In this document: in pieces, positions 1 to 64,000 of the stretch
Numbering within the stretch: position 1 is the stretch's first letter
How the letters are laid out: every line of letters begins with the position of its first letter
Assembly: GCF_003055625.1 (NCBI RefSeq)
Contig: NZ_CP028811.1
Coordinates: 1,550,001-1,614,000 of the forward strand
Length of the DNA stretch: 64,000 nucleotides
Direction: 5' to 3'
From: Flavobacterium magnum
Lineage (GTDB): Bacteria; Bacteroidota; Bacteroidia; Flavobacteriales; Flavobacteriaceae
Position numbers and translations under genes: made by a program
Notes under the pieces: model-generated
What the model was told of the DNA's origin: nothing
Seen by the model: the letters and a program-made list of their open reading frames with translations, nothing else
Database searches by the model: none

Positions 1-2485
1 CTTTGGTTGCCTCTTCAGAAACGTTCGGGATGTCGTTGGTCAATTCTTCATTACCCAATTTCGTATCACGAACATCCAATGAATAATCATCGATGTGGAT
101 AGAAGTAAAGATGTCGTCGCGAACTACTTTCTCAGAAATCACGATCGCATCCTCGAAGTTGTACCCTTTCCATGGCATGAACGCCACTTTCAGGTTTCTT
201 CCTAAGGCAAGCTCTCCGTTTTGGGTAGCATAACCTTCAGAAAGTACTTGTCCGGGAATTACCCTGTCGCCTTTTCTTACAATCGGCTTCAGGTTGATCG
301 AAGTACTTTGGTTCGTTTTACGGAATTTGATGAGGTTGTAGGTCTTCTCGTCCGTGTCAAAACTGACCATTCTTTCTTCTTCCGTACGGTCGTATTTAAT
401 GGTGATGATGTTGGCATCGACATATTCTACGGTTCCGTGGCCTTCTGCATTAATCAATACACGGGAATCAGAAGCCACCTGTCTTTCAAGGCCTGTTCCT
501 ACAATCGGGGCTTCAGGACGCAGCAATGGTACGGCCTGACGCATCATGTTTGATCCCATCAACGCACGGTTCGCATCATCATGCTCCAAAAACGGAATCA
601 GGGAAGCCGAGATCGAAGCGATCTGGTTTGGCGCCACATCGGCATAATCAATCCTGTGCGGATCGACAACCGGAAAGTCACCTTCCTCACGGGCAATTAC
701 CTTATCGGCAAGGATGGTTCCGTCAGCGCCCACTTCGATGTTGGCCTGCGAAATCAATTTGCCTTCTTCTTCTTCTGCACTCAGGTAAACCGGTTCGGCA
801 TTGATGTCGATTTTACCGTCAGTCACTTTACGGTAAGGGGTTTCGATGAAGCCCATCCCGTTTACTTTCGCATAAACTCCAAGTGAGGAAATCAAACCGA
901 TGTTTGGTCCTTCCGGTGTTTCAATCGGGCATAAACGGCCGTAGTGTGTATAGTGAACGTCACGTACCTCAAATCCGGCCCTTTCACGCGAAAGACCACC
1001 AGGTCCAAGGGCAGACAACCTTCTTTTGTGCGTGATCTCAGCCAATGGATTGGTTTGGTCCATAAACTGAGACAACTGGTTTGTCCCGAAGAAAGAGTTG
1101 ATTACCGATGATAAAGTTTTAGCGTTGATCAAATCGATCGGTGTAAATACTTCATTATCACGAACGTTCATCCTTTCACGGATCGTACGTGCCATACGCG
1201 CCAATCCGACGCCGAACTGTGCAGAAAGTTGTTCCCCAACAGTACGTACACGACGGTTTGACAAGTGATCGATATCATCAATCTCTGCCTTAGAGTTGAT
1301 CAGTTCGATCAGGTATTTTACGATAGTGATGATATCTTCCTTGGTAAGCACCTGCTTTTCCATTGGGATATCAAGGTTCAGTTTTTTGTTCATCCTGTAA
1401 CGGCCTACTTCACCTAAGTTGTAGCGCTGGTCAGAGAAGAACAATTTATCGATGATGCCACGAGCGGTTTCCTCATCAGGTGGTTCTGCATTACGCAGCT
1501 GACGGTAGATGTGCTCGACGGCTTCTTTTTCAGAGTTGGTCGGGTCTTTTTGCAAAGTGTTGTGGATGATGGCATAATCAGCCTGATTTGCATCTTCTTT
1601 GTGCAAAAGAATCGATTTTACGTTGGCATCGATGATTTCCTCTACGTTATCCTTGTCGATAATCGTATCACGGTCAAGGATGATCTCGTTACGCTCGATA
1701 GACACTACCTCGCCGGTATCCTCGTCCACGAAATCCTCGTGCCAGGTATTCAATACACGCGCCGCTAATTTGCGTCCGATGTATTTCTTCAGTCCTGTTT
1801 TAGACACTTTGATTTCCTCAGCAAGGTCGAAGATTTCAAGGATATCCTTGTCTCTTTCAAAACCGATGGCGCGGAATAGGGTGGTTACAGGTAATTTTTT
1901 CTTACGGTCGATATAGGCGTACATGACGCTGTTGATATCGGTTGCAAATTCAATCCATGATCCTTTGAACGGAATGACACGGGCAGAATATAATTTGGTT
2001 CCGTTGGCGTGGAACGACTGTCCAAAGAACACGCCCGGTGAACGGTGTAATTGAGATACAACCACACGCTCGGCGCCGTTGATGACAAACGTACCGCTTG
2101 GCGTCATATAAGGGATCGTACCGAGGTACACATCCTGTACAATAGTTTCAAAATCCTCATGCTCCGGATCGGTACAATACAGTTTTAGCCTGGCTTTTAA
2201 AGGCACACTGTATGTCAATCCTCGCTCAATACATTCCTGAATGGTATAACGTGGCGGATCAACAAAATAATCAAGGAACTCCAGTACGAATTGGTTTCTG
2301 GTGTCAGTGATTGGAAAGTTTTCCATGAAGGTGTTATAGAGCCCTTCGTTGCCTCTTTCGTCGGATTTGGTTTCCAGTTGGAAGAAATCCTTGAAGGATT
2401 TGACCTGAATATCTAGGAAATCCGGATAGTCGGGGATATTCCTGGTCGAGGCAAAATTCAATCTTTCAGTCTGATTTGTTATCAT
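1..2485 (-). CDS. rpoB: DNA-directed RNA polymerase subunit beta (partial, C-terminus beyond window)
   Basis: Encodes the beta subunit of RNA polymerase, which forms one side of the active-site cleft. The frame is open from an ATG at 2485 (protein begins [15 protein letters not shown]) to the left edge, about 828 residues, so the C-terminal part is missing. The rifampicin-binding segment is visible around residues 470-500 ([19 protein letters not shown], then SALGPGG) and keeps the D, H and S residues of drug-sensitive enzymes. The frame near the edge still reads [15 protein letters not shown], so no frameshift is present. It follows rplL after a 268-nt gap with a hairpin, the usual L7/L12-beta order. 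Identification is near certain. Confidence 0.98.
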
Positions 2486-2694
2486 CAATGGACAAAATTT
2501 TGATTAAAAAAAAGTAGTTTTTGTGTAAAAACACTGTTTTGATTGATACTTTCTTTTTGATAATCCATACCTCTTAAAAGTAAACTATAGTATCTGTTAG
2601 TAAACTTCTTTCTTCGTATGGGCTAAAGTTGTTTGGGTGTCCTGAGGTGGTATTTATAATAAAATCCAGGATATAATTTTATTATACGAAAAAT

Positions 2695-2731
2695 GGTTTA
2701 GGCCTTTGGAAGCGTGTCCAAGACCTAAACC
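2695..2731 (-). promoter_or_regulatory. Hairpin in the rplL-rpoB spacer (attenuator or processing site)
   Basis: GGTTTAGG (2695-2702) and CCTAAACC (2724-2731) form a perfect 8-bp inverted repeat, extended inwards by an imperfect CTTGGA/TCCAAAG pairing. In the minus-strand transcript the hairpin is followed by ATTTTTCG, a weak U-run. It lies between rplL and rpoB, where other bacteria have a partial terminator or an RNase site that sets the ratio of L7/L12 to beta subunit. That role is inferred from position only. Confidence 0.55.
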
Positions 2732-2753
2732 TAGTTTTCAAAACCGAGTTGTA

Positions 2754-3128
2754 CTATTTAAGCTCAACAACAGCTCCGGCCTCTTCTAAAGCTTTTTTCA
2801 GGCCTTCAGCCTCTTCTTTAGAAACACCTTCTTTCACTGAACTTGGAGCGCTGTCCACTACTTCTTTAGCTTCTTTAAGACCTAAACCGGTAAGTTCTTT
2901 TACCAATTTCACAACAGCCAGTTTAGAAGCACCTGCATCTTTAAGGATTACGTTGAATTCAGTCTGAGCTTCTTCAGCAGCACCGGCATCACCGCCACCA
3001 GCTGACATTACTACTGCAGCTGCAGCAGGCTCAATTCCGTACTCGTCTTTTAATATTGTAGCTAAGTCGTTAACTTCTTTAACTGTAAGGTTAACTAATT
3101 GTTCTGCGAATTGTTTCAAATCTGCCAT
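2754..3128 (-). CDS. rplL: 50S ribosomal protein bL12 (L7/L12)
   Basis: Stalk protein of the large subunit; dimers bind uL10 and recruit translation GTPases. The 124-residue length is standard. An N-terminal dimerisation helix ([20 protein letters not shown]) leads through an Ala-rich hinge (residues about 35-53) to the C-terminal domain ending in the conserved [19 protein letters not shown] and [10 protein letters not shown]. The ATG at 3128 lies 69 nt after rplJ, in the same operon. The sequence is typical and the call is firm. Confidence 0.98.
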
Positions 3129-3197
3129 TTTTTCTATCGTTTAAAATGATTTGTAAAATATAATTTATTATTGTGCGCTTGTGAATGTGCTTACCAA

Positions 3198-3692
3198 TTA
3201 AGCTGCCTCTTCGTCCTTGAACTGGTTCTTAAGAGCTGAAATAACTCTTTGGGCAGGCGATTGAAGCAATCCGATGATTTCGCCGATCACTTCTTCTTTC
3301 GATTTCAATGAAGCCAATGAATCGAGTAAGTTGTCACCGATGTAGATTTCGGAATTGATGTAAGCTCCCTTAAGGATAGGCTTGTCCGATTTTTTACGGA
3401 ATTCCTTGATGATCTTTGCAGGTGCGTTAGCAGTCTCTGAAAGCAGGATCGCGGTGTTTCCTTTTAAAATCGTTGACAAATCCTCATAGTTATTGTCTGA
3501 CGCTTCCATTGCTTTTTCAAGCAAGGTGTTTTTTACCACTTCCAATTTGATGCCTGCTTTAAAGCAAGCCCTTCTCAGATTTGAAGTCGTTTCAGCGTCA
3601 AGTCCTGAAATATCTGCCATATACACGGTATTGCTACCGGCTAACTGTGCAGTTAAATTTTCAATTGCGATTGATTTTTCTTCTCTAGTCAT
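3198..3692 (-). CDS. rplJ: 50S ribosomal protein uL10
   Basis: Base of the ribosomal stalk, binding 23S rRNA and bL12 dimers. At 164 residues it has the family length. It begins MTREEKSIAIENL, carries LRRACFKAGIKLEVVKNTL typical of the rRNA-binding domain, and ends in a helix (QRVISALKNQFKDEEAA) that would bind bL12. It sits 19 nt downstream of rplA and 69 nt upstream of rplL. I see no clear autoregulatory leader in the short space before it. Confidence 0.97.
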   Translation of the reverse strand: MTREEKSIAIENLTAQLAGSNTVYMADISGLDAETTSNLRRACFKAGIKLEVVKNTLLEKAMEASDNNYEDLSTILKGNTAILLSETANAPAKIIKEFRKKSDKPILKGAYINSEIYIGDNLLDSLASLKSKEEVIGEIIGLLQSPAQRVISALKNQFKDEEAA

Positions 3693-3711
3693 ATTAAAAA
3701 TCTTTTACTGC

Positions 3712-4401
3712 TTAGACGGCTTTAGGATCCAGGGCAATCGCAGGACTCATTGTGCTTGACAAGTGAATGCTTTTGATGTATTGGCCTTTTGCCGCAGTTG
3801 GCTTCAGTTTAATTAATGTTTGAATAATTTCATGGGCATTGTCCACGATCTGGTCCGCTCCGAAAGAAACCCTTCCGATACCGGCGTGTACGATACCAGT
3901 CTTATCTACCTTGAAATCAATCTTACCGGCTTTTACCTCAGCTACAGCTTTCGCTACGTCCATGGTTACTGTTCCGGTTTTTGGGTTTGGCATCAGGCCA
4001 CGTGGACCCAATACGCGTCCTAAAGGACCTAATTTACCCATTACGGCAGGCATCGTGATGATTACATCGATATCCGTCCAGCCGTCTTTGATTTTCTGGA
4101 GGTAGTCATCTAAACCTACGTGGTCAGCACCGGCCGCTTTAGCTTCAGCTTCCTTATCCGGAGTTACAAGGGCCAAAACCCTTACGTCCTTACCGGTTCC
4201 GTGCGGAAGTGTTACGACACCCCTTACCATTTGGTTTGCTTTTCTTGGGTCAACGCCTAATTTTACGGCGATATCCACAGACTCGTCAAATTTTGCAGAA
4301 GCGATTACTTTAACCAATGCAGAAGCATCTTTTAAAGAATACATTTTGTTCTTCTCAATCTTTGAAGCAGCCTCTTTTTGCTTTTTTGTCAATTTTGCCA
4401 T
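3712..4401 (-). CDS. rplA: 50S ribosomal protein uL1
   Basis: Protein of the mobile L1 stalk that contacts deacyl-tRNA at the E site, and in many bacteria a translational repressor of its own operon. The 229-residue product contains the signature [17 protein letters not shown] after [13 protein letters not shown], and [18 protein letters not shown] further on. The start is 3 nt after the rplK stop, so the two are probably translationally coupled. Regulation by L1 is known from other bacteria; I could not recognise an L1-binding hairpin in the rplK leader. Confidence 0.97.
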
Positions 4402-4404
4402 GTC

Positions 4405-4851
4405 TTAAGCTTTGTTTAGAGGAGATTCTCCCGATACAGTTATACCCATTGATCTTGCTGTACCAGCAATCATGCTCATAGCAGACTCCATAGTGAATGC
4501 ATTCAAATCAGCCATTTTGTCCTCTGCGATCGCTTTGATCTGATCCCAGGTAACGCTGGCGACTTTTTTACGGTTTGGTTCTCCCGAACCTCCCTTAAGC
4601 TTTGCAGCTTCCATTAACTGGACGGCAGCTGGTGGAGTCTTTACGACGAAATCGAACGATTTGTCCTTGTACACAGTAATTTGTACTGGGCACACTTTGC
4701 CGGCTTTATCCTGGGTCCTCGCATTAAACTGCTTACAGAATTCCATGATGTTTACACCAGCAGCTCCAAGAGCAGGTCCAACCGGCGGCGATGGATTCGC
4801 GGCGCCTCCCTTAACTTGTAGTTTAACTACTTTACTAATCTCTTTAGCCAT
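4405..4851 (-). CDS. rplK: 50S ribosomal protein uL11
   Basis: Part of the GTPase-associated centre with 23S rRNA; the target region of thiostrepton-type antibiotics. The 148-residue sequence has the N-terminal [20 protein letters not shown] with the proline-rich hinge, and the C-terminal rRNA-binding half ending [15 protein letters not shown]. It lies 65 nt downstream of nusG and heads the rplK-rplA-rplJ-rplL-rpoB run. The leader 4852-4916 contains a small GCAG/CTGC stem whose relevance is unclear. Confidence 0.97.
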
Positions 4852-4916
4852 TGTTTAAAAAATGTGCAGTTGTCTGTGGAAGCAGATTCCTGCGGTTATT
4901 ATAATAGTGTAACAAA

Positions 4917-5468
4917 TTATACTTTTTCAACCTGCATAAAGCTCAGTTCCAAAGGTGTCTTTCTTCCGAAAATTTTCACCATCACTTCGAGTTTACGCTT
5001 TTCATCGTTGATTTTTTCAACTGTTCCATTGAAACCATTGAATGGGCCATCGATCACTTTTACAGTTTCACCCATATTGAAAGGAATCGCGTGAGAATCG
5101 GTCTTAACAGCCAGTTCGTCAACTTTTCCGAGCATGCGGTTCACCTCTGACATCCTCAAAGGCACCGGATCGCCGTTTTTAACTTCGCCTAAAAAACCGA
5201 TAACACTCGTTATAGACTTGATAATGTGCGGAATTTCACCGGTAAGGTTTGCCTCGATCATCACGTATCCGGGAAAATATACTTTATCCTTGGTGATTTT
5301 CTTGCCATCCCTAACCTGTACTATTTTTTCGGTAGGCACCAACACCTGGGAGATGTAATCACCCATACCCAGCCTGTTGATCTCAGTCTCGATATAGTTC
5401 TTTACTTTATTCTCCTGGCCGCTTACCGCCCTGACAACGTACCATTTTTTCACATTATTTTCTGACAT
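4917..5468 (-). CDS. nusG: Transcription termination/antitermination factor NusG
   Basis: Binds the RNA polymerase clamp through its N-terminal NGN domain and links transcription to Rho or the ribosome through its C-terminal KOW domain. The protein begins MSENNVKKWYVVRAVSGQE and shows FPGYVMIEANL within NGN. The KOW domain appears near residue 130 onwards (MGETVKVIDGPFNGFNGTVEKI). I chose the ATG at 5468; an in-frame ATG two codons earlier (5474) is possible. It is 14 nt after secE and precedes rplK, the classic order. Confidence 0.97.
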   Translation of the reverse strand: MSENNVKKWYVVRAVSGQENKVKNYIETEINRLGMGDYISQVLVPTEKIVQVRDGKKITKDKVYFPGYVMIEANLTGEIPHIIKSITSVIGFLGEVKNGDPVPLRMSEVNRMLGKVDELAVKTDSHAIPFNMGETVKVIDGPFNGFNGTVEKINDEKRKLEVMVKIFGRKTPLELSFMQVEKV

Positions 5469-5482
5469 CGCCAAAGTATTTA

Positions 5483-5674
5483 TTATTTAACGGCGCTGAA
5501 AAACGCACTCAGTAATTTTGTGAAGCCCTGATCCACGCCCCATGTGGCGAGTGAACACAACACTGAAAAAACAGCAACTACAATAGTAAGGCGTTGTACT
5601 TCTGCCCACTCCGGCCAGGTCACGTTGGTTTTCAACTCTTCGAACGCCTCTGATATATAATTAACTACTTTCAT
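5483..5674 (-). CDS. secE: Preprotein translocase subunit SecE
   Basis: Small essential subunit of the SecYEG inner-membrane channel. The roughly 63-residue protein has the single-helix form seen outside enterobacteria: an amphipathic segment with the conserved ELKTNVTWPEWAEVQRLT, then one membrane span (IVVAVFSVLCSLATWGVDQGF). I chose the ATG at 5674 (MKVVNYISEAF); one at 5680 adds two residues. It lies directly after tRNA-Trp and before nusG, so trnW-secE-nusG are very likely one transcript. Confidence 0.95.
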   Translation of the reverse strand: MKVVNYISEAFEELKTNVTWPEWAEVQRLTIVVAVFSVLCSLATWGVDQGFTKLLSAFFSAVK

Positions 5675-5691
5675 TATCATTTGTTTTTTAA

Positions 5692-5765
5692 TGGCACGGG
5701 CGGAGGGATTCGAACCCCCATCAACGGTTTTGGAGACCGCTATTCTACCCTTGAACTACGCCCGT
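5692..5765 (-). tRNA. tRNA-Trp (anticodon CCA)
   Basis: On the minus strand the acceptor ACGGGCG pairs with CGCCCGT, the T-arm contains GGTTCGAATCC, and the anticodon loop reads CTCCAAA, giving CCA. Discriminator G is followed by an encoded CCA end (5694-5692), unlike the other tRNAs here. It lies between tuf and secE with only a few bases to the hairpin upstream. Confidence 0.96.
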
Positions 5766-5768
5766 ATT

Positions 5769-5803
5769 AAAAACCAGCAGCATCAAGGGACACTGCTGGT
5801 TTT
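5769..5803 (-). terminator. Hairpin with U-tract after tuf
   Basis: On the minus strand AAAACCAGCAG pairs with CTGCTGGTTTT around a 12-nt loop, and the 3' arm runs into TTTTT. This has the form of an intrinsic terminator for tuf. Only three bases separate the U-tract from the 5' end of tRNA-Trp, so it may instead be a partial terminator or a tRNA-processing structure. Confidence 0.65.
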
Positions 5804-5822
5804 CCTGGTATTGTGAATAAAA

Positions 5823-7016
5823 TTATTCTACGATTTCAGTTACCTGACCTGCACCTACTGTTCTACCACCCTCACGGATAGCGAAACGTAAACCTACGCT
5901 CATCGCGATTGGGCTCAACAAAGATACATCGATTGTCAAGTTGTCACCTGGCATAACCATCTCTACACCTGCTGGCAAAGAAATGATACCTGTCACGTCA
6001 GTTGTACGTACATAGAACTGTGGACGGTAGTTGTTATGGAATGGTGTGTGACGTCCACCTTCTTCTTTTTTCAGGATGTAAACCTCAGCCTTGAATTTAG
6101 CGTGTGGCTTTACAGATCCTGGCTTAATGATAACCATACCCCTTTTGATATCAGACTTGTCGATACCCCTCAAAAGAAGACCTACGTTATCGCCAGCTTC
6201 TCCACGGTCAAGGATTTTACGGAACATCTCAACTCCAGTGATTGTAGAAGTCAGTTTGTCTGCACCCATACCGATGATTTCAACAGCATCACCTGTGTTG
6301 GCAACACCAGTTTCGATACGGCCTGTAGCAACAGTTCCACGTCCTGTGATGGTGAATACGTCTTCAACAGGCATAAGGAATGGCTTCGCTACGTCACGTA
6401 CCGGCTCTTCGATCCAGCTGTCAACCGCTTCCATCAATTCCATGATTTTTGGAACCCAGGTAGCATCTCCGTTCAATCCACCCAAAGCAGATCCCTGGAT
6501 AACTGGTCCGTTGTCGCCATCATATTCGTAGAAAGACAAAAGGTCACGGATTTCCATTTCAACAAGCTCCAAAAGCTCAGCATCGTCAACCATATCCACT
6601 TTGTTCATGAATACAACGATCCTTGGAATACCAACCTGACGTCCTAAAAGGATGTGCTCGCGGGTTTGTGGCATTGGTCCGTCAGTAGCGGCAACTACAA
6701 GAATAGCACCGTCCATCTGCGCAGCACCGGTAACCATGTTCTTTACGTAATCCGCGTGACCTGGACAGTCAACGTGAGCGTAGTGACGGTTAGCTGTTTC
6801 GTATTCTACGTGTGAAGTATTGATGGTAATACCCCTTTCTTTTTCTTCAGGTGCGTTATCAATCTGGTCGAAAGATTTAGCAGCAGTTTTAGAGAAACCA
6901 GCTTCAGCCATTACTTTAGTGATAGCAGCGGTCAAAGTAGTTTTTCCGTGATCCACGTGTCCAATAGTACCGATATTCAAGTGCGGTTTGGAACGATTAA
7001 AATTCTCTTTTGCCAT
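5823..7016 (-). CDS. tuf: Elongation factor Tu
   Basis: GTPase that delivers aminoacyl-tRNA to the ribosomal A site. All G motifs are intact: GHVDHGKT near residue 19, the switch [20 protein letters not shown] and GSAL. Domain II carries [13 protein letters not shown] and the C-terminus ends [10 protein letters not shown]. The length of 397 residues matches the family. It follows tRNA-Thr(GGT) by 59 nt and precedes tRNA-Trp, the order tRNA-tuf-secE-nusG also seen around E. coli tufB. No second copy is in the window. Confidence 0.98.
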
Positions 7017-7075
7017 TTTACTTAATTTTTAATCTTAGTTATATAATAATATTAGTGTTCAATTGTACTAAATTG

Positions 7076-7147
7076 AGCCAATGACGGGATTTGAACCCGT
7101 GACCTCTTCCTTACCAAGGAAGCACTCTACCCCTGAGCTACACCGGC
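7076..7147 (-). tRNA. tRNA-Thr (anticodon GGT)
   Basis: On the minus strand the acceptor GCCGGTG pairs with CATTGGC, the anticodon stem is CTTCC/GGAAG with loop TTGGTAA giving GGT, and the T-arm holds GGTTCAAATCC. CCA is not encoded. It is the last tRNA before tuf. Confidence 0.96.
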
Positions 7148-7438
7148 AAGGTTAAACCCCAATTTCAAACCCGTGACCAGTGGAAGCTGCCCTGAATTTG
7201 AAATTTGAGGTTCCGAGACCTTCGCGGGCGGCTTGTAACAGTCGCTTTTGAAGATTCCGTTTATCGTAAGTCCGGGCTTGACGCCCCACTTTTTTGTAAA
7301 CCTTTTATATGGCTGTCGATTCATCTGGAGTATACGTCACTTCCGTTGGGTATCCATGCTGATGAACCTGCGCCGAATTTTTGATTAGCTGTTTTTTGAA
7401 ACTTGAGATTCGAAAAGGCATCTAAGACAAAAATTATG
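7148..7438. other. Gene-free spacer between tRNA-Tyr and tRNA-Thr(GGT)
   Basis: These 291 nt carry no convincing gene. An 11-nt stretch AACCCGTGACC at 7168-7178 repeats the T-arm region of the adjacent tRNA-Thr (7094-7104). In the conserved Thr-Tyr-Gly-Thr-tuf order known from E. coli, a tRNA-Gly(TCC) would lie here; I find neither its anticodon arm nor its T-arm. The spacer may be what remains after its loss. Confidence 0.5.
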
Positions 7439-7519
7439 TGGGGAGAGCAGGATTCGAACCTGCGAAGTTCTCACAGCAGATTTACAGTCTGCCCTCGTTG
7501 GCCGCTTGAGTATCTCCCC
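7439..7519 (-). tRNA. tRNA-Tyr (anticodon GTA)
   Basis: On the minus strand GGGGAGA pairs with TCTCCCC, the anticodon stem is CAGAC/TCTG-type with GTA in the loop (ACTGTAAA), a long class II variable arm follows, and the T-arm has GGTTCGAATCC. At 81 nt it fits a type II tRNA. CCA is not encoded. Confidence 0.95.
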
Positions 7520-7604
7520 GTTTTTAACCAATATTTTAAGAACTTGGGCTATTTTAAATTTTCAGTTTCTCCAAACGGAATCCACTTTTAAAATAACTTT
7601 TATG

Positions 7605-7678
7605 AGCCGATAGAGGGACTCGAACCCACGACCTGCTGATTACAAATCAGCTGCTCTAGCCAACTGAGCTACACCGGC
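7605..7678 (-). tRNA. tRNA-Thr (anticodon TGT)
   Basis: On the minus strand GCCGGTG pairs with TATCGGC, the anticodon stem GCTGA/TCAGC encloses TTTGTAA giving TGT, and the T-arm contains GGTTCGAGTCC. It is the first tRNA of the cluster and lies just downstream of the promoter at 7717-7746. Confidence 0.96.
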
Positions 7679-7687
7679 ATTGACAAT

Positions 7688-7715
7688 AAAAAAAGTCCGC
7701 TATTTCTAACGGACT
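7688..7715 (-). terminator. Intrinsic terminator of hpf, overlapping the tRNA promoter start
   Basis: On the minus strand AGTCCGTTA pairs with TAGCGGACT (one G-T wobble) around a GAAA tetraloop, followed by six T. This is a textbook intrinsic terminator for hpf (stop at 7771). The transcription start expected from the promoter at 7717-7746 falls inside the 5' arm. Confidence 0.85.
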
Positions 7716-7716
7716 G

Positions 7717-7746
7717 CAAATGTATATGTTTTTGTTTGTTAATCAA
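7717..7746 (-). promoter_or_regulatory. Promoter of the tRNA-tuf operon
   Basis: The minus strand reads TTG (7746-7744), 19 nt, then TACATTTG (7724-7717). This is an exact match to the Bacteroidota housekeeping form TTG-N19-TAnnTTTG. The expected start, a few bases downstream near 7713, lies about 35 nt before tRNA-Thr(TGT). Confidence 0.8.
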
Positions 7747-7770
7747 AACATTTTTAAAAAAAAATTCTGA

Positions 7771-8073
7771 TTAGCTATAGCTTCGGATTTTCTCCTTCCG
7801 TTTTACCAGTAGCCGCTCCGCAGCCTCTATCGAAAGGTCGACCGCTTCTTCAAATGTCTTACACTGTTTCTTTACCAGGAATTCATCCCCGGGGACATGG
7901 ATCTTAATTTCCGCTATCTTATTTTCCTTGTCGCTTGTCTTTTCCACTTTGAGGAAAACATCGGATGAGACCACCTTGTCATAATACTTTTCCAATTTGT
8001 CCATTCTTTCCTGAATGAAATCCACCAGCTTTCTGTCAACAGTAAAGTTAACTGCATGAACATTTACCTTCAT
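7771..8073 (-). CDS. hpf: Ribosome hibernation promoting factor, short form
   Basis: Binds the decoding region of the small subunit and inactivates ribosomes in stationary phase. The 100-residue protein is of the short type, lacking the C-terminal dimerisation domain of long HPF. It begins MKVNVHAVNFTVDRKLVDFIQERMDKLEKYY and has the basic HVPGDEFLVKKQCKTFEEAVD, with a Lys/Arg-rich end (LLVKRKEKIRSYS). It lies 27 nt downstream of xerC and ends in a strong terminator before the tRNA cluster. HPF/RaiA subtype names vary; membership of the family is clear. Confidence 0.9.
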   Translation of the reverse strand: MKVNVHAVNFTVDRKLVDFIQERMDKLEKYYDKVVSSDVFLKVEKTSDKENKIAEIKIHVPGDEFLVKKQCKTFEEAVDLSIEAAERLLVKRKEKIRSYS

Positions 8074-8100
8074 AATCTAAATTTTAATTGTTAAACATTG

Positions 8101-9003
8101 TCAGGATTGCCGCCGGTTCCTCGGATGGGCTTCCCCGTATACCTTTTTCAGTTCTGCCAAACTGTTGTGGGTGTACACCTGCGTCGACGCAAGGCTGGAA
8201 TGTCCGAGCAATTCCTTGACCGAATTTAAATCCGCCCCGTTGTTCAGTAAATGCGTCGCAAACGTGTGTCGAAGGATGTGCGGACTCTTTTTTACCTTTT
8301 CGGAGACATTACTAAAGTAATCATTTATTAGCCGATACACAAGTGAATCGCTTAATTTAACCCCTTTTAACGTCAGGAAAACAAATTCGGGATCTTTAAT
8401 TTCCTGTAGGTTAGCGCGTTCCTTTATATAGGTGTGGAGTTGGTGGGAAATAATTGGCAAAACCGGAATGATGCGCTCCTTGTTCCTTTTTCCTAAAACC
8501 TTAAGCGTGCCGTTGGCGAAGTCGAGGTGCTGGAGTTTTAGGGTAATCAATTCGGTGCGGCGGATTCCGGTTGTGTAGAAAAGGTCGATAATCAGCCGGT
8601 CACGCAGGCCTTCGTATCCTTCAGGATATTGAATCTGGTGCAGTACAGCGTCCAGTTCTTTTTCAGAAAAAGGGATCTGGATCTTTTTCGGGGTTTTAAG
8701 GGCCTTGTGCTTGAGTAGCGGACTCGTGTCGATCTGCCGCGTTTTCAACAGGAATTTATAAAAAGCCTTGAGCGAGGAAATTTTCCGGTTCACCGAATTG
8801 TTGGAGATGCCGCCTTCGACCAGGGAAACAATCCAGCTGCGCACCTGGCTGTAGTTGACGTCTATCAGGTTGTCCTGTCCGAAATTGGCAAGCAGGAATT
8901 CGCCAAAAGCTTCCACATCACGGTCATATGCCAGTAACGTGTGCGGGGAATAATTGCGTTCCTTCGAAAGATAATCGCCAAATGATTTCCTGATTTCCAA
9001 CAT
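8101..9003 (-). CDS. xerC: Tyrosine recombinase XerC/XerD-like
   Basis: Site-specific recombinase of the chromosome-dimer-resolution type. The 300-residue protein has an N-terminal SAM-like core-binding domain (FGDYLSKERNYSPHTLLAYDRD) and a C-terminal catalytic domain. The catalytic residues are present: Arg in TTGIRRTEL, Lys in VLGKRNKER, HxxR in SPHILRHTF, His in LLGHSSL and the nucleophile in TQVYTH. I chose ATG 9003, which directly follows a T7 run; a start seven codons earlier would lie inside the rpsU terminator. A transposon integrase is unlikely given the housekeeping context. Confidence 0.9.
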   Translation of the reverse strand: MLEIRKSFGDYLSKERNYSPHTLLAYDRDVEAFGEFLLANFGQDNLIDVNYSQVRSWIVSLVEGGISNNSVNRKISSLKAFYKFLLKTRQIDTSPLLKHKALKTPKKIQIPFSEKELDAVLHQIQYPEGYEGLRDRLIIDLFYTTGIRRTELITLKLQHLDFANGTLKVLGKRNKERIIPVLPIISHQLHTYIKERANLQEIKDPEFVFLTLKGVKLSDSLVYRLINDYFSNVSEKVKKSPHILRHTFATHLLNNGADLNSVKELLGHSSLASTQVYTHNSLAELKKVYGEAHPRNRRQS

Positions 9004-9051
9004 AAAAAAAACCGTTAGCCCCAAAAGTATTAAACTTTGATGACTAACGGT
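9004..9051 (-). terminator. Intrinsic terminator of rpsU
   Basis: On the minus strand ACCGTTAG (9051-9044) pairs with CTAACGGT (9018-9011), followed by seven T that touch the xerC start codon. The 25-nt loop contains a second possible stem (AAAGT/ACTTT) and the box TACTTTTG. Confidence 0.75.
9022..9029 (-). promoter_or_regulatory. Candidate xerC promoter (-7 box) inside the rpsU terminator loop
   Basis: TACTTTTG on the minus strand fits TAnnTTTG. No TTG is seen at the -33 distance, so the call is weak. A start near 9018 would give a leader of about 15 nt that contains only the 3' arm of the terminator. Confidence 0.4.
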
Positions 9052-9075
9052 ACTATAATTTTCAGAAACGAAATG

Positions 9076-9270
9076 TTAGCTTTCCAGGCTGTCTTTCATG
9101 TTCTGGATGTAAGCTGCTTTCTGGATTTTCATCCTGTGCGTTACAGATGGCTTGATGAATGCTTGTCTTGCGCGCAACTGACGAACAGTTCCGGTCTTGT
9201 CAAACTTCCTTTTGTAGCGCTTCAGTGCGCGATCAATATTTTCTCCGTCTTTAATTGGTATAATCAACAT
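9076..9270 (-). CDS. rpsU: 30S ribosomal protein bS21
   Basis: Small subunit protein bound near the 3' end of 16S rRNA. The 64-residue product begins MLIIPIKDGENIDRALKRYKR and has the RQLRARQAF segment typical of Bacteroidota bS21. I chose ATG 9270 because a perfect Shine-Dalgarno (AGGAGGT, 9286-9280) lies 9 nt upstream; a longer frame would put the start upstream of the transcript. Published work on Flavobacterium johnsoniae shows that bS21 hides the anti-Shine-Dalgarno of 16S rRNA and that rpsU is translated by ribosomes lacking bS21, giving autoregulation. The strong SD here fits that. Confidence 0.95.
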   Translation of the reverse strand: MLIIPIKDGENIDRALKRYKRKFDKTGTVRQLRARQAFIKPSVTHRMKIQKAAYIQNMKDSLES

Positions 9271-9279
9271 AATATAGAC

Positions 9280-9286
9280 ACCTCCT
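9280..9286 (-). promoter_or_regulatory. Perfect Shine-Dalgarno of rpsU
   Basis: AGGAGGT on the minus strand lies 9 nt before the rpsU ATG. It is exceptional in this window, where other starts are preceded by A-rich leaders without SD. It decides the start codon and points to bS21-dependent translational feedback. Confidence 0.9.
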
Positions 9287-9299
9287 CTCGTTAAGGCCG

Positions 9300-9329
9300 C
9301 AAAGGTATACATAAATTTGTAACTCGCAA
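9300..9329 (-). promoter_or_regulatory. rpsU promoter
   Basis: The minus strand reads TTG (9329-9327), 19 nt, then TACCTTTG (9307-9300), an exact Bacteroidota promoter. The start would fall near 9295, giving a leader of about 25 nt that includes the Shine-Dalgarno. Confidence 0.8.
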
Positions 9330-9384
9330 TCCAAAAAATAACTTTTTTCGGACAATCTTTATTATCGGCCTCAGATGACGGGTT

Positions 9385-10554
9385 TTACTTTACCGCCGGC
9401 TCGTACTGTCGCTTGTCAAAAATCATTTTCGCCAAAATCTCCCTCATGATTTCAGACGTGCCCCCGCCGATAGGCCCCAATCGGCTGTCGCGTAACAGGC
9501 GTGCCAGCGGATATTCTTCCATATACCCATAGCCGCCAAGCATCTGCAGGCAACCGTAAATGGTGTCGTCGGCAACTTTCGTGGATTTCAGTTTCGCCAT
9601 ACTGGCTTCCATAACAACATATTCTTTTTTGTCAAGCCTAGCTACGGTTGCGTAGTTAAACAGCTTGCAATGCGCCACTTCCGTCGCGTGGTCCACCATG
9701 GTATGCCTCAAGGCCTGGAATTTGTCGATTGTCGTTCCAAACGCTTCACGTTCTGACATATAGCCTATCGTATAATCAATCGCATATTCTGCACGGGCGT
9801 GTGCATTGATTGCCATAATCAGGCGTTCGAGTGCAAAATGCTGCATCATGTAAGGGAAGCCTTTTCCTTCTTCGCCCATCAGGTTTTCCGCCGGGATTTC
9901 CACATTGTCGAAAGCAATTTCGGCGGTATCGGAAGCCCTCCAGCCCAGCTTATCAAGCTTGGTTGCCGAAATCCCTTTGAGATTCGTGTCCATCACAAAA
10001 ATACTGATGCCTTTATTACCCAGTTCAGGGCTTGTTTTGGCGGCGACCACGTAATAATCCGCGTAGACGCCGTTGGTGATGAAAGTTTTCGAACCGTTAA
10101 TAATATAGGTGTCGCCTTTTTTTGTCGCTGTGGTCTTCATTCCGGCGACATCGCTGCCGCCAAAGGGTTCCGAGATGCACAGTGCCCCAATCTTATCGCC
10201 TGAAATGCTCGGTGCGAGGTATTGCTGTTTGATGCGCTCATCACCCTCCGCATTCAGGTGTGTCATCGCAAGGTAAGCGTGCGCCCACATGGCTGCCGCA
10301 AAGCCCGAAGACCTTATTTTCTGAAGTTCTTCGAGAAAAATTACCGTATAGAACAGGTCGAGGTTCATGCCGCCGTAAGCCTCAGGATAATTGATGCCGA
10401 AAAAGCCCATTTCCCCGAATTTCTTCCAGATAAAGCGTTCGATAGTTCCCGTAGCTTCCCATTTTTCAATATGTGGAACCACTTCCTTTTGCAAAAAGTC
10501 CTGTAAACTTTTTCTAAACAGGTCATGCTCCTCTGAAAAGTATGTCGAATTCAT
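9385..10554 (-). CDS. Acyl-CoA dehydrogenase
   Basis: FAD enzyme that introduces the alpha-beta double bond into acyl-CoA, in fatty-acid or branched-chain amino-acid breakdown. The 389-residue protein has the family signatures ALCISEPFGGSD and the C-terminal QMLGGYGYMEEYPLARLLRDSR. It ends GGGTSEIMREILA, whose Glu is in the place of the catalytic base of short/medium-chain members. I chose ATG 10554 (MNSTYFSEEHDLFRKSL): a promoter at 10595-10626 lies just upstream, and a longer frame would overlap the neighbour. Substrate cannot be told from sequence. Confidence 0.9.
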   Translation of the reverse strand: MNSTYFSEEHDLFRKSLQDFLQKEVVPHIEKWEATGTIERFIWKKFGEMGFFGINYPEAYGGMNLDLFYTVIFLEELQKIRSSGFAAAMWAHAYLAMTHLNAEGDERIKQQYLAPSISGDKIGALCISEPFGGSDVAGMKTTATKKGDTYIINGSKTFITNGVYADYYVVAAKTSPELGNKGISIFVMDTNLKGISATKLDKLGWRASDTAEIAFDNVEIPAENLMGEEGKGFPYMMQHFALERLIMAINAHARAEYAIDYTIGYMSEREAFGTTIDKFQALRHTMVDHATEVAHCKLFNYATVARLDKKEYVVMEASMAKLKSTKVADDTIYGCLQMLGGYGYMEEYPLARLLRDSRLGPIGGGTSEIMREILAKMIFDKRQYEPAVK

Positions 10555-10585
10555 ATTATAAATACTGGTTTTTGTAGTGATTTTT

Positions 10586-11467
10586 TTAGAATTCCAAATA
10601 TAAGGCAATTATCTCTAATTTTTCAACAGGAAAATCTTTGATTTTTGCCAAATCCTCAGCGCCGCGGATTTCGCCATTCATGCTGCGGAAGGTCACAACC
10701 GACCTGGCGGTGTAGTAATTCATATAAGGGACTTTCGACAGCTCTTTAATCGTAGCCGTGTTAATGGGAACTTTAACCACCGCGGGCATCGTGCCGATCC
10801 GGAATGAAGTTTTTACACGCGCGATCACTTCCGGTGACAGGCCCCAGATAAAATCGAGTTGCTGCATGGTGAGGAATCCGCCCAGCTTTTCCTTTTCTTT
10901 CAGGATCCGCTCCGAAAGCGCCGGCCCGATGCCATACACTTCCATCAAATCCTGCTGCGTTGCCTCGTTGATGTCCTTCATCGTGAGCGGCTTCTTGTGC
11001 GCTTCGGAAGGATTGAAAGGACGGTGATCCGGGAGGTTTTTCTTATTTCGAACCCAATCCGGAAATTTGAAATAAGGGGCTATCTTCGCAAGCAGTGCAT
11101 CGGACACTTTGGTAACCTGCTGAAATTCCTCGGCTGAATTCACATACAGGTTTTTCTTTCTGAACGCCAGCAAGCGGTCAATTTCCGCTACCGACATGCC
11201 CAGTTTGTAACCTTTAAAATCAGTGATGAAGTTCGGGTTGAAAGGATACATCACCGGTTTCACATTTTTGGAAATGGCCTTGAGCGAGTCGACACGCTGT
11301 TGCAGGGCCAGCCATCTGGTCTTGTCTGCGGACGGAGTCTCATTCGGCGTAAAATCAGCGAGCACATAGAACAATTGCAATGCAGTGGCCAGCGAAAGCA
11401 GGAATATCAGTGAAAAACGTTGTGCGGCGGTGAAGTGGAAGAAGTTTTTGAATGGCGTGGATAACAT
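10586..11467 (-). CDS. ComEA-like helix-hairpin-helix protein
   Basis: A 293-residue protein with one N-terminal membrane anchor (FSLIFLLSLATALQLFYVLA, about residues 18-37) and repeated helix-hairpin-helix motifs. One is at about 170-200 (INEATQQDLMEVYGIGPALSERILKEKEKLGGF), another near 240-290 (INTATIKELSKVPYMNYYTARSVVTFR). HhH motifs of this kind bind DNA backbone; ComEA in competent bacteria carries incoming DNA. A role in DNA uptake is inference only. It lies 20 nt downstream of the PspC gene, and its 3' end contains the promoter of the acyl-CoA dehydrogenase. Confidence 0.8.
   Translation of the reverse strand: MLSTPFKNFFHFTAAQRFSLIFLLSLATALQLFYVLADFTPNETPSADKTRWLALQQRVDSLKAISKNVKPVMYPFNPNFITDFKGYKLGMSVAEIDRLLAFRKKNLYVNSAEEFQQVTKVSDALLAKIAPYFKFPDWVRNKKNLPDHRPFNPSEAHKKPLTMKDINEATQQDLMEVYGIGPALSERILKEKEKLGGFLTMQQLDFIWGLSPEVIARVKTSFRIGTMPAVVKVPINTATIKELSKVPYMNYYTARSVVTFRSMNGEIRGAEDLAKIKDFPVEKLEIIALYLEF
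10595..10626 (-). promoter_or_regulatory. Promoter of acyl-CoA dehydrogenase
   Basis: The minus strand reads TTG (10626-10624), 21 nt, then TATATTTG (10602-10595). It lies inside the end of the upstream HhH gene and about 40 nt before ATG 10554. Confidence 0.7.
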
Positions 11468-11487
11468 GATATTTGGCGTTTAAAGTT

Positions 11488-11715
11488 TCAGAGATCGAAA
11501 ACAGATGTCCGCTTGGCCCGGATCAAATCCTTAAGCCGGATCCAGAATGCGAGTGTCAGGTAGACGCCGAACCAGAGTCCGGCCGTCACAAACGAAATGT
11601 AAATGAAGAACAGGCGGACGCTGCTTGCGCGCATACCCAGTTTGTCAGCAAGCCGTGATGCGGCATTGAAACCGTGCCTTTCGAAGAAATATTTAAGCCT
11701 GATGACGATTGACAT
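11488..11715 (-). CDS. PspC-domain membrane protein
   Basis: A 75-residue protein resembling a PspC domain: a basic N-terminal helix with RLADKLGMRASSVRLFFIYISF, then a hydrophobic span (VTAGLWFGVYLTLAFWI) and a basic tail. PspC proteins act in envelope stress responses in enterobacteria; short single-domain members are common in Bacteroidota with unknown role. It heads a likely two-gene unit with the HhH gene. A -7-like box TATTTTTG (11739-11732) lies 16 nt before the start, without a clear -33 element. Confidence 0.7.
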   Translation of the reverse strand: MSIVIRLKYFFERHGFNAASRLADKLGMRASSVRLFFIYISFVTAGLWFGVYLTLAFWIRLKDLIRAKRTSVFDL

Positions 11716-11822
11716 GTGCTGTGGTTTGAAACAAAAATAAGATTTTTATCGGAATTTTTCACACGCGTTGTATAAACAAACCCGGTGACGCTGAGTATCA
11801 AAAAAAACTTACATTTACGACG

Positions 11823-13007
11823 ATGAAAAAGTTTTTCCTGCTTTATATTTTTTCGCTGCTGTTATTCAACTGCACCGATAAGGACGCCGAGTATTTCGAT
11901 CCGCGTGGCACCGATTATGCCGGATCGCAAAGCTGTATCCAATGTCATAAGCCGACTCATGAAGCTGAGTTGACCCATGCCCATTATAATGCCACGGCGC
12001 CCGGAACACCCGAAAATGTGCTGGGGAATTTCAGCGAAGGACATAACGCTTTCGTGTATGACGGAGGAACGAAAATAGCCATGGAACGCCGTGGCGACAG
12101 CATCTGCCATGTGTTGTACGAGAACGGAAAGGAACAGAAAGTGTTTCCTGTCGGGATTGTATTCGGTTCGAGGCATGCACAGACCTCGGTGTATTGGGAA
12201 AACCGAAACACCTACGAATTGCCGGTCTCTTACTATACGTCAGTGCAAAATTGGGGAACCAGCCCGGGATTTTCGTCGGTGCGGCCGCAATTAGACCGTA
12301 AGGTCGTCAAGGATTGTTATGCGTGTCACAGCTCGAATGCAAGCAGCAGCGTGAGGCGCGGCCCGTCTGAAAAGACCAATTTCATGACAGGCGACATAGA
12401 AGACGTCATTGACCCAAAGACCATCGTGTTCGGGATTGATTGCGAAAGATGCCACGGTCCGGCGAAAAAGCATGTCACCCACCACCTTAAGTTTCCGGGC
12501 GAGAAACAACCCTTCGCCATTACAAAATACAGCGCGTTAACGAACCGGCAGAAGCTTGATGCCTGCGCTATATGCCATTCGGGCGTCAGCGGCGTGAAAA
12601 TCAAGTCGATTTTCAGTTTCAGGTTCGGAGATGCCTTTGCAGATTACTGGCTCAAGCCGCAGTCCGACAATCCGGAGGTTCATGGCAACCAATATGGATT
12701 GCTCTCACAAAGCAAGTGCTTTACAGCCAGCAACAACCTGAATTGTACGACCTGCCATGATCCGCATGATGGGAAGAAACAGGGTCCGGATTACTTTACG
12801 CCGGTGTGCGTGGGTTGCCATACATCGCCATCGCATAATTCGGAGACTACTAAAATCATGTCTCTGAAGCGTCTCGCAGGCAATTGTGTCGAATGCCACA
12901 TGCCGAAACAGGCTTCGCGCGCGATTATTTTCCAGCAATACAAAAATTCTGAATTTTCCAAATACCTGCTGCGGACGCACAAGATTGCGGTATATCCGAA
13001 CCCATGA
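11823..13007 (+). CDS. Seven-heme c-type cytochrome lipoprotein
   Basis: Exported electron carrier or multiheme enzyme. The signal peptide MKKFFLLYIFSLLLFNC ends in a lipobox, so Cys17 would be lipid-modified. Seven CxxCH heme sites follow: CIQCH, CYACH, CERCH, CAICH, CTTCH, CVGCH and CVECH. Cytochrome c554-like spacing is suggested by the first four and by CHDPHDG, but I cannot assign a substrate. The gene stands alone on the plus strand, converging on the DUF2851 gene with 3 nt between them. No reductase partner or c-type maturation gene is nearby. Confidence 0.85.
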   Translation: MKKFFLLYIFSLLLFNCTDKDAEYFDPRGTDYAGSQSCIQCHKPTHEAELTHAHYNATAPGTPENVLGNFSEGHNAFVYDGGTKIAMERRGDSICHVLYENGKEQKVFPVGIVFGSRHAQTSVYWENRNTYELPVSYYTSVQNWGTSPGFSSVRPQLDRKVVKDCYACHSSNASSSVRRGPSEKTNFMTGDIEDVIDPKTIVFGIDCERCHGPAKKHVTHHLKFPGEKQPFAITKYSALTNRQKLDACAICHSGVSGVKIKSIFSFRFGDAFADYWLKPQSDNPEVHGNQYGLLSQSKCFTASNNLNCTTCHDPHDGKKQGPDYFTPVCVGCHTSPSHNSETTKIMSLKRLAGNCVECHMPKQASRAIIFQQYKNSEFSKYLLRTHKIAVYPNP

Positions 13008-13010
13008 TAG

Positions 13011-14279
13011 CTATGATTTCAGCAGTGCCGTTCCAATGGCACATTCGAGGCAACGGCTTTTGTCGCAAAACGCCTGCTTGAGTTCCAGTAACGATTGCGA
13101 TTCAAAAGCATTTTTTGGTTTGATGCCGAAGGTCGAGAAGTGGTCCAGGATGCTGTTGCTTTCGGGTGCCATCGACTGTAAAAGTGCCATAAGGATTTCC
13201 AGCGCATCTGCTCCCTGTTTCTTTGCATAAGCGAATCGGAAAGGGATGACCGTGTTTATGATTATCAGATCCATGAACGAGCGCGATAGGTAGCGCCGCT
13301 TAAACGGGCTTTCGCGGTCAAACTGATAATGTTCCTGCCAGTACGGGGACACCTGGACTTGAAGCAAATCATATATGGCCGAACTGTCTGCAGCGTGCAC
13401 CAAATCGGTGAAAAGATGTGGCTTCTTATGGTAAAGCATCGCAAGCTGCGCCAGGCGGATGGTCGGAAAATTGTCAGGTCGCAGACGGAAGAACTGGAGC
13501 GGCTCGACGGCAATGGGTACCAATCGGTGCTTGTCGCAGAGGTAGTCAAAAACCGATTGCAATTCGCCAAAATACTGATCTTGTTTTTTGCCGGCCAACA
13601 GGTTGCAGCGGCCGAAAAAGAGTGCTTCAAGTGCGGTAATTTCAAACCGTTCCTTCCTTATGACCGGAAACGGAATCGATTCTGCCATTTCTAAAAATGC
13701 GGCGCCGTTCGTATTCAGTCCGAAGTTTTTGGCCAGCAGGCAGAAAAGCACTGCCTCCCAATCGCCGGTGTAGCGGTCAAGCAATTGCAGTATGGCCCCG
13801 GATTTTCGTTCCAGCCGCTCGAGAAATAGCCGTTCCATCCAGTTGCCTAAGATAAACGGATCGATGGAAGTCAGCTCTTTTTCGCAATAAATCCACGATT
13901 TAGGGTGAATGAGCGACTCATAATTCCGGAGCAGTGTGGGTGCAATGTGATGGCGGAGTTCCAGGGTGGGGATTTCGGTGTTGTCTTTTCGGAAAATGGC
14001 GGCATCGTGTTGCCATACAACGTGCAAAATGACACCATCGTAAGCGGCGTCATGATGGTGATGGTGCAGGTACCAATCGCTGGATTTGAGGTGGATTTCA
14101 ATATTGCCGGCCCATCTCTGGGTGCCAATAATGATCTGCGCATTAAAAAAATCCGGTCCTGAGCGCCGGAGGTATTGACCGGTGTTAAAAATTTCAAGGG
14201 TTTCGCCCGAAGTCGTGGCTAGGCCCGTTAATGGGAATTTTTTATATCTCCACACGTAGTGCAGGAAATCTTCTTTCAT
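13011..14279 (-). CDS. DUF2851 family protein
   Basis: A 422-residue cytosolic-looking protein without signal peptide or membrane span. It begins MKEDFLHYVWRYKKFPLTGL and carries RRSGPDFFNAQIIIG, GNIEIHLKSSDWYLHHHHHD and VILHVVW, the features I associate with DUF2851. The C-terminus has four cysteines in a short region (CDKSRCLECAIG), which might hold a metal. The early GNxEIHxKSSDWxxHxH part resembles a nuclease-like core, but that is inference. It is monocistronic or weakly linked to its neighbours. Function is unknown. Confidence 0.75.
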   Translation of the reverse strand: MKEDFLHYVWRYKKFPLTGLATTSGETLEIFNTGQYLRRSGPDFFNAQIIIGTQRWAGNIEIHLKSSDWYLHHHHHDAAYDGVILHVVWQHDAAIFRKDNTEIPTLELRHHIAPTLLRNYESLIHPKSWIYCEKELTSIDPFILGNWMERLFLERLERKSGAILQLLDRYTGDWEAVLFCLLAKNFGLNTNGAAFLEMAESIPFPVIRKERFEITALEALFFGRCNLLAGKKQDQYFGELQSVFDYLCDKHRLVPIAVEPLQFFRLRPDNFPTIRLAQLAMLYHKKPHLFTDLVHAADSSAIYDLLQVQVSPYWQEHYQFDRESPFKRRYLSRSFMDLIIINTVIPFRFAYAKKQGADALEILMALLQSMAPESNSILDHFSTFGIKPKNAFESQSLLELKQAFCDKSRCLECAIGTALLKS

Positions 14280-14344
14280 TTGGATGGCGTATAAATTTGT
14301 ACTTGGCGTCTGTTACGCTAATGTACAAATAAAAAGGAAATGGC

Positions 14345-14388
14345 AACGGACAATTCGCATCCCCAAAACCGGTTGCCCATTGTCCGTT
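14345..14388. repeat. Inverted repeat after the cystathionine beta-synthase gene
   Basis: AACGGACAAT (14345-14354) and ATTGTCCGTT (14379-14388) are a perfect 10-bp inverted repeat with a 24-nt loop. It lies 10 nt beyond the stop of the minus-strand gene and could fold as a 3' hairpin, though no T-run follows. Confidence 0.5.
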
Positions 14389-14397
14389 AATACCCCT

Positions 14398-15759
14398 TTA
14401 TTTTATCGCCCCGATGATATCGTATTTGGTGATGATGTGGTGCTTTCCGTTGCCCAGTTCCACCAGAACGGCCTGATTCTCCTTATTGATGAGTCTCGAA
14501 ACCTCCTCGATCAACGTGCCGGCTTTGACGATAGGATATGGTTTTCCCATCACTTCCCTGATGGGTTTTTCGGCAACATGCTTGTCGGCGATGTAGCTTT
14601 GGAACAAATCCGTCTCATCGACAGAACCCACGAATCCATTGATGTCGATTACCGGAATCTGCGAAATCTTGTACTTGCGCATCCGTTCAATGGCGTGCGA
14701 CACCAATTCCTCTGTACGCACAATCACGAGCGGTTTGTCAATATGGTCCTTAATCACATCTTCGGCCTTCGTGATTTCCTCATCGAGGAAACCGCGTTCG
14801 CGCATCCAGTCGTCGTTGAACATTTTGCCCACATAGCGGCTTCCCGAATCGTGGAAAAGCACGACAACGACATCCTCCGGGGTAAAATGCTCTTTAAGCT
14901 GCAACAGTCCTTTGACGGCTGAACCGGCCGAGTTGCCCACGAAGATGCCTTCCTCAAGCGCCAGTTTTCGCTGGTATACCGCGGCGTCCTTGTCGGTAAC
15001 CTTCGTAAAACCATCGATCAGCGAAAAGTCGACGTTCTTTGGCAGGATATCCTCGCCAATGCCTTCTGTGATATACGAGTACACTTCGTTTTCGTCAAAA
15101 ATCCCGGTTTCATGATATTTTTTGAATACTGAGCCGTACGTATCGATTCCCCAGCATTTGATATTCGGATTTTTCTCCTTGAGGTATTTCGCGACTCCGG
15201 ATATGGTCCCGCCGGTCCCGACGCCCACTACGAAATGCGTGATCTTCCCGCCGGTTTGCTCCCAGATTTCGGGTCCGGTAGATTCGTAATGCGCGAGTGA
15301 ATTCGAAAGGTTGTCGTATTGGTTCACGTACCAGGAATTCGGGGTTTCCTCACCGAGTCTTTTGGAAACAGAATAATAAGACCGCGGATCGGAGGGTTCC
15401 ACATCTGTTGGGCAGACGATGACCTTGGCACCCACGGCACGGAGTATGTCCATTTTTTCCTTTGATTGCTTATCGGTGATCACGCAGATTAATTTATATC
15501 CTTTGACGATGGCCGCCAATGCGAGTCCCATTCCGGTATTCCCCGAGGTGCCCTCGATGATGGTGCCGCCCGGCTTCAGCCGTCCGTCCGCTTCGGCATC
15601 TTCGACCATTTTTACAGCCATACGGTCTTTCACCGAATTTCCGGGATTGAATGTCTCCACTTTGGCCAGGACCAGTGCGTCGACTTCTGCGGTTATCTTA
15701 TTGAGCTTAACCAGCGGGGTATTTCCAATGGTTCCAAGGATATTTTCTGCGTAATTCAT
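14398..15759 (-). CDS. Cystathionine beta-synthase (PLP enzyme with C-terminal CBS pair)
   Basis: PLP-dependent beta-replacement enzyme that condenses homocysteine with serine, or makes cysteine from activated serine. The catalytic Lys lies in NPGNSVKDRMAVK (about residue 44), with the substrate loop EGTSGNTGMGLA and the phosphate-binding GVGTGGTISG. The C-terminal 120 residues form two CBS motifs (ERMRKYKISQIPVIDINGFVG and IREVMGKPYPIVKAGTLI), which bind adenosyl ligands in relatives. At 453 residues it lacks the N-terminal heme domain of the animal enzyme. A plain cysteine synthase would lack the CBS pair. Confidence 0.88.
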   Translation of the reverse strand: MNYAENILGTIGNTPLVKLNKITAEVDALVLAKVETFNPGNSVKDRMAVKMVEDAEADGRLKPGGTIIEGTSGNTGMGLALAAIVKGYKLICVITDKQSKEKMDILRAVGAKVIVCPTDVEPSDPRSYYSVSKRLGEETPNSWYVNQYDNLSNSLAHYESTGPEIWEQTGGKITHFVVGVGTGGTISGVAKYLKEKNPNIKCWGIDTYGSVFKKYHETGIFDENEVYSYITEGIGEDILPKNVDFSLIDGFTKVTDKDAAVYQRKLALEEGIFVGNSAGSAVKGLLQLKEHFTPEDVVVVLFHDSGSRYVGKMFNDDWMRERGFLDEEITKAEDVIKDHIDKPLVIVRTEELVSHAIERMRKYKISQIPVIDINGFVGSVDETDLFQSYIADKHVAEKPIREVMGKPYPIVKAGTLIEEVSRLINKENQAVLVELGNGKHHIITKYDIIGAIK

Positions 15760-15926
15760 AATTATCGGTTGTTTCTTCGGATTTATATTTGGCGATAAGC
15801 CAAAAAACGGCTGTAAAGATACCGATTATCCAAAAGCCTGCAAGTGTGCCGGTAATATTTAAATCTAAAAACCATCAATTGGCCTGCGCCGCATGATGGT
15901 TTGTTGTGATTTTAAGCTGTCCTGGT

Positions 15927-16121
15927 TTAGGATTCGTCTTTCGTGGTTTTGACAAGGCCGATGCCGGCGATGAAAAACACTATGCCGAGAATGCCGTAAA
16001 TTGTCAGGGCTTTGATGTCGCGGACGCCACCTCCCGTGTTGGCAAAAACGACTGCCGCGTAAATAAGTCCGATGATTCCGAGAATCGTCAGGATGGTGCC
16101 GAAGAGTCTTTTAACGTTCAT
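15927..16121 (-). CDS. Small two-span membrane protein
   Basis: A 64-residue protein with two hydrophobic segments (FGTILTILGIIGLIYAAVVFA and ALTIYGILGIVFFIAGIGLV) joined by a short loop, TGGGVRD. Nothing in it indicates a function; proteins of this shape are common in Bacteroidota. Frame, ATG and composition support a real gene. Gaps of about 90 and 170 nt on either side show no clear signals. Confidence 0.6.
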   Translation of the reverse strand: MNVKRLFGTILTILGIIGLIYAAVVFANTGGGVRDIKALTIYGILGIVFFIAGIGLVKTTKDES

Positions 16122-16212
16122 AATATTTTGGTTTTAGTCCGGTAAAATTCCGATTTTTTTAAGTCGTCTACGTTATAGCTTTAGGCCTGATAGTTGCAAG
16201 ATTTCAAATAGG

Positions 16213-17970
16213 CTAATTGGAAATCAGCACTTTTTGTGTTTTAACCCATTGGCCGGCCTCTGTAATCCTGACGATGTAAACTCCGCTGCTCAAGGTAGTT
16301 GTCGGGATTTCAGTCATGGTTGTTTGTGACGCTTGCGCGCTGCTGACGGCCCGGCCACTCATATCGAAAACAGTCACGGCATCAAATGCCACCCGGTTCG
16401 GATTCAGGATACGCAACACCCTGGCCTGATTGTCCTGTCTTACAAGCAGCGCCTTATCGGGAACATTGCCGGCAGTGCCTAAGTTATCGGCAGCGAATGT
16501 AACCTGGAACCGGTTATGATAATCTCCTGAACTGAGGCTTGCTTCGTAAAAATCACTAAGAATGTCGTGATACGAATCGTCCAACGCGTCATAGATGTAG
16601 ACAGGCTGCCCGTCCGGGAAGTCCACTGTTTCCGGGATATAAAATGTTACCGTGCCATCGTGTGTCGAGGTCACGCCTATGTTGATCCTTTTATTGACAT
16701 CGAAAGCAACGCCATCAATAGCATATGGATTGTTGTCAATCAGGAAGTACGCATCATCGGGAAGCGCAGCGGCTAAAGGGGCGTCGATTCCGCGATCCGC
16801 GCCATCGGTGGCATCCGGTGGAAAGGCCAGCGCGAGTTGCCTTGAAAAGCCGTTGTCGAGCATTGCGTTCAGCTTAAGGTGGGAAACAGGTTGGCCTGCC
16901 AAGCTATCGGAAACCGCCATTCTTTCAAAATCTGACAGGCTTCCGCTTTCCTTATAATACACACGCTGCGTATTTTTTAATGTAACGGTGGCGTTGCTGT
17001 TACCCTGTACCAGGAATCCCTGCCCGATCGGAGCGTATTTCCTCGGATAGGTTTGCCCTGACGAAGTACCCGTCGTGTTTAGGGTTCCGTCGGCATTATA
17101 GGTGTTGAAAGTGGCGGGGACATAAATCCCAGAAGAAGCCAGTGAAACGGGCGCATAAGTGCCATACCCGCCGCGATATTGACCAACATTGTGCGTGTTG
17201 AGGGTTTTGTCCTGCTCCCAATAGTAGGCGATGCCTGTACACGCTGAATTGCCCGCGTCGAGCAGGAAGGCGTTGACGTGCAAGGCAGAGGGGTAAGGAT
17301 TTCCCGTGAGCGTGAATTTGCCGTTGGTCACTGTTACTGTAATATTTCCGTCATTGGGCTTGCCCGAAAAATCATAGCGTTGGGCGCCCAGCCCGCCGGG
17401 ATTGTTCGGAATGCCGTTGCCTTCCACAACATTATTGTCTGTCCCCGCCGTCCCTTTCATGGTAAAGCCTTCGCCCGGCCCGATTGATGTTGCGCTTCCG
17501 ACCGGAATCCATGCCGACGACACCGCAGGCAGGTATTTGTAAATCCAATACGTTGAAATGGCAAGCGGATTGGCGACGCCGTCAGAGTCGTTGCTGATCA
17601 TCACCGCAGGCGTGCTTGAAATGGCCGTCACGGGACGACCAAGCATTGTAATCCCGAAGTTTTCATTTCCTGCCGTATTGGTGGCAATGCCTACCGGTGA
17701 GCACCAGTAATTGTATTCGAAATTGTCCGACGTCCCTTCCTGATACACGGACAATTTGCCGGTTCCCTTATTCGTAGACGATCCGGCGGTGCCTTGCAGC
17801 AGTTGGGCTTCGTTGCGCAGGAACACATTGCCATTTGACTGCAGGCTGATGTCCTGCTTTACGAAAAGCACTTCATTCCTGACGTACAGATAATAATTTG
17901 GTGCCACATACAGTTGTGCGGATGCGGTGATCGAAACCAGCAGGAGGATGATTGAGGTAAATTGTTTCAT
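16213..17970 (-). CDS. Secreted protein with T9SS C-terminal sorting domain
   Basis: A 585-residue exported protein. A Sec signal peptide (MKQFTSIILLLVSITASAQ) is followed by a long beta-rich region containing NYWCSPVG and GNPYPSALHVNAFL, features I know from flavobacterial surface proteins. The last about 75 residues form a type A T9SS sorting domain: NPNRVAFDAVTVFDMSGR, then SGVYIVRITEAGQWVKTQKVLIS. It should cross the outer membrane by the type IX system and be attached to the surface or released. It begins 6 nt after the stop of the next upstream gene, so the two form an operon. Confidence 0.82.
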   Translation of the reverse strand: MKQFTSIILLLVSITASAQLYVAPNYYLYVRNEVLFVKQDISLQSNGNVFLRNEAQLLQGTAGSSTNKGTGKLSVYQEGTSDNFEYNYWCSPVGIATNTAGNENFGITMLGRPVTAISSTPAVMISNDSDGVANPLAISTYWIYKYLPAVSSAWIPVGSATSIGPGEGFTMKGTAGTDNNVVEGNGIPNNPGGLGAQRYDFSGKPNDGNITVTVTNGKFTLTGNPYPSALHVNAFLLDAGNSACTGIAYYWEQDKTLNTHNVGQYRGGYGTYAPVSLASSGIYVPATFNTYNADGTLNTTGTSSGQTYPRKYAPIGQGFLVQGNSNATVTLKNTQRVYYKESGSLSDFERMAVSDSLAGQPVSHLKLNAMLDNGFSRQLALAFPPDATDGADRGIDAPLAAALPDDAYFLIDNNPYAIDGVAFDVNKRINIGVTSTHDGTVTFYIPETVDFPDGQPVYIYDALDDSYHDILSDFYEASLSSGDYHNRFQVTFAADNLGTAGNVPDKALLVRQDNQARVLRILNPNRVAFDAVTVFDMSGRAVSSAQASQTTMTEIPTTTLSSGVYIVRITEAGQWVKTQKVLISN

Positions 17971-17976
17971 AATGTA

Positions 17977-19476
17977 TTATTTCATCGTCATACTGAACGT
18001 ACGCACCTTAAATGTCTGACTGTTCGCATTGACGCGCCTGATCCAGATTTCAACCGAATCGCCAGAATTCAGGTATACCGCACCCTGTATGGGAAACGCC
18101 TGTATGTAGCCCGCATTGGTGTCGATAATCGTTTCGCTGGCCACCTGAGGATCTGTTCCGCCCGCTGCCGGAATCCGCATCACGAAAAAAGCATATTCGG
18201 TATTTCCCGTCCCGGATACATAATCAAATGCCACAGCACAGTTTACCTGAAAAATCCTTCCTTTTTTTCCAACATAAGTAATCCTGTTGTTGGTTGTGGC
18301 CGTCGTCCGGAAAAGGTTTGCGGTAAGTCCTGCAGTAATATTGAGTTTCGTATTGACCCCCTGTGTGCCAAGCGGTGTGGCAACCTGTGCCGTCCCGGCC
18401 TGGTTCAGGTACACCGTTCCCGTCGCCTGGGCGTCACCTTCGGTAGGGATCCCGGGTGAGTTCACATACCAGTTGTTGTTGAAATTAAATCCTGTATAGA
18501 CAGCCGGATTGTAACCGTTAACGTATTTTCCGGTGGTCAGGGTTCCCGTAAACACGACGCCATCCATCACGGCATCACTATTGATAACAGGATTCGCGGA
18601 CACATCGAGTCCAATTTTGGTCCCGATAACTTCACTGAATCCGCCTTGCTTCTGAACGAGCCCGAATGTCCCCTGCAACGTTTCATAGGTGCCCGAATTG
18701 TTCCCGAACCAGGCAGCATTACTCAGCAGCAACTTGTTTACGTCTTTGTAAACAATCCCGGTTGTATTGCCAATGTATTGTACGATGCTGACAAAAACCA
18801 GTGCAAAATTCTCAAGTTTACCGACATTAGCCGACGCATTGATAATGCAATCCCGAACGATAAAACTCTGCGTTTGGGTGCCTGAGCCGATTGACCCTGT
18901 GCCCGTGACGTTAAACACATTTCCGGTAGTGGCGGTGAGCGTAAGTATTTTTACCGAGCCTCCTGTCGCGCCCGTGAATAAATCGCCACTGGCCCTGAGA
19001 AGTTTGTCTTCGCCGGCATCCTGCCCGATGATGTAGCAATTGTTGAGTTCTATGGGCAGGTCTACAACGATTGTCCCGTTGATTTCATACAGCGTATTGA
19101 CATCCATCAGGTACTTCGTGTTGCTGCCTGCGGTTTTTTCAGCGGCAAGTACCGTAGACAGTACATCGGTCGATTTGATGAGCTTGTATTTGAGCCGGCC
19201 TTCTTTCTCTCCATTGATCCGGATCCAGGAGGTGGTGGGCAAGTCGTAGTAGTAAAGCGAACCAACGGTGGTATCAAAAACGACGAGCGCGTTTGCAGGT
19301 GACGGAATGGCGGTCCGTTGCGCCGTGGTCATTCTCGGCGGCAGCATGCCCTGCGTGGTAGATTGGATGTCGAGAATTGAAGAAGCGTCTGGCGTTGTCG
19401 TCCCGATACCAATCTGCGCAGATCCGATCGTGCAGGCCATGGCCATGATCCAAAGCAAGGTACTTTTGATTGTCAT
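17977..19476 (-). CDS. Secreted beta-rich protein, probable surface or tail-fibre-like structure
   Basis: A 499-residue exported protein beginning MTIKSTLLWIMAMACTIGSAQ. The next segment (IGIGTTTPDASSILDIQS, then GMLPPRMTTAQR) is a motif very common at the N-terminus of flavobacterial secreted proteins. The middle region has repeated Gly/Thr/Asn-rich strands (GSVKILTLTATTGNVFNVTG) that suggest a beta-helix. It ends in a jelly-roll-like stretch resembling virion fibre tips (SVEIWIRRVNANSQTFKV), without a T9SS domain. I chose ATG 19476, at the start of the signal peptide. The neighbour 6 nt downstream has the sorting domain, so the two may act together. Confidence 0.7.
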   Translation of the reverse strand: MTIKSTLLWIMAMACTIGSAQIGIGTTTPDASSILDIQSTTQGMLPPRMTTAQRTAIPSPANALVVFDTTVGSLYYYDLPTTSWIRINGEKEGRLKYKLIKSTDVLSTVLAAEKTAGSNTKYLMDVNTLYEINGTIVVDLPIELNNCYIIGQDAGEDKLLRASGDLFTGATGGSVKILTLTATTGNVFNVTGTGSIGSGTQTQSFIVRDCIINASANVGKLENFALVFVSIVQYIGNTTGIVYKDVNKLLLSNAAWFGNNSGTYETLQGTFGLVQKQGGFSEVIGTKIGLDVSANPVINSDAVMDGVVFTGTLTTGKYVNGYNPAVYTGFNFNNNWYVNSPGIPTEGDAQATGTVYLNQAGTAQVATPLGTQGVNTKLNITAGLTANLFRTTATTNNRITYVGKKGRIFQVNCAVAFDYVSGTGNTEYAFFVMRIPAAGGTDPQVASETIIDTNAGYIQAFPIQGAVYLNSGDSVEIWIRRVNANSQTFKVRTFSMTMK

Positions 19477-19564
19477 AATAATAGATTTAAGGTATGGTAA
19501 AGTTCTGCGTATAGTTCGCATAAAAATTACACAATACCCTATAAAAGTATCATTATGTCAATTT

Positions 19565-20797
19565 TTAGAAAATTTCACCCTCAGTGTCACGTAGTGTGAG
19601 GTTAACAAGATCGCCTTCATTTTTCGAAATCACAATCGTAGCCACGGCGTTCCCGACAAAGTTTGTCAACGCACGCGCCTCACTCATGAATTTGTCAATA
19701 CCGATGATAAACCCCAGTCCTTCCAGAGGGATGCTGTGTATTGCCGTCATCGTCGACGCCAGTATGACGAATCCGCTGCCGGTAACACCCGCTGCGCCTT
19801 TTGAGGTGACCATCAGCAGTCCGACGATCGTAAGTATTTGCGTAAATGAAAGGTGAACGTCATACAGCTGCGCCAGGAAAATAACACTCATGGCAAGGTA
19901 TATCGAGGTGCCGTCGAGATTGAATGAATAGCCCGTCGGGACCACAAGTCCCACCACGGGTTTGCTGCATCCCAGGCGTTCGAGCTTGGTCATCAGGTTG
20001 GGTAATGCGGGTTCGGATGAAGAAGTCCCAAGGACGATCAGCAGCTCCGGTTTCAGGTAACGTATCAGGTCCGTAATGCGGATTTTGTAGCATCGCAAAA
20101 TGCTGCCTAAAATCGCAAAAACAAAGATGGCCATGGTCAGGTACATGGTCAGCATCAATTTGCCCAACGGTAATAATGACTGCAGGCCAAATTTCCCTAC
20201 CGTATAAGCCATTCCGCCGAATGCACCTGCCGGGGCGAGCCACATGACGACCTTCAGTAATTTGAAGACAAAACCGGAAAGCTTGTAAAGTTGCGCTACG
20301 ACGCGCTCCCTTTGGCGGAAATAATTCAGCGCGATACCCACAACGATTGCCAGCGCCAGTGCCTGTAATGTAAGGTTGGTCTTAAAGAATTCCCACCAGT
20401 CGAAGGCCTGTTGTGCCTTTAACGTATAATCGGAAGCGTCGCCGGTGGCAAGCCCTGAGCGGCTGATGTGCCCCGGCCTGATGAGCAGTGCCGCTGCCAC
20501 ACCGATGCCGATCGCAAACGTGGTCACGACTTCAAAATAAAGCAACGCCTTAAAACCAATGCGGCCCACCTTGCGCAAATCACCCATACCGGCGATGCCC
20601 AGCACGATGGTCAGGAAAATAATCGGCGCGATAAAAACTTTTACAATACTGATGAATGTGTCTCCAACGATTTTCATTTCCCGGGCAGTTTCAGGTGCGA
20701 GGTGCCCCAGCAGTACCCCGCCCACAATTGCTATGAGTACCCAGAACGTAAGGTTTTTGAAAATGACCGATGGAAAAAGGGATGTTTTGGCTCGCAT
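19565..20797 (-). CDS. Dicarboxylate/amino-acid:cation symporter (DAACS family)
   Basis: Inner-membrane carrier for C4-dicarboxylates or glutamate/aspartate, driven by H+ or Na+. The 410-residue protein has eight hydrophobic spans and the family signatures: the serine-rich loop GTSSSEPALPNLM, then PTGYSFNLDGTSIYLAMSVIFLAQ, with TSKGAAGVTGSGFVILAST further on. Relatives include DctA, GltP and eukaryotic EAATs. It starts 36 nt after the gene at 20834-21385, so it may belong to the phytochrome operon. Substrate cannot be decided here. Confidence 0.9.
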   Translation of the reverse strand: MRAKTSLFPSVIFKNLTFWVLIAIVGGVLLGHLAPETAREMKIVGDTFISIVKVFIAPIIFLTIVLGIAGMGDLRKVGRIGFKALLYFEVVTTFAIGIGVAAALLIRPGHISRSGLATGDASDYTLKAQQAFDWWEFFKTNLTLQALALAIVVGIALNYFRQRERVVAQLYKLSGFVFKLLKVVMWLAPAGAFGGMAYTVGKFGLQSLLPLGKLMLTMYLTMAIFVFAILGSILRCYKIRITDLIRYLKPELLIVLGTSSSEPALPNLMTKLERLGCSKPVVGLVVPTGYSFNLDGTSIYLAMSVIFLAQLYDVHLSFTQILTIVGLLMVTSKGAAGVTGSGFVILASTMTAIHSIPLEGLGFIIGIDKFMSEARALTNFVGNAVATIVISKNEGDLVNLTLRDTEGEIF

Positions 20798-20833
20798 ACC
20801 GTGGGCTTTATGCTAAAGTACCATTTTAATCTT

Positions 20834-21385
20834 TTATCGGATCTTTTTTAAAACAGCTCTTGCAGCGCTTTGATAGCCCGCGGAATGCTTATGGAAGTCG
20901 TCGCTGAGAATCCTTTTCAAATCATGGTAAATCCAGGATTCAGATTTGCCTAACGCCAGTAAAGCGCGCATCGCATAAGCCTTCGAGGCGACTTTTGCCT
21001 CACCGATAAGCCAGTCAAAACAATTTTCAGTAAAGGCGCCGATGTGTTGTTCAGAAAGGAATCCCCGCCCATCATTCGCCTCACGGTTATGATCCTGTGC
21101 CGCCATCAGCACTATTTTCGAGACAGAGCGCACCGCACCGTCGGCTTTCCACTTCGAAAGTTGCCTGCAAAAACTATCAAGCTCTGGCCTGATCAACTGT
21201 ATGTCATTTTCCAGGAACAGTTCCAGTACCCAGCAGGCCTTGTGGTGATTTTTATCGCTGACGCTGTAGGCCATGGCAAACAGCTCAGGTAACAATGGCG
21301 GATGGATTCCGACAATTCGTGCGTTTTCTTCCCGGCTTGCGCGGTGCGCCGTACTTTGGGCTATGCGTTCGTAGAAGCCGTCCAT
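20834..21385 (-). CDS. Helical protein of unknown function (HEAT-like)
   Basis: A 183-residue soluble protein made mostly of helices, with short repeated helical pairs (PLLPELFAMAYSVSDKNHHKACWVLELFLE, then SKAYAMRALLALGKSESWIYHDLKRIL) that suggest HEAT/ARM-type solenoid folding. Its ATG starts at 21385, immediately before the stop codon of the phytochrome gene, so translation is coupled. Similar small proteins are found in flavobacteria and are sometimes given the name of an unrelated enzyme; I see no catalytic motif. A scaffold or regulator in the light pathway is only a guess. Confidence 0.55.
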   Translation of the reverse strand: MDGFYERIAQSTAHRASREENARIVGIHPPLLPELFAMAYSVSDKNHHKACWVLELFLENDIQLIRPELDSFCRQLSKWKADGAVRSVSKIVLMAAQDHNREANDGRGFLSEQHIGAFTENCFDWLIGEAKVASKAYAMRALLALGKSESWIYHDLKRILSDDFHKHSAGYQSAARAVLKKIR

Positions 21386-23647
21386 TTAATCCACCGGAAA
21401 ATACAGCGTAAAGGTGCTGCCTTCACCCGGGGTTCCCGTGGCCACAATGTTTCCGCCATGCGTCTGCATGATTTTCCTGCATAATGCGAGACCGACTCCC
21501 GAGCCTTTGTACTCTGAAACACCATGCAGCCTTGTGAAGATATTGAATATCGACTCGGCGTACTGCTGTTCAAATCCGATGCCGTTATCTTTAAAACTGA
21601 CTGCATATGACAGTTTGTTTTTCGAAGCCGCGCTTTTAACGGGATTTGGCGAAGATGAAATGATGATTTCCGGATTTCGTGCCGGGTCAGAATATTTCAG
21701 CGAATTGAGGATGATATTTGAAAAAAGCTGTTTGATCAGGAACGGCACCCCATGGATTGACGGAAGGTGCGAGGCGGAAATTTTCCCGTTTTTTTCATGG
21801 AAAACCTCACGCGTCTCATCTGCAATCTCACTGACGATCTCGTTAAGGTCGACCAACTCAAAACCGTCCGCGGAATTTTTGATCCTGGTGTATTTCAGGA
21901 TGTCTATCAGCAGCGTCTGCATGCGGTCTGCAGAGACATTCATGCGCTGTAGCGAATCCATCACATACTGCGGAATGATTTCTTCCTGCTCCCCGTACAT
22001 GAGTTTGGACGAAATCAGCTGGATTTTGCGTAAAGGTTCCTGCAAATCGTGTGTGCTGATCCAGTTGATGTTTTCCAGTTCGGCATTGGCCTCCTTTAGC
22101 GTTTCATTAAGCGTCCTGTATTTTTCTTCCTCGCGGCTCAGCAACAGCATACTGATCTGCTTTTGCAGTGCGTGTGCGTAGTTGGCTGCCGCATTCAACT
22201 CCGGCTGCAGCCATTCATTACTGCGGCACTTGATGATTTGCTTCCAGAGGTTGAAGGAATTCCGCGGATGCAGCCCACGGCTGTCCTTGATGATGGCCTT
22301 GTCCGGGTTTCCGGCCCAATGCACTTCAGATAGCGTTTCCGGGCGGTACCAGATAATGCTGTTGTTGTTTCCCAAGGAATGGTAGATAACCCCTGAAATG
22401 TCCTCGCAAAGCTCCTTTGAATCGCCTACGAAGTTTATCAGCTTATCGGTGTAAAAAGTCGTATCATTACTATATGCTCGCAGCTTTTCAGAAAGCACAA
22501 CGACATTTTCGTCCGAAGGTGCCAGTCCGTTCTTGAAAACCTGCCCGCTGATCAGCAGCGACACGCCGGCCGCGTTGCAAAGCCGGAGCAATTCCGGATT
22601 TACGCTGATGATCTTAAAAGATTCCATCAATGGCGGCAGTTCGCTGGCATTGAGCTTTTCAAGCGCGATATTGGTGCGGCGTGCCAGGTCGTATTCTTCG
22701 TTCGATTGGCGTACATCGATCTGTGACGTAATGAATTGTCCCTGCAACTGAGCCGCAAGGCGTATTTCAGGCGTGAGGTTTTTTGGTGAATAGTGGTGGC
22801 AAGCGATCAATCCCCAGAGCCTTCCACGGTGAATCAGCGAAATGGTCATCGTAGCGCCCACACCCATATTCTGAAGGTATTCCACATGTATCGGTGAGGT
22901 GCTTCGCAAAATCGACAGGCTCAGGTCTAGATTTTTGTCTGTTCCTTCATCAATGGTAAAAATGGGTACCGGCGTATAATTGATATCGACGATGAGCCGC
23001 AGCAGGTTTTTGAGGTAAAGTTCGCGCGCCTGCACCGGGATGTCTGTGTGTGGATAATGCAGTCCGAGGAAAGGTTCGATATTGTCAGCGCAGGCCTCTG
23101 CGAAAACTTCGCCGTTGTATTCCTTATCAAATCGGTACACCATGACGCGGTCATAACCTGTGATGTCGCGTGTGCCCTGTGCAATCAGCTGACAGAGCTC
23201 CCGAAGTGTGGACGTATTGTTCATGTACGACAAGAACAACGCGGTCTGGTTGTACACGTCAGAAACATCGTTGAGGGTGTGGGTATCCGGTTCGGCTTCC
23301 AGCACGTAATTCTCGCCGCTGATGTGCAAGGTGCATTGAAAGTCCCGTTGGCAAAGCGTAATTTTTAAAATGGAGGTCTTTGTAGCTGCAAAATTCCCAA
23401 GGTACCGCTTCAACTGTGTATCGGCCTGCGCTCCGAAAACATCAAGGAACACCTTGCCGAGCAATTGCTCATGCGAAATCCCAATGAATTCGTTGACGTT
23501 GGCACTGCAAAAATTGATTTTTAAATCGTCGGTTCCGAAGGCAATCATGAAGCCGTGCGGCTGGATGCTGCCCGGAATGTGTATCGGCTCGTGCTCGCAA
23601 TTGGTCAGGTTGACGATGTCGTGGTTAACAATATCCTTAATCTTCAT
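21386..23647 (-). CDS. bphP: Bacteriophytochrome histidine kinase
   Basis: Red/far-red photoreceptor kinase. The 753 residues show PAS (about 10-115), GAF (140-300), PHY (320-500), HisKA (525-590) and HATPase (630-750). Cys17 in LTNCEHEPIHIPGSIQPHG matches the biliverdin-binding Cys of bacterial phytochromes. The GAF motif is PHTDIP instead of the usual PASDIP, keeping the key Asp; ACHHYSP holds the chromophore His. The PHY tongue has HPRNSF. The phospho-acceptor is His533 (STHDLQEP), and GSGVGLALCRKI is the ATP lid end. It overlaps the heme oxygenase gene by 11 nt. It should autophosphorylate and pass phosphate to the response regulator encoded upstream. Confidence 0.95.
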   Translation of the reverse strand: MKIKDIVNHDIVNLTNCEHEPIHIPGSIQPHGFMIAFGTDDLKINFCSANVNEFIGISHEQLLGKVFLDVFGAQADTQLKRYLGNFAATKTSILKITLCQRDFQCTLHISGENYVLEAEPDTHTLNDVSDVYNQTALFLSYMNNTSTLRELCQLIAQGTRDITGYDRVMVYRFDKEYNGEVFAEACADNIEPFLGLHYPHTDIPVQARELYLKNLLRLIVDINYTPVPIFTIDEGTDKNLDLSLSILRSTSPIHVEYLQNMGVGATMTISLIHRGRLWGLIACHHYSPKNLTPEIRLAAQLQGQFITSQIDVRQSNEEYDLARRTNIALEKLNASELPPLMESFKIISVNPELLRLCNAAGVSLLISGQVFKNGLAPSDENVVVLSEKLRAYSNDTTFYTDKLINFVGDSKELCEDISGVIYHSLGNNNSIIWYRPETLSEVHWAGNPDKAIIKDSRGLHPRNSFNLWKQIIKCRSNEWLQPELNAAANYAHALQKQISMLLLSREEEKYRTLNETLKEANAELENINWISTHDLQEPLRKIQLISSKLMYGEQEEIIPQYVMDSLQRMNVSADRMQTLLIDILKYTRIKNSADGFELVDLNEIVSEIADETREVFHEKNGKISASHLPSIHGVPFLIKQLFSNIILNSLKYSDPARNPEIIISSSPNPVKSAASKNKLSYAVSFKDNGIGFEQQYAESIFNIFTRLHGVSEYKGSGVGLALCRKIMQTHGGNIVATGTPGEGSTFTLYFPVD

Positions 23648-24257
23648 CGCCGGAATGTTTTTTCAGGTGATCATAAATCGCAGTGAATGCATAATCGGCA
23701 CCGCTGATAATTTCATCCCCGTGACCATGCTGCGCTTCAAAGGCGGTGAGGGCGTTGAGGAATTGCTTCCATAAACCACCGGTTTTATTTCCGTAACCCG
23801 AGAAATACCGTACGCCTTCTTCCTGATAGCCCAGGTTCTGCTGGATATTTTTGAGGATGTAACGACCGCCGAGTACAGAACCTTCGACAACATACATCAT
23901 CCCAAAAGCGAAAGCGACAGAATCAATCTCTAGGGAGAAAGGCGATGGATACGCTTGCTGGGCAGCGCCCAGAAAGTCCAGATCAGCGGCAATCCAGGGG
24001 ATCTTTTGTCGTTCAGCAATATCAGGAATAACCTCTGCCAACATTGGGAAAAGCGTCGACTCGGTTTGTTGGATCACGGCACCCATCAGTTGCAGGTAAC
24101 GTGTGTAGGATGCTTTGGTGATGTTGGGAGAGGTCACCGACTTCGATACGGGAAGTGCCTCAAGGCGGTTATGGGAATCGGCAGTGTGTGTTCGCAACTG
24201 CTGTATAAAAATGTCGGCGCGGGTCATTTCCTGCACACTCGCATGATCATTGGCCAT
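23637..24257 (-). CDS. bphO: Biliverdin-producing heme oxygenase
   Basis: Opens heme to biliverdin, CO and iron; its biliverdin would be the phytochrome chromophore. The 206-residue protein has the expected proximal His in TADSHNRLE (His29) and the distal-helix pattern YVVEGSVLGGRYILKNI. It starts 9 nt after the response-regulator stop and overlaps the kinase gene by 11 nt, so the three are co-translated. The pairing of heme oxygenase and phytochrome in one operon is well known (BphO-BphP), which supports function beyond iron recovery. Confidence 0.92.
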   Translation of the reverse strand: MANDHASVQEMTRADIFIQQLRTHTADSHNRLEALPVSKSVTSPNITKASYTRYLQLMGAVIQQTESTLFPMLAEVIPDIAERQKIPWIAADLDFLGAAQQAYPSPFSLEIDSVAFAFGMMYVVEGSVLGGRYILKNIQQNLGYQEEGVRYFSGYGNKTGGLWKQFLNALTAFEAQHGHGDEIISGADYAFTAIYDHLKKHSGDED

Positions 24258-24266
24258 CTGTACGGA

Positions 24267-24701
24267 TTAATTTTGATATTTAAAACCGGAAAGTGTGGGA
24301 TTGAAGGTATTCCAGTTTATTTGCAGTGTAAAATCGATTGACTTCCGGAAGTCATCGTAAGAACTTAGTTTGGGCAGGTAGAAATTAGCCCCGAGTTCGT
24401 GGCTGCGGGCTACGTTCTTGTCATCATTTGAAGTGGAAAAAATCACAATCGGGATATTTTTATAATGGTTGTGATTTTTAAGCTCTTTAAGCACCTCAAA
24501 CCCATTTTTCCCGGGCATATTCAAATCCAGGAAAATAATCTGTGGTGATGGCGGCGGGTTTTCAAGGTCCCTGAGCAACTCTTCCGGTTTACTCTGCATG
24601 ACCACGTCAATCGGGCGGCCAAGTGTCTTCACGACATCCCTGAACAGCTCCAAATCGTCCTGGTCATCATCAGTATAAAATATCGTCAATGCGCTGCTCA
24701 T
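24267..24701 (-). CDS. Single-domain response regulator
   Basis: A 144-residue CheY-like receiver with no output domain, as in the Rcp1 partners of phytochromes. The phospho-acceptor is Asp59 in FLDLNMPGKNG; the acidic pocket is Asp11/Asp12 in YTDDDQDD, with the switch Ser/Thr in IFSTSNDD and the conserved Lys in FYLPK. I chose ATG 24701 because a promoter -7 box at 24729-24736 lies just upstream. It is the first gene of the light operon. Its downstream target is not in the operon and cannot be told from sequence. Confidence 0.92.
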   Translation of the reverse strand: MSSALTIFYTDDDQDDLELFRDVVKTLGRPIDVVMQSKPEELLRDLENPPPSPQIIFLDLNMPGKNGFEVLKELKNHNHYKNIPIVIFSTSNDDKNVARSHELGANFYLPKLSSYDDFRKSIDFTLQINWNTFNPTLSGFKYQN

Positions 24702-24728
24702 AATTGTTCTTAATTTAAAAGGCGATCT

Positions 24729-24757
24729 CAAAGTTATGGATTTTATGGCGTACAAAA
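24729..24757 (-). promoter_or_regulatory. Promoter of the response regulator-heme oxygenase-phytochrome operon
   Basis: The minus strand reads TTTTG (24757-24753), 16 nt, then TAACTTTG (24736-24729). The spacing is slightly short but the -7 box is exact. The start would fall near 24723, about 20 nt before the ATG. Confidence 0.6.
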
Positions 24758-24840
24758 CGCATATATTTCTCTAAAACTATGCTAAAAAACACTTTTGAAA
24801 GAAAAATCCGAACTTATAAACTGCCTTGATTTATCCGGAG

Positions 24841-26109
24841 TTAATGGTTTGCGCTGACACGCCAAATTACATTCCCGGAATCGTCGTTGACCAGTAGGGA
24901 GCCATCTTTCATCACCGTAACATCGACCGGGCGACCGTATACTTCAGCTTCAGAAGCATTGGCGACGAAGCCGGTCAGGAAATCCTTTGGCGGTCCGGAG
25001 GGCCTGCCATTCTCAAACGGGATGAATATCACTTTGTAGCCCGTAATTTTCGAACGATTCCAGGAGCCGTGCTGCCCTGCAAAAATGCCGTTACGGTATT
25101 TTGGGGGATACGCGGCCTTGTTATAAAATGCCATGCCCAGCGTGGCGGTGTGTGCGCCTACGGCCACATCAGGAACCAGCGTACGTTCGTTGCGTCCTGC
25201 CGTAGCGCCCTTCATACGGGGGTCGGGGATGTCACCGAAATAGGTGTAGGGCCAGCCGTAAAAACCGTTCTCGGTCACGCTGGTGACGTAGTCCGGAACA
25301 AGGTCGTCACCCAACTCATCGCGCTCATTCACTGCAGTCCAGAGTTGCCCGTTTACAGGATTCCAGTCCATGCCGACAGGGTTACGCAACCCTGACGCGT
25401 AGACTTTTTCGCCACTGCCGTCCGGATTGACTTCGAGGATGTTGGCGCGTCGCGTTTCGTGTTCGATGCCATGCTCGGCCACATTGCTGCCCGACCCTAC
25501 GGAGATGTAAATCTTGCTCCCGTCAGCCTTTGCGATGAGGTTCCTTGTCCAGTGGTTGTTGTAACCACCTGCGGGCAGGCTGACAATTTTTTCGGCTTTG
25601 GACGCTAGTTTCAGCTCACCTGCTGTATACGGATACCTATACAGCCCGTCCGTGTTGGCGATGTAGAAATAGCTGCCCAGGATCAGCATGCCGTAAGGCC
25701 GGTTGAGGCCTTCAATGAACACTTCGCGGGTTTCAAATTTACCATCTTGATCCTTGTCGCGAAATACGGTGATGCGGTCAGCACTGCTCATGGTACCGCT
25801 TTCGGCTACAAATACGTCGTTATTGGGCCCTATATAAGTATTTCTTGGATTTTTAAGTTGGTCTGCAAAACGCGTCACCGTAAATCCTTCCGGCGCAACG
25901 GGCGTTTGTCCCTGGGGCCAGTCGACCATTTTACTGCGTACGGCTTTCGATTCGGTGGCATAGGGCGGTGGCAGCACAAGGTCGCCTATTGCAGTTTTGA
26001 CAACGTGGTCCGGTGTTTTTGCAAGCGCCTCTTTTTCCGATTTTCTGACCTGGCCGTTGCAAGACAGGACCATTAACGCAAATACAGCGCACAAGTATCG
26101 CATTTTCAT
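24841..26109 (-). CDS. Sorbosone dehydrogenase-like (PQQ-type beta-propeller) lipoprotein
   Basis: A 422-residue secreted protein with a lipobox (YLCAVFALMVLSC), so probably anchored in a membrane facing the periplasm or surface. It belongs to the soluble glucose/sorbosone dehydrogenase beta-propeller family: blades are marked by RPYGMLILGSYFYIANTDGLYRYPY, then GGYNNHWTRNL, RRANILEVNPDGSGE and GLRNPVGMDWNP. The conserved AGQHGSWNRSKITGYKV and RPVDVTVMKDGSLLVNDD are present. The reaction is not fixed; many family members oxidise sugars with PQQ. It lies alone upstream of the light operon, and no PQQ biosynthesis gene is in the window. Confidence 0.82.
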   Translation of the reverse strand: MKMRYLCAVFALMVLSCNGQVRKSEKEALAKTPDHVVKTAIGDLVLPPPYATESKAVRSKMVDWPQGQTPVAPEGFTVTRFADQLKNPRNTYIGPNNDVFVAESGTMSSADRITVFRDKDQDGKFETREVFIEGLNRPYGMLILGSYFYIANTDGLYRYPYTAGELKLASKAEKIVSLPAGGYNNHWTRNLIAKADGSKIYISVGSGSNVAEHGIEHETRRANILEVNPDGSGEKVYASGLRNPVGMDWNPVNGQLWTAVNERDELGDDLVPDYVTSVTENGFYGWPYTYFGDIPDPRMKGATAGRNERTLVPDVAVGAHTATLGMAFYNKAAYPPKYRNGIFAGQHGSWNRSKITGYKVIFIPFENGRPSGPPKDFLTGFVANASEAEVYGRPVDVTVMKDGSLLVNDDSGNVIWRVSANH

Positions 26110-26293
26110 AGCACGAATTTTTAGTTTACAGCATACAAGTTAAAAAGAATCGTCTCGTTTGCCGGAACGGCGTGGCAAATATTAAGGGTAATTTAACAGG
26201 TGCTGATTGCGGTGAGATTTGACGTCCGGAGAAAGGCGCGCCAAAGATCCCGAACCGGAGGCCGAACCCAAAAAGTATTATCAAACCAATTTT

Positions 26294-26322
26294 TTGGCTT
26301 CCAGCGGAATTGAGTATATTTG
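26294..26322 (+). promoter_or_regulatory. hpt promoter
   Basis: TTG (26294-26296), 18 nt, then TATATTTG (26315-26322). The expected start is near 26329, 17 nt before the GTG at 26346. Confidence 0.75.
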
Positions 26323-26345
26323 CAACTTATTCAAAACCAAAAAAA

Positions 26346-26876
26346 GTGTTACAACTCCACGATAAAACATTCGAGCCATTCATTTCAGCAGAAGAGATCG
26401 ATTTTGCAATAGCTTCGATGGCCGCGCAGGTAGAAGCTGATTTTGCAGAGGAAACGCCGATATTTTTCGGCGTGCTCAACGGTGCGTTTATGGTCGTTTC
26501 CGATTTTATGAAACATTATAAATCGCCATGCGAAGTGAATTTTATCAAGATGGCTTCCTATGAAGGTATGGAATCGACTAATGAAGTAAAGCAGCTTATC
26601 GGTATCAACCGCGACCTTACGGGGAAAACCGTGATCGTGATTGAGGACATCGTCGATACCGGAAATACATTGGTCGAGCTGAAAGCCCTTTTTAAAAAGC
26701 AAAACGTGGCGCATTTCAAGATTGCCACGCTGTTCTTCAAGCCCGATGCTTACAAACAGGACGTCAAGATCGATTATGTGGGCATGCGTATACCCAATAA
26801 ATTTATCGTCGGCTACGGCCTCGATTATGACGGCCTCGGACGGAATCTTCCGGAAGTCTACCAGCTCAAGGATTAA
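26346..26876 (+). CDS. hpt: Hypoxanthine phosphoribosyltransferase
   Basis: Salvage enzyme turning hypoxanthine (and often guanine) plus PRPP into IMP or GMP. The PRPP-binding loop VIVIEDIVDTGNTL is intact, with FIKMASYEGM near residue 75 and IDYVGMRIPNKFIVGYGLDYDG at the end. I chose GTG 26346 (VLQLHDKTFEPF), giving 176 residues, because upstream codons lie within the promoter and the alignment with known flavobacterial HPRTs begins there. It is 41 nt before adk and probably co-transcribed, linking purine salvage with adenylate balance. Confidence 0.92.
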   Translation: MLQLHDKTFEPFISAEEIDFAIASMAAQVEADFAEETPIFFGVLNGAFMVVSDFMKHYKSPCEVNFIKMASYEGMESTNEVKQLIGINRDLTGKTVIVIEDIVDTGNTLVELKALFKKQNVAHFKIATLFFKPDAYKQDVKIDYVGMRIPNKFIVGYGLDYDGLGRNLPEVYQLKD

Positions 26877-26917
26877 TCTTAATTACTGAAATCTTACAAC
26901 CCAATATTACATCTGCA

Positions 26918-27490
26918 ATGATCAACATCATCTTATTCGGAAAACCGGGTGCCGGAAAGGGCACACAGGCTGAATTCCTTAAAGAAAAATACCGTTTAAC
27001 ACATATTTCCACAGGCGATTTGTTCCGCTACAACATCAAAAACCATACGGCGCTTGGCATTGAAGCCAAGTCTTACATCGATCGCGGCGCCCTCGTGCCT
27101 GATCAGGTGACAATTAAGATGCTCGAGGATGAAGTGGGAAAACATCCCGATACCAGCGGATTTTTGTTTGACGGATTTCCAAGGAACATCCCGCAGGCAG
27201 ACGCTTTGGAAAAATTCCTTGAGTCAAAAGGATGGTCCACTACCGCTACGGTTGCGCTCGAAGCCGATGATGAGGTGCTGGTACAGCGTATTTTGGAGCG
27301 TGGGAAAACATCGGGCCGGGCCGATGATATGGATGAAAAGGCAATCCGGAACCGGTATGAGGTGTATGGCAACGAAACCGCACCTTTGATCGACTACTAC
27401 AAAGCAAAAGGAAAATTCCATCCGGTGGACGGGATTGGATCAATTGCAGAGATTACCGCAAGGTTAAGCGCGGTGATTGACAGTTTATAA
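26918..27490 (+). CDS. adk: Adenylate kinase
   Basis: Converts ATP plus AMP to two ADP. The P-loop GKPGAGKGTQ lies at residues 8-17, followed by HISTGDLFR, the AMP-binding GFLFDGFPRN and the Arg-rich ERGKTSGRADD. At 190 residues it is the short-LID form without the zinc-binding four cysteines, usual in Bacteroidota. It follows hpt by 41 nt and precedes a CNNM-type membrane gene by 27 nt. Confidence 0.96.
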   Translation: MINIILFGKPGAGKGTQAEFLKEKYRLTHISTGDLFRYNIKNHTALGIEAKSYIDRGALVPDQVTIKMLEDEVGKHPDTSGFLFDGFPRNIPQADALEKFLESKGWSTTATVALEADDEVLVQRILERGKTSGRADDMDEKAIRNRYEVYGNETAPLIDYYKAKGKFHPVDGIGSIAEITARLSAVIDSL

Positions 27491-27517
27491 AAACACACGG
27501 CAGCGCCGTAACACACT

Positions 27518-28795
27518 ATGGAAATACTGATTATCCTCTTCCTGATTATCCTCAACGGCGTGTTCTCCATGTCTGAAATCGCATTGATTTCGGCACGAAA
27601 AAGCCGTCTGGAAAGCGCAGCGAAGAAAGGGAACAACAGTGCAAAAGCCGCGTTAGACCTGGCCAATTCCCCCAACAAATTCCTTTCGACGGTACAAATC
27701 GGGATCACATTGATCGGGATCTTAACGGGTATTTTTTCCGGGGACAAGATCACGACCGATATGCAGTCGTTTGTAGCCGGTTTTCCTGCACTGAAGCCTT
27801 ACGCGCAATCCATTGCCGTGGGCGTGGTGGTCGTGATACTGACATTTTTTTCGTTGGTGCTCGGGGAATTGCTTCCGAAGCGCATCGGATTGAATTATCC
27901 CGAGAAAATTGCGAAATCGGTTGCGATACCCATGAAATACATTTCGGTGGTTACCGCGCCGTTCATCTGGCTGCTGACGATCTCTACGGAGGCCCTGCTG
28001 AAGGTTTTGATGATCAAGCCATCCACTGACGGTAAAGTCACTGAGGAGGAAATCAAGGCCATCATCAAGGAGGGAACCGAAGGCGGCGAAGTGCAGGAGA
28101 TCGAGCACGATATTATGGAGCGGGTGTTTCACATCGGTGACCGAAAGGTGAATTCGCTGATGACCCACCGCAAGTCGGTTGTGTTCCTCCCGTTAAATTC
28201 GGACAAGCAGAAAGTCAAGGAGTTGATGCTGAAAGAGCTGCATTCAATTTATCCCGTATATGGTGACAATCATGACGACATTGTCGGGGTGGCTGATCTG
28301 AAGAATATTTTCGCGCATTTTGAGGAGGACAATTTCAACCTCGAGCGCATCATGACCGATCCGCCCTACATCATGGAGCAGACGACGGCTTACAAGGCGT
28401 TGGAAAATTTCAAGAAAAGCGGTGTGCATTATGCATTCGTTTCTGATGAATATGGCGTGTTTCAGGGCATTATCACATTGAACGACATCCTTGAAGCGCT
28501 TGTAGGCGATGCTTCGGACTTTTACAAAGACGATTTCAAGCTGGTGGCCAGGGAAGACGGCTCATGGATGGTCGACGGTTTGTATCCGCTGCATGATTTC
28601 CTGACGTACTTTGAGTTGGACGAACTCATCACCGACTATGAAGTGAACACCGTCAGCGGATTAATCATGACCGAGCTGTCGTACATCCCGAAAGAAGGGG
28701 AAAGACTGTTTTGGCACCACTATGAGCTTGAGGTGGTCGATATGGACGGCGTTAAGATTGACAAGGTGCTGGTGAAGGAGCGGAAAGAAAAATAG
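27518..28795 (+). CDS. CNNM/CBS-domain membrane protein (hemolysin C / CorC type)
   Basis: A 425-residue inner-membrane protein, probably a magnesium or metal-ion transporter or regulator. The N-terminal CNNM domain has three to four spans (EILIILFLIILNGVFSMSEIALISARKSR, then FLSTVQIGITLIGILTGIF and VGVVVVILTFFSLVLGELLPKRIGL). A CBS pair follows (MERVFHIGDRKVNSLMTHRKSVVF to HYAFVSDEYGVFQGIITLNDILEAL). The end is a CorC/HlyC-type domain (DGSWMVDGLYPLHDFLTYFEL). It lies between adk and obgE; the name hemolysin used for relatives is historical. Confidence 0.88.
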   Translation: MEILIILFLIILNGVFSMSEIALISARKSRLESAAKKGNNSAKAALDLANSPNKFLSTVQIGITLIGILTGIFSGDKITTDMQSFVAGFPALKPYAQSIAVGVVVVILTFFSLVLGELLPKRIGLNYPEKIAKSVAIPMKYISVVTAPFIWLLTISTEALLKVLMIKPSTDGKVTEEEIKAIIKEGTEGGEVQEIEHDIMERVFHIGDRKVNSLMTHRKSVVFLPLNSDKQKVKELMLKELHSIYPVYGDNHDDIVGVADLKNIFAHFEEDNFNLERIMTDPPYIMEQTTAYKALENFKKSGVHYAFVSDEYGVFQGIITLNDILEALVGDASDFYKDDFKLVAREDGSWMVDGLYPLHDFLTYFELDELITDYEVNTVSGLIMTELSYIPKEGERLFWHHYELEVVDMDGVKIDKVLVKERKEK

Positions 28796-28867
28796 TGTGC
28801 GATGAACGGCATGCAGCGTAAAGTGACTAATTGCTGCCCATCGGATACTGAAAACCCAAACTAAAAA

Positions 28868-29869
28868 ATGACAGAAGGAAATTTCGTAGATTACGTAAAA
28901 ATATATGTCTCCTCAGGAAAGGGCGGACGCGGCTCAACACACCTGCATCGGGAGAAATTCATCGAGAAAGGCGGACCTGACGGCGGTGATGGCGGGCGTG
29001 GCGGACACGTCTACATCATTGGTAATAAAGGGCTTTGGACGCTGTTTCACCTAAAATTTGCGAGGCACATCAAGGCGGGGCATGGTGGTGATGGCGGCAG
29101 TGACCGCAGTACGGGCGCCGATGGGGAAGACAAATATATCGAGGTGCCGCTGGGTACCGTCGTGCGGGATAAGGATACAAACGAAATCCTGTTTGAAATC
29201 ACTGAGGACGGCGAGAAAAGAATTGTCGTACAGGGTGGAAAAGGCGGTTTGGGCAACTGGCATTTCCGCAGCTCGACGAACCAGACGCCAAGGTATGCCC
29301 AACCGGGATTGCCGTCCGTAGAAGCCGACATCGTGCTTGAGCTTAAGGTGCTCGCCGACGTAGGTTTGGTTGGATTCCCGAATGCGGGAAAGTCGACACT
29401 GTTATCCGTGCTGACCTCAGCAAAGCCAAAAATTGCAGATTATCCGTTTACGACACTCAAACCCAACCTTGGGATTGTGGCATACCGTGATTACCAATCG
29501 TTTGTGATTGCCGATATTCCGGGGATTATTGAAGGGGCTGCCGAAGGTAAAGGACTGGGACATTATTTCCTGAGGCACATCGAACGCAATTCGACACTGC
29601 TTTTCCTGGTGCCTGTGGATACGCCCGACATCAAGGCGGAGTATGACATCCTCGTTAACGAATTGACCAAATACAACCCCGAAATGCTTGACAAGGAACG
29701 CATTGTCGTAATTTCCAAATGCGATATGCTGGATGACGAACTCAAGTCAGAACTGAAAACGCAATTGGATCAGGATTTCGGCGACATTCCGTATATGCTG
29801 ATTTCGTCTGTGGCACAGCAGGGACTGACAGAATTGAAGGACAAGCTATGGCAAATGCTGAATGCCTGA
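28868..29869 (+). CDS. obgE: GTPase ObgE/CgtA
   Basis: Essential GTPase in 50S assembly and stress control. The N-terminal glycine-rich Obg fold is evident ([24 protein letters not shown], then [12 protein letters not shown] and [18 protein letters not shown]). The G domain has GFPNAGKST at about residue 165, [12 protein letters not shown] as switch [10 protein letters not shown], and SKCDM as G4. At 333 residues it lacks the long C-terminal extension. It starts 72 nt after the CNNM gene and is likely in that transcript or has its own weak promoter. Confidence 0.97.
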
Positions 29870-29969
29870 TTGCCAGACTATCGGGCATGAGGGATATAAT
29901 TTGTAACCTAATCGTGTTATAGTATAAAGAGCGAGGGTGAGGTCATCGGTATTTTTACAAAAAAAAACC

Positions 29970-30230
29970 ATGATACATCAACTCAAACCAAGCATTCTCG
30001 TCGAAACCCCACTGGGAACCGGACAAGCGATTTTTTTGATCGATTACGGCATGCACCAGAATACCTGCTGGGTTGTGGCCTTGCAAAAAGATGGGGTAAT
30101 CAAGCATTTTGACTGCAACGACGTCATCCTTTCGACCAATTATACCTATGGTATGAATCTCCGGAAAAATAAATTCGCCGGTAAGGAAAATAAAGAAACG
30201 CCTGACACCGATGAACAGCCGGTTCGCTAG
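29970..30230 (+). CDS. Small hypothetical protein
   Basis: An 86-residue soluble protein with no recognised domain. It begins MIHQLKPSILVETPLGTGQA and contains LIDYGMHQNTCWVVALQKDG, a beta-rich pattern like a small SH3/KOW-type barrel, then a charged tail (KNKFAGKENKETPDTDEQPVR). I chose ATG 29970 over an upstream GTG because the extension is poor and the upstream A-run makes a good leader. It lies between obgE and the convergent cluster at 30244. Function unknown. Confidence 0.55.
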   Translation: MIHQLKPSILVETPLGTGQAIFLIDYGMHQNTCWVVALQKDGVIKHFDCNDVILSTNYTYGMNLRKNKFAGKENKETPDTDEQPVR

Positions 30231-30243
30231 CTTTTCGGGACTA

Positions 30244-31434
30244 CTATGGCCCGGAACTGTTTCCCGACACCGAATCGAAATTATAGGAAATATTCAGGAA
30301 CCCCAGGAAATTCGATTTCTCCACATCGTATTTGATTGTCAGCGGCAGCCAGAGGTTGTCAGTAATGCGCAGGCGCAGGTCGCTGTTGGCCAATATCGTA
30401 TTTTTCTGCTCGTCAGGAAGCAGGTTTTTAAAAACGTTATCCAGTTCGGCATACACCTTCCATTCAAACAGGCTCTTATTGACGGTTTTTGACTTCAGTA
30501 AAACGAAATTGAAGCCCAATGTGCTTCTAAGCGTGGTGCGTTGCATTGGGGTCACCGCCAGCGTGTCGCCGTAAGAAAATGTCGTCCTGATGTCGAGTTC
30601 GGCCGGAGCGCGCTTGCCGAAGAGATTCCCTTGTAAGAATACCAATCCCAACCGACCGCTGTTGATTTTCCCCTTGTCATCCGCGACCCCTTTTGCCGAA
30701 AGCGTGAGCAATGCCGCTTTACTGATGTCATCATAAGCGTCAGCCAGCAGCCTGCTGGTTTTCACCATGGCCGAATCAAGGGTGTTGTTCAGTTTTGGCA
30801 GGAAACCCGGCGGGAATTTGTTGGCTTTTTTATACTGATGTAAAGTGTCTAGTCCCTGCTGGACCTGCATAATCTGCGCAGCGATCTGTGTCGGAGGAAT
30901 ACCCGGAATTTTCGTAATAGAATCGATGTAACGGTTTGTCGCGGCGGTGATGTCGTTGTTGAGGGCGGTGTATGCGTCGGTCAACTGTTTGTATTTGCCG
31001 CTTTTGTAGAATTGCGCAATCTTCGTATCGCGCTTGTTGATCACCGCATACGTAAAGCCTCCTGTGAAGCCCGTGTATTTGTAATTTTCGTCGAGGTTCA
31101 GGTTAAAATTGAACTGGAAATTGCGGGAAAAGGTTTCCGAGGCAAAGTTCCTGTCGATCAGCAGGCTGGGATCGGCCTCGGCCTTGATTGCGAAAAGCGT
31201 CCCGTTGAAAGCGATGCTTTTTTGCGCGCCTGTCAGGTTCTTGGTGGTCATCTGGAAGAAACTGCTCAGCGCATCGAGGTAGTTGCCGGTTTTGAGATGG
31301 TCCAGGTCTTTGAGCAGCGTGCCCGATGTGTTCGCAATGTGTTCGATTTTGGCATTTACGGCAGGAAGGGGTGCCTGCGCGCAGCAACTGCACCATCCCA
31401 TGAGCACCAAAAGGGAAAAATAATATTGTTTCAT
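30244..31434 (-). CDS. Exported protein with predicted beta-barrel C-terminus, unknown
   Basis: A 396-residue exported protein. The N-terminus MKQYYFSLLVLMGWCSCCAQ is a signal peptide, possibly with a lipid-modified Cys. The middle is helical (EHIANTSGTLLKDLDHLKTGNYL, then KLNNTLDSAMVKTSRLLADAYDDIS). The C-terminal 130 residues alternate hydrophobic and polar residues in strands and end in aromatic NFLGFLNISYNF, as in small outer-membrane barrels. It starts 11 nt after the upstream 97-residue gene, so both are expressed from the promoter at 31781-31810. I do not recognise the family. Confidence 0.65.
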   Translation of the reverse strand: MKQYYFSLLVLMGWCSCCAQAPLPAVNAKIEHIANTSGTLLKDLDHLKTGNYLDALSSFFQMTTKNLTGAQKSIAFNGTLFAIKAEADPSLLIDRNFASETFSRNFQFNFNLNLDENYKYTGFTGGFTYAVINKRDTKIAQFYKSGKYKQLTDAYTALNNDITAATNRYIDSITKIPGIPPTQIAAQIMQVQQGLDTLHQYKKANKFPPGFLPKLNNTLDSAMVKTSRLLADAYDDISKAALLTLSAKGVADDKGKINSGRLGLVFLQGNLFGKRAPAELDIRTTFSYGDTLAVTPMQRTTLRSTLGFNFVLLKSKTVNKSLFEWKVYAELDNVFKNLLPDEQKNTILANSDLRLRITDNLWLPLTIKYDVEKSNFLGFLNISYNFDSVSGNSSGP

Positions 31435-31445
31435 GGTGATGGCTT

Positions 31446-31739
31446 TTAAATAACGAAATAAAATATCGCATCGTAAGTGGCAATGCCCGATGTGTAACTG
31501 CTGCCCGGCAGTGGGCCCGTGATGAAGACGCCTGTCAGGGACACGTCGGTAGTGCCTCCCGGAGGGTTGCTGCCATGCAACAGTAAGGTGTAACGCCCGG
31601 GGGCAAGATCAAAATCGGTGTTAAATCCCAGGTCGCTTTGATAATTCCTGTTGTTTTCCGGATTGTCCAGGCAGGTGATATCGACGCTGAGTCGCAGCGG
31701 TGGCAAGCCGTTTTTTACAGTGACGTCAAGGTTAACCAT
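31446..31739 (-). CDS. Small beta-sandwich-like protein, unknown
   Basis: A 97-residue protein without signal peptide, rich in beta-strand patterns (VNLDVTVKNGLPPLRLSVDI, then DLAPGRYTLLLHG and TTDVSLTGVFITGPLP). I chose ATG 31739 because the promoter at 31781-31810 lies just upstream, and a longer frame reaching 31802 would start before transcription. It is the first gene of a two-gene unit, divergent from the duplicated membrane protein at 31948. Function unknown. Confidence 0.55.
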   Translation of the reverse strand: MVNLDVTVKNGLPPLRLSVDITCLDNPENNRNYQSDLGFNTDFDLAPGRYTLLLHGSNPPGGTTDVSLTGVFITGPLPGSSYTSGIATYDAIFYFVI

Positions 31740-31780
31740 AGTACGTTGTTTTAAGGTTTTGTCAGCATTAAATCGCATTC

Positions 31781-31810
31781 CAAACTTACGATTCCCATCC
31801 ACTTCCGCAA
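31781..31810 (-). promoter_or_regulatory. Promoter of the two-gene unknown operon
   Basis: The minus strand reads TTG (31810-31808), 19 nt, then TAAGTTTG (31788-31781), a full match to the Bacteroidota consensus. The start would fall near 31776. Confidence 0.75.
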
Positions 31811-31947
31811 TGCGTACATTTACCTGATTTTACTTCCGGGTACTAAATTTCGAATGGTTATCGGGTTAAAAAACAGGTAATTATACGTGTACATAGCCAA
31901 AGTTTTGTTTTTAGTTTTATCCCGATACCAATACAAAACCATTTCCT

Positions 31948-32637
31948 ATGCAAGCTGACCAAACTACCGAAACCATCGCTGTAATCCTCGCTATTGCAGC
32001 ATTCGTACTCATTGCACTGATCGGGATGATGACTGATATTCTCAAAGAGACCCCGCATCCGGATAACCCGGGGGCACCGCCATACAGTCTTTCGCGGCTG
32101 CAGTTGTTCCTTTGGACCCTGATCATCGCGCCGGTTTTCGCTTTGCATTGGGGAGTGACCGGCGAAGTCACGCTCAACGACACGGGACTGATCCTGCTCG
32201 GGATATCCGCCACGGTTATGGTGACTGCTTCGGCCATCAGCGGCGCGCAGCAAAGCACGCAGGCTCCGGCACCTGCAACCACCACTACTGTTGTACAGCA
32301 GTCACCTGCAACCAGCATTGCGGCTGATGATGGTACGGTGACTTCCGCACCCACATCCGTCGCTGCTACTACGACAACCGTGACAACGCCGGTAAGCGCG
32401 TTCAAAGCCAAATTGCCGAGCAGGCGTTTCTGGGTAGACATCATCATGGATGACAACGGGCAACTGTCGCTGGCACGCCTGCAGCAACTGGTTTTTACGA
32501 TGATTTACGCGACTGTGTATCTCACGACTTTTTTTGGCGGGGCGATGAAGGCCTATCCGGATTTCCAGGCTAATGCGTACATCCTGATGGGCATTTCAAG
32601 CGGATCGTATCTGCTCGGAAAATCGTTGAATAAGTAA
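31948..32637 (+). CDS. Internally duplicated membrane protein, unknown
   Basis: A 229-residue protein with four predicted membrane spans. The motif SLxRLQ-x4-T-x-I-x-A occurs twice: residues 47-61 (SLSRLQLFLWTLIIA) and 174-188 (SLARLQQLVFTMIYA). Each is followed about 38-41 residues later by LLGIS or LMGIS in a second span, so residues 30-100 and 165-226 are a duplicated two-span unit. A Thr/Ala/Pro-rich linker (about 101-150) joins them. The motif is one I have seen in bacterial membrane proteins of unknown role. It is transcribed divergently from the two-gene unit at 30244-31739. A channel made of two halves is possible. Confidence 0.6.
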   Translation: MQADQTTETIAVILAIAAFVLIALIGMMTDILKETPHPDNPGAPPYSLSRLQLFLWTLIIAPVFALHWGVTGEVTLNDTGLILLGISATVMVTASAISGAQQSTQAPAPATTTTVVQQSPATSIAADDGTVTSAPTSVAATTTTVTTPVSAFKAKLPSRRFWVDIIMDDNGQLSLARLQQLVFTMIYATVYLTTFFGGAMKAYPDFQANAYILMGISSGSYLLGKSLNK

Positions 32638-32776
32638 CCGCATATTCAAAATCCTCTTGTTCTGACAGCGCAAAAACAGGGTGTACCGAACGGTGACAGG
32701 GATCGAAGCGTCAACTGCTTCAGCGCACAGCCCGGCCGTTTGCCCGAATCACTCCGGGCACAAATCAGATTGTCAT

Positions 32777-32805
32777 TTGCCAACCCAAACTTTATCGTAT
32801 CTTCG
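32777..32805 (+). promoter_or_regulatory. Promoter of the S46 peptidase gene
   Basis: TTG (32777-32779), 18 nt, then TATCTTCG (32798-32805), one mismatch to TAnnTTTG. The start would fall near 32811, giving a leader of about 60 nt. Confidence 0.6.
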
Positions 32806-32870
32806 CGGTCGTTGTAACAAATACAGCCGGACAAAGACTATTAGTCACTAACTTTTCAAAATTTACCAAA

Positions 32871-35015
32871 ATGAAAAAAATTATTTTGTTCTTTCTGCTT
32901 GCGCTGTCGGCGTTCCCGATGCGCGCCGACGAAGGAATGTGGTTCCTGATGTTCATTGAGCGACTGAACCACCGCGACATGGAGAAAATGGGACTCCAAC
33001 TCACCGCTGATGAGATTTACAGCATCAACCACCACAGCCTTAAAGATGCCATCGTGCAATTTAATGGCGGCTGCACCGCGGAGATTGTGTCAAAAGACGG
33101 GCTGGTCCTGACAAACCACCACTGTGGATACGATGCGATTGCAGAGCTTTCTACGGCAGAGCAGAATTACCTTAAGAATGGGTTCTGGGCAAAGACCCGC
33201 AAGGACGAAATGAAACCGAGCTCACTGTTTGTGCGTTTCTTCGTGCGTATGGACGATGTATCCAAAAGGATTCTGTCCAAACTGAACGACAAAATGACTG
33301 AGGCAGAACGCGACAAAGCCATCGCCGCTGAAATCGCCCTGATCGAAAAAGAAAATAACGAAGGCGGAAAATACACGGTTTCGGTACGTTCTTTCTTCCA
33401 GGGAAATGAGTTTTATTACTTCGTATACCAGGATTATAAAGACGTTCGTCTGGTAGGCACCCCGCCGGAAAGCGTGGGTAAATTCGGAGGCGATACGGAC
33501 AACTGGGAATGGCCGCGCCACACAGGGGATTTCTCTATGTTCCGCGTATATGCTGATAAAGATGGGAATCCAGCTGACTACTCCGATAAAAATGTACCAC
33601 TGCAGCCAAAGCACTACCTGCCTGTGAGCTTAAAAGGCGTTCAGGAAAATGATTTCGCGATGATCCTCGGTTATCCGGGACGTACGAACCGCTGGATGCC
33701 GGCGGGCGGTATCGAGCAAAACGTAAAATTTGCTTACCCTGCCTGGGTAGAAGGTGCGAAAACCGGTATGGACCAAATGAAGAAATACATGGATCAGGAT
33801 GCCTCAATCCGGTTGATGTATGCTTCCAAATACGCCTCGACGGCAAACTACTGGAAGAACCGCCAGGGTATGATTGATGCGCTCTCGAAATTTGGTACGG
33901 CAAAAACCAAGGCAGCACAGGAAGCCAAATTCGACAAGTGGGCGAACAAAGCTGAAAACAAGGCAAAATACGGCAATGTCATCGCAAACATCAATAAATA
34001 TTACGGCATGACCAATGAAAAGGCACGCCATGACAACTACCTGCAGCAATTACTTCGTACGAGCTCTTACGGCACGATTGCCAGAGGGATCGGAAAACAG
34101 TTTGAGGCTTACGCCAAAGCCGATGCCAAGGACCGCGCGGAGATGAAGCCCGATATGGTCCTGATGATCGACGAATTCTTCAAAGAAGTGTATATTCCTG
34201 CTGAAAAAGACATACTTGCTGCCCAATTGCATTTGTATGCGACCAAATCAGCGGGGTACAAAATCGCTCCGATGGTCGATACACTCGGCGCGGCAAACAA
34301 CAATGATTTTAAAACGTACGTTACAAGCGCTTTTGAACTTAGCATGTTTTCTTCCAAAGAACGCATGAAGGCATTTCTTGAGGTGCCCAACGCTGCGATG
34401 GTAACCGGTGATCCGCTGTATGTGCTGTCAAATGATTTGCTTACGCACCTTGCCGCAAAATCGGATGATATCGCCAAAGCACAGAATGATTACGGTGCGG
34501 CGTTCCGCAACCTCGTGGATGGATTGCGGGTGTCTAAAATGGCGCCAATCAAGTATCCGGATGCCAACTCAACGCTGAGGCTGACTTACGGTAAAGTGCG
34601 TGCCCTTCCTGCTGACAAGCGCAACGACGCGAAAATCAACAATTATACCACCATGGAAGGTATGATCAAAAAGTACAAGGCAGGGGATGAGGAATTTGAC
34701 CTTCCGGCACGACTCATGGAGTTAAACAAGAAGAAAGATTTCGGTCAGTATGCTGACAAGGCCGGTTATATGCCGGTAAACTTCCTTACGGACAATGATA
34801 TTACAGGAGGTAACTCAGGTTCACCAGTGTTAAACGGCAAAGGCGAATTGATCGGGATTGCATTCGACGGAAACATCGAAGCGATGGCCGGCGATGTCAT
34901 CTTCGACCCAAAATTGCAAAGGACTATCAACGTAGATATTCGCTATGTACTTTGGATTATCGACAAATACGCCGGTGCCAAGCACATTGTGGATGAGATG
35001 ACGATCGTGAAATAA
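32871..35015 (+). CDS. Dipeptidyl-peptidase, S46 family (DPP7-like)
   Basis: Periplasmic serine exopeptidase that removes N-terminal dipeptides, used in protein-based growth. The 714-residue protein has a signal peptide (MKKIILFFLLALSAFPMRA). The catalytic His is in LTNHHCGYDAI (His84), Asp in WPRHTGDFSMF, and Ser649 in GGNSGSP. The residue 18 after Ser is Gly (IAFDGNIE), as in DPP7/DAP BII, which prefer hydrophobic P1; the acidic-specific DPP11 has Arg there. Length and motifs match the family well. It has its own promoter and is followed by a good terminator. Confidence 0.93.
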   Translation: MKKIILFFLLALSAFPMRADEGMWFLMFIERLNHRDMEKMGLQLTADEIYSINHHSLKDAIVQFNGGCTAEIVSKDGLVLTNHHCGYDAIAELSTAEQNYLKNGFWAKTRKDEMKPSSLFVRFFVRMDDVSKRILSKLNDKMTEAERDKAIAAEIALIEKENNEGGKYTVSVRSFFQGNEFYYFVYQDYKDVRLVGTPPESVGKFGGDTDNWEWPRHTGDFSMFRVYADKDGNPADYSDKNVPLQPKHYLPVSLKGVQENDFAMILGYPGRTNRWMPAGGIEQNVKFAYPAWVEGAKTGMDQMKKYMDQDASIRLMYASKYASTANYWKNRQGMIDALSKFGTAKTKAAQEAKFDKWANKAENKAKYGNVIANINKYYGMTNEKARHDNYLQQLLRTSSYGTIARGIGKQFEAYAKADAKDRAEMKPDMVLMIDEFFKEVYIPAEKDILAAQLHLYATKSAGYKIAPMVDTLGAANNNDFKTYVTSAFELSMFSSKERMKAFLEVPNAAMVTGDPLYVLSNDLLTHLAAKSDDIAKAQNDYGAAFRNLVDGLRVSKMAPIKYPDANSTLRLTYGKVRALPADKRNDAKINNYTTMEGMIKKYKAGDEEFDLPARLMELNKKKDFGQYADKAGYMPVNFLTDNDITGGNSGSPVLNGKGELIGIAFDGNIEAMAGDVIFDPKLQRTINVDIRYVLWIIDKYAGAKHIVDEMTIVK

Positions 35016-35036
35016 CTAATGGCACAGCCAGATATA

Positions 35037-35066
35037 AACCGCTTCAGCAATGGAGCGGTTTTTTTT
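35037..35066 (+). terminator. Terminator of the S46 peptidase gene
   Basis: AACCGCT (35037-35043) pairs with AGCGGTT (35054-35060) around a 10-nt loop and runs into six further T. It is 21 nt after the stop. Confidence 0.85.
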
Positions 35067-35240
35067 ATGGTGCCAAAAGCGGGGCCATCCGCTGAAACCC
35101 GCGCAGCGAAGAGGCGAAACAATCGTTTGCCGTCTGAATAATGCAGCAATACGATGCCTTCAAACCCTGTCGCAATATCACTTCCAAATCCGGCATACCG
35201 AAACGGACCGCGTAGGGAATGGTAAGGGCGGGAAATCATT

Positions 35241-35274
35241 AAAAAAACAAAAGCCGCCCCAAATGGGACGGCTT
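35241..35274 (-). terminator. Terminator of the 592-residue T9SS protein gene
   Basis: On the minus strand AAGCCGTCCC pairs with GGGGCGGCTT (one G-T wobble) around ATTT, followed by TTGTTTTTTT. It lies 24 nt after the stop at 35299. Confidence 0.85.
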
Positions 35275-35298
35275 GATTGTATTAAGCTTTACTGCCTA

Positions 35299-37077
35299 TT
35301 ATTGCTTCACCAGCTTAACCGTTTTTACGTTGTCACCGGCGTTAATCTGCATCAGGTAACCGCCTGCCGGCAGTCCGGACAGATTGATTTGTGCGTGAGG
35401 TGTCCCCGGAGCGGCATGCAAGACCCGCTGTCCGATTAAGTTGTAAACTTCAAGGGAATTTATGTTTTGGCTGAAATTGACGCGTAAAATGTCTTTAACG
35501 GGGTTTGGTGCTACGGTGAATGTGCTGTTGTCAAATTCCGCCGTACCCAGTGCCACCTGTGTTACAGTTACAGCAAGTCGTTGTGCGGCCATCCTGTTTT
35601 CCGTATTCGGGCAGCCATTTACGTTTTCTGACTGCGCGTAGTAGGTGAGTCCATTAACAAGCGGGGTAGTATCAGGCAATTCATTTCCTTCAGTTGGCGC
35701 ATCCCACCAGCTAATGTTTTCTCCTTCGACTTCAAGCTCTGCCAGTGTATCTCCTGGTTCGAAATCCTGTGCTGTGTCGCCTTGAGGCGTTACGGTAAAT
35801 GGTTCGATTTCCAATGTAAAAGATTCAATCCCCGGACAGTCATTGCCGGATGCCAGATCCGTGACACGCATGAAGATCACTTCGTGGTCGAACCCCATGT
35901 AAGCGCTCAGCATGGCCTCGGGAATAAAGCCTCCGGTATAGTTCATCGCATCGGAATAAGAATGATAGAAAAGCACTTCGTAATTCAAAGGATCCATCCC
36001 ATTGAGCACCTGTGCTGTGTTTGACGTCAGGTTAAACAAGGCAAAACCATTGTCTGAACAAGCAAACAAGTCGGACGGAACGCCTACCGGCATCATGCCA
36101 CTGGCAATGGTCGCAGTCGCGGAGATGGTCGCAGGCAGGCTTCCGCATGCACTGATCACCGTTGAGACCTCATAAATCCCGGGACTGTCTTCACAGACGG
36201 TGAGTGTGTTCTGGTTTGCATCGGCAATGAGCACACCATTCTTTTTCCACTCATAAACCGGTGTGTCGACCTCAATTCCGTTGGGGCTGAAACGCCACGC
36301 CTCATTTGCTGTCTCCCATGGCCCGGTATTCCTGTTCGGAGGGAAAGCCGCGAGCGTGCCGTCCATATTCTGTAACCCGATCAGGCCGCGGCCGCCGTTC
36401 CATGAGTCGCAGGCAGTTCTTTTCTTGACGTATACGTCGATGATGTTTGATGATTCATACAGTATTACCTGGCTTGTCTGCAAGTCCGCCGCACCACATT
36501 GGAATTGTGGCAACTCATTAAAGTTGACTACGAGGTACCGGTTCGGGGCTTCACCGCCGGTATAATAATTGACATTCTGGACGTCAGGATCGACTACCGT
36601 ACCGGCATCATTTCCTGTTGTACGTATGTCAGTATCCTGATACACACCGTAAATCGCGTTTTTTATTGGGAAAGAGGTGCTGGGAATCGGGCTGTTGAAA
36701 TTCCATTCACAAAAATTCCCCTGAACTGGAGGGTTAAAGCTAATAACGCCATTTGTACCGACATAAACGGTACTGTAACTGTCGTTGTAAAAGCAAAAGT
36801 TGAATCCCAAAGGGAAAGCGGGACTGTAGACGTCATCGTTCAATGCGTCAATTACCGTGCCGCCGGTAAATGGGTATGGGCTCTGCGCAGCAATCTGCGC
36901 CACATCATAACCAGTCGTTTGTTTCAGATTCAGCAGCGACGCAGAAAGCGTGACGCAGGTTTCCGGAGTGCATACGCTGGCAGGCGCATCGAGGTTTAAA
37001 TGGACCTGGGGGGCGTTTTGCGCAAACGCCATGCTGCCTGCAAACAGCGCAATGCCGCGTAAGTATTTTTTTGCCAT
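35299..37077 (-). CDS. Secreted nidogen-like/Ig-like protein with T9SS sorting domain
   Basis: A 592-residue exported protein. After the signal peptide (MAKKYLRGIALFAGSMAFAQ), an Ig-like strand at residues 35-47 (VCTPETCVTLSAS) is followed by a nidogen-like module (about 50-268; YVGTNGVISFNPPVQGNF and YLVVNFNELPQFQC). The Ig-like domain then resumes with PVYEWKKNGVLIADANQNTLTV at about 270. A further Ig-like unit (YYAQSENVNGCPNTE) precedes a type A T9SS domain (FTVAPNPVKDILRVNFSQNINSLEVYN to GGYLMQINAGDNVKTVKLVKQ). It is likely a surface adhesin. A -7 box (37101-37094) lies just upstream. Confidence 0.82.
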   Translation of the reverse strand: MAKKYLRGIALFAGSMAFAQNAPQVHLNLDAPASVCTPETCVTLSASLLNLKQTTGYDVAQIAAQSPYPFTGGTVIDALNDDVYSPAFPLGFNFCFYNDSYSTVYVGTNGVISFNPPVQGNFCEWNFNSPIPSTSFPIKNAIYGVYQDTDIRTTGNDAGTVVDPDVQNVNYYTGGEAPNRYLVVNFNELPQFQCGAADLQTSQVILYESSNIIDVYVKKRTACDSWNGGRGLIGLQNMDGTLAAFPPNRNTGPWETANEAWRFSPNGIEVDTPVYEWKKNGVLIADANQNTLTVCEDSPGIYEVSTVISACGSLPATISATATIASGMMPVGVPSDLFACSDNGFALFNLTSNTAQVLNGMDPLNYEVLFYHSYSDAMNYTGGFIPEAMLSAYMGFDHEVIFMRVTDLASGNDCPGIESFTLEIEPFTVTPQGDTAQDFEPGDTLAELEVEGENISWWDAPTEGNELPDTTPLVNGLTYYAQSENVNGCPNTENRMAAQRLAVTVTQVALGTAEFDNSTFTVAPNPVKDILRVNFSQNINSLEVYNLIGQRVLHAAPGTPHAQINLSGLPAGGYLMQINAGDNVKTVKLVKQ

Positions 37078-37093
37078 GTCTTATTTTTTTTGG

Positions 37094-37101
37094 CAAATAT
37101 A
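37094..37101 (-). promoter_or_regulatory. -7 box of the 592-residue protein gene
   Basis: TATATTTG on the minus strand matches TAnnTTTG, 16 nt before the ATG. No TTG is found at the -33 distance, so confidence is moderate. Confidence 0.5.
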
Positions 37102-37135
37102 TGGATATGGTGTTGACAGGAAGAATTTTCGCATC

Positions 37136-40100
37136 TTAATTTTCACGCAGGATGCCAATCCGGATCCCGGTGGAATGAGACGAAAATTCAGGGGCGTACA
37201 AACTCTCAACGGTAGCGATGCCGGTAGCAAAGTCACCGGCATTATTTACCCTGACATCATATTGGAATACATAAGTACCTTTCAGCATTTTGGCAAAGAA
37301 GAAATGCGTAGCGGTATCTTTGGTGCTTTTGTAAAAACCGACGCCGTCTTTCCATTCGTATCCCGAAAGCACATCTACGGGTTCGAAACAGGACGCACGC
37401 AGGTCCTTCAGATGAATGTATTCGACATCTTCATTTGCGGTTACTACCAGGCGTATGGTCACTAATTCGCCCACCTTAAGCGGATTTTGCGAGGTTATTT
37501 TTTGCAGGTCTTTCCCGCTTTGGTTCAGGTACATGGTTTTGATCACGGAAAGTGGCGAATCACTGGCCTTGATTTGGTCAATATCTTCCAGATACTGCCG
37601 GTAAAAACCGCCGAAACCCGGAACTTTCGAGTTATTTTCTACAGCCAATGTGGCCATATTCTTACTGATTTCCTCGGGTTTCCAGGTCCTTTTTATGTAA
37701 CCGGTTTCGGCTTCTTTTTCATTTTCCGAAAGTTCTTCACTGGCGATTTTTTCATCCCCGATGGTAAACACGGTATTATCTTTAATGTCCGTCCAGTCAC
37801 TGCCATGCATTAAAAGCGCGTAAATGGCTTCGGTAGTTGATTTGGTTGATGGCCAATTGCTGCGCTGTTTGTTTTTGAGCAGCCATACTTTCATCGCATC
37901 CGCAGATTTGGTGTCGTCGCTGATTTCAGTGAAGGCTTCGATCAGCAGCGCCTGTGTTTCAACCGGAGACTGGTACCAGTTCCATCCGGGTTTGTTTTCA
38001 ATCCAGTACATGCCCCAATCCGTATTGTTGGAAGCCGTTTCTTTTAACGAAGCGAGAATCCGCAGGGCATCGGCTTTTTCCTCAAAACGAAACAACACCA
38101 GGGCGGCGAGCCCTTTTTCGTATATGGAGTATTCCTGCCAGCTGCCGGCGACGCTTTTAAGATGTAAAGCGATTCGCTTCCTGTATTCGCCCGGCAACGG
38201 ATGGTCTTTGAGGAAAAAACTGCGCATGTACAGGTAATGCAGCCCGTCATGACAGGCGTGCTGCCTGAAACCGATTCCGGATTCGGCATAAGCAGGATTT
38301 TTCAGGAAAGCGGCGTCCGAATACTTAATGGCCTTATCAATAATCGCTTCTGTTTCGGGATTTTGAACGCCCAGCTTTCGCAAATGGCCCAATCCGCTCA
38401 GGATGTGGCGTGTGATGTAATCGTCTTCCGGACTGCCGTCAAACCACCCGAATCCACCCGACGGTTTCTGCTTTTCCGAAAGTGTACGTACGGTTTCGGA
38501 CAGCGCGCTCTGGAGCCTCCGTAAGTCAAAAAGGGCGGAGGGTCGTCTATTGCGGTCGGTTTCTGATATCCCGTCGGCTCCCCACGGAGTTTCGGACAAT
38601 GCGATGGACTTCAGTGCGTCATTTTTCCCGGGCATCGGAGTGGTTTTTGCCGTGGCTTTCCAGCTTTCAAATACGGCCGCAATCTTCGGATTATCCGAAA
38701 TGATTTTCGCTGCGATGGCATTGGCATAATATCTCGAAAAGGCCTGCTCTGCACAATCGTGTTCGTATTCCATCAGGTACGGCAGCGATTGTATGGCCAG
38801 CCACGCCGGATTGGAAGTGTATTCCACCGTAAGGCTGTGCTGACGCGCCGCACCGGAAAAGTAGTTTTTGAGATTTCCGAGCGTATAGGTTCTGGCCGAG
38901 TTTTCCCTGACCCACAGCGGCAACGATTCGGTTACGAGAATCGCGTTGGGCAGCACCGCAATCGCATTCTCTTCGCCGTCAGAAAAATCGCCGGCTTTTG
39001 CGACCACCTTATATTGCAAGGACTGGATCCCTGAAGGCACCGTTATCTTCCACCTCACGGCTGTGTCGGCCATCGGGGTCACGGTGAAATTCCGGCCGCT
39101 TTCCGTATTCTCGGCTATCGCATCAATGGATTTCATCGTTGACGCATCATACAGCATTAGTATCGCAAGTCCGGATTTGGGTGTGTTGCTGAGATTGGTA
39201 ATCCTCGCAACGACTTCCACGGTGTCTTTCTCCCTGAAAAATCTCGGAAAGTTGGGTGTAATCATCAGCTCTTTCTGGGTGGTGATGTTCTCCTCAAACT
39301 GCCCTGTGACGCCGTCCCTGTTGTGCGCCAGCATCCTGAACCGCCATTCCGTAAGCGCTTCGGGGGCCGTGAAACGGAGGGTTAGTTTTCCATCAGGGCC
39401 AGTAGTCAGGTGGGGGAAGAAGAAAGCCGTTTCTTTCAGGTTTTTGCGCGCAGTAACCTGTTTTACGACGGCAATATTATTTTTAGTCGTAATGACGATC
39501 ACGCCGCGGCTTCCCCGGTTTCCGTAGAGGGCAGTCGCGGCGGCATCCTTAAGTACCGTGATGGAATCAATGTCGTTCTGGTTCAGACTCCGGAAACCCT
39601 TTTCATCAATGGCAACACCATCAACTATAAACAAAGGTTCCGATCCGTCAATCGAGCCTGTGCCACGCAGGATAATCTCTGTGTCAGACCCAGGCTGTCC
39701 GCTTCCGGAGGTCACGTTGAGACCCGATACACGCCCCTGCAGATGCTGCAGCACCGATGCATTGGCTCGTTCCTCCAATACTGCAATCGCTGACGCATTG
39801 CCTCGTTTGGTAATGGCGCGGTAACCGGTGTTGATTTCAACGGTATCAAGTTCCGTAGTATGCAGTGTTATATTGATTTCGGGAGCTTCGGCCACGACGG
39901 CCTGCGGTGTAAAGCCGGCAAGATCAAATTCGAGTGATTCCCCGGGCGCAGCTTCTATTTCATAGTAGCCCTCCAGATCAGTTTGCGTGCTGCGGATAGT
40001 GCCTTTTACAGTAACTTTTACCCCCGGCAAAGGATAATTCTGGTCTGTTACTGTGCCGCGTATCCACGTAACTCCTTTAGGCTTTTTGGCTTTTTTTGTG

Positions 40101-43100
40101 ATTTGAGCACGGTATAGCGACGGGTCGGGTTTGTCATTGTTGATATCGAACCCAAACCAAATCAGGTCAGTTTTTTCCGGCTTGTTGCCGAACCGTGGCA
40201 TGTAATCGTTGAGATTCCTCAAACTGAAAAACTCGGTTGCAAATCCAAGCTGGAACATTTCCGAGGCTTCATTCTGGTCTTCACCAAAGTCAAAAGAATT
40301 CCAGTCGCTGCGGCGGAAGGCATCAAGCGAACGGTCAAACATGGTCGCCAGGATTTCCGACTGACCGGGATCATCACCGGCTTTGATCGTGAAAGTCCAG
40401 TTCTCCGTCATTCCGGGTTGTATTTTGGATCTAAAGCTGTCTACCGTAAAGACCATCTTAGGACTTGTTGCGGGCAGATCCACCTTCTTCTCAAAATGGT
40501 ATGGCAGATTGTCAAAAACACATTCAAACAGTATGATCACATTGTCCCTGAACGCTGTATTGACGGGGATTTTGACCTGGGTTTGATGCTGCTGCAACGC
40601 GACATCATTGTCAAAATATTTTTGACTGTCATAAAATCCCCCGATGTTGACAAACAGTTCGGACACCGGAGAGGAAAGGCGAAACAGGACAAATCCATCC
40701 TTTTTCGGATCCTTATTGATTTGGGCTATTGAAAGAAGCCGGGACGGATCGATGGGCAAATCATTTTGCTTCAAAACGAAAGAAGCGCTGTTGCCGGCGG
40801 TGTTGTGGTTTGCGTCTTCTGCCGAAAATACGAGCCGGTAATGGCCCGGCGTGAATCCCGACAGGAAGTCGGTCGCAATCAAAGGCTGCGCCGCGGTATT
40901 CATTTTTTTTGAGAACACCAACGTTCCCGCCTCGTCACCTATCGGTTTGTCGTCGGAGACATATGGTTCATACGGGAAAAGCCTCCCGAATTCCGATTCG
41001 CTGAACCCTTGTATTTCCGGAACGGGAAATAGCCTGTTTTTGAACTTGTCGCTGTCCGGTTTTATAAAAAACACCTGTATTGTACCATCGACCGGGATCG
41101 TATAGTTATTCAGGTTGGTCGCGTTTATGGCAATTGCGCTTTTTTCACCCATGACCACCATCGCAGGGACCTTCATGTTGATTCTCAGCGATTTTTTCCC
41201 TGCCCGGACGATCATGCTGGCCGCCTGCGTCTCCCCGTTCAGGTCGGTGATTTCGGCATGAATCTGATAAGACAAGATTTCCTGACCATTTGCTTTAGCC
41301 TCGGGCAGCGTAGTAAAATCAATTTTGAATTTACCGTCCTGATCAGTGGTTGTCCGGCCTTCGGCATGATTAAGGGAATTTTCAATGCCACAATTTGCGC
41401 AATCTATGGTGTATTTCACCTGTGAATTGGTCATGGCACTTCCGTCAAAGGCATGGCATACGCCTCGAACAATCACCTCCTGTTCCAGTCCGATGTTTTC
41501 AGAGATGCGCTCGAAAGACACTTCAAAATGAGGCCTCCTGTATTCCTCAACCTGGAAACTGACACGCTCGCCATCAAAATCAGTGTGATCCCAAAAGGGG
41601 TGTCCGCCTTTATTTTTGTTGTAACCGGGATCATCAGCAGCGTTTCGAGGCGGACCGATGACAATCGCAAATGCGCCGGTAAGCGTGTTTTCAGGGATAG
41701 TAAATTCACCTGAAAGAGATCCGAATCCATTGGTACGCACATCGAATTGCTTTAGGACATCGCCTTGCGGGTCAGTTATGGTAACACTAAAACTGGTAAA
41801 GCCGACGGCGCTGGTCCGTTGGTCCAGTTGGGTAATGGCAATCGCTTTATAGAAAACGGTCTGTCCGGGGCGGTATATGGCCCTGTCAGTGTAAATGTTT
41901 AGCTGTGTCTCAAATTCATATTCCTCATCTTCGGCAGCAACGCCGGTGTAGGCCTCGTAGGTGTCATAACCCGTATAAGGATAGCGGTAAATCGGGAGGG
42001 TATCGCCCTGTATTGAAAATTGAACGCTGGGCTGGTAGGTATCCGATGTTCCTACAGCAGCATAACCGTTCCTGTCGGTTTTTACCGAAACGCCATCATG
42101 ATTTACGACGGCGCCTTCTACCGGCTGTCCGGTTCGTCGGTTTTTTATCTGGTACAAGGTCGTTTTTTGATGTGTGGAATAGCCCGCGCTGAGGTCGGTA
42201 GCCACGACAACATCCGCATCGAAAGCTTTATTGTTATCGCTATTGCCGTCACTTTCAAAGTAGGCGAGATAGATGCCTTTGCTGATTTTTGGCAGCAGCA
42301 GTTCCGTGGTGTAGTCGAAATGATCGTGTTTGTCGGGCAGGGCATAATCGCGCGCGGCAATGGGCGCGGTCTTCCTGATTCTCGCAATAAGGCTGTCCCG
42401 GTTTTTTGCAGATGATAATTTTTTTGCGGTGGTGTGGTCGATTTTGTGGTAGGACACCGAGATGTGGCTGACGTTTTTGAAATTGACAAATGCGCGCGCG
42501 TTCTGGTCAGGGTAAATGAATTTTTCAAGTGTTACGGTCAGCATCCGCGACCGGATTGAGGATTGTAACGCCAGCGCAGACCGCCAGGCGTTCGACCTGT
42601 TTTTGACTGCCAGGATGCTGTCGCAGGTTTTGGCAGATTTGATGAGGTAATCCGCTGCGGTCTGTTTCGATGCTTTCTCTTGGAAATAATAGGCCTTTAA
42701 AAGTTGGATCTGTTGGGTCAGTGACGTGTCAGTGCTTATTTTTTCAAGACGTTCCAAAGCCCTGAGGTAGTCATTGTCGCGCGGACTGTGCATGCCCAGG
42801 AGCGTAATGCGGTACAGTTGTTTTTCTGCGGAAGCGCCATGATCTTCAAGCGCCTTCATTTGATCTAATAGGGTTAGCGCGTCTGTCGTGGTCACCTTTG
42901 AAAAATCAGCGGCCAGAAATCCGGCGGTATCCGTAAAAAGCAGGCGGCCTGTCTGCGTATCTGTGGAAGCGATAAATACGCCAGCCGAGAGGAATTCAAT
43001 GTATTCTTTCAGCAGGTAGTCATACAGTGTTTCGCGCCTGGACTGTTCAACCGAAATGAAGTCGAAAACAGCCTCATATGCCAGCAACGGCGTCGCATTT

Positions 43101-43573
43101 AAAACCGTTTTGTCTGCAATTGATTTTTCAAAAGCCTGTTTGATTTCCCTTGTGAAATCTGCAGTGCTCCAGGTCAGGAAATCCGGTTCCCCGCTGACAG
43201 CGTCGCGCCCGTAAATCCTGTAGTTGTTTCTCCTCAGGTACTTGTCGAGGCATTTTGCGTACACCATCTGGAGCAGCGCTTTTGAGGGAGGGGAGAGCCG
43301 GGCGATGTGCGTGTGGAGTGAAGTGATGATTTTTGATTGCGCGTTTTCGTCCAGCCTGAGCATGTATTTTGACTGGTAAAAGAAGCATTTGATGATTTGA
43401 GCCTCATTTTTCTGAGAAGTCGCTTTGACGGAAATTCGGTCGACCGCCTCTGAAGCCGACCTGATCCTGTCCTGTTCCTCGAGCCTGACGATCTTTTCCC
43501 AAGCCCTGTCGAAATGCTGCGGAAAAACCGCCGACGGACATATGAAAAGCAGTACGAAAAGTAGTTTTTTCAT
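37136..43573 (-). CDS. Alpha-2-macroglobulin-like protein with embedded carboxypeptidase-regulatory and TonB plug domains
   Basis: A 2145-residue exported protein, start ATG 43573 ([19 protein letters not shown]). MG-type beta domains run to about residue 1160 ([21 protein letters not shown] marks MG2). A carboxypeptidase-regulatory domain follows (about 1170-1228; [19 protein letters not shown]), then a SusC-type TonB plug (about 1250-1365; [20 protein letters not shown], then [21 protein letters not shown]). The A2M domain resumes at [24 protein letters not shown], with a thioester-like CAEQ (Cys1607, Gln1610) in [13 protein letters not shown] and alpha-helical toroid motifs. Bacterial A2M proteins trap foreign proteases. 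The plug without a barrel suggests docking to TonB or to another outer-membrane channel. The family call is firm; the fused role is inferred. Confidence 0.85.
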   Translation of the reverse strand: [2145 protein letters not shown]

Positions 43574-43727
43574 GTTTTTGGGTTTTGAAAAGTAAAGCAT
43601 CTGGGGTCCGGAAGCAGGGATTTCCAACCCTATTAAATTTTCATGAAGATAATGAATTTGTGTTATATAACGCCTGCAGCCATATCGAAGCCCGGCTATT
43701 TTAAGTTTTTTTTCTCTTTAAAAATAC

Positions 43728-43735
43728 TACCTTTG
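43728..43735 (+). promoter_or_regulatory. -7 box of the putative porin gene
   Basis: TACCTTTG matches TAnnTTTG, 20 nt before the ATG at 43756. A T-rich run precedes it in place of a -33 TTG. Confidence 0.5.
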
Positions 43736-43755
43736 CGCCATATCCGGCAACTGCA

Positions 43756-45702
43756 ATGACAAAGAAACTTTTTGTGTTTTTTATTTTTATGATGTGTGGG
43801 TCTGTATTTGCGCAGAAAACACCGCTCAGGACAAAGGATTTGCAGCAGCTTCCTGCCGGAAATACAGTCACCCGGACTCCGGGGAACACCCAAAGCACCG
43901 CCGACAATGCGCCGAAAGCCACCATTGATATGTATAAGGTTATTACGGCGGATCGCGATACCACTTATATCGATACGTCGCTGACCATCTACAAAGATTA
44001 TATTTTCAATTATCTCAGGAAGGACAATTTCGGGTTGCTGCCGTTTGCGAACGACGGGCAGACCTACAACACACTGCAGTACAGCCTGAGGACTTTTTCT
44101 CCTTATCCGGAATTTGGCTTCCGGGCAAAGCACTTCAATTATCTGGAAGTAGGGGATATGCGTTATTTTTCGGTGCCGACACCGCTGACCGAACTGTACT
44201 TCAAAACAGTCCAGGAGCAGGGGCAGTCGCTCGACGCCTTCATTACGCTCAATACCCATGAGCGGCTTAATTTCTCTATCGCATATAAGGGATTGCGGTC
44301 TTTGGGCAAATACGTAAATCAACTGGCTAGTACAGGGAATTTCAGGTTTACGACCAATTATATCACCAAAAGCGGACGGTACCGCCTGAATGCCCATTTC
44401 ACGGGACAGGACTTGCTGAACCAGGAAAATGGCGGCATTACCGACACCGGGGACTTTGAAAGCGGCAATGACGACTTCAAGGACCGCGCCAGGCTCGAGG
44501 TATACCTTCAGGATGCTGAATCGTTCCTTAAAGGCAACCGTTATTTCGTGGACCATGCGTTCAGGGTCAATGCCAATGACAATCAAAACAACCTGTACCT
44601 GACCCATCAGTTCAATTTTGAGAATAAGATTTTTGAATTCAGGGAGTTGACGCTGAGTGGTCGTTTCGGTCAATCGTATGTTGCCGGCAATATCAACGAT
44701 AAGACCAGTTATGACCGTATGTATAATAAGGTAGGCGCAATTTACGAAAACAAGACGTTGGGCCAGATCGGTTTTTATGTAGATGATTTCAATTACAATT
44801 ATCATTACAATACAATTATCGTAAACAGTTCAGGCGTGGTGCCGTCGCGGTTGAAAGATGGCATTAACACGTTTGGGGCACAGTATGCTTACCGCACGAA
44901 AAGCTGGAATGGAAAGGCGCTGTATTCCAATTCGATTACGAGCCAGGGTCTTTCGAACATCGATATTTCGCTAAGCTGGAAGCCCGATGATTATAATGTG
45001 ATTTCATTCCAGGTCCAGAAAATGAACAAGCTGCCGGATCTCAATTATAATCTGTACCAGAGCAGCTATATTGCCTACAACTGGAGTAACGATTTCAAGA
45101 CCGAAAAAATCAACAATCTCATTGTAAAGGCTGATACGCAGTGGGCGGCTGCCGAATTGCAGCTGTCAGTCTTCAAGGATCAACTGTTTTACAGCAATGA
45201 CAGTGCCGATCCGGAAGTGCTGCTTGTGACGCCGAAACAATACAGCGGTACGATCAACTACCTGTCGCTGAAGGTATCGAAAGAAGTCAAATACGGGAAA
45301 CTGGCTTTGGATAACACCCTGCTGTACCAGAAAACAGCCCAGGATGACGATGTCCTGAATGTCCCGCAATTCGTGACGCGCAACACCTTATATTATAGCG
45401 ACTACTTTTTTAAAAAGGCGATGTTCGTGCAAACGGGTGTTACATTCAGTTACTTCACCAAATATTTTGCTAACGACTACAATCCGGTGTTGGGCGAATT
45501 TTATGTACAGCAACAAAAAGAGATTGGGAACTTTCCTGTAGTGGACTTCTTTGTGAACGCGCGCGTGCGCCAAACCCGTATTTATCTTAAAGCCGAACAC
45601 TTCAACTCGGCAATGACGGGTAATAATTTTTACTCGGCCCCAAATTATCCTTACCGCGACTTCGTGGTGCGGTTCGGATTGGTATGGAATTTCTTCCAGT
45701 AA
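43756..45702 (+). CDS. Putative outer-membrane porin
   Basis: A 648-residue protein with a signal peptide (MTKKLFVFFIFMMCGSVFAQ) and a beta-barrel made of alternating strands, ending in aromatic FVVRFGLVWNFFQ, the C-terminal Phe-type signature of outer-membrane proteins. It has the character of the flavobacterial putative-porin family (DTTYIDTSLTIYKDYIFNYLRKD, then YPEFGFRAKHFNYLEVGDMRYF). It stands alone, divergent from the A2M gene. Substrate unknown. Confidence 0.8.
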   Translation: MTKKLFVFFIFMMCGSVFAQKTPLRTKDLQQLPAGNTVTRTPGNTQSTADNAPKATIDMYKVITADRDTTYIDTSLTIYKDYIFNYLRKDNFGLLPFANDGQTYNTLQYSLRTFSPYPEFGFRAKHFNYLEVGDMRYFSVPTPLTELYFKTVQEQGQSLDAFITLNTHERLNFSIAYKGLRSLGKYVNQLASTGNFRFTTNYITKSGRYRLNAHFTGQDLLNQENGGITDTGDFESGNDDFKDRARLEVYLQDAESFLKGNRYFVDHAFRVNANDNQNNLYLTHQFNFENKIFEFRELTLSGRFGQSYVAGNINDKTSYDRMYNKVGAIYENKTLGQIGFYVDDFNYNYHYNTIIVNSSGVVPSRLKDGINTFGAQYAYRTKSWNGKALYSNSITSQGLSNIDISLSWKPDDYNVISFQVQKMNKLPDLNYNLYQSSYIAYNWSNDFKTEKINNLIVKADTQWAAAELQLSVFKDQLFYSNDSADPEVLLVTPKQYSGTINYLSLKVSKEVKYGKLALDNTLLYQKTAQDDDVLNVPQFVTRNTLYYSDYFFKKAMFVQTGVTFSYFTKYFANDYNPVLGEFYVQQQKEIGNFPVVDFFVNARVRQTRIYLKAEHFNSAMTGNNFYSAPNYPYRDFVVRFGLVWNFFQ

Positions 45703-46108
45703 ATTCAATTTATCGTCACACCAGTCAATGATGACCTGGCGGAAAGAGGCTTTTGGATTTTTCCATAGCCCTCACTTTTTGCAATGCTTATCGACCAGCC
45801 TGCGCCGCATTCCTGATGCGAACGCGAAGCGCCCCTGCCGCATTAGTTTGTGTTATTTTGAAAAAATTTAACGCTAAACCAAGTTTTTGTAACTTTTTTC
45901 AACACGAAAACGTTGTAGTTTAACAAATTACTGTAGTTAGTCTGTCAAATTGTTTCAAAATTCAGTAGATTTAGCAGATTATATGAATGTCTTCTAATAT
46001 ATAAACGAAAACTATTACTATTTACCAATATTACTGGTTAAAAATATTAAGGGATGTTATTTTTTTATATTTGTAGTCTTGAAAAATCTAAAATCTAAAT
46101 CAAAAGTT
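45703..46108. other. Intergenic region upstream of the first giant adhesin
   Basis: This 406-nt stretch contains no gene I can support. Its first half is GC-rich (45760-45850, with GCGAACGCGAAGCGCC), the second half strongly AT-rich, ending in the -7 box at 46066-46073. No terminator with a clear U-run follows the porin gene. Confidence 0.6.
46066..46073 (+). promoter_or_regulatory. -7 box of the first giant adhesin gene
   Basis: TATATTTG matches TAnnTTTG. The start would fall near 46079, so a TTG at 46079 cannot be the start codon and ATG 46109 is preferred. No -33 TTG is seen. Confidence 0.5.
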
Positions 46109-49100
46109 ATGCAACGAATTTTACTACTATTCGAAAATGGCAGTACTTATCCTAAAAGGATAAAATTATTGCTGGCCGTGTTGCTGCTGTGTGTCGCGAA
46201 TTTCGTGACTGCGCAGTCAAACGGTATTTATGAAAGTTATGCGATCCTAAGTATCAACGGTGGTGCCAATGCCTACTATGATATGAATGCGGCAACCGCT
46301 AATCCTGATTTTCAAGGGGCAAACCTCGGAACATTTACACTTGGCACGAATTCCCTGGTGGTGAAAGGAGGTCAGAATAAGACTTTCAAATGCAGTGGGG
46401 GCGACATTACCAACGGTCACCTGAGGTGGCGCGTCTGGTTGACCAGTGCAGGCGCTTCGGGTACATTCAATACAGAGAATTACGGATTCGTATCCAATGA
46501 TGGCGGTGGTTGTGGGGGAAACCAGACATGGGAAGGTACCGGCGGTACAACAAACATCATTGCAGGAAGAGTTCCCGGTAATTATACTTTGGAAGTTTAT
46601 TCTGATGCAGATGGCGTACCGGGAACCGTTTTTTCAAGTAACGGCGGTAATAATTATAAGGCCACCTTTACAGTACAGGCTGATCCCGCTTTACCGGTAT
46701 TGGTCTCTTCAACTACCGGACTCACTACTTTGACAGGTTATGCTACATTAAAGGCCGCTTTTGATGCGGTGAATGCAGGAACACACACAGGAGTTATTTC
46801 CATATATATAGGAGGGAATACAACCGAGGCAGCGATTGCGTCATTAAATGCCAGCGGTTCAGGTTCCGCCTCTTATACGTCAATGAGTATTGTTCCTGTG
46901 GGAGGCGGCGCACGTACCATTACGGGCTCTATGGCTACTGAACTGATTTTGTTCAATGGTGCCGATAATGTAACGGTTGATGGTTTGAATACCGGGGGTA
47001 ACTCACTTACGATTTCAAACACCAGTATCGCGGCTACTTCGGGGACCAGTACCCTGAAATTTATTGGTGGTGCCACTTCGAATACCATTACAAATTGTAA
47101 TGTATTGGGTTCAGCCACGATGTCGGTTGTTACAAACGGTGGGACGATCTTTTTCAGTACCGATGGTATCACGGCAAACGGAAACGACAACAACACCATT
47201 TCAAATTGTAATATCGGGCCTGCGGGAGGTAACCTGCCTTCTAAAGCAATATACGGAAACGGTTCAACGACCACCACGGCAATTGGGAACAGTGGTATCG
47301 TAATCACCAACAACAATATTTTTGACTTCTTTGCTCCCGCTGTTACGAGTGCAGGTATTAACGTTTCGGGAGGGTGTAATACCTGGAGTATTACCAATAA
47401 CAGGTTTTACCAGACCGGCACCCGCACCTGGACCGCCGGCGCGCAGCATTCCCCGATCTGGATATCGGCAACGACGGCCACAAGCGGTGCCCAGACCTTT
47501 ACCATTACAGGAAACATCATTGGATATGCGTCAAATACGCAAACAGGTACTTACACTTTAACAGGTGCCGGTAGCAGTGCGCGTTTTTGGGGTATCCATT
47601 TCAACGGAATTTCAACAGGTGCTGCAACTACGATTTCAAACAACACTGTTGCTGCTGTAAGCATGACCGGGGTTACATCTTCAGGCTCAGGTACCAGCAG
47701 CCCGTTCATGGGAATTTTTTTCCAGGAAGGTAACGGGTTAACGAATGGTAATACTATAGGAAGTCAGTCGGCCACAGGATCACTGGTGTTCTCTACTACT
47801 ACAACCGGTGCGACCGATGCATACGGTATTTTTAACTTTACGTCAAATACATGGACTTCAAGCAATAATAATATCGGGGGTATTTCTGTAACCAACCTTG
47901 GTGCTTCGGGAACTTTTATAGTTTACGGTATCAGGGCCTTTACTGGAACTACGGTATTGTGGACTGCCGCGGGCAATAACATTGGTGGAACGGTAGCCAA
48001 TTCAATACAGCTGAATGCTACAGGAGCTTCATCTCAGGTAGTAGGGATGTTTACGAGTAACGCGCCTTCATTGCTCACTGGCAATACTATCAGGAACCTT
48101 ACCAGTAATATTGGTACGGGTACAGGGACGGCTGCTTCGGTGATTGGAATTCTTACTACAGCGAGCAGTGCCAGCGGCACACTTTCACAGAATAGCATTT
48201 TCAACCTCACAAACACCAATGCCAGCGCAGCGTCCACGGTGACAGGTATACAATATGGAGGGACCACAACCGGAATAATTGAGAGGAATTTGATTTATGG
48301 TCTTACTGCCGCCACAAATGCGGCTACTGCGGAAATCAACGGAATCCGGGTAGGAAGCGGTACCAGCGTTTATAAGAATAACATGATTGCCATCGGGGAT
48401 GGGATTGCCAATGCGATCCAGGTTAACGGGATTAATGAGCCTGCAGGAACCGATAGTTTCTTTAATAACAGTGTTTATATCGGGGGCGCCCCAACTGCCG
48501 GAACTGCAAACTCATTTGCGTTCAACAGTTCGGTTACCACAAATACCAGGTCGTTCAGGGATAACATTTTTGTAAACAACCGGTCAAACAACGGAGCGAC
48601 CGGGAAGAACTACATCGTAAGGGTAGGAGGCACCGCTGCAAACCCAGCAGGATTAACAATCAATAATAACATTTATAATGCTACGGGCACCGGTGCGGTG
48701 TTTGGATTGTTCAATGCGCTGGACGTGATTTCGCTGCCCGCGTGGAGAACAGCAGTAGGGCAGGATGCCGACAGCTTCGACACCGATCCGAAGTTTGTAG
48801 CGCCTGCGAACGCAATACCTAATCTGCATATCAACCCGGCGGTTGCATCCGCTGCTGAAGCAAACGGGTTCCTTATTGCGTCTGTTACGGATGATTTTGA
48901 CGGACAAACACGCTCCGGCCTGACACCAACCGATATTGGTGCCGACGCCGGCAACTTTACAGGATTGGATCTTGCCGCTCCGGTCATAAGCTATACAACT
49001 CTTAGCAACGATGTAGTAAATACTACCAGGGCATTCACAAATGTTACCATTACCGATGTAACCGGTGTTAATGTAACCCCGGGCACTAAGCCGCGTTTGT

Positions 49101-52100
49101 ATTACAAAAAGTCAGCCGATGCGAATGACCTTACAGGGTGGAAATTTGTGGAAGCCAATGGGACGACCTCTCCATTTGATTTTACAATCGATTATTCATT
49201 ACTGAATGCAGGTTCGGTTTCCGTCAATGATGTAATTCAGTATTTCGTGGTGGCCCAGGACACGGCGGGACCGAATGTCGGTATCAACTCAGGCACATTC
49301 AATACCCCGGCCACGAGTGTTGCGCTTGCTTCGGGACAGTTCCCGATTACCGGTACAATCAATTCTTATAGCGTATTGACTGCGCTCAGTGGGATAAAGA
49401 CGGTTTGTCCTTCCGGGTGTGATTATCCAACGCTGACTGTAGCAGGCGGTGCCTTTTCGGCTGTCAATAGCAGTATCGTTACCGGAAATGTCACGTTACA
49501 GATTGCAGGTGACCTTACTGCGGAAACGGGCGCGGTTACCTTAAATGAATTTGCTGCCCCTTATAGCGTCACAATCAAACCCGTCGGAAGCGCCCGTGCT
49601 ATTTCCGGAACCTCTTCGACGACATTGATTATGTTATTTGGCGCCGACAATGTGATCATTGACGGCTCGCTTGGAAGCACAGCCAACACCATATGCCCTG
49701 CAAGTTCGGCTACGAGAGATCTTACCATTACGAATACGAACTCAAGCACTACATCAGGGGTTATCGGAATAACAAACAACGGAACCAATGGCGCCTCAAA
49801 TAACACGATTAAGAACTGTAATATTGTTGGGAATTCCAACACGACTACCCGTACCGGTATCGGATCGGTTAATACTGGGGCTACCGGAGGGAATAATAAC
49901 AACTCCTTTATCAATAATAATCTATCCAAATCACTATTTGGTATTTCTGTACAGGGTTTGAGTGCTGTAGCCAAAAATTCAGGGACTACAATAAACCAGA
50001 ATGTTATTGCGACTGCATCACCAAACAATGTTCAGATTGGCGGTATCTTTGTAGGATTTGAAACCGGTGACACGATTTCAGGCAATACGGTTTCAGGAAT
50101 TAATTCCGCTACAGACGCGTTTGGAATTTCCCTCGGGTTGAATTCGTGGCTTGCTACTACCACTACGGGAAGCGAAGTGGTAAACACGACTATCAGTAAT
50201 AATATTATCGGGACCGTTCAAAATACGGGAACCAATAGTTCTGCCGGTATTCTTGTAGGCCCTGCGGCATCGGGAACAAACCGGATTATAAATAATGAGG
50301 TCTACGGCGTTATCGGAAATGCCACTGTTGGCGACATCACTACGGGTATTTTTGTGATCCCGGCCACTGGTTCTTCCCTTCAGGTATATCACAATACCGT
50401 TTCCATGACGGGAGACAGAGGTACCGGAACTACCGGTTCAAGTCTGGCCTTAGCCGTTGGAGGTGCAGATACGGCGATTGATATCAGAAACAATATTTTT
50501 GTGAATAAGCAGACAACTGTAGCCGCTGGAAAATCCTATGCTATCGGTTTTGGATATTCGACGTTTGCTAATCTTACCTCGAACAATAACAATTTCTTTA
50601 CATCGGGAGCAAATGCTAATTTCGCTGTAACTTCTGCATTAAACACAGGTACGGACCGGACAAGTTTGGCCAATTTGCAGGCAGCCACCGGAAAAGACGC
50701 GGCGTCATTAAATATTAATGCGGTGTTTACTTCCTCGAATGATCTGAGGCCTGCTGCAAATCTGACCAATGTACCGCTAACCAATGCCGGTGCGGATCTA
50801 AGTGCGGTTGTGCCCTCAGATATCGATTGCGCTGCCAGGAGTACCACCCCAAGCTTAGGATTTAAGGAATTTTCTGTAGATGTCTGCTCCGGTGCCAATG
50901 CAGGTACCGCGTCCGCAGCCCTGTCCATTATTTGTGGTTCCGGTTCAACGACCATTTCATCAGCCGGATATTCAACAGGATTGAATACAACATACTTGTG
51001 GCAATCATCCGTAGATGCTGCATTTACGACTCCTGTCGATATAGGAGTTGCCTCTGCCAATTACAGCAGTTTGAATACGGGTACCATCACTTCAACGACA
51101 TATTATCGTTTGGTTGTTGAATGTACAGCAGTGCCTGTAACCAACATTTCAAATGTTGTTACGGTAACGGTCAACACGGTGCCTGTGGTGAACGTAACCC
51201 CGCCATCAGCAACAATTTGTTCAGGCGGAACGGTAAACCTTGTGGCCAACGGAGCAACAACATACAGCTGGTCTCCGGGTACAGGACTTGATGCCACAAC
51301 AGGGGCGTCAGTCAATGCAAATCCAACAGTTACTACCACCTATACGGTTATTGGTACGACCAATGGATGCGCTTCTGCACCTGTAAATGTAACTGTCACG
51401 GTAAATCCTGTTCCTCTAACCCCTGTTGCAGGGTCAAACACCCCGGTTTGTGAAGGAGGTACTTTAAATTTAACCTCTTCGATAGTAACGTTGCCGGGTT
51501 ATACAATGAACGGAAATAGTGGCGTAAGTTTCATAGATATCAGTGGTACAGGAACTTCAGCAGGAACTATTGCAGATGATTCTGAGCATAATCTCACCAT
51601 CCCGTCATTTACTTTCAATGGTGTGGCTTATACGACAGCCAGGGTAGGTAATAACGGAGTTTTGGTATTCGGTACAACAACGGGAGATATTATCTTTAAT
51701 AATTCTGCGTTGCCCCAGGGTATTGCTGCCAGTACAACTGCTACAAGCGGACTTATTACCGGTACAGGTAATTCACTGGCTGCAATTGTAGCAAACTGGG
51801 ACGATATGCAGCCATTGGATGCAAGCAGTACGATCAAAACGCAGACTGTTGGAAATTTGTATATTATTCAATGGTCTAATGAAGATAATTTTAACGCTGC
51901 GGGTTCCGGAACGATTACTTTCCAGATACAATTGGATACTACCACAGGACAGATACATCTTGTTTATCCGGATCTTACTTATGGCGTGCCTGCGTTTGAT
52001 GCTGCGGCCAGTGCTACTATCGGATTAAATTACAGTGCTTCATCAGCATTACAGTATTCGTTTAATACAGCCAGTATTGTAGACGGACAGAGTGTAACTT

Positions 52101-54610
52101 TTACACCGAATACTGTGAATTATTCATGGACAGGTCCAAATTCATTCTCTTCGTCATTGCAGAATCCGTCTATATCAAATGTGACTACTGCTGCGTCAGG
52201 TACTTATGTCGTAACGGCAACCAACCCTAATACAGGTTGTTTCTCAACAGCTAGCACGGTTGTGGCAGTTACGCCTGCTGCCGTGGGAGGAAGTGTTACT
52301 GGAGGAACTACAATCTGTTCAGGTTCTACAAGTGGGATTTTGACGTTAAGTGGTGATACCGGTACTATAGTAAGATGGGAAAGTTCAGTTAGCCCATTTA
52401 TAACATGGTCACCAATAGCCAATACTACACATACTTATACTTCAGGAGCGCTCACGCAAACAATGAGATTCAGGGCCGTTTTACAAAATGGTGCCTGTAC
52501 TCCGGTTAATTCAAACTATACCACAGTAACTGTTGATGCGCCTTCAGTAGGAGGCAGTGTTACAGGAGGAACATCAGTATGTTCCGGTGCTACAAGTGGA
52601 CTTTTAACTTTGGCAGGAGAAACAGGTGCGGTAGTTAGATGGGAAAGTTCAGTTAGTCCTTTCACAACCTGGTCTCCAATAGTTAATACTGCAAATACAT
52701 ATACCTCAGGAGTTCTTACGCAGGATACTGCGTTTAGGGCAATGGTTCAAAATGGTGTTTGTGGAGAAGCAAATTCTTCTGCTACTACAGTTACTGTCAG
52801 TCCGATATCAGTTGGAGGCGCTGTAAATGGTGGTTCATCTGTATGTTCAGGGTCGAACAGCGGCATACTTACATTATCGGGTCATACGGGATCTGTGGTA
52901 AGATGGGAAAGTTCAGTTAGTCCTTTTACAACATGGACTCCTATAGCCAACACCAACACTACTTATGTTTCCGGTGCAATTACTGTAGAAACGCATTTCC
53001 GTGCCGTTGTCCAGAGTGGTTCATGTTCAGAGGCTACTTCGTCTGAGACAATCGTTACGGTTGGCGGAAGTAGTACGACCTGGTCATCCGGATCATGGAG
53101 TAATGGAGTGCCTAATTCAACCAGTGCGGCTGTCATTAATGGTAATTTTACTGCTGCTGCAGACCTTTATGCCTGTACCTTGACAATCCAAAGTGGAACG
53201 GTTTCGTTTGCCGGAGGATTCGATGCTTACGTAAACGGTAAGGTTACTGTAACCAGCGGAACATTAACTTTTGAGGATGGTTCTGACCTTGTGCAGACGA
53301 ATGAGATAGCCAACACAGGTAATATTAAGTACAAGCGTACTGCCAACCTGATCCGTCAGGATTATGTTTACTGGTCATCACCGGTATCAGGACAGTTGCT
53401 TCAGGCATTTTCTCCGAACACGTTGAATACACGTTTCTATAACCTCAACGAGCCTTCAAACAGCTTCGCGCAGATCGCGTCGCCGTCTACAACGGCATTT
53501 GAGGCTGCCCGAGGTTATATGATCCGTGCTGCGAACAACCATCCGGCGGTACTTACGCCGTGGACGGGAACATTCACAGGTGTGCCCAACAATGGTCTGC
53601 AGACCATCCCTGTGACTGTTACCGGGCAGGGATACAACATGATCGGAAACCCTTATCCGTCTACGATAGATGCGGACCTGTACCTTGCCGAGCCAGGTAA
53701 CGCGGGCACACTGTACTTCTGGACGCACATCAGCCAGGCGGCCGCCTCAGGAGCGAACTATGCAAGCTATAATCTTTCCGGAGGAACAGCTGCACAGGCA
53801 GGGGGCGATGTCCCTACGGGCGTTATACGTGGAGGCCAGGGGTTTGTGCAGTTGAAAACTTCGGCAGGTAACGCTACTTTCACCAACGCGATGAGGACTG
53901 CTGACGGCGGATCATTTTATAGGAGCAGTAATACCGTTGAAAAGCACCGTATGTGGTTCAACCTGAGTACACCGTCACATGCAATGAACCAAATCCTTAT
54001 AGGTTATATCGACGGCGCTACTATGGGAGTGGATAGCCAGTACGATGGTAAGCTTATTGAGGGAGGCGCATCAATCTCGAGCATCATTGGCGATACGAAC
54101 TATCTGATTCAGGGACGGTCACTTCCATTTGTTGATACCGACGTCGTGCCGCTTAACTTCAATGCCGATACGGCTGGTGTTTACACTATATCACTTGATC
54201 ACGTTGACGGCCTGTTTGAAGGCAATCAGAACATTTACCTGAAGGACAACTTTACCGCTACAGTGCACGATATCAAGCAGGGCGGTTACACTTTCACTTC
54301 AGCCCCAGGCGCATTTGCCGACAGGTTTGAAGTGGTTTACCAAGCTTCGCCGCTTGCAGTAGAAGACCCTGTTTTTGATTCAAAAAGCATTGTAGTTTAC
54401 AAAGACCAGGGCATAATCCACATCAATTCAGGCCAAGTTGAGATGTCAGGAGTGAAGGTCTTCGACATCCGGGGCAGGCTGATCTACAGGAAGGATGGTA
54501 TAAATGCCAATGATACGTTGTTGGAAAACCTTCGTGCTGAAGAACAAGTGTTGCTCGTTCGGATCACTTCTACCGACAACGTGACGGTAACCAGGAAAGT
54601 GGCTAACTAA
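46109..54610 (+). CDS. Giant T9SS-exported beta-helix/Ig-like adhesin
   Basis: A 2833-residue surface protein. The N-terminal signal is extended (MQRILLLFENGSTYPKRIK, then LLLAVLLLCVANFVTAQ). Two right-handed beta-helix regions (about 258-830 and 1111-1484) share the strand motif NxxIxNCNI. Ig-like units follow, one split by a nidogen-like module (about 1792-2002, VGNNGVLVFGTTTGDII). Three tandem repeats of 83-88 residues (about 2059-2318) each contain VRWESSVSPF. A conserved C-terminal block (about 2410-2700; GNPYPSTIDADLYL, WFNLSTPSHAMNQILIGYIDGAT) leads to a type A T9SS domain (VKVFDIRGRLIYR to VTVTRKVAN). It probably functions in attachment or gliding. Terminator downstream. Confidence 0.85.
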   Translation: MQRILLLFENGSTYPKRIKLLLAVLLLCVANFVTAQSNGIYESYAILSINGGANAYYDMNAATANPDFQGANLGTFTLGTNSLVVKGGQNKTFKCSGGDITNGHLRWRVWLTSAGASGTFNTENYGFVSNDGGGCGGNQTWEGTGGTTNIIAGRVPGNYTLEVYSDADGVPGTVFSSNGGNNYKATFTVQADPALPVLVSSTTGLTTLTGYATLKAAFDAVNAGTHTGVISIYIGGNTTEAAIASLNASGSGSASYTSMSIVPVGGGARTITGSMATELILFNGADNVTVDGLNTGGNSLTISNTSIAATSGTSTLKFIGGATSNTITNCNVLGSATMSVVTNGGTIFFSTDGITANGNDNNTISNCNIGPAGGNLPSKAIYGNGSTTTTAIGNSGIVITNNNIFDFFAPAVTSAGINVSGGCNTWSITNNRFYQTGTRTWTAGAQHSPIWISATTATSGAQTFTITGNIIGYASNTQTGTYTLTGAGSSARFWGIHFNGISTGAATTISNNTVAAVSMTGVTSSGSGTSSPFMGIFFQEGNGLTNGNTIGSQSATGSLVFSTTTTGATDAYGIFNFTSNTWTSSNNNIGGISVTNLGASGTFIVYGIRAFTGTTVLWTAAGNNIGGTVANSIQLNATGASSQVVGMFTSNAPSLLTGNTIRNLTSNIGTGTGTAASVIGILTTASSASGTLSQNSIFNLTNTNASAASTVTGIQYGGTTTGIIERNLIYGLTAATNAATAEINGIRVGSGTSVYKNNMIAIGDGIANAIQVNGINEPAGTDSFFNNSVYIGGAPTAGTANSFAFNSSVTTNTRSFRDNIFVNNRSNNGATGKNYIVRVGGTAANPAGLTINNNIYNATGTGAVFGLFNALDVISLPAWRTAVGQDADSFDTDPKFVAPANAIPNLHINPAVASAAEANGFLIASVTDDFDGQTRSGLTPTDIGADAGNFTGLDLAAPVISYTTLSNDVVNTTRAFTNVTITDVTGVNVTPGTKPRLYYKKSADANDLTGWKFVEANGTTSPFDFTIDYSLLNAGSVSVNDVIQYFVVAQDTAGPNVGINSGTFNTPATSVALASGQFPITGTINSYSVLTALSGIKTVCPSGCDYPTLTVAGGAFSAVNSSIVTGNVTLQIAGDLTAETGAVTLNEFAAPYSVTIKPVGSARAISGTSSTTLIMLFGADNVIIDGSLGSTANTICPASSATRDLTITNTNSSTTSGVIGITNNGTNGASNNTIKNCNIVGNSNTTTRTGIGSVNTGATGGNNNNSFINNNLSKSLFGISVQGLSAVAKNSGTTINQNVIATASPNNVQIGGIFVGFETGDTISGNTVSGINSATDAFGISLGLNSWLATTTTGSEVVNTTISNNIIGTVQNTGTNSSAGILVGPAASGTNRIINNEVYGVIGNATVGDITTGIFVIPATGSSLQVYHNTVSMTGDRGTGTTGSSLALAVGGADTAIDIRNNIFVNKQTTVAAGKSYAIGFGYSTFANLTSNNNNFFTSGANANFAVTSALNTGTDRTSLANLQAATGKDAASLNINAVFTSSNDLRPAANLTNVPLTNAGADLSAVVPSDIDCAARSTTPSLGFKEFSVDVCSGANAGTASAALSIICGSGSTTISSAGYSTGLNTTYLWQSSVDAAFTTPVDIGVASANYSSLNTGTITSTTYYRLVVECTAVPVTNISNVVTVTVNTVPVVNVTPPSATICSGGTVNLVANGATTYSWSPGTGLDATTGASVNANPTVTTTYTVIGTTNGCASAPVNVTVTVNPVPLTPVAGSNTPVCEGGTLNLTSSIVTLPGYTMNGNSGVSFIDISGTGTSAGTIADDSEHNLTIPSFTFNGVAYTTARVGNNGVLVFGTTTGDIIFNNSALPQGIAASTTATSGLITGTGNSLAAIVANWDDMQPLDASSTIKTQTVGNLYIIQWSNEDNFNAAGSGTITFQIQLDTTTGQIHLVYPDLTYGVPAFDAAASATIGLNYSASSALQYSFNTASIVDGQSVTFTPNTVNYSWTGPNSFSSSLQNPSISNVTTAASGTYVVTATNPNTGCFSTASTVVAVTPAAVGGSVTGGTTICSGSTSGILTLSGDTGTIVRWESSVSPFITWSPIANTTHTYTSGALTQTMRFRAVLQNGACTPVNSNYTTVTVDAPSVGGSVTGGTSVCSGATSGLLTLAGETGAVVRWESSVSPFTTWSPIVNTANTYTSGVLTQDTAFRAMVQNGVCGEANSSATTVTVSPISVGGAVNGGSSVCSGSNSGILTLSGHTGSVVRWESSVSPFTTWTPIANTNTTYVSGAITVETHFRAVVQSGSCSEATSSETIVTVGGSSTTWSSGSWSNGVPNSTSAAVINGNFTAAADLYACTLTIQSGTVSFAGGFDAYVNGKVTVTSGTLTFEDGSDLVQTNEIANTGNIKYKRTANLIRQDYVYWSSPVSGQLLQAFSPNTLNTRFYNLNEPSNSFAQIASPSTTAFEAARGYMIRAANNHPAVLTPWTGTFTGVPNNGLQTIPVTVTGQGYNMIGNPYPSTIDADLYLAEPGNAGTLYFWTHISQAAASGANYASYNLSGGTAAQAGGDVPTGVIRGGQGFVQLKTSAGNATFTNAMRTADGGSFYRSSNTVEKHRMWFNLSTPSHAMNQILIGYIDGATMGVDSQYDGKLIEGGASISSIIGDTNYLIQGRSLPFVDTDVVPLNFNADTAGVYTISLDHVDGLFEGNQNIYLKDNFTATVHDIKQGGYTFTSAPGAFADRFEVVYQASPLAVEDPVFDSKSIVVYKDQGIIHINSGQVEMSGVKVFDIRGRLIYRKDGINANDTLLENLRAEEQVLLVRITSTDNVTVTRKVAN
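51443..52140 (+). other. Nidogen-like module nested in an Ig-like domain (within the giant adhesin)
   Basis: The Ig-like strand PVCEGGTLNLTSS (about 51443) is followed by a nidogen-like stretch with VGNNGVLVFGT, IVANWDDMQPLD and YIIQWSNEDNF. The Ig-like domain resumes with NYSWTGPNSFSSSLQNPSIS (about 52118). The normal B-to-C strand connection is therefore interrupted by about 210 residues. Confidence 0.6.
52283..53059 (+). repeat. Three tandem repeats of 264, 264 and 249 nt in the giant adhesin gene
   Basis: Repeats start at 52283, 52547 and 52811, each with VGGSV/AV and NGG or TGG, then ICSG/VCSG, SGILTL or SGLLTL, VRWESSVSPF and FRAVVQ-type segments. The core VRWESSVSPF is identical in all three and its coding bases are also nearly identical. 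The recent duplication and in-frame period suggest length variation of a surface stalk. Confidence 0.9.
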
Positions 54611-54635
54611 GTCTTGTTTGAACATATTATAAGAG

Positions 54636-54663
54636 CCTCCCGGTTATCCGGGAGGTTTTTTTT
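54636..54663 (+). terminator. Terminator of the first giant adhesin gene
   Basis: CCTCCCGG (54636-54643) pairs perfectly with CCGGGAGG (54648-54655) around TTAT, followed by eight T. It lies 25 nt after the stop. Confidence 0.9.
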
Positions 54664-55229
54664 GCGGAAGCGGTGCGGTAACCTTAACTGATGCAATCTT
54701 ATTGAAATAGAATCGATACGCATCTCTATTGTACACGTTAATTACACTGTGAAAGTTGACGCACCATTAGGATTGTTTATCCTATAAATATGTCTAAGGT
54801 TAAATTTACTTGCCGTGTTGAAAAGAGTTCTGATTATCGGGCCCATGACGATGCGCTCTGCAATTGGTTCAAACCCTTGATTTTCAATTGTTGTATGTCG
54901 CTGTTGGCCCAAGTTTGTATTTGGATATATATTAAGGTATAAAATTTTAAACTTTCAGCTGCCTTCTGGTCAAGTTAAAGCATCGCAACAGTCAAAATGT
55001 ATCGCCTTTCCCGCTCGCAGTTTTTACGAAATACGTTGCCGAAAATACGTTATGGTTATTAAAAAATTGTAATTTATTTATAACCTTATAAAGTAAAAAC
55101 ACAGGCAATTGGTCGGTTAAAACAGGCTTTTTAACTGTTTTTTTTATATTTAGAATCAATTTATGGTAATTATTATGATATAGTTAACTTTATTTTATAA
55201 CTTTAGACGTTATTAATTAATTATAAACT
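54664..55229. other. Intergenic region upstream of the second giant adhesin
   Basis: No gene can be supported in these 566 nt. The sequence becomes increasingly AT-rich toward 55229. The only signals are two TAACTTTA boxes (55185-55192 and 55198-55205). Confidence 0.6.
55185..55205 (+). promoter_or_regulatory. Candidate promoter of the second giant adhesin gene
   Basis: TAACTTTA occurs at 55185 and 55198, each one mismatch from TAnnTTTG, 25-38 nt before the ATG at 55230. No clear -33 TTG lies at the right distance. Confidence 0.35.
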
Positions 55230-58200
55230 ATGTATAAAAATTACGATTCTTTGAGATCTGGTAGGGATACCTGGCTCAAAAATGACGTTGGCGACCCGCT
55301 CGGTTCGCCGCCCACGACGTCAAAAAGGTTGGTATTTCGTTTTTTGATGACTGCATTTTTCATGCTGTCCTTCCTGTTTTTAGGAGGATCAGCTGTGCAG
55401 GCTCAGACAACGGTTATTAGTCCTTCAGGAAGTGGAAGCTTCGAGGGTGCGAATTTTGCTGCGGATGGATGGACAACTGTCCAGTTGGCAACTCCGGGAG
55501 GAAATAACCTTGCTCTCGGTAATGCGGCGACAATCGGCTTCACGCCAACTCACGGAACCAAGGGTGTTTTTGTAACCAACAATGGAACTTCAAGGGGGTA
55601 CGCGCATGCGTCTTCATGGGCTTGGATTTACAAGGACGTTACGCTCGCTGCCGGTGAGACAATACCGACATTTACGATGGATATGTTTGGGAACCCCGGA
55701 GATACTGGTTTTGACGGTATCGTGGTTGGTATTTCCGATCAGACCTTTACGGCCTCAAACACAGTTGGGGCTACTGGTAGCATGTCGGGAACCGCTATAC
55801 CGGGTATGACAATCGCCACAGTAGCAACATCGAACACTTTTATAGAAGACGGTAACTATGCCGTGGCAACCACTCGTACTTTCACTTTAAGCGGTGTTGC
55901 TATGGGCAACTCATTGTCCTCATCAACAAAAAGGATCTGGATCGGTTGGAGATGTGACGGATCTGTCGGTAACCTGACTACGCCTATGTCTTTTGACAGG
56001 GTGAATTTCGTTACGGCAGCTCCTGCAAACTTTACTGCGGTACAAAGCGGACTTTTTTCTTCTCCTGCAACATGGGGCGGAACAGTACCTGCTCCAGGTA
56101 ACAGTATAACGATTCCTGCGGGGGCAACCATTACTGTTGACCAAGCTTTAAACTATAGTGACCTTACCATAAATGGTACTTTACAATGGGGAAGTTCGAG
56201 TAACTCGGTTACTATAGGAGGAAACGTTCTTATCAATTCCGGAGGTAAGTTGCTGGCTTATACGGCTGCGACAACGCCTGTCGGTATTACGATGACTATT
56301 GGGGGGAATTACACCAATAATGGTTATGCCAATCACGCGGTGGGAACCGGGACCCTGGCTACGCTTACGTTCAACGGCAGCGGTTCAACGCTTGGAGGGA
56401 CCGGTACTTTTGCGGGGGACGGGACACGCGGTATCATCCGTCAGCTGTTCTTCCAGAACAATGGATCGAATACGATTAATACTACGCAAAACCTTACCGT
56501 TTATAATTTAGGTCATACAGGTACAAGTAGCCTGAACACCAATGGTAAACTTGCGGTCGACAATACTGCTCAGTACTATGGGCAGGCTGCTAATATTCAG
56601 GTCGCTAACGTTGCTGTAACCAATATGGGTTCAGGTTATACGTCAGCTCCGATACCGTCGTGTTCAGGTGCAGCTCTGTGGACAGCCGCTGCTACATTGT
56701 CGGTTGGTAACGTTAGGGTTACTACTACCGATATCTATGTAGTCAGTGTTGCGGGTACTTCAGGAACATCTGCTCCTGTACATACTTCAGGGGCTGCGGC
56801 CGCTACTGGCGGTACTGCTGAATTCCTTTGGGTAGGTCCGGCGGGAACAATCGGAACGCCTTACACTCCTGCAGCTTTGGTTGTAGGTACACAATATTTT
56901 TACGGAGGGAACCTGTATACTGCCGTTGCGACTACCGCGATGGGAGTTGCCGGAGCCCCTGTTCATACCACTGGAACTGTAGGCAGCCTTCGTTATGTAG
57001 GTACGCCTGCAATGGTTTCCGCAAACTGGGATGCAACTACTTCTACGCTTAGGAGTTTGAATCTTGTAAATGCGGGTAGTGGATATTCTTCTTCTACAGG
57101 ACCTGCGATTTCTATTGTTGCAAATGCTGCAGGAACCGGTGCAGCCGCTACTGCGGTTGTATTGTATACGCAAAACGGACCGACTGCCAGTTCATTTCAA
57201 AAGAGTGGTGGCGGAGCTACTGTCTCTGGTGGTTTGACTATCAACAGTGATGCCGGTGCAGGTTTGCTTACTTCAGATGTTCAGGCCTCTTCAGGGGTAG
57301 CAACGTTGTCTACTACAAATGGTGGAAACAATTATACTGTTGCTCCGGTTGTAGGTTTTGCAGGACCAACCCAGGTTAACCTTGTAACCAACGCGGGTAC
57401 AGGATACACCGCCGCACCAACAATTACGGTTACAGGTGGGAATTTGGTAACAGGTACTGCGTTGACAAGTGCAAACTTTACAATTACTGTGAATAACGGT
57501 AACGTGGCCTCTGTATACCTTAATACAGGTACTACCGCTACCTATTCAACCCCGCCGACACTTTCCTTTACAGGTGGCGGAGGTTCAGGTGCTACGTTAG
57601 CATTTCCTTCAGGCTCATGGCCTGCTGCGACGGCTAATATAGGAGCCAACGGACAGTTGACCAGTTTTACAGTGACCAATTCAGGGTACGGTTATGCTGC
57701 GGCTCCTACCGTAGGTGTGGGTACTGCGTCTGGTACAGCCAACGGTGGTACTTTCACTACAGTTGCTACAGCGCCGGTTGCAAGAGTTGCTTTGTATAAC
57801 CTGACACTTAACTTTTTCGCTCCGGCGACATCTGCCGTTGTTAACGGTGACGATGCTGCAATACCGACAAACCGTAAAATTAATACCTTGTCTTTAAATG
57901 GTAATGGTAACGGTTTGAATATCACGAGCAATCTGGTTTTGTATGGTACGACACCTTTAGCGCTTGTGGCTAGTGGAAATACTCCTGGTAACATCCTTAA
58001 TATGGGTGGCAATACAGTGACTTGTACGACCAACGGTTTTGCCGGTCTTTCAGGCACTGTAGGTGCTACAAACTCGTTCGTGAAGAACGGTTCTTTTGTA
58101 CTTACCGGTCGTGGTGGTGCAAGTGTATTTAACTTTCCGTTCGGAGGAACTGTTACGTGGTCTGCCGGCAGCGGTACGCTTGCAACAGGATCCAATGTAT

Positions 58201-61200
58201 TGACCGCAAAAGTATCTGATACGGCTGCTCCGACGAACGCCGTTACAGGCGGCACAGGACTTGCAATGGGTACACGTGCATACAGGGTTCAGACAGCAAC
58301 TACGTTAGGGGCTGCGGCTACTACAGGTACAAACCCAACGATTTTGGTCAGCTTTAATGGAACCGATGCACTGACAACGACTCAGGATCAGACTTTCCTT
58401 GCTGATGCGACTTCATTGAATGGTCCATGGACTATCAGAAGTACAGCTTTTGGAGCTTCAGGCGCGTTGCCGACTGCAAGCACCAAGACGACGGCTACTT
58501 CAGCGCCGGGTCCGATCGTACATACTGGTGATAACTATTATGCCTGGGCGACACCGGCAGCAACGATCACAGATTTTTCTCCTTTGACCGTTTGTGCCAG
58601 TTCGGGAACATTTACCATTACAGGAACTAACTTTACAGGTGTAACTGCAGTTTCTATCGGCGGCACTCCTGTTTCGTCATTTACAATCGTGAATGCTACC
58701 ACAATTACCGGTACTGCAGGGACCGGTACAACCGGTGTTGCATCCGTAACTAAAAACGGTGCCACGATTTCCGGAGTACAAACGGTTACAGTTACCGGTT
58801 CTCCGACCGCTCCTGGCGTGTCTCCGACTTCAGCCAGTATTATCACCGGAGGTGCTGTTTCATTTACAGCTACCGGAACTGGAGGTACTATGAAGTGGTA
58901 CGATGCGGCTACCGGAGGTACATTGCTGTTTACAGGTGATACCTATAACACAAATATCTGTACAACCAGAACATTATATGTTGCTGAAGACAATGGTTCC
59001 TGTGAAGGAGCCAGAGCGTCAGTAACTGTAACTGTTCAGCCTATCGTAGTGAGCGCTACAACTTCCACTTTCTGCGGAACGGGCGCCACGACTACATTGA
59101 GCGTCACTCCGACAGATCCTTCAATAACCTACACCTGGACTGCACTGACGACTTCCGCGTCACTAAGCGCAACTACAGGAAACAGTGTTGATGCTACAGT
59201 TTCAGAAACTTCGGAATTTAAAGTTACAGCTACAACTACATTAGGTGGCTGTAGTGTTGATGCATTCTATTCCGTAGGAGTATATCCTTTGCCTACTGCT
59301 ACAGTAACTACTTCAGCAACGGGCGTTTGTCCTGGAACAAGTGCTACCATCAATTCAGGATTGAGCGCCGGTAACTTTACCGCCGCATGTATCACTCCTG
59401 CTCCAAAAACTGCCCCCGGAACTGTTAATTACCTTGCTAATAACGGCGTTTTAACAACTGCACTTACTTCAGGTACAGCCGATGACGGTGGATGGGGTAA
59501 CATTCCTTTAGGATTCTCATTTAACTTCTTTGGAACAAATTACACGAATGTAAACGTAGGTACTAATGCGGTACTTCAATTTGGAACTTACAATGCTACG
59601 GCACTTGGCGATTTTACAATCGGTGCCTTACCTAATACTGTAGATCCTCTTGGAGCAATATTTGCAGGGTCAAATGACTTACGTGTAGATCAGACAGGCG
59701 GAGCCGGTCCAGCTACCTATGTACGCTATTGGACAGAGGGGTATGCCCCAAACAGAAGGTTCGTTATTGAATACAATGTTTTTCAATGGACTTCCGGGTT
59801 AACATCAACCAATAGGCACAATGTTCAGGTAATTGTTTATGAAACGTTGGGTACGGTTGACATCATCGCAAAAGAGGTTCTGTCGACCAACAGCAAATCA
59901 ATTGGTGTTAACAGTCCTACCGGTACGATCGGTGCGGCTGCACCAAATTGTACAACCAACGCCGTAAATTTCTGGTCTGGTACGACTGCTACAATTAGTG
60001 CAGCTTCACCACAGGCATGGAGATTTTCGCCACCATCAAACTATACTACAACATGGTTTGCCAATGGCGTTCAATTTGTAACTGGTACAAACCTTTTCAG
60101 CCAGGTTGTGTCACCTTCAGTGACCACTACTTATTCTATTACTTATACGAACCAGACTACATTATGTACTAATTCTCCAGGTTCTGCACAGGTAGTAATG
60201 TCAGTACTGGGTAATACGCCACCGACAGGTGTCAATACATTGTCAAGTTCGCCGACAGTTTGTGCTGGATTTACAGCGACGTTAAGTACAGATTATGCTG
60301 GTTCTACAGCGGGTCTTACCTATCAATGGCAATCTTCACCTGCTGGCGCGGGTACCTGGACAGATGTTCCTGGTGCTGTAGCTGATACCATGATTTCCAG
60401 CCCAATCAATGCGCCAACTGATTTCAGGCTTGGCATCTCATCTTGTGGCGGAACAGTAGGGTATACCAATCCGGTTACGGTTAATCTAACGAACAGTATT
60501 TCTTCAACAAGCGGCGCTACACGCTGCGGTGTGGGCACCGTAAGCCTTACTGCTTCAGGTACGCCGGGAGCCAGTATCAATTGGTATGCTGCTTCATCTG
60601 GTGGAACACCTTTATTTACAGGCTCTCCGTATACACCGTCACTATCAAGCACAGTTACTTATTACGTAGCTGCTGAAACTCCAGGCTGTACAAGCCCTAG
60701 GGTTGCTGTATCAGCTGTTGTTAACCCGGCGCCTGCTTTGACTTTGAGCAGTTCATCTGCTGATCTTTGCGTAGGCCAGACAAGCAGCACTGTTACAATC
60801 ACTTCTAATGTAGCCGATTATAATAGCTACGTATGGAATCCTTCTACAGGAGTTTCCGGCAGTGAAATAACAGGATGGACATTCAGTCCTTCTGTTACAA
60901 CTGTATATACGCTTACGGCTACTGAACCAGGAGGTTGTACTAACCAAGCCACTTTTACGGCTAACGTTGATGCGCTTCCTGTTGATGCTACAGCGGATTT
61001 GACTACAGTTTGTGCTGGATTTCCTGTTGCATTGTCCGCCTCTACAATTGTCCTTTCATCTGGCCCGGCTGTACTGCCGACCGGATATTGTTCTCCTGAC
61101 AGCAGCGGTGGTGGCGGTTCGAACCCGATCACTTCTGTGGTATTCAATACTTTATCAAATACTGGTATTGTGCAAACAACACCGTTTTTCGACACTTATC

Positions 61201-64000
61201 CTGCTACAGGAACTACGACAACCACAGTAACTGCGGGTCAAACGTACAACCTTACAGTAAGTGCTGCTACCAGTATTTTATCTGTATGGATTGACTGGAA
61301 CAGGAACGGCGATTTGGAGGATTCTGAATGGCAACAAGTCTGGACGAGTGCTTCTTCAGGTACTTTGCCTATTTTAGTTCCTTCCAATGCAGTTGGTGGT
61401 TACACGAAAATGAGGCTTCGTAGCCGTGGATCAGGTAATCCGAATGGCGCTTCAGACGATTGTAGTGCCTTCTTTAGCGGTACATCACAAGACTACACCA
61501 TTAATGTGATCGGAGCGGTTGAAAAAACAGGCCTGGATTATAGCTGGTCACCTGGTGGTGCTACAACTCAGAATATTATCGTTAATCCAACTTCGACTAC
61601 TACATATACTGTAACAGCAACTAACCCACTTACGGGCTGTTCTAACACTGACAGTATATTAATCAATGTTAATCCTATCCCGATTGCTCCTACAGGCGTA
61701 GATTCTTCACAGTGTGGAAATCAAGTGCCAACAGCTTCGGTATCGGATAACAATGCGTTCACCACACCAACATTCAAATGGTATGCTGATAACGTAACGA
61801 CTACAGCTTTGCAAAGCAGTACTTCTACAACTTACACCACCGCAATCAATGCTACAACAACATTCTATGTATCTGTAGTAAATCCAGGCACTGGTTGTGA
61901 AAGTAGCAGGACTCCTGTAACCATTACCGTAAGCAATGCTGACGCTATTATGGCGTCACCTTCTTCTTCGACTGTATGTCCGGGGGGCAGTGTTTCTGTG
62001 AATGTAACCAGTACGAATTCTAACTATACTTATACGTGGACGGCTTTGCCTTCAACAGGTAGTGGTATTACAGGTTCGCTTTCGGGTGCAAGCAACAGTA
62101 TAACTCCTACTTTATCTGGTACATATACTTATACTGTAAATGCAGTTGACGGACCATGTTCTACATTTACCACGTTTACCATCACCGCAACAGCAAACCC
62201 TGTACTCACAGCAGGCGCTGTACCTGCTGCGGTATGTAACAATGGTATCAGTACACTGACTGCTGCTCACCCTAGCCGTATTACGTTCTCTACTTCAACG
62301 GGTGCTGCTTTAGATCCTATGGTAGGTGCGACAGATGTTTTGACTACTGATAACGATGATACTCCAACAGCTGCTCCGGCCGCAATTGGATTTACATTTA
62401 ACTTCAACGGTGTTGACTACAGTGATTACTCCGTTTCTCCGGATGGATGGATCTTGTTGGGCGCTGGTTCAGCTGTTGATGAGTTTTCAAACTCTGCTAC
62501 AAGCACGGCAAATATTCCGAAACTTTATCCATACTGGGATGATATGGCAACAGGTACTGACGGTAACGTCAAAACCCTAGTAACCGGTTCGGCACCAAAC
62601 AGGATTTTCATCGTGGAGTGGAATACGACCGTACCACGTAGCCTAGGGGGCGCTGCTAATGCAAAGTTCCAGGCTTGGTTGTATGAAACCAGCAACAAAA
62701 TTGAATATCGTTATGGAACAATGTCTACCACTACAGGTTCTGCTACTGCAGGATATACTGTAAATGGTACAACTTTTAGTAACATTACTTTTACAAGTAA
62801 CACTGAAAGCAAGACTACGGCCAATAATAACAATACAGGTGTCCCTGCAAGCGGAAGAATGTATACTTATCTTCAGGAGGCTTCTACAGTTACGTGGTCT
62901 CCATCGACAGACCTGTATACTGATGCAGGAGCGACAATTCCTTACGCCGGTCAGAATTTGGCAGTAGTTTATTCTAAGCCTGCTGTAACGACAACTTACA
63001 CGGCAACTGCAACAGGACCTGCGCCTGCGAACTGTACGACAACTCAGAATGTTACGGTTACCAATAACTCTATCAATATTGCAGCCATCACTGGTGGTGC
63101 TAATGATTATTGTATCGGTTCTCCAGCGCTTGACTTTGATACTGCGACTCCGGGTGTTACATGGACTTCGTCCAACCCTGCAGTAGCAACTGTTGATGCT
63201 AGTGGAGTTGTAACTGCTTTAACTGCAGGTACTACTATCATTGGCGCTACAATCACCAACGCAGGATGTACAACTGTAGCCCCGAACCCTCAGACTGTTG
63301 TAATCAATGATCAGGTACAAATTGTATCTTTCACTGCTTCTCAGACTGTTGTTACGTTAGGAAACACTTCGTTTAACGTGAATGCTACCGGTACTGGATT
63401 GACTTATCAGTGGCAAGTTAATGAGGCTCCAGGCTTCACAGGTTTTGTGAATGTTGTCGATGACGCTATTTACAGCGGCGCTCAAACAGCTACACTTAAC
63501 CTTACGGCCGTTCCGGCTTCATTTAATGGTAATTTATACCATGTGGTTGTTTCAGGTCTCGGAGTTTGTGCTCCTAAGACTTCTAACCCGGACTCTCCGT
63601 TAACAGTGGGTGATACGGGTATTACTACACATCCAACCGATGTGACAATTTGTGAGACTACCACGGTAGCTTCATTCTCGGTTGTTGCTTCAGGTGATGA
63701 TTCAGGTGGTTACCAATGGCAAGAGCAGGTAGGTGGTACAGGGCCATGGACGAATATTACTAATGGTGGTATTTACTCAGGGGCTACTACGCCTACGCTA
63801 TCGCTTTCCGGTTTGACAGTGGCTCAAAGTACTAACAAGTACAGGGCTGTTGTTACAGGAGCGGTTACTTCTGCCAATTCTAATCCCGCAACGCTTACGA
63901 TCAACCAATCGATTACTGTACAAACTAATCCTTCGAATGCAAACGTTTGTTTCACAGGAGGTTCTGCAAGTTTCAGTTCTACGGCGACAGGTTTGATATC
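55230..64000 (+). CDS. Giant multidomain Ig-like/IPT/GEVED surface protein (partial, runs off right edge)
   Basis: An open frame of at least 2923 residues with no stop before 64000; the C-terminus, presumably a T9SS domain, is outside. It starts MYKNYDSLRSGRDTWLKNDVG, with a 35-residue polar extension before the hydrophobic signal (FLMTAFFMLSFLFLGGSAVQAQ). A jelly-roll domain follows (about 65-260). Residues about 460-840 contain five VTNxGxGY repeats and two phage-tail-like motifs. An IPT/TIG domain (TDFSPLTVCASSGTFTITG) lies near 1110. A chain of Ig-like units follows, three of them interrupted by inserted modules: two nidogen-like (about 1380-1600 and 2345-2550) and one GEVED (about 1940-2100; WIDWNRNGDLEDSEW). 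It is probably a surface adhesin or gliding-associated protein. Confidence 0.85.
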   Translation, partial: MYKNYDSLRSGRDTWLKNDVGDPLGSPPTTSKRLVFRFLMTAFFMLSFLFLGGSAVQAQTTVISPSGSGSFEGANFAADGWTTVQLATPGGNNLALGNAATIGFTPTHGTKGVFVTNNGTSRGYAHASSWAWIYKDVTLAAGETIPTFTMDMFGNPGDTGFDGIVVGISDQTFTASNTVGATGSMSGTAIPGMTIATVATSNTFIEDGNYAVATTRTFTLSGVAMGNSLSSSTKRIWIGWRCDGSVGNLTTPMSFDRVNFVTAAPANFTAVQSGLFSSPATWGGTVPAPGNSITIPAGATITVDQALNYSDLTINGTLQWGSSSNSVTIGGNVLINSGGKLLAYTAATTPVGITMTIGGNYTNNGYANHAVGTGTLATLTFNGSGSTLGGTGTFAGDGTRGIIRQLFFQNNGSNTINTTQNLTVYNLGHTGTSSLNTNGKLAVDNTAQYYGQAANIQVANVAVTNMGSGYTSAPIPSCSGAALWTAAATLSVGNVRVTTTDIYVVSVAGTSGTSAPVHTSGAAAATGGTAEFLWVGPAGTIGTPYTPAALVVGTQYFYGGNLYTAVATTAMGVAGAPVHTTGTVGSLRYVGTPAMVSANWDATTSTLRSLNLVNAGSGYSSSTGPAISIVANAAGTGAAATAVVLYTQNGPTASSFQKSGGGATVSGGLTINSDAGAGLLTSDVQASSGVATLSTTNGGNNYTVAPVVGFAGPTQVNLVTNAGTGYTAAPTITVTGGNLVTGTALTSANFTITVNNGNVASVYLNTGTTATYSTPPTLSFTGGGGSGATLAFPSGSWPAATANIGANGQLTSFTVTNSGYGYAAAPTVGVGTASGTANGGTFTTVATAPVARVALYNLTLNFFAPATSAVVNGDDAAIPTNRKINTLSLNGNGNGLNITSNLVLYGTTPLALVASGNTPGNILNMGGNTVTCTTNGFAGLSGTVGATNSFVKNGSFVLTGRGGASVFNFPFGGTVTWSAGSGTLATGSNVLTAKVSDTAAPTNAVTGGTGLAMGTRAYRVQTATTLGAAATTGTNPTILVSFNGTDALTTTQDQTFLADATSLNGPWTIRSTAFGASGALPTASTKTTATSAPGPIVHTGDNYYAWATPAATITDFSPLTVCASSGTFTITGTNFTGVTAVSIGGTPVSSFTIVNATTITGTAGTGTTGVASVTKNGATISGVQTVTVTGSPTAPGVSPTSASIITGGAVSFTATGTGGTMKWYDAATGGTLLFTGDTYNTNICTTRTLYVAEDNGSCEGARASVTVTVQPIVVSATTSTFCGTGATTTLSVTPTDPSITYTWTALTTSASLSATTGNSVDATVSETSEFKVTATTTLGGCSVDAFYSVGVYPLPTATVTTSATGVCPGTSATINSGLSAGNFTAACITPAPKTAPGTVNYLANNGVLTTALTSGTADDGGWGNIPLGFSFNFFGTNYTNVNVGTNAVLQFGTYNATALGDFTIGALPNTVDPLGAIFAGSNDLRVDQTGGAGPATYVRYWTEGYAPNRRFVIEYNVFQWTSGLTSTNRHNVQVIVYETLGTVDIIAKEVLSTNSKSIGVNSPTGTIGAAAPNCTTNAVNFWSGTTATISAASPQAWRFSPPSNYTTTWFANGVQFVTGTNLFSQVVSPSVTTTYSITYTNQTTLCTNSPGSAQVVMSVLGNTPPTGVNTLSSSPTVCAGFTATLSTDYAGSTAGLTYQWQSSPAGAGTWTDVPGAVADTMISSPINAPTDFRLGISSCGGTVGYTNPVTVNLTNSISSTSGATRCGVGTVSLTASGTPGASINWYAASSGGTPLFTGSPYTPSLSSTVTYYVAAETPGCTSPRVAVSAVVNPAPALTLSSSSADLCVGQTSSTVTITSNVADYNSYVWNPSTGVSGSEITGWTFSPSVTTVYTLTATEPGGCTNQATFTANVDALPVDATADLTTVCAGFPVALSASTIVLSSGPAVLPTGYCSPDSSGGGGSNPITSVVFNTLSNTGIVQTTPFFDTYPATGTTTTTVTAGQTYNLTVSAATSILSVWIDWNRNGDLEDSEWQQVWTSASSGTLPILVPSNAVGGYTKMRLRSRGSGNPNGASDDCSAFFSGTSQDYTINVIGAVEKTGLDYSWSPGGATTQNIIVNPTSTTTYTVTATNPLTGCSNTDSILINVNPIPIAPTGVDSSQCGNQVPTASVSDNNAFTTPTFKWYADNVTTTALQSSTSTTYTTAINATTTFYVSVVNPGTGCESSRTPVTITVSNADAIMASPSSSTVCPGGSVSVNVTSTNSNYTYTWTALPSTGSGITGSLSGASNSITPTLSGTYTYTVNAVDGPCSTFTTFTITATANPVLTAGAVPAAVCNNGISTLTAAHPSRITFSTSTGAALDPMVGATDVLTTDNDDTPTAAPAAIGFTFNFNGVDYSDYSVSPDGWILLGAGSAVDEFSNSATSTANIPKLYPYWDDMATGTDGNVKTLVTGSAPNRIFIVEWNTTVPRSLGGAANAKFQAWLYETSNKIEYRYGTMSTTTGSATAGYTVNGTTFSNITFTSNTESKTTANNNNTGVPASGRMYTYLQEASTVTWSPSTDLYTDAGATIPYAGQNLAVVYSKPAVTTTYTATATGPAPANCTTTQNVTVTNNSINIAAITGGANDYCIGSPALDFDTATPGVTWTSSNPAVATVDASGVVTALTAGTTIIGATITNAGCTTVAPNPQTVVINDQVQIVSFTASQTVVTLGNTSFNVNATGTGLTYQWQVNEAPGFTGFVNVVDDAIYSGAQTATLNLTAVPASFNGNLYHVVVSGLGVCAPKTSNPDSPLTVGDTGITTHPTDVTICETTTVASFSVVASGDDSGGYQWQEQVGGTGPWTNITNGGIYSGATTPTLSLSGLTVAQSTNKYRAVVTGAVTSANSNPATLTINQSITVQTNPSNANVCFTGGSASFSSTATGLI
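56605..57725 (+). repeat. Five VTNxGxGYxxAP-type repeats and two phage-tail-like motifs
   Basis: Units read VTNMGSGYTSAPIPS (56617), LVNAGSGYSSSTGPAI (57063), TTNGGNNYTVAPVVG (57312), VTNAGTGYTAAPTITV (57382) and VTNSGYGYAAAPTVGV (57673). Between the first two are IYVVSVAGTSGTSAPVHTSG and LYTAVATTAMGVAGAPVHTT, each followed by LWVGP or LRYVGTP. The pattern YxxxxAGTxGxSAPxHTSG with a following W/YVG is one I know from phage tail-fibre proteins. Confidence 0.65.

Follow-up and report, generated by a model that had tools for sequence, protein, structure and literature searches.

Folded domains nested at the B-C loop of split Ig-like domains in type IX-exported proteins of Flavobacterium magnum: probable ports for cargo display

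The stretch of DNA analysed here (64,000 nucleotides, G000:C1:1550001-1614000, hereafter the window) belongs to a 3.46-Mb single-contig genome of Flavobacterium magnum and encodes three proteins with a type IX sorting domain at the C-terminus. Open reading frame and translation define P0001 (35299-37077, minus strand) as a 592-aa type IX-secreted protein whose single split Ig lies close to the N-terminus and whose type A sorting domain (TIGR04183) occupies residues 522-592. The other two are giants encoded on the plus strand, each with a type C sorting domain (NF033708). Giant one (P0002; 46079-54610) comprises 2843 aa, and giant two (P0003 in the window; 55230-63998) continues into the adjoining locus L002, its full frame (P0005) reaching 3962 aa with the sorting domain at the far end. 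Pfam scans revealed no RTX family in P0001, giant one or giant two, which sets all three apart from the RTX adhesins. Proteins of Flavobacterium pallidum were found among the relatives of both giant two and P0001.

A sequence-only reading had proposed that an Ig-like strand is cut from its continuation five times in these proteins, and all five splits were recovered at their positions by motifs and profile-defined inserts, together with a sixth. In P0001, the Ig profile and the model strands 26-30 and 42-49 place strands A and B in an N-half of residues 21-49 (36931-37017, minus strand); a nidogen-like insert, delimited by the model and matched by the profile of other nidogen-like inserts, occupies residues 50-273 (36259-36930, minus strand), and alignment, Ig profile and model assign residues 274-326 (36100-36258, minus strand), from strand C onward and including the invariant Trp277, to the C-half. 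In giant one (plus strand), joined-half Ig profile scoring delimited an N-half (residues 1776-1801, 51404-51481) and a C-half (residues 2013-2069, 52115-52285) around a nidogen-like insert of the NID3 type (residues 1802-2012, 51482-52114), which is also supported by its insert profile; an uninterrupted Ig at residues 1701-1779 (51179-51415; full Ig profile match, E 2.7e-20) served as comparator. Giant two (plus strand) holds three splits in the window, all placed by joined-half scoring. The first consists of an N-half at 59283-59363, the nidogen-like insert NID1 (residues 1379-1604, 59364-60041; insert profile) and a C-half at 60042-60215. The second has its N-half at 60966-61043 and its C-half at 61533-61682, around a GEVED insert (residues 1939-2101, 61044-61532; Pfam PF20009, E 4.2e-17), and all three parts are also delimited by a predicted model. 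The third has an N-half at 62190-62267 (modelled at pLDDT about 67-82), the nidogen-like insert NID2 (residues 2347-2551, 62268-62882; insert profile, same type in RemA) and a C-half at 62883-63077 (modelled at pLDDT about 76-89 up to the last residues). Two intact Igs lie between these last two splits: one of type a (residues 2158-2237, 61701-61940; weak Ig profile match, E 0.27) and one of type b (residues 2238-2324, 61941-62201; E 1.7e-8), both modelled and typed by best-hit comparison. The sixth split Ig (giant two, residues 3104-3303) lies beyond the window.

The Pfam family Ig_7 (PF19081, the CHU_C-associated Ig) matches four stretches of giant two, and the split frames were scored with our own Ig profile of 80 positions, built from uninterrupted units of the window proteins and their relatives, with cut points placed by hand from the motifs for all six splits. 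Joined halves scored 20.5 bits in P0001, 43.6 in giant one, 31.2, 76.8 and 28.2 in the first, GEVED and third splits of giant two, and 47.3 in the sixth case, as compared with 11.0, 29.2, 19.9, 61.1, 13.6 and 33.0 bits for the C-half alone. The joined score exceeded that of either half in 6/6 splits, in line with the proposal that the flanking halves behave as one Ig when brought together, and with these hand-set cuts the junction fell between profile positions 25-27 and 31-33 in every case. No shuffled N-half equalled the joined score in 1000 trials for any of the six cases, and random windows drawn from the same three proteins, true N-halves included, reached it in 24, 6, 15, 1, 13 and 7 per 1000. 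Shuffling all 323 proteins of the set described below yielded one N-half match and no C-half match.

The AlphaFold2 model of P0001 contains one Ig sandwich that closes over the insert of 224 residues. Superposition on single Ig domains aligns about 78 residues, drawn from 24..327, at 2.2-2.4 Å, and the two N-half strands precede the insert. By range arithmetic, the GEVED-bearing Ig of giant two closes likewise in its predicted model. Where the models could address the question, the halves were not seen as independent complete domains. The NID2 insert of giant two was modelled mostly at pLDDT <50, and only the Ig frame is supported there. An alignment of 66 sequences (P0001 and relatives) further showed no variation at C36 and C41 ahead of the insert or at W277 and C295 beyond it. 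Both the nesting and its location between strands B and C have the support of profile scores, of predicted structure and of conservation. Against this reading, the C-half cysteine is missing in 49/228 split Igs vs 43/2169 intact ones. PF26689, a more recent Pfam family, is precomputed for most P0001 relatives among the matches listed, and its extent may correspond to the insert or to the split unit.

The single insertion site was sampled in a set of 323 proteins, assembled from the listed matches of searches that used P0001 and two split units of giant two as the three queries (120 of 166, 120 of 188 and 88 of 88 matches taken); owing to this mode of collection, frequencies within it are biased. 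Composites of N-half, insert and C-half were matched over >90% of their length by 84 (GEVED) and 97 (NID2) other matches among these proteins. The gap from an N-half to the next C-half measured 0-19 residues in 1601/1754 pairs, 150-249 in 131 and another length in 22 (241 proteins), and some of the 131 long gaps are ordinary Igs with one half missed, e.g. P0005 1687-1865. When the profile was cut at other positions (323 proteins), the excess of long gaps fell at the B-C junction: the ratio of gaps of 120-300 residues to short gaps was highest at position 29 (0.111), followed by 0.077 at position 22 and 0.032, 0.019, 0.022, 0.025 and 0.025 at positions 36, 42, 48, 55 and 61, respectively; position 67 gave too few matches to judge. 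Since the cut points of the six cases had been set by hand, it is this comparison that argues independently for one site. Among 40 loci selected for a strong Ig_7 match alone, 132 intact units were counted vs 4 true splits judged by eye, the latter holding nidogen-like inserts in L061 and L066 and MAM-like inserts twice in L062. Ports are thus real, yet a minority of Ig domains.

BLAST clustering (E 1e-5) of the 242 inserts at position 29 in the 323 proteins placed 228 of them in seven families with no BLAST link to one another: NID2 (87), GEVED (52), laminin-G-like (50), an unnamed family (26), lamin-tail-like (5), MAM-like (4) and P-domain (4). Some of the 14 leftover inserts resemble ordinary Igs, and 6/242 overall contain a full Ig match and are false. 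Cargos are called unrelated here in the sense of no BLAST link and a different Pfam family where one is known, a usage compatible with a remote common fold. All seven families show the same junction in the examples inspected. Pfam named one example each of GEVED, laminin-G (5.2e-19) and P-domain (3.4e-9), and the Pfam description of one family assigns it to the concanavalin A-like lectin superfamily; the lamin-tail name follows precomputed Pfam lists and appearance, and the MAM-like name a sub-threshold reelin match of one example. Within the window, the GEVED identity first proposed for one insert is direct, at 63.2 bits over a curated PF20009 cut-off of 24.4. The nidogen-like label of the others has no direct Pfam match: the NIDO (PF06119) cut-off was not reached, and no Pfam family appeared at E <= 1 for the five nidogen-like inserts, sixth case included. 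Their kinship with nidogen comes only by way of P0315, with which they have a profile in common and which itself matches Pfam NIDO (1.7e-14); the NID2 profile finds the P0001 insert, NID1 and NID3 of giant two, and regions of P0315, and the nidogen-like inserts of the window form one group. NID3 of giant two is 56% identical to the giant one unit over the composite.

Both flanking halves were recognised in the 323 proteins for 138/304 NID2, 91/136 GEVED, 49/61 laminin-G, 20/23 unnamed, 5/6 lamin-tail, 6/12 MAM-like and 4/4 P-domain matches, and for 17/88 NID1, 26/126 P0001-type and 6/13 NID3 matches, the nidogen-like sets overlapping. Matches without both halves are a mix of missed halves, clear by eye in three P0001-type examples (all P0001 relatives), and true non-port contexts. 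GEVED occurs outside ports, with 0/38 matches in a recognised port in the 30 top-scoring order-level loci and 1/12 in L073-L089, where NID2 had both halves in 8/12 matches and neither in 3. Residues 16-243 of RemA (PDB 8gl6_D) are likewise of the NID2 type, as an N-terminal domain (E 2.4e-23).

All cargo-profile matches, with both halves recognised or not, were used to measure cargo spacing. Neighbouring cargos were 220-285 residues apart in 150/296 pairs (110 proteins) and outside this range in 146/296, well short of a universal rule; after clustering of the segments at 50% identity the share was 51/127, and for the first pair of each protein 43/110. Pairs of different cargo type fell in the same range in 60/90 cases (12/28 after 50% identity clustering), and the regular spacing was seen also in further loci. 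The preferred distance equals the length of two intact Igs of two distinct conserved types, a and b: the best match in other proteins, with matches of >60% identity left out, stayed within type for 149/150 a and 148/150 b segments, although the fixed halves into which segments were split may help this agreement slightly. Two intact Igs separate the ports in 153/296 pairs, one in 42 and other numbers in 101, the one-Ig spacings belonging mostly to the laminin-G lineage at 137-138 residues. The laminin-G giants P0140, P0145, P0207, P0156 and P0240 show a spacing of mostly exactly 137 residues, with room for one further small domain. Within a protein, spacer segments share 35-66% identity on average, vs 35% between proteins. 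P0285 carries eight cargos (NID2, GEVED, GEVED, P-domain, GEVED, NID2, lamin tail, P-domain), and despite these four cargo families its seven spacer segments (228-242 residues) average 51% identity; comparison of these sequences makes it the clearest sign of probable cargo exchange inside a duplicated frame. In giant two, GEVED to NID2 fits the spacing (248 residues), while NID1 to GEVED (338) and NID2 to NID3 (552) do not. A third giant of the same genome (L080/L081, G000:C1:292000-324999) has an open frame 5128 aa long, in whose Ig ports four unnamed-family cargos are set at spacings of 253, 252 and 266 residues, with both halves recognised at three of them and the C-half only at one. From these sequence patterns, we read the repeating unit as a probable three-Ig cassette with an exchangeable cargo port.

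Taken together, sequence and predicted structure support the nesting, the single site, the several cargo families and the preferred spacing, and display of cargo from nested ports on type IX-exported surface proteins is probably their best explanation. The type IX system would export these proteins to the cell surface, where the two giants would form fibres of tandem Ig-like domains. At a port, the chain would form strands A and B, exit via the B-C loop, fold a separate cargo, re-enter and complete strands C to G. The Ig would close over the cargo, which would therefore project sideways, both of its termini at the base and the fibre axis uninterrupted. The same socket would accept nidogen-like, GEVED, laminin-G-like, P-domain, lamin-tail-like, MAM-like and unnamed-family domains with no detectable kinship, and in many proteins each port would be followed by one Ig of type a and one of type b before the next port, a cassette that puts a port at every third Ig. 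We infer that the port presents its cargo, that the cargo binds ligands or surfaces, and that it points away from the fibre, and any benefit of the spacing would be of the same conditional kind. A fuller version of this proposal makes the B-C loop of one Ig type in Bacteroidota type IX fibres a general-purpose socket. The cassette would be repeated and would exchange cargos of unrelated fold, letting a lineage recombine its surface-binding heads while the fibre stays undisturbed, and placement on every third Ig would bring the cargos onto one face of a twisted fibre; we hold this version as tentative, with the balance somewhat against it.

It is highly improbable that no Ig is split at all and that the C-half instead draws on the final strands of the insert to complete an Ig of its own, the N-half belonging to the insert. 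Giant one and the sixth case are weakest against such separate domains, because the sequence that naturally precedes the C-half there itself aligns as the beginning of an Ig and falls short of the joined score by only about 5 bits (38.3 vs 43.6 and 42.9 vs 47.3 bits). In the other four cases, however, the natural upstream sequence falls about 10 to 20 bits lower than the joined halves, residues 24 to 327 of the P0001 model superpose on one Ig, and intermediate N-half to C-half gaps are rare (20-119 residues in 10/1754 pairs; 21-119 in 12/2438). A different objection would accept the nesting and deny that the cargos are ligand-binding heads, treating them as spacers, stiffeners, protective caps or tolerated insertions with no adhesion role. 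In its favour, five of the six inserts in the proteins of the window have no Pfam family, and GEVED is named a stalk domain in an excerpt of PMC10952558. We nevertheless consider this objection unlikely to be right, as families with no detectable kinship share one site, one of them falls in the lectin superfamily mentioned above, NID2 is common to RemA, and in the published RTX adhesin parallel (PMC10865825, PMC12077191) the projected domain binds sugars.

The spacing may also be explained apart from display. It stands at about even chances that the every-third-Ig arrangement has no function and is simply the trace of a three-Ig cassette that was duplicated in tandem and then had its cargo replaced. 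The conserved a and b types of the two intervening Igs would be expected of such a history, as would the higher identity of segments within than between proteins, and the laminin-G lineage is spaced at 137 residues instead; against it, the spacing holds across cargo types, also after clustering, and in further loci.

In the Gram-positive pilus-tip adhesins RrgA and GBS104, the head is a von Willebrand A domain that sits as an insertion within Ig-like/CnaB domains. The likeness lies in a domain inserted in an Ig-like frame, but these proteins carry a single head at the pilus tip and are sortase-anchored. RemA of Flavobacterium johnsoniae bears its NID2-type domain at the N-terminus, too close to it for a preceding Ig N-half, whereas NID2 of the window is nested in an Ig. 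The Aureispira grappling hook protein GhpA (PDB 9flp, 9fls, 9flu, 9flv, 9flw, 9flx, 9fly, 9g8b) was the best solved-chain match of the A3 sequence profile (E 6.9e-147) and the top Foldseek match for both predicted models, the matched stretches being Ig arrays. CshA-type adhesins also contain GEVED (PF20009), but, in the excerpted account of them, in line downstream of NR2, whereas the GEVED domain of the window is nested in an Ig.

The closest parallel is found in the RTX adhesins of Vibrio and Aeromonas, whose split Ig-like domains project ligand-binding domains according to excerpts of PMC10865825 and PMC12077191. In the excerpted descriptions of FrhA (Vibrio cholerae), AhLap (Aeromonas hydrophila) and MpIBP (Marinomonas primoryensis), a discontinuous Ig-like domain closes over an insert as it does here and holds it out from a fibre of tandem Igs, with ligand binding known for them and presumed for the window proteins. 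RTX adhesins use type I secretion and carry RTX repeats, whereas the window proteins use the type IX route. In one AhLap split domain, as described in the excerpt, the chain leaves after the first strand, whereas in the P0001 model it leaves after strand B. The same source places two Ig-like split domains in the C-terminal ligand-binding region of AhLap, compared with up to eight cargos along one protein and seven families at one site here. Split Ig display is therefore already known, and the suggestion that such a mechanism had gone undescribed survives in a narrower form: in the open-licence PubMed Central literature, we found no account of split-Ig display in type IX-secreted proteins, nor of the Bacteroidota form in which a single socket serves seven cargo families within a three-Ig cassette. 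The type IX/Bacteroidota form differs in its break site, its range of inserts at one site and its regular spacing.

If cargos project from the side, a binding head need not sit at the tip of its fibre, and one socket for several domain types looks like an exchangeable way of holding sticky modules off the cell. The junction also provides a search rule (an Ig N-half that ends in LxA(S), a stretch of roughly 120-300 residues and then xYxW) for finding unannotated candidate binding heads in giant hypothetical proteins, including families with no Pfam entry.

Two further observations concern the locus itself. The C-terminal tails of the adjoining giants are paralogous (405/541 aligned residues identical; about 52979-54610 in the window and the end of giant two in L002), and their N-terminal parts look different. 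P0004 (37136-43627, minus strand) is a 2163-aa bacterial alpha-2-macroglobulin with MG2, A2M and bMG10 domains, in which a carboxypeptidase-regulatory domain (residues 1189-1255) and a TonB receptor plug domain (1283-1376) lie just ahead of the A2M domain; its appearance suggests that receptor-type N-terminal parts have been fused to a macroglobulin.
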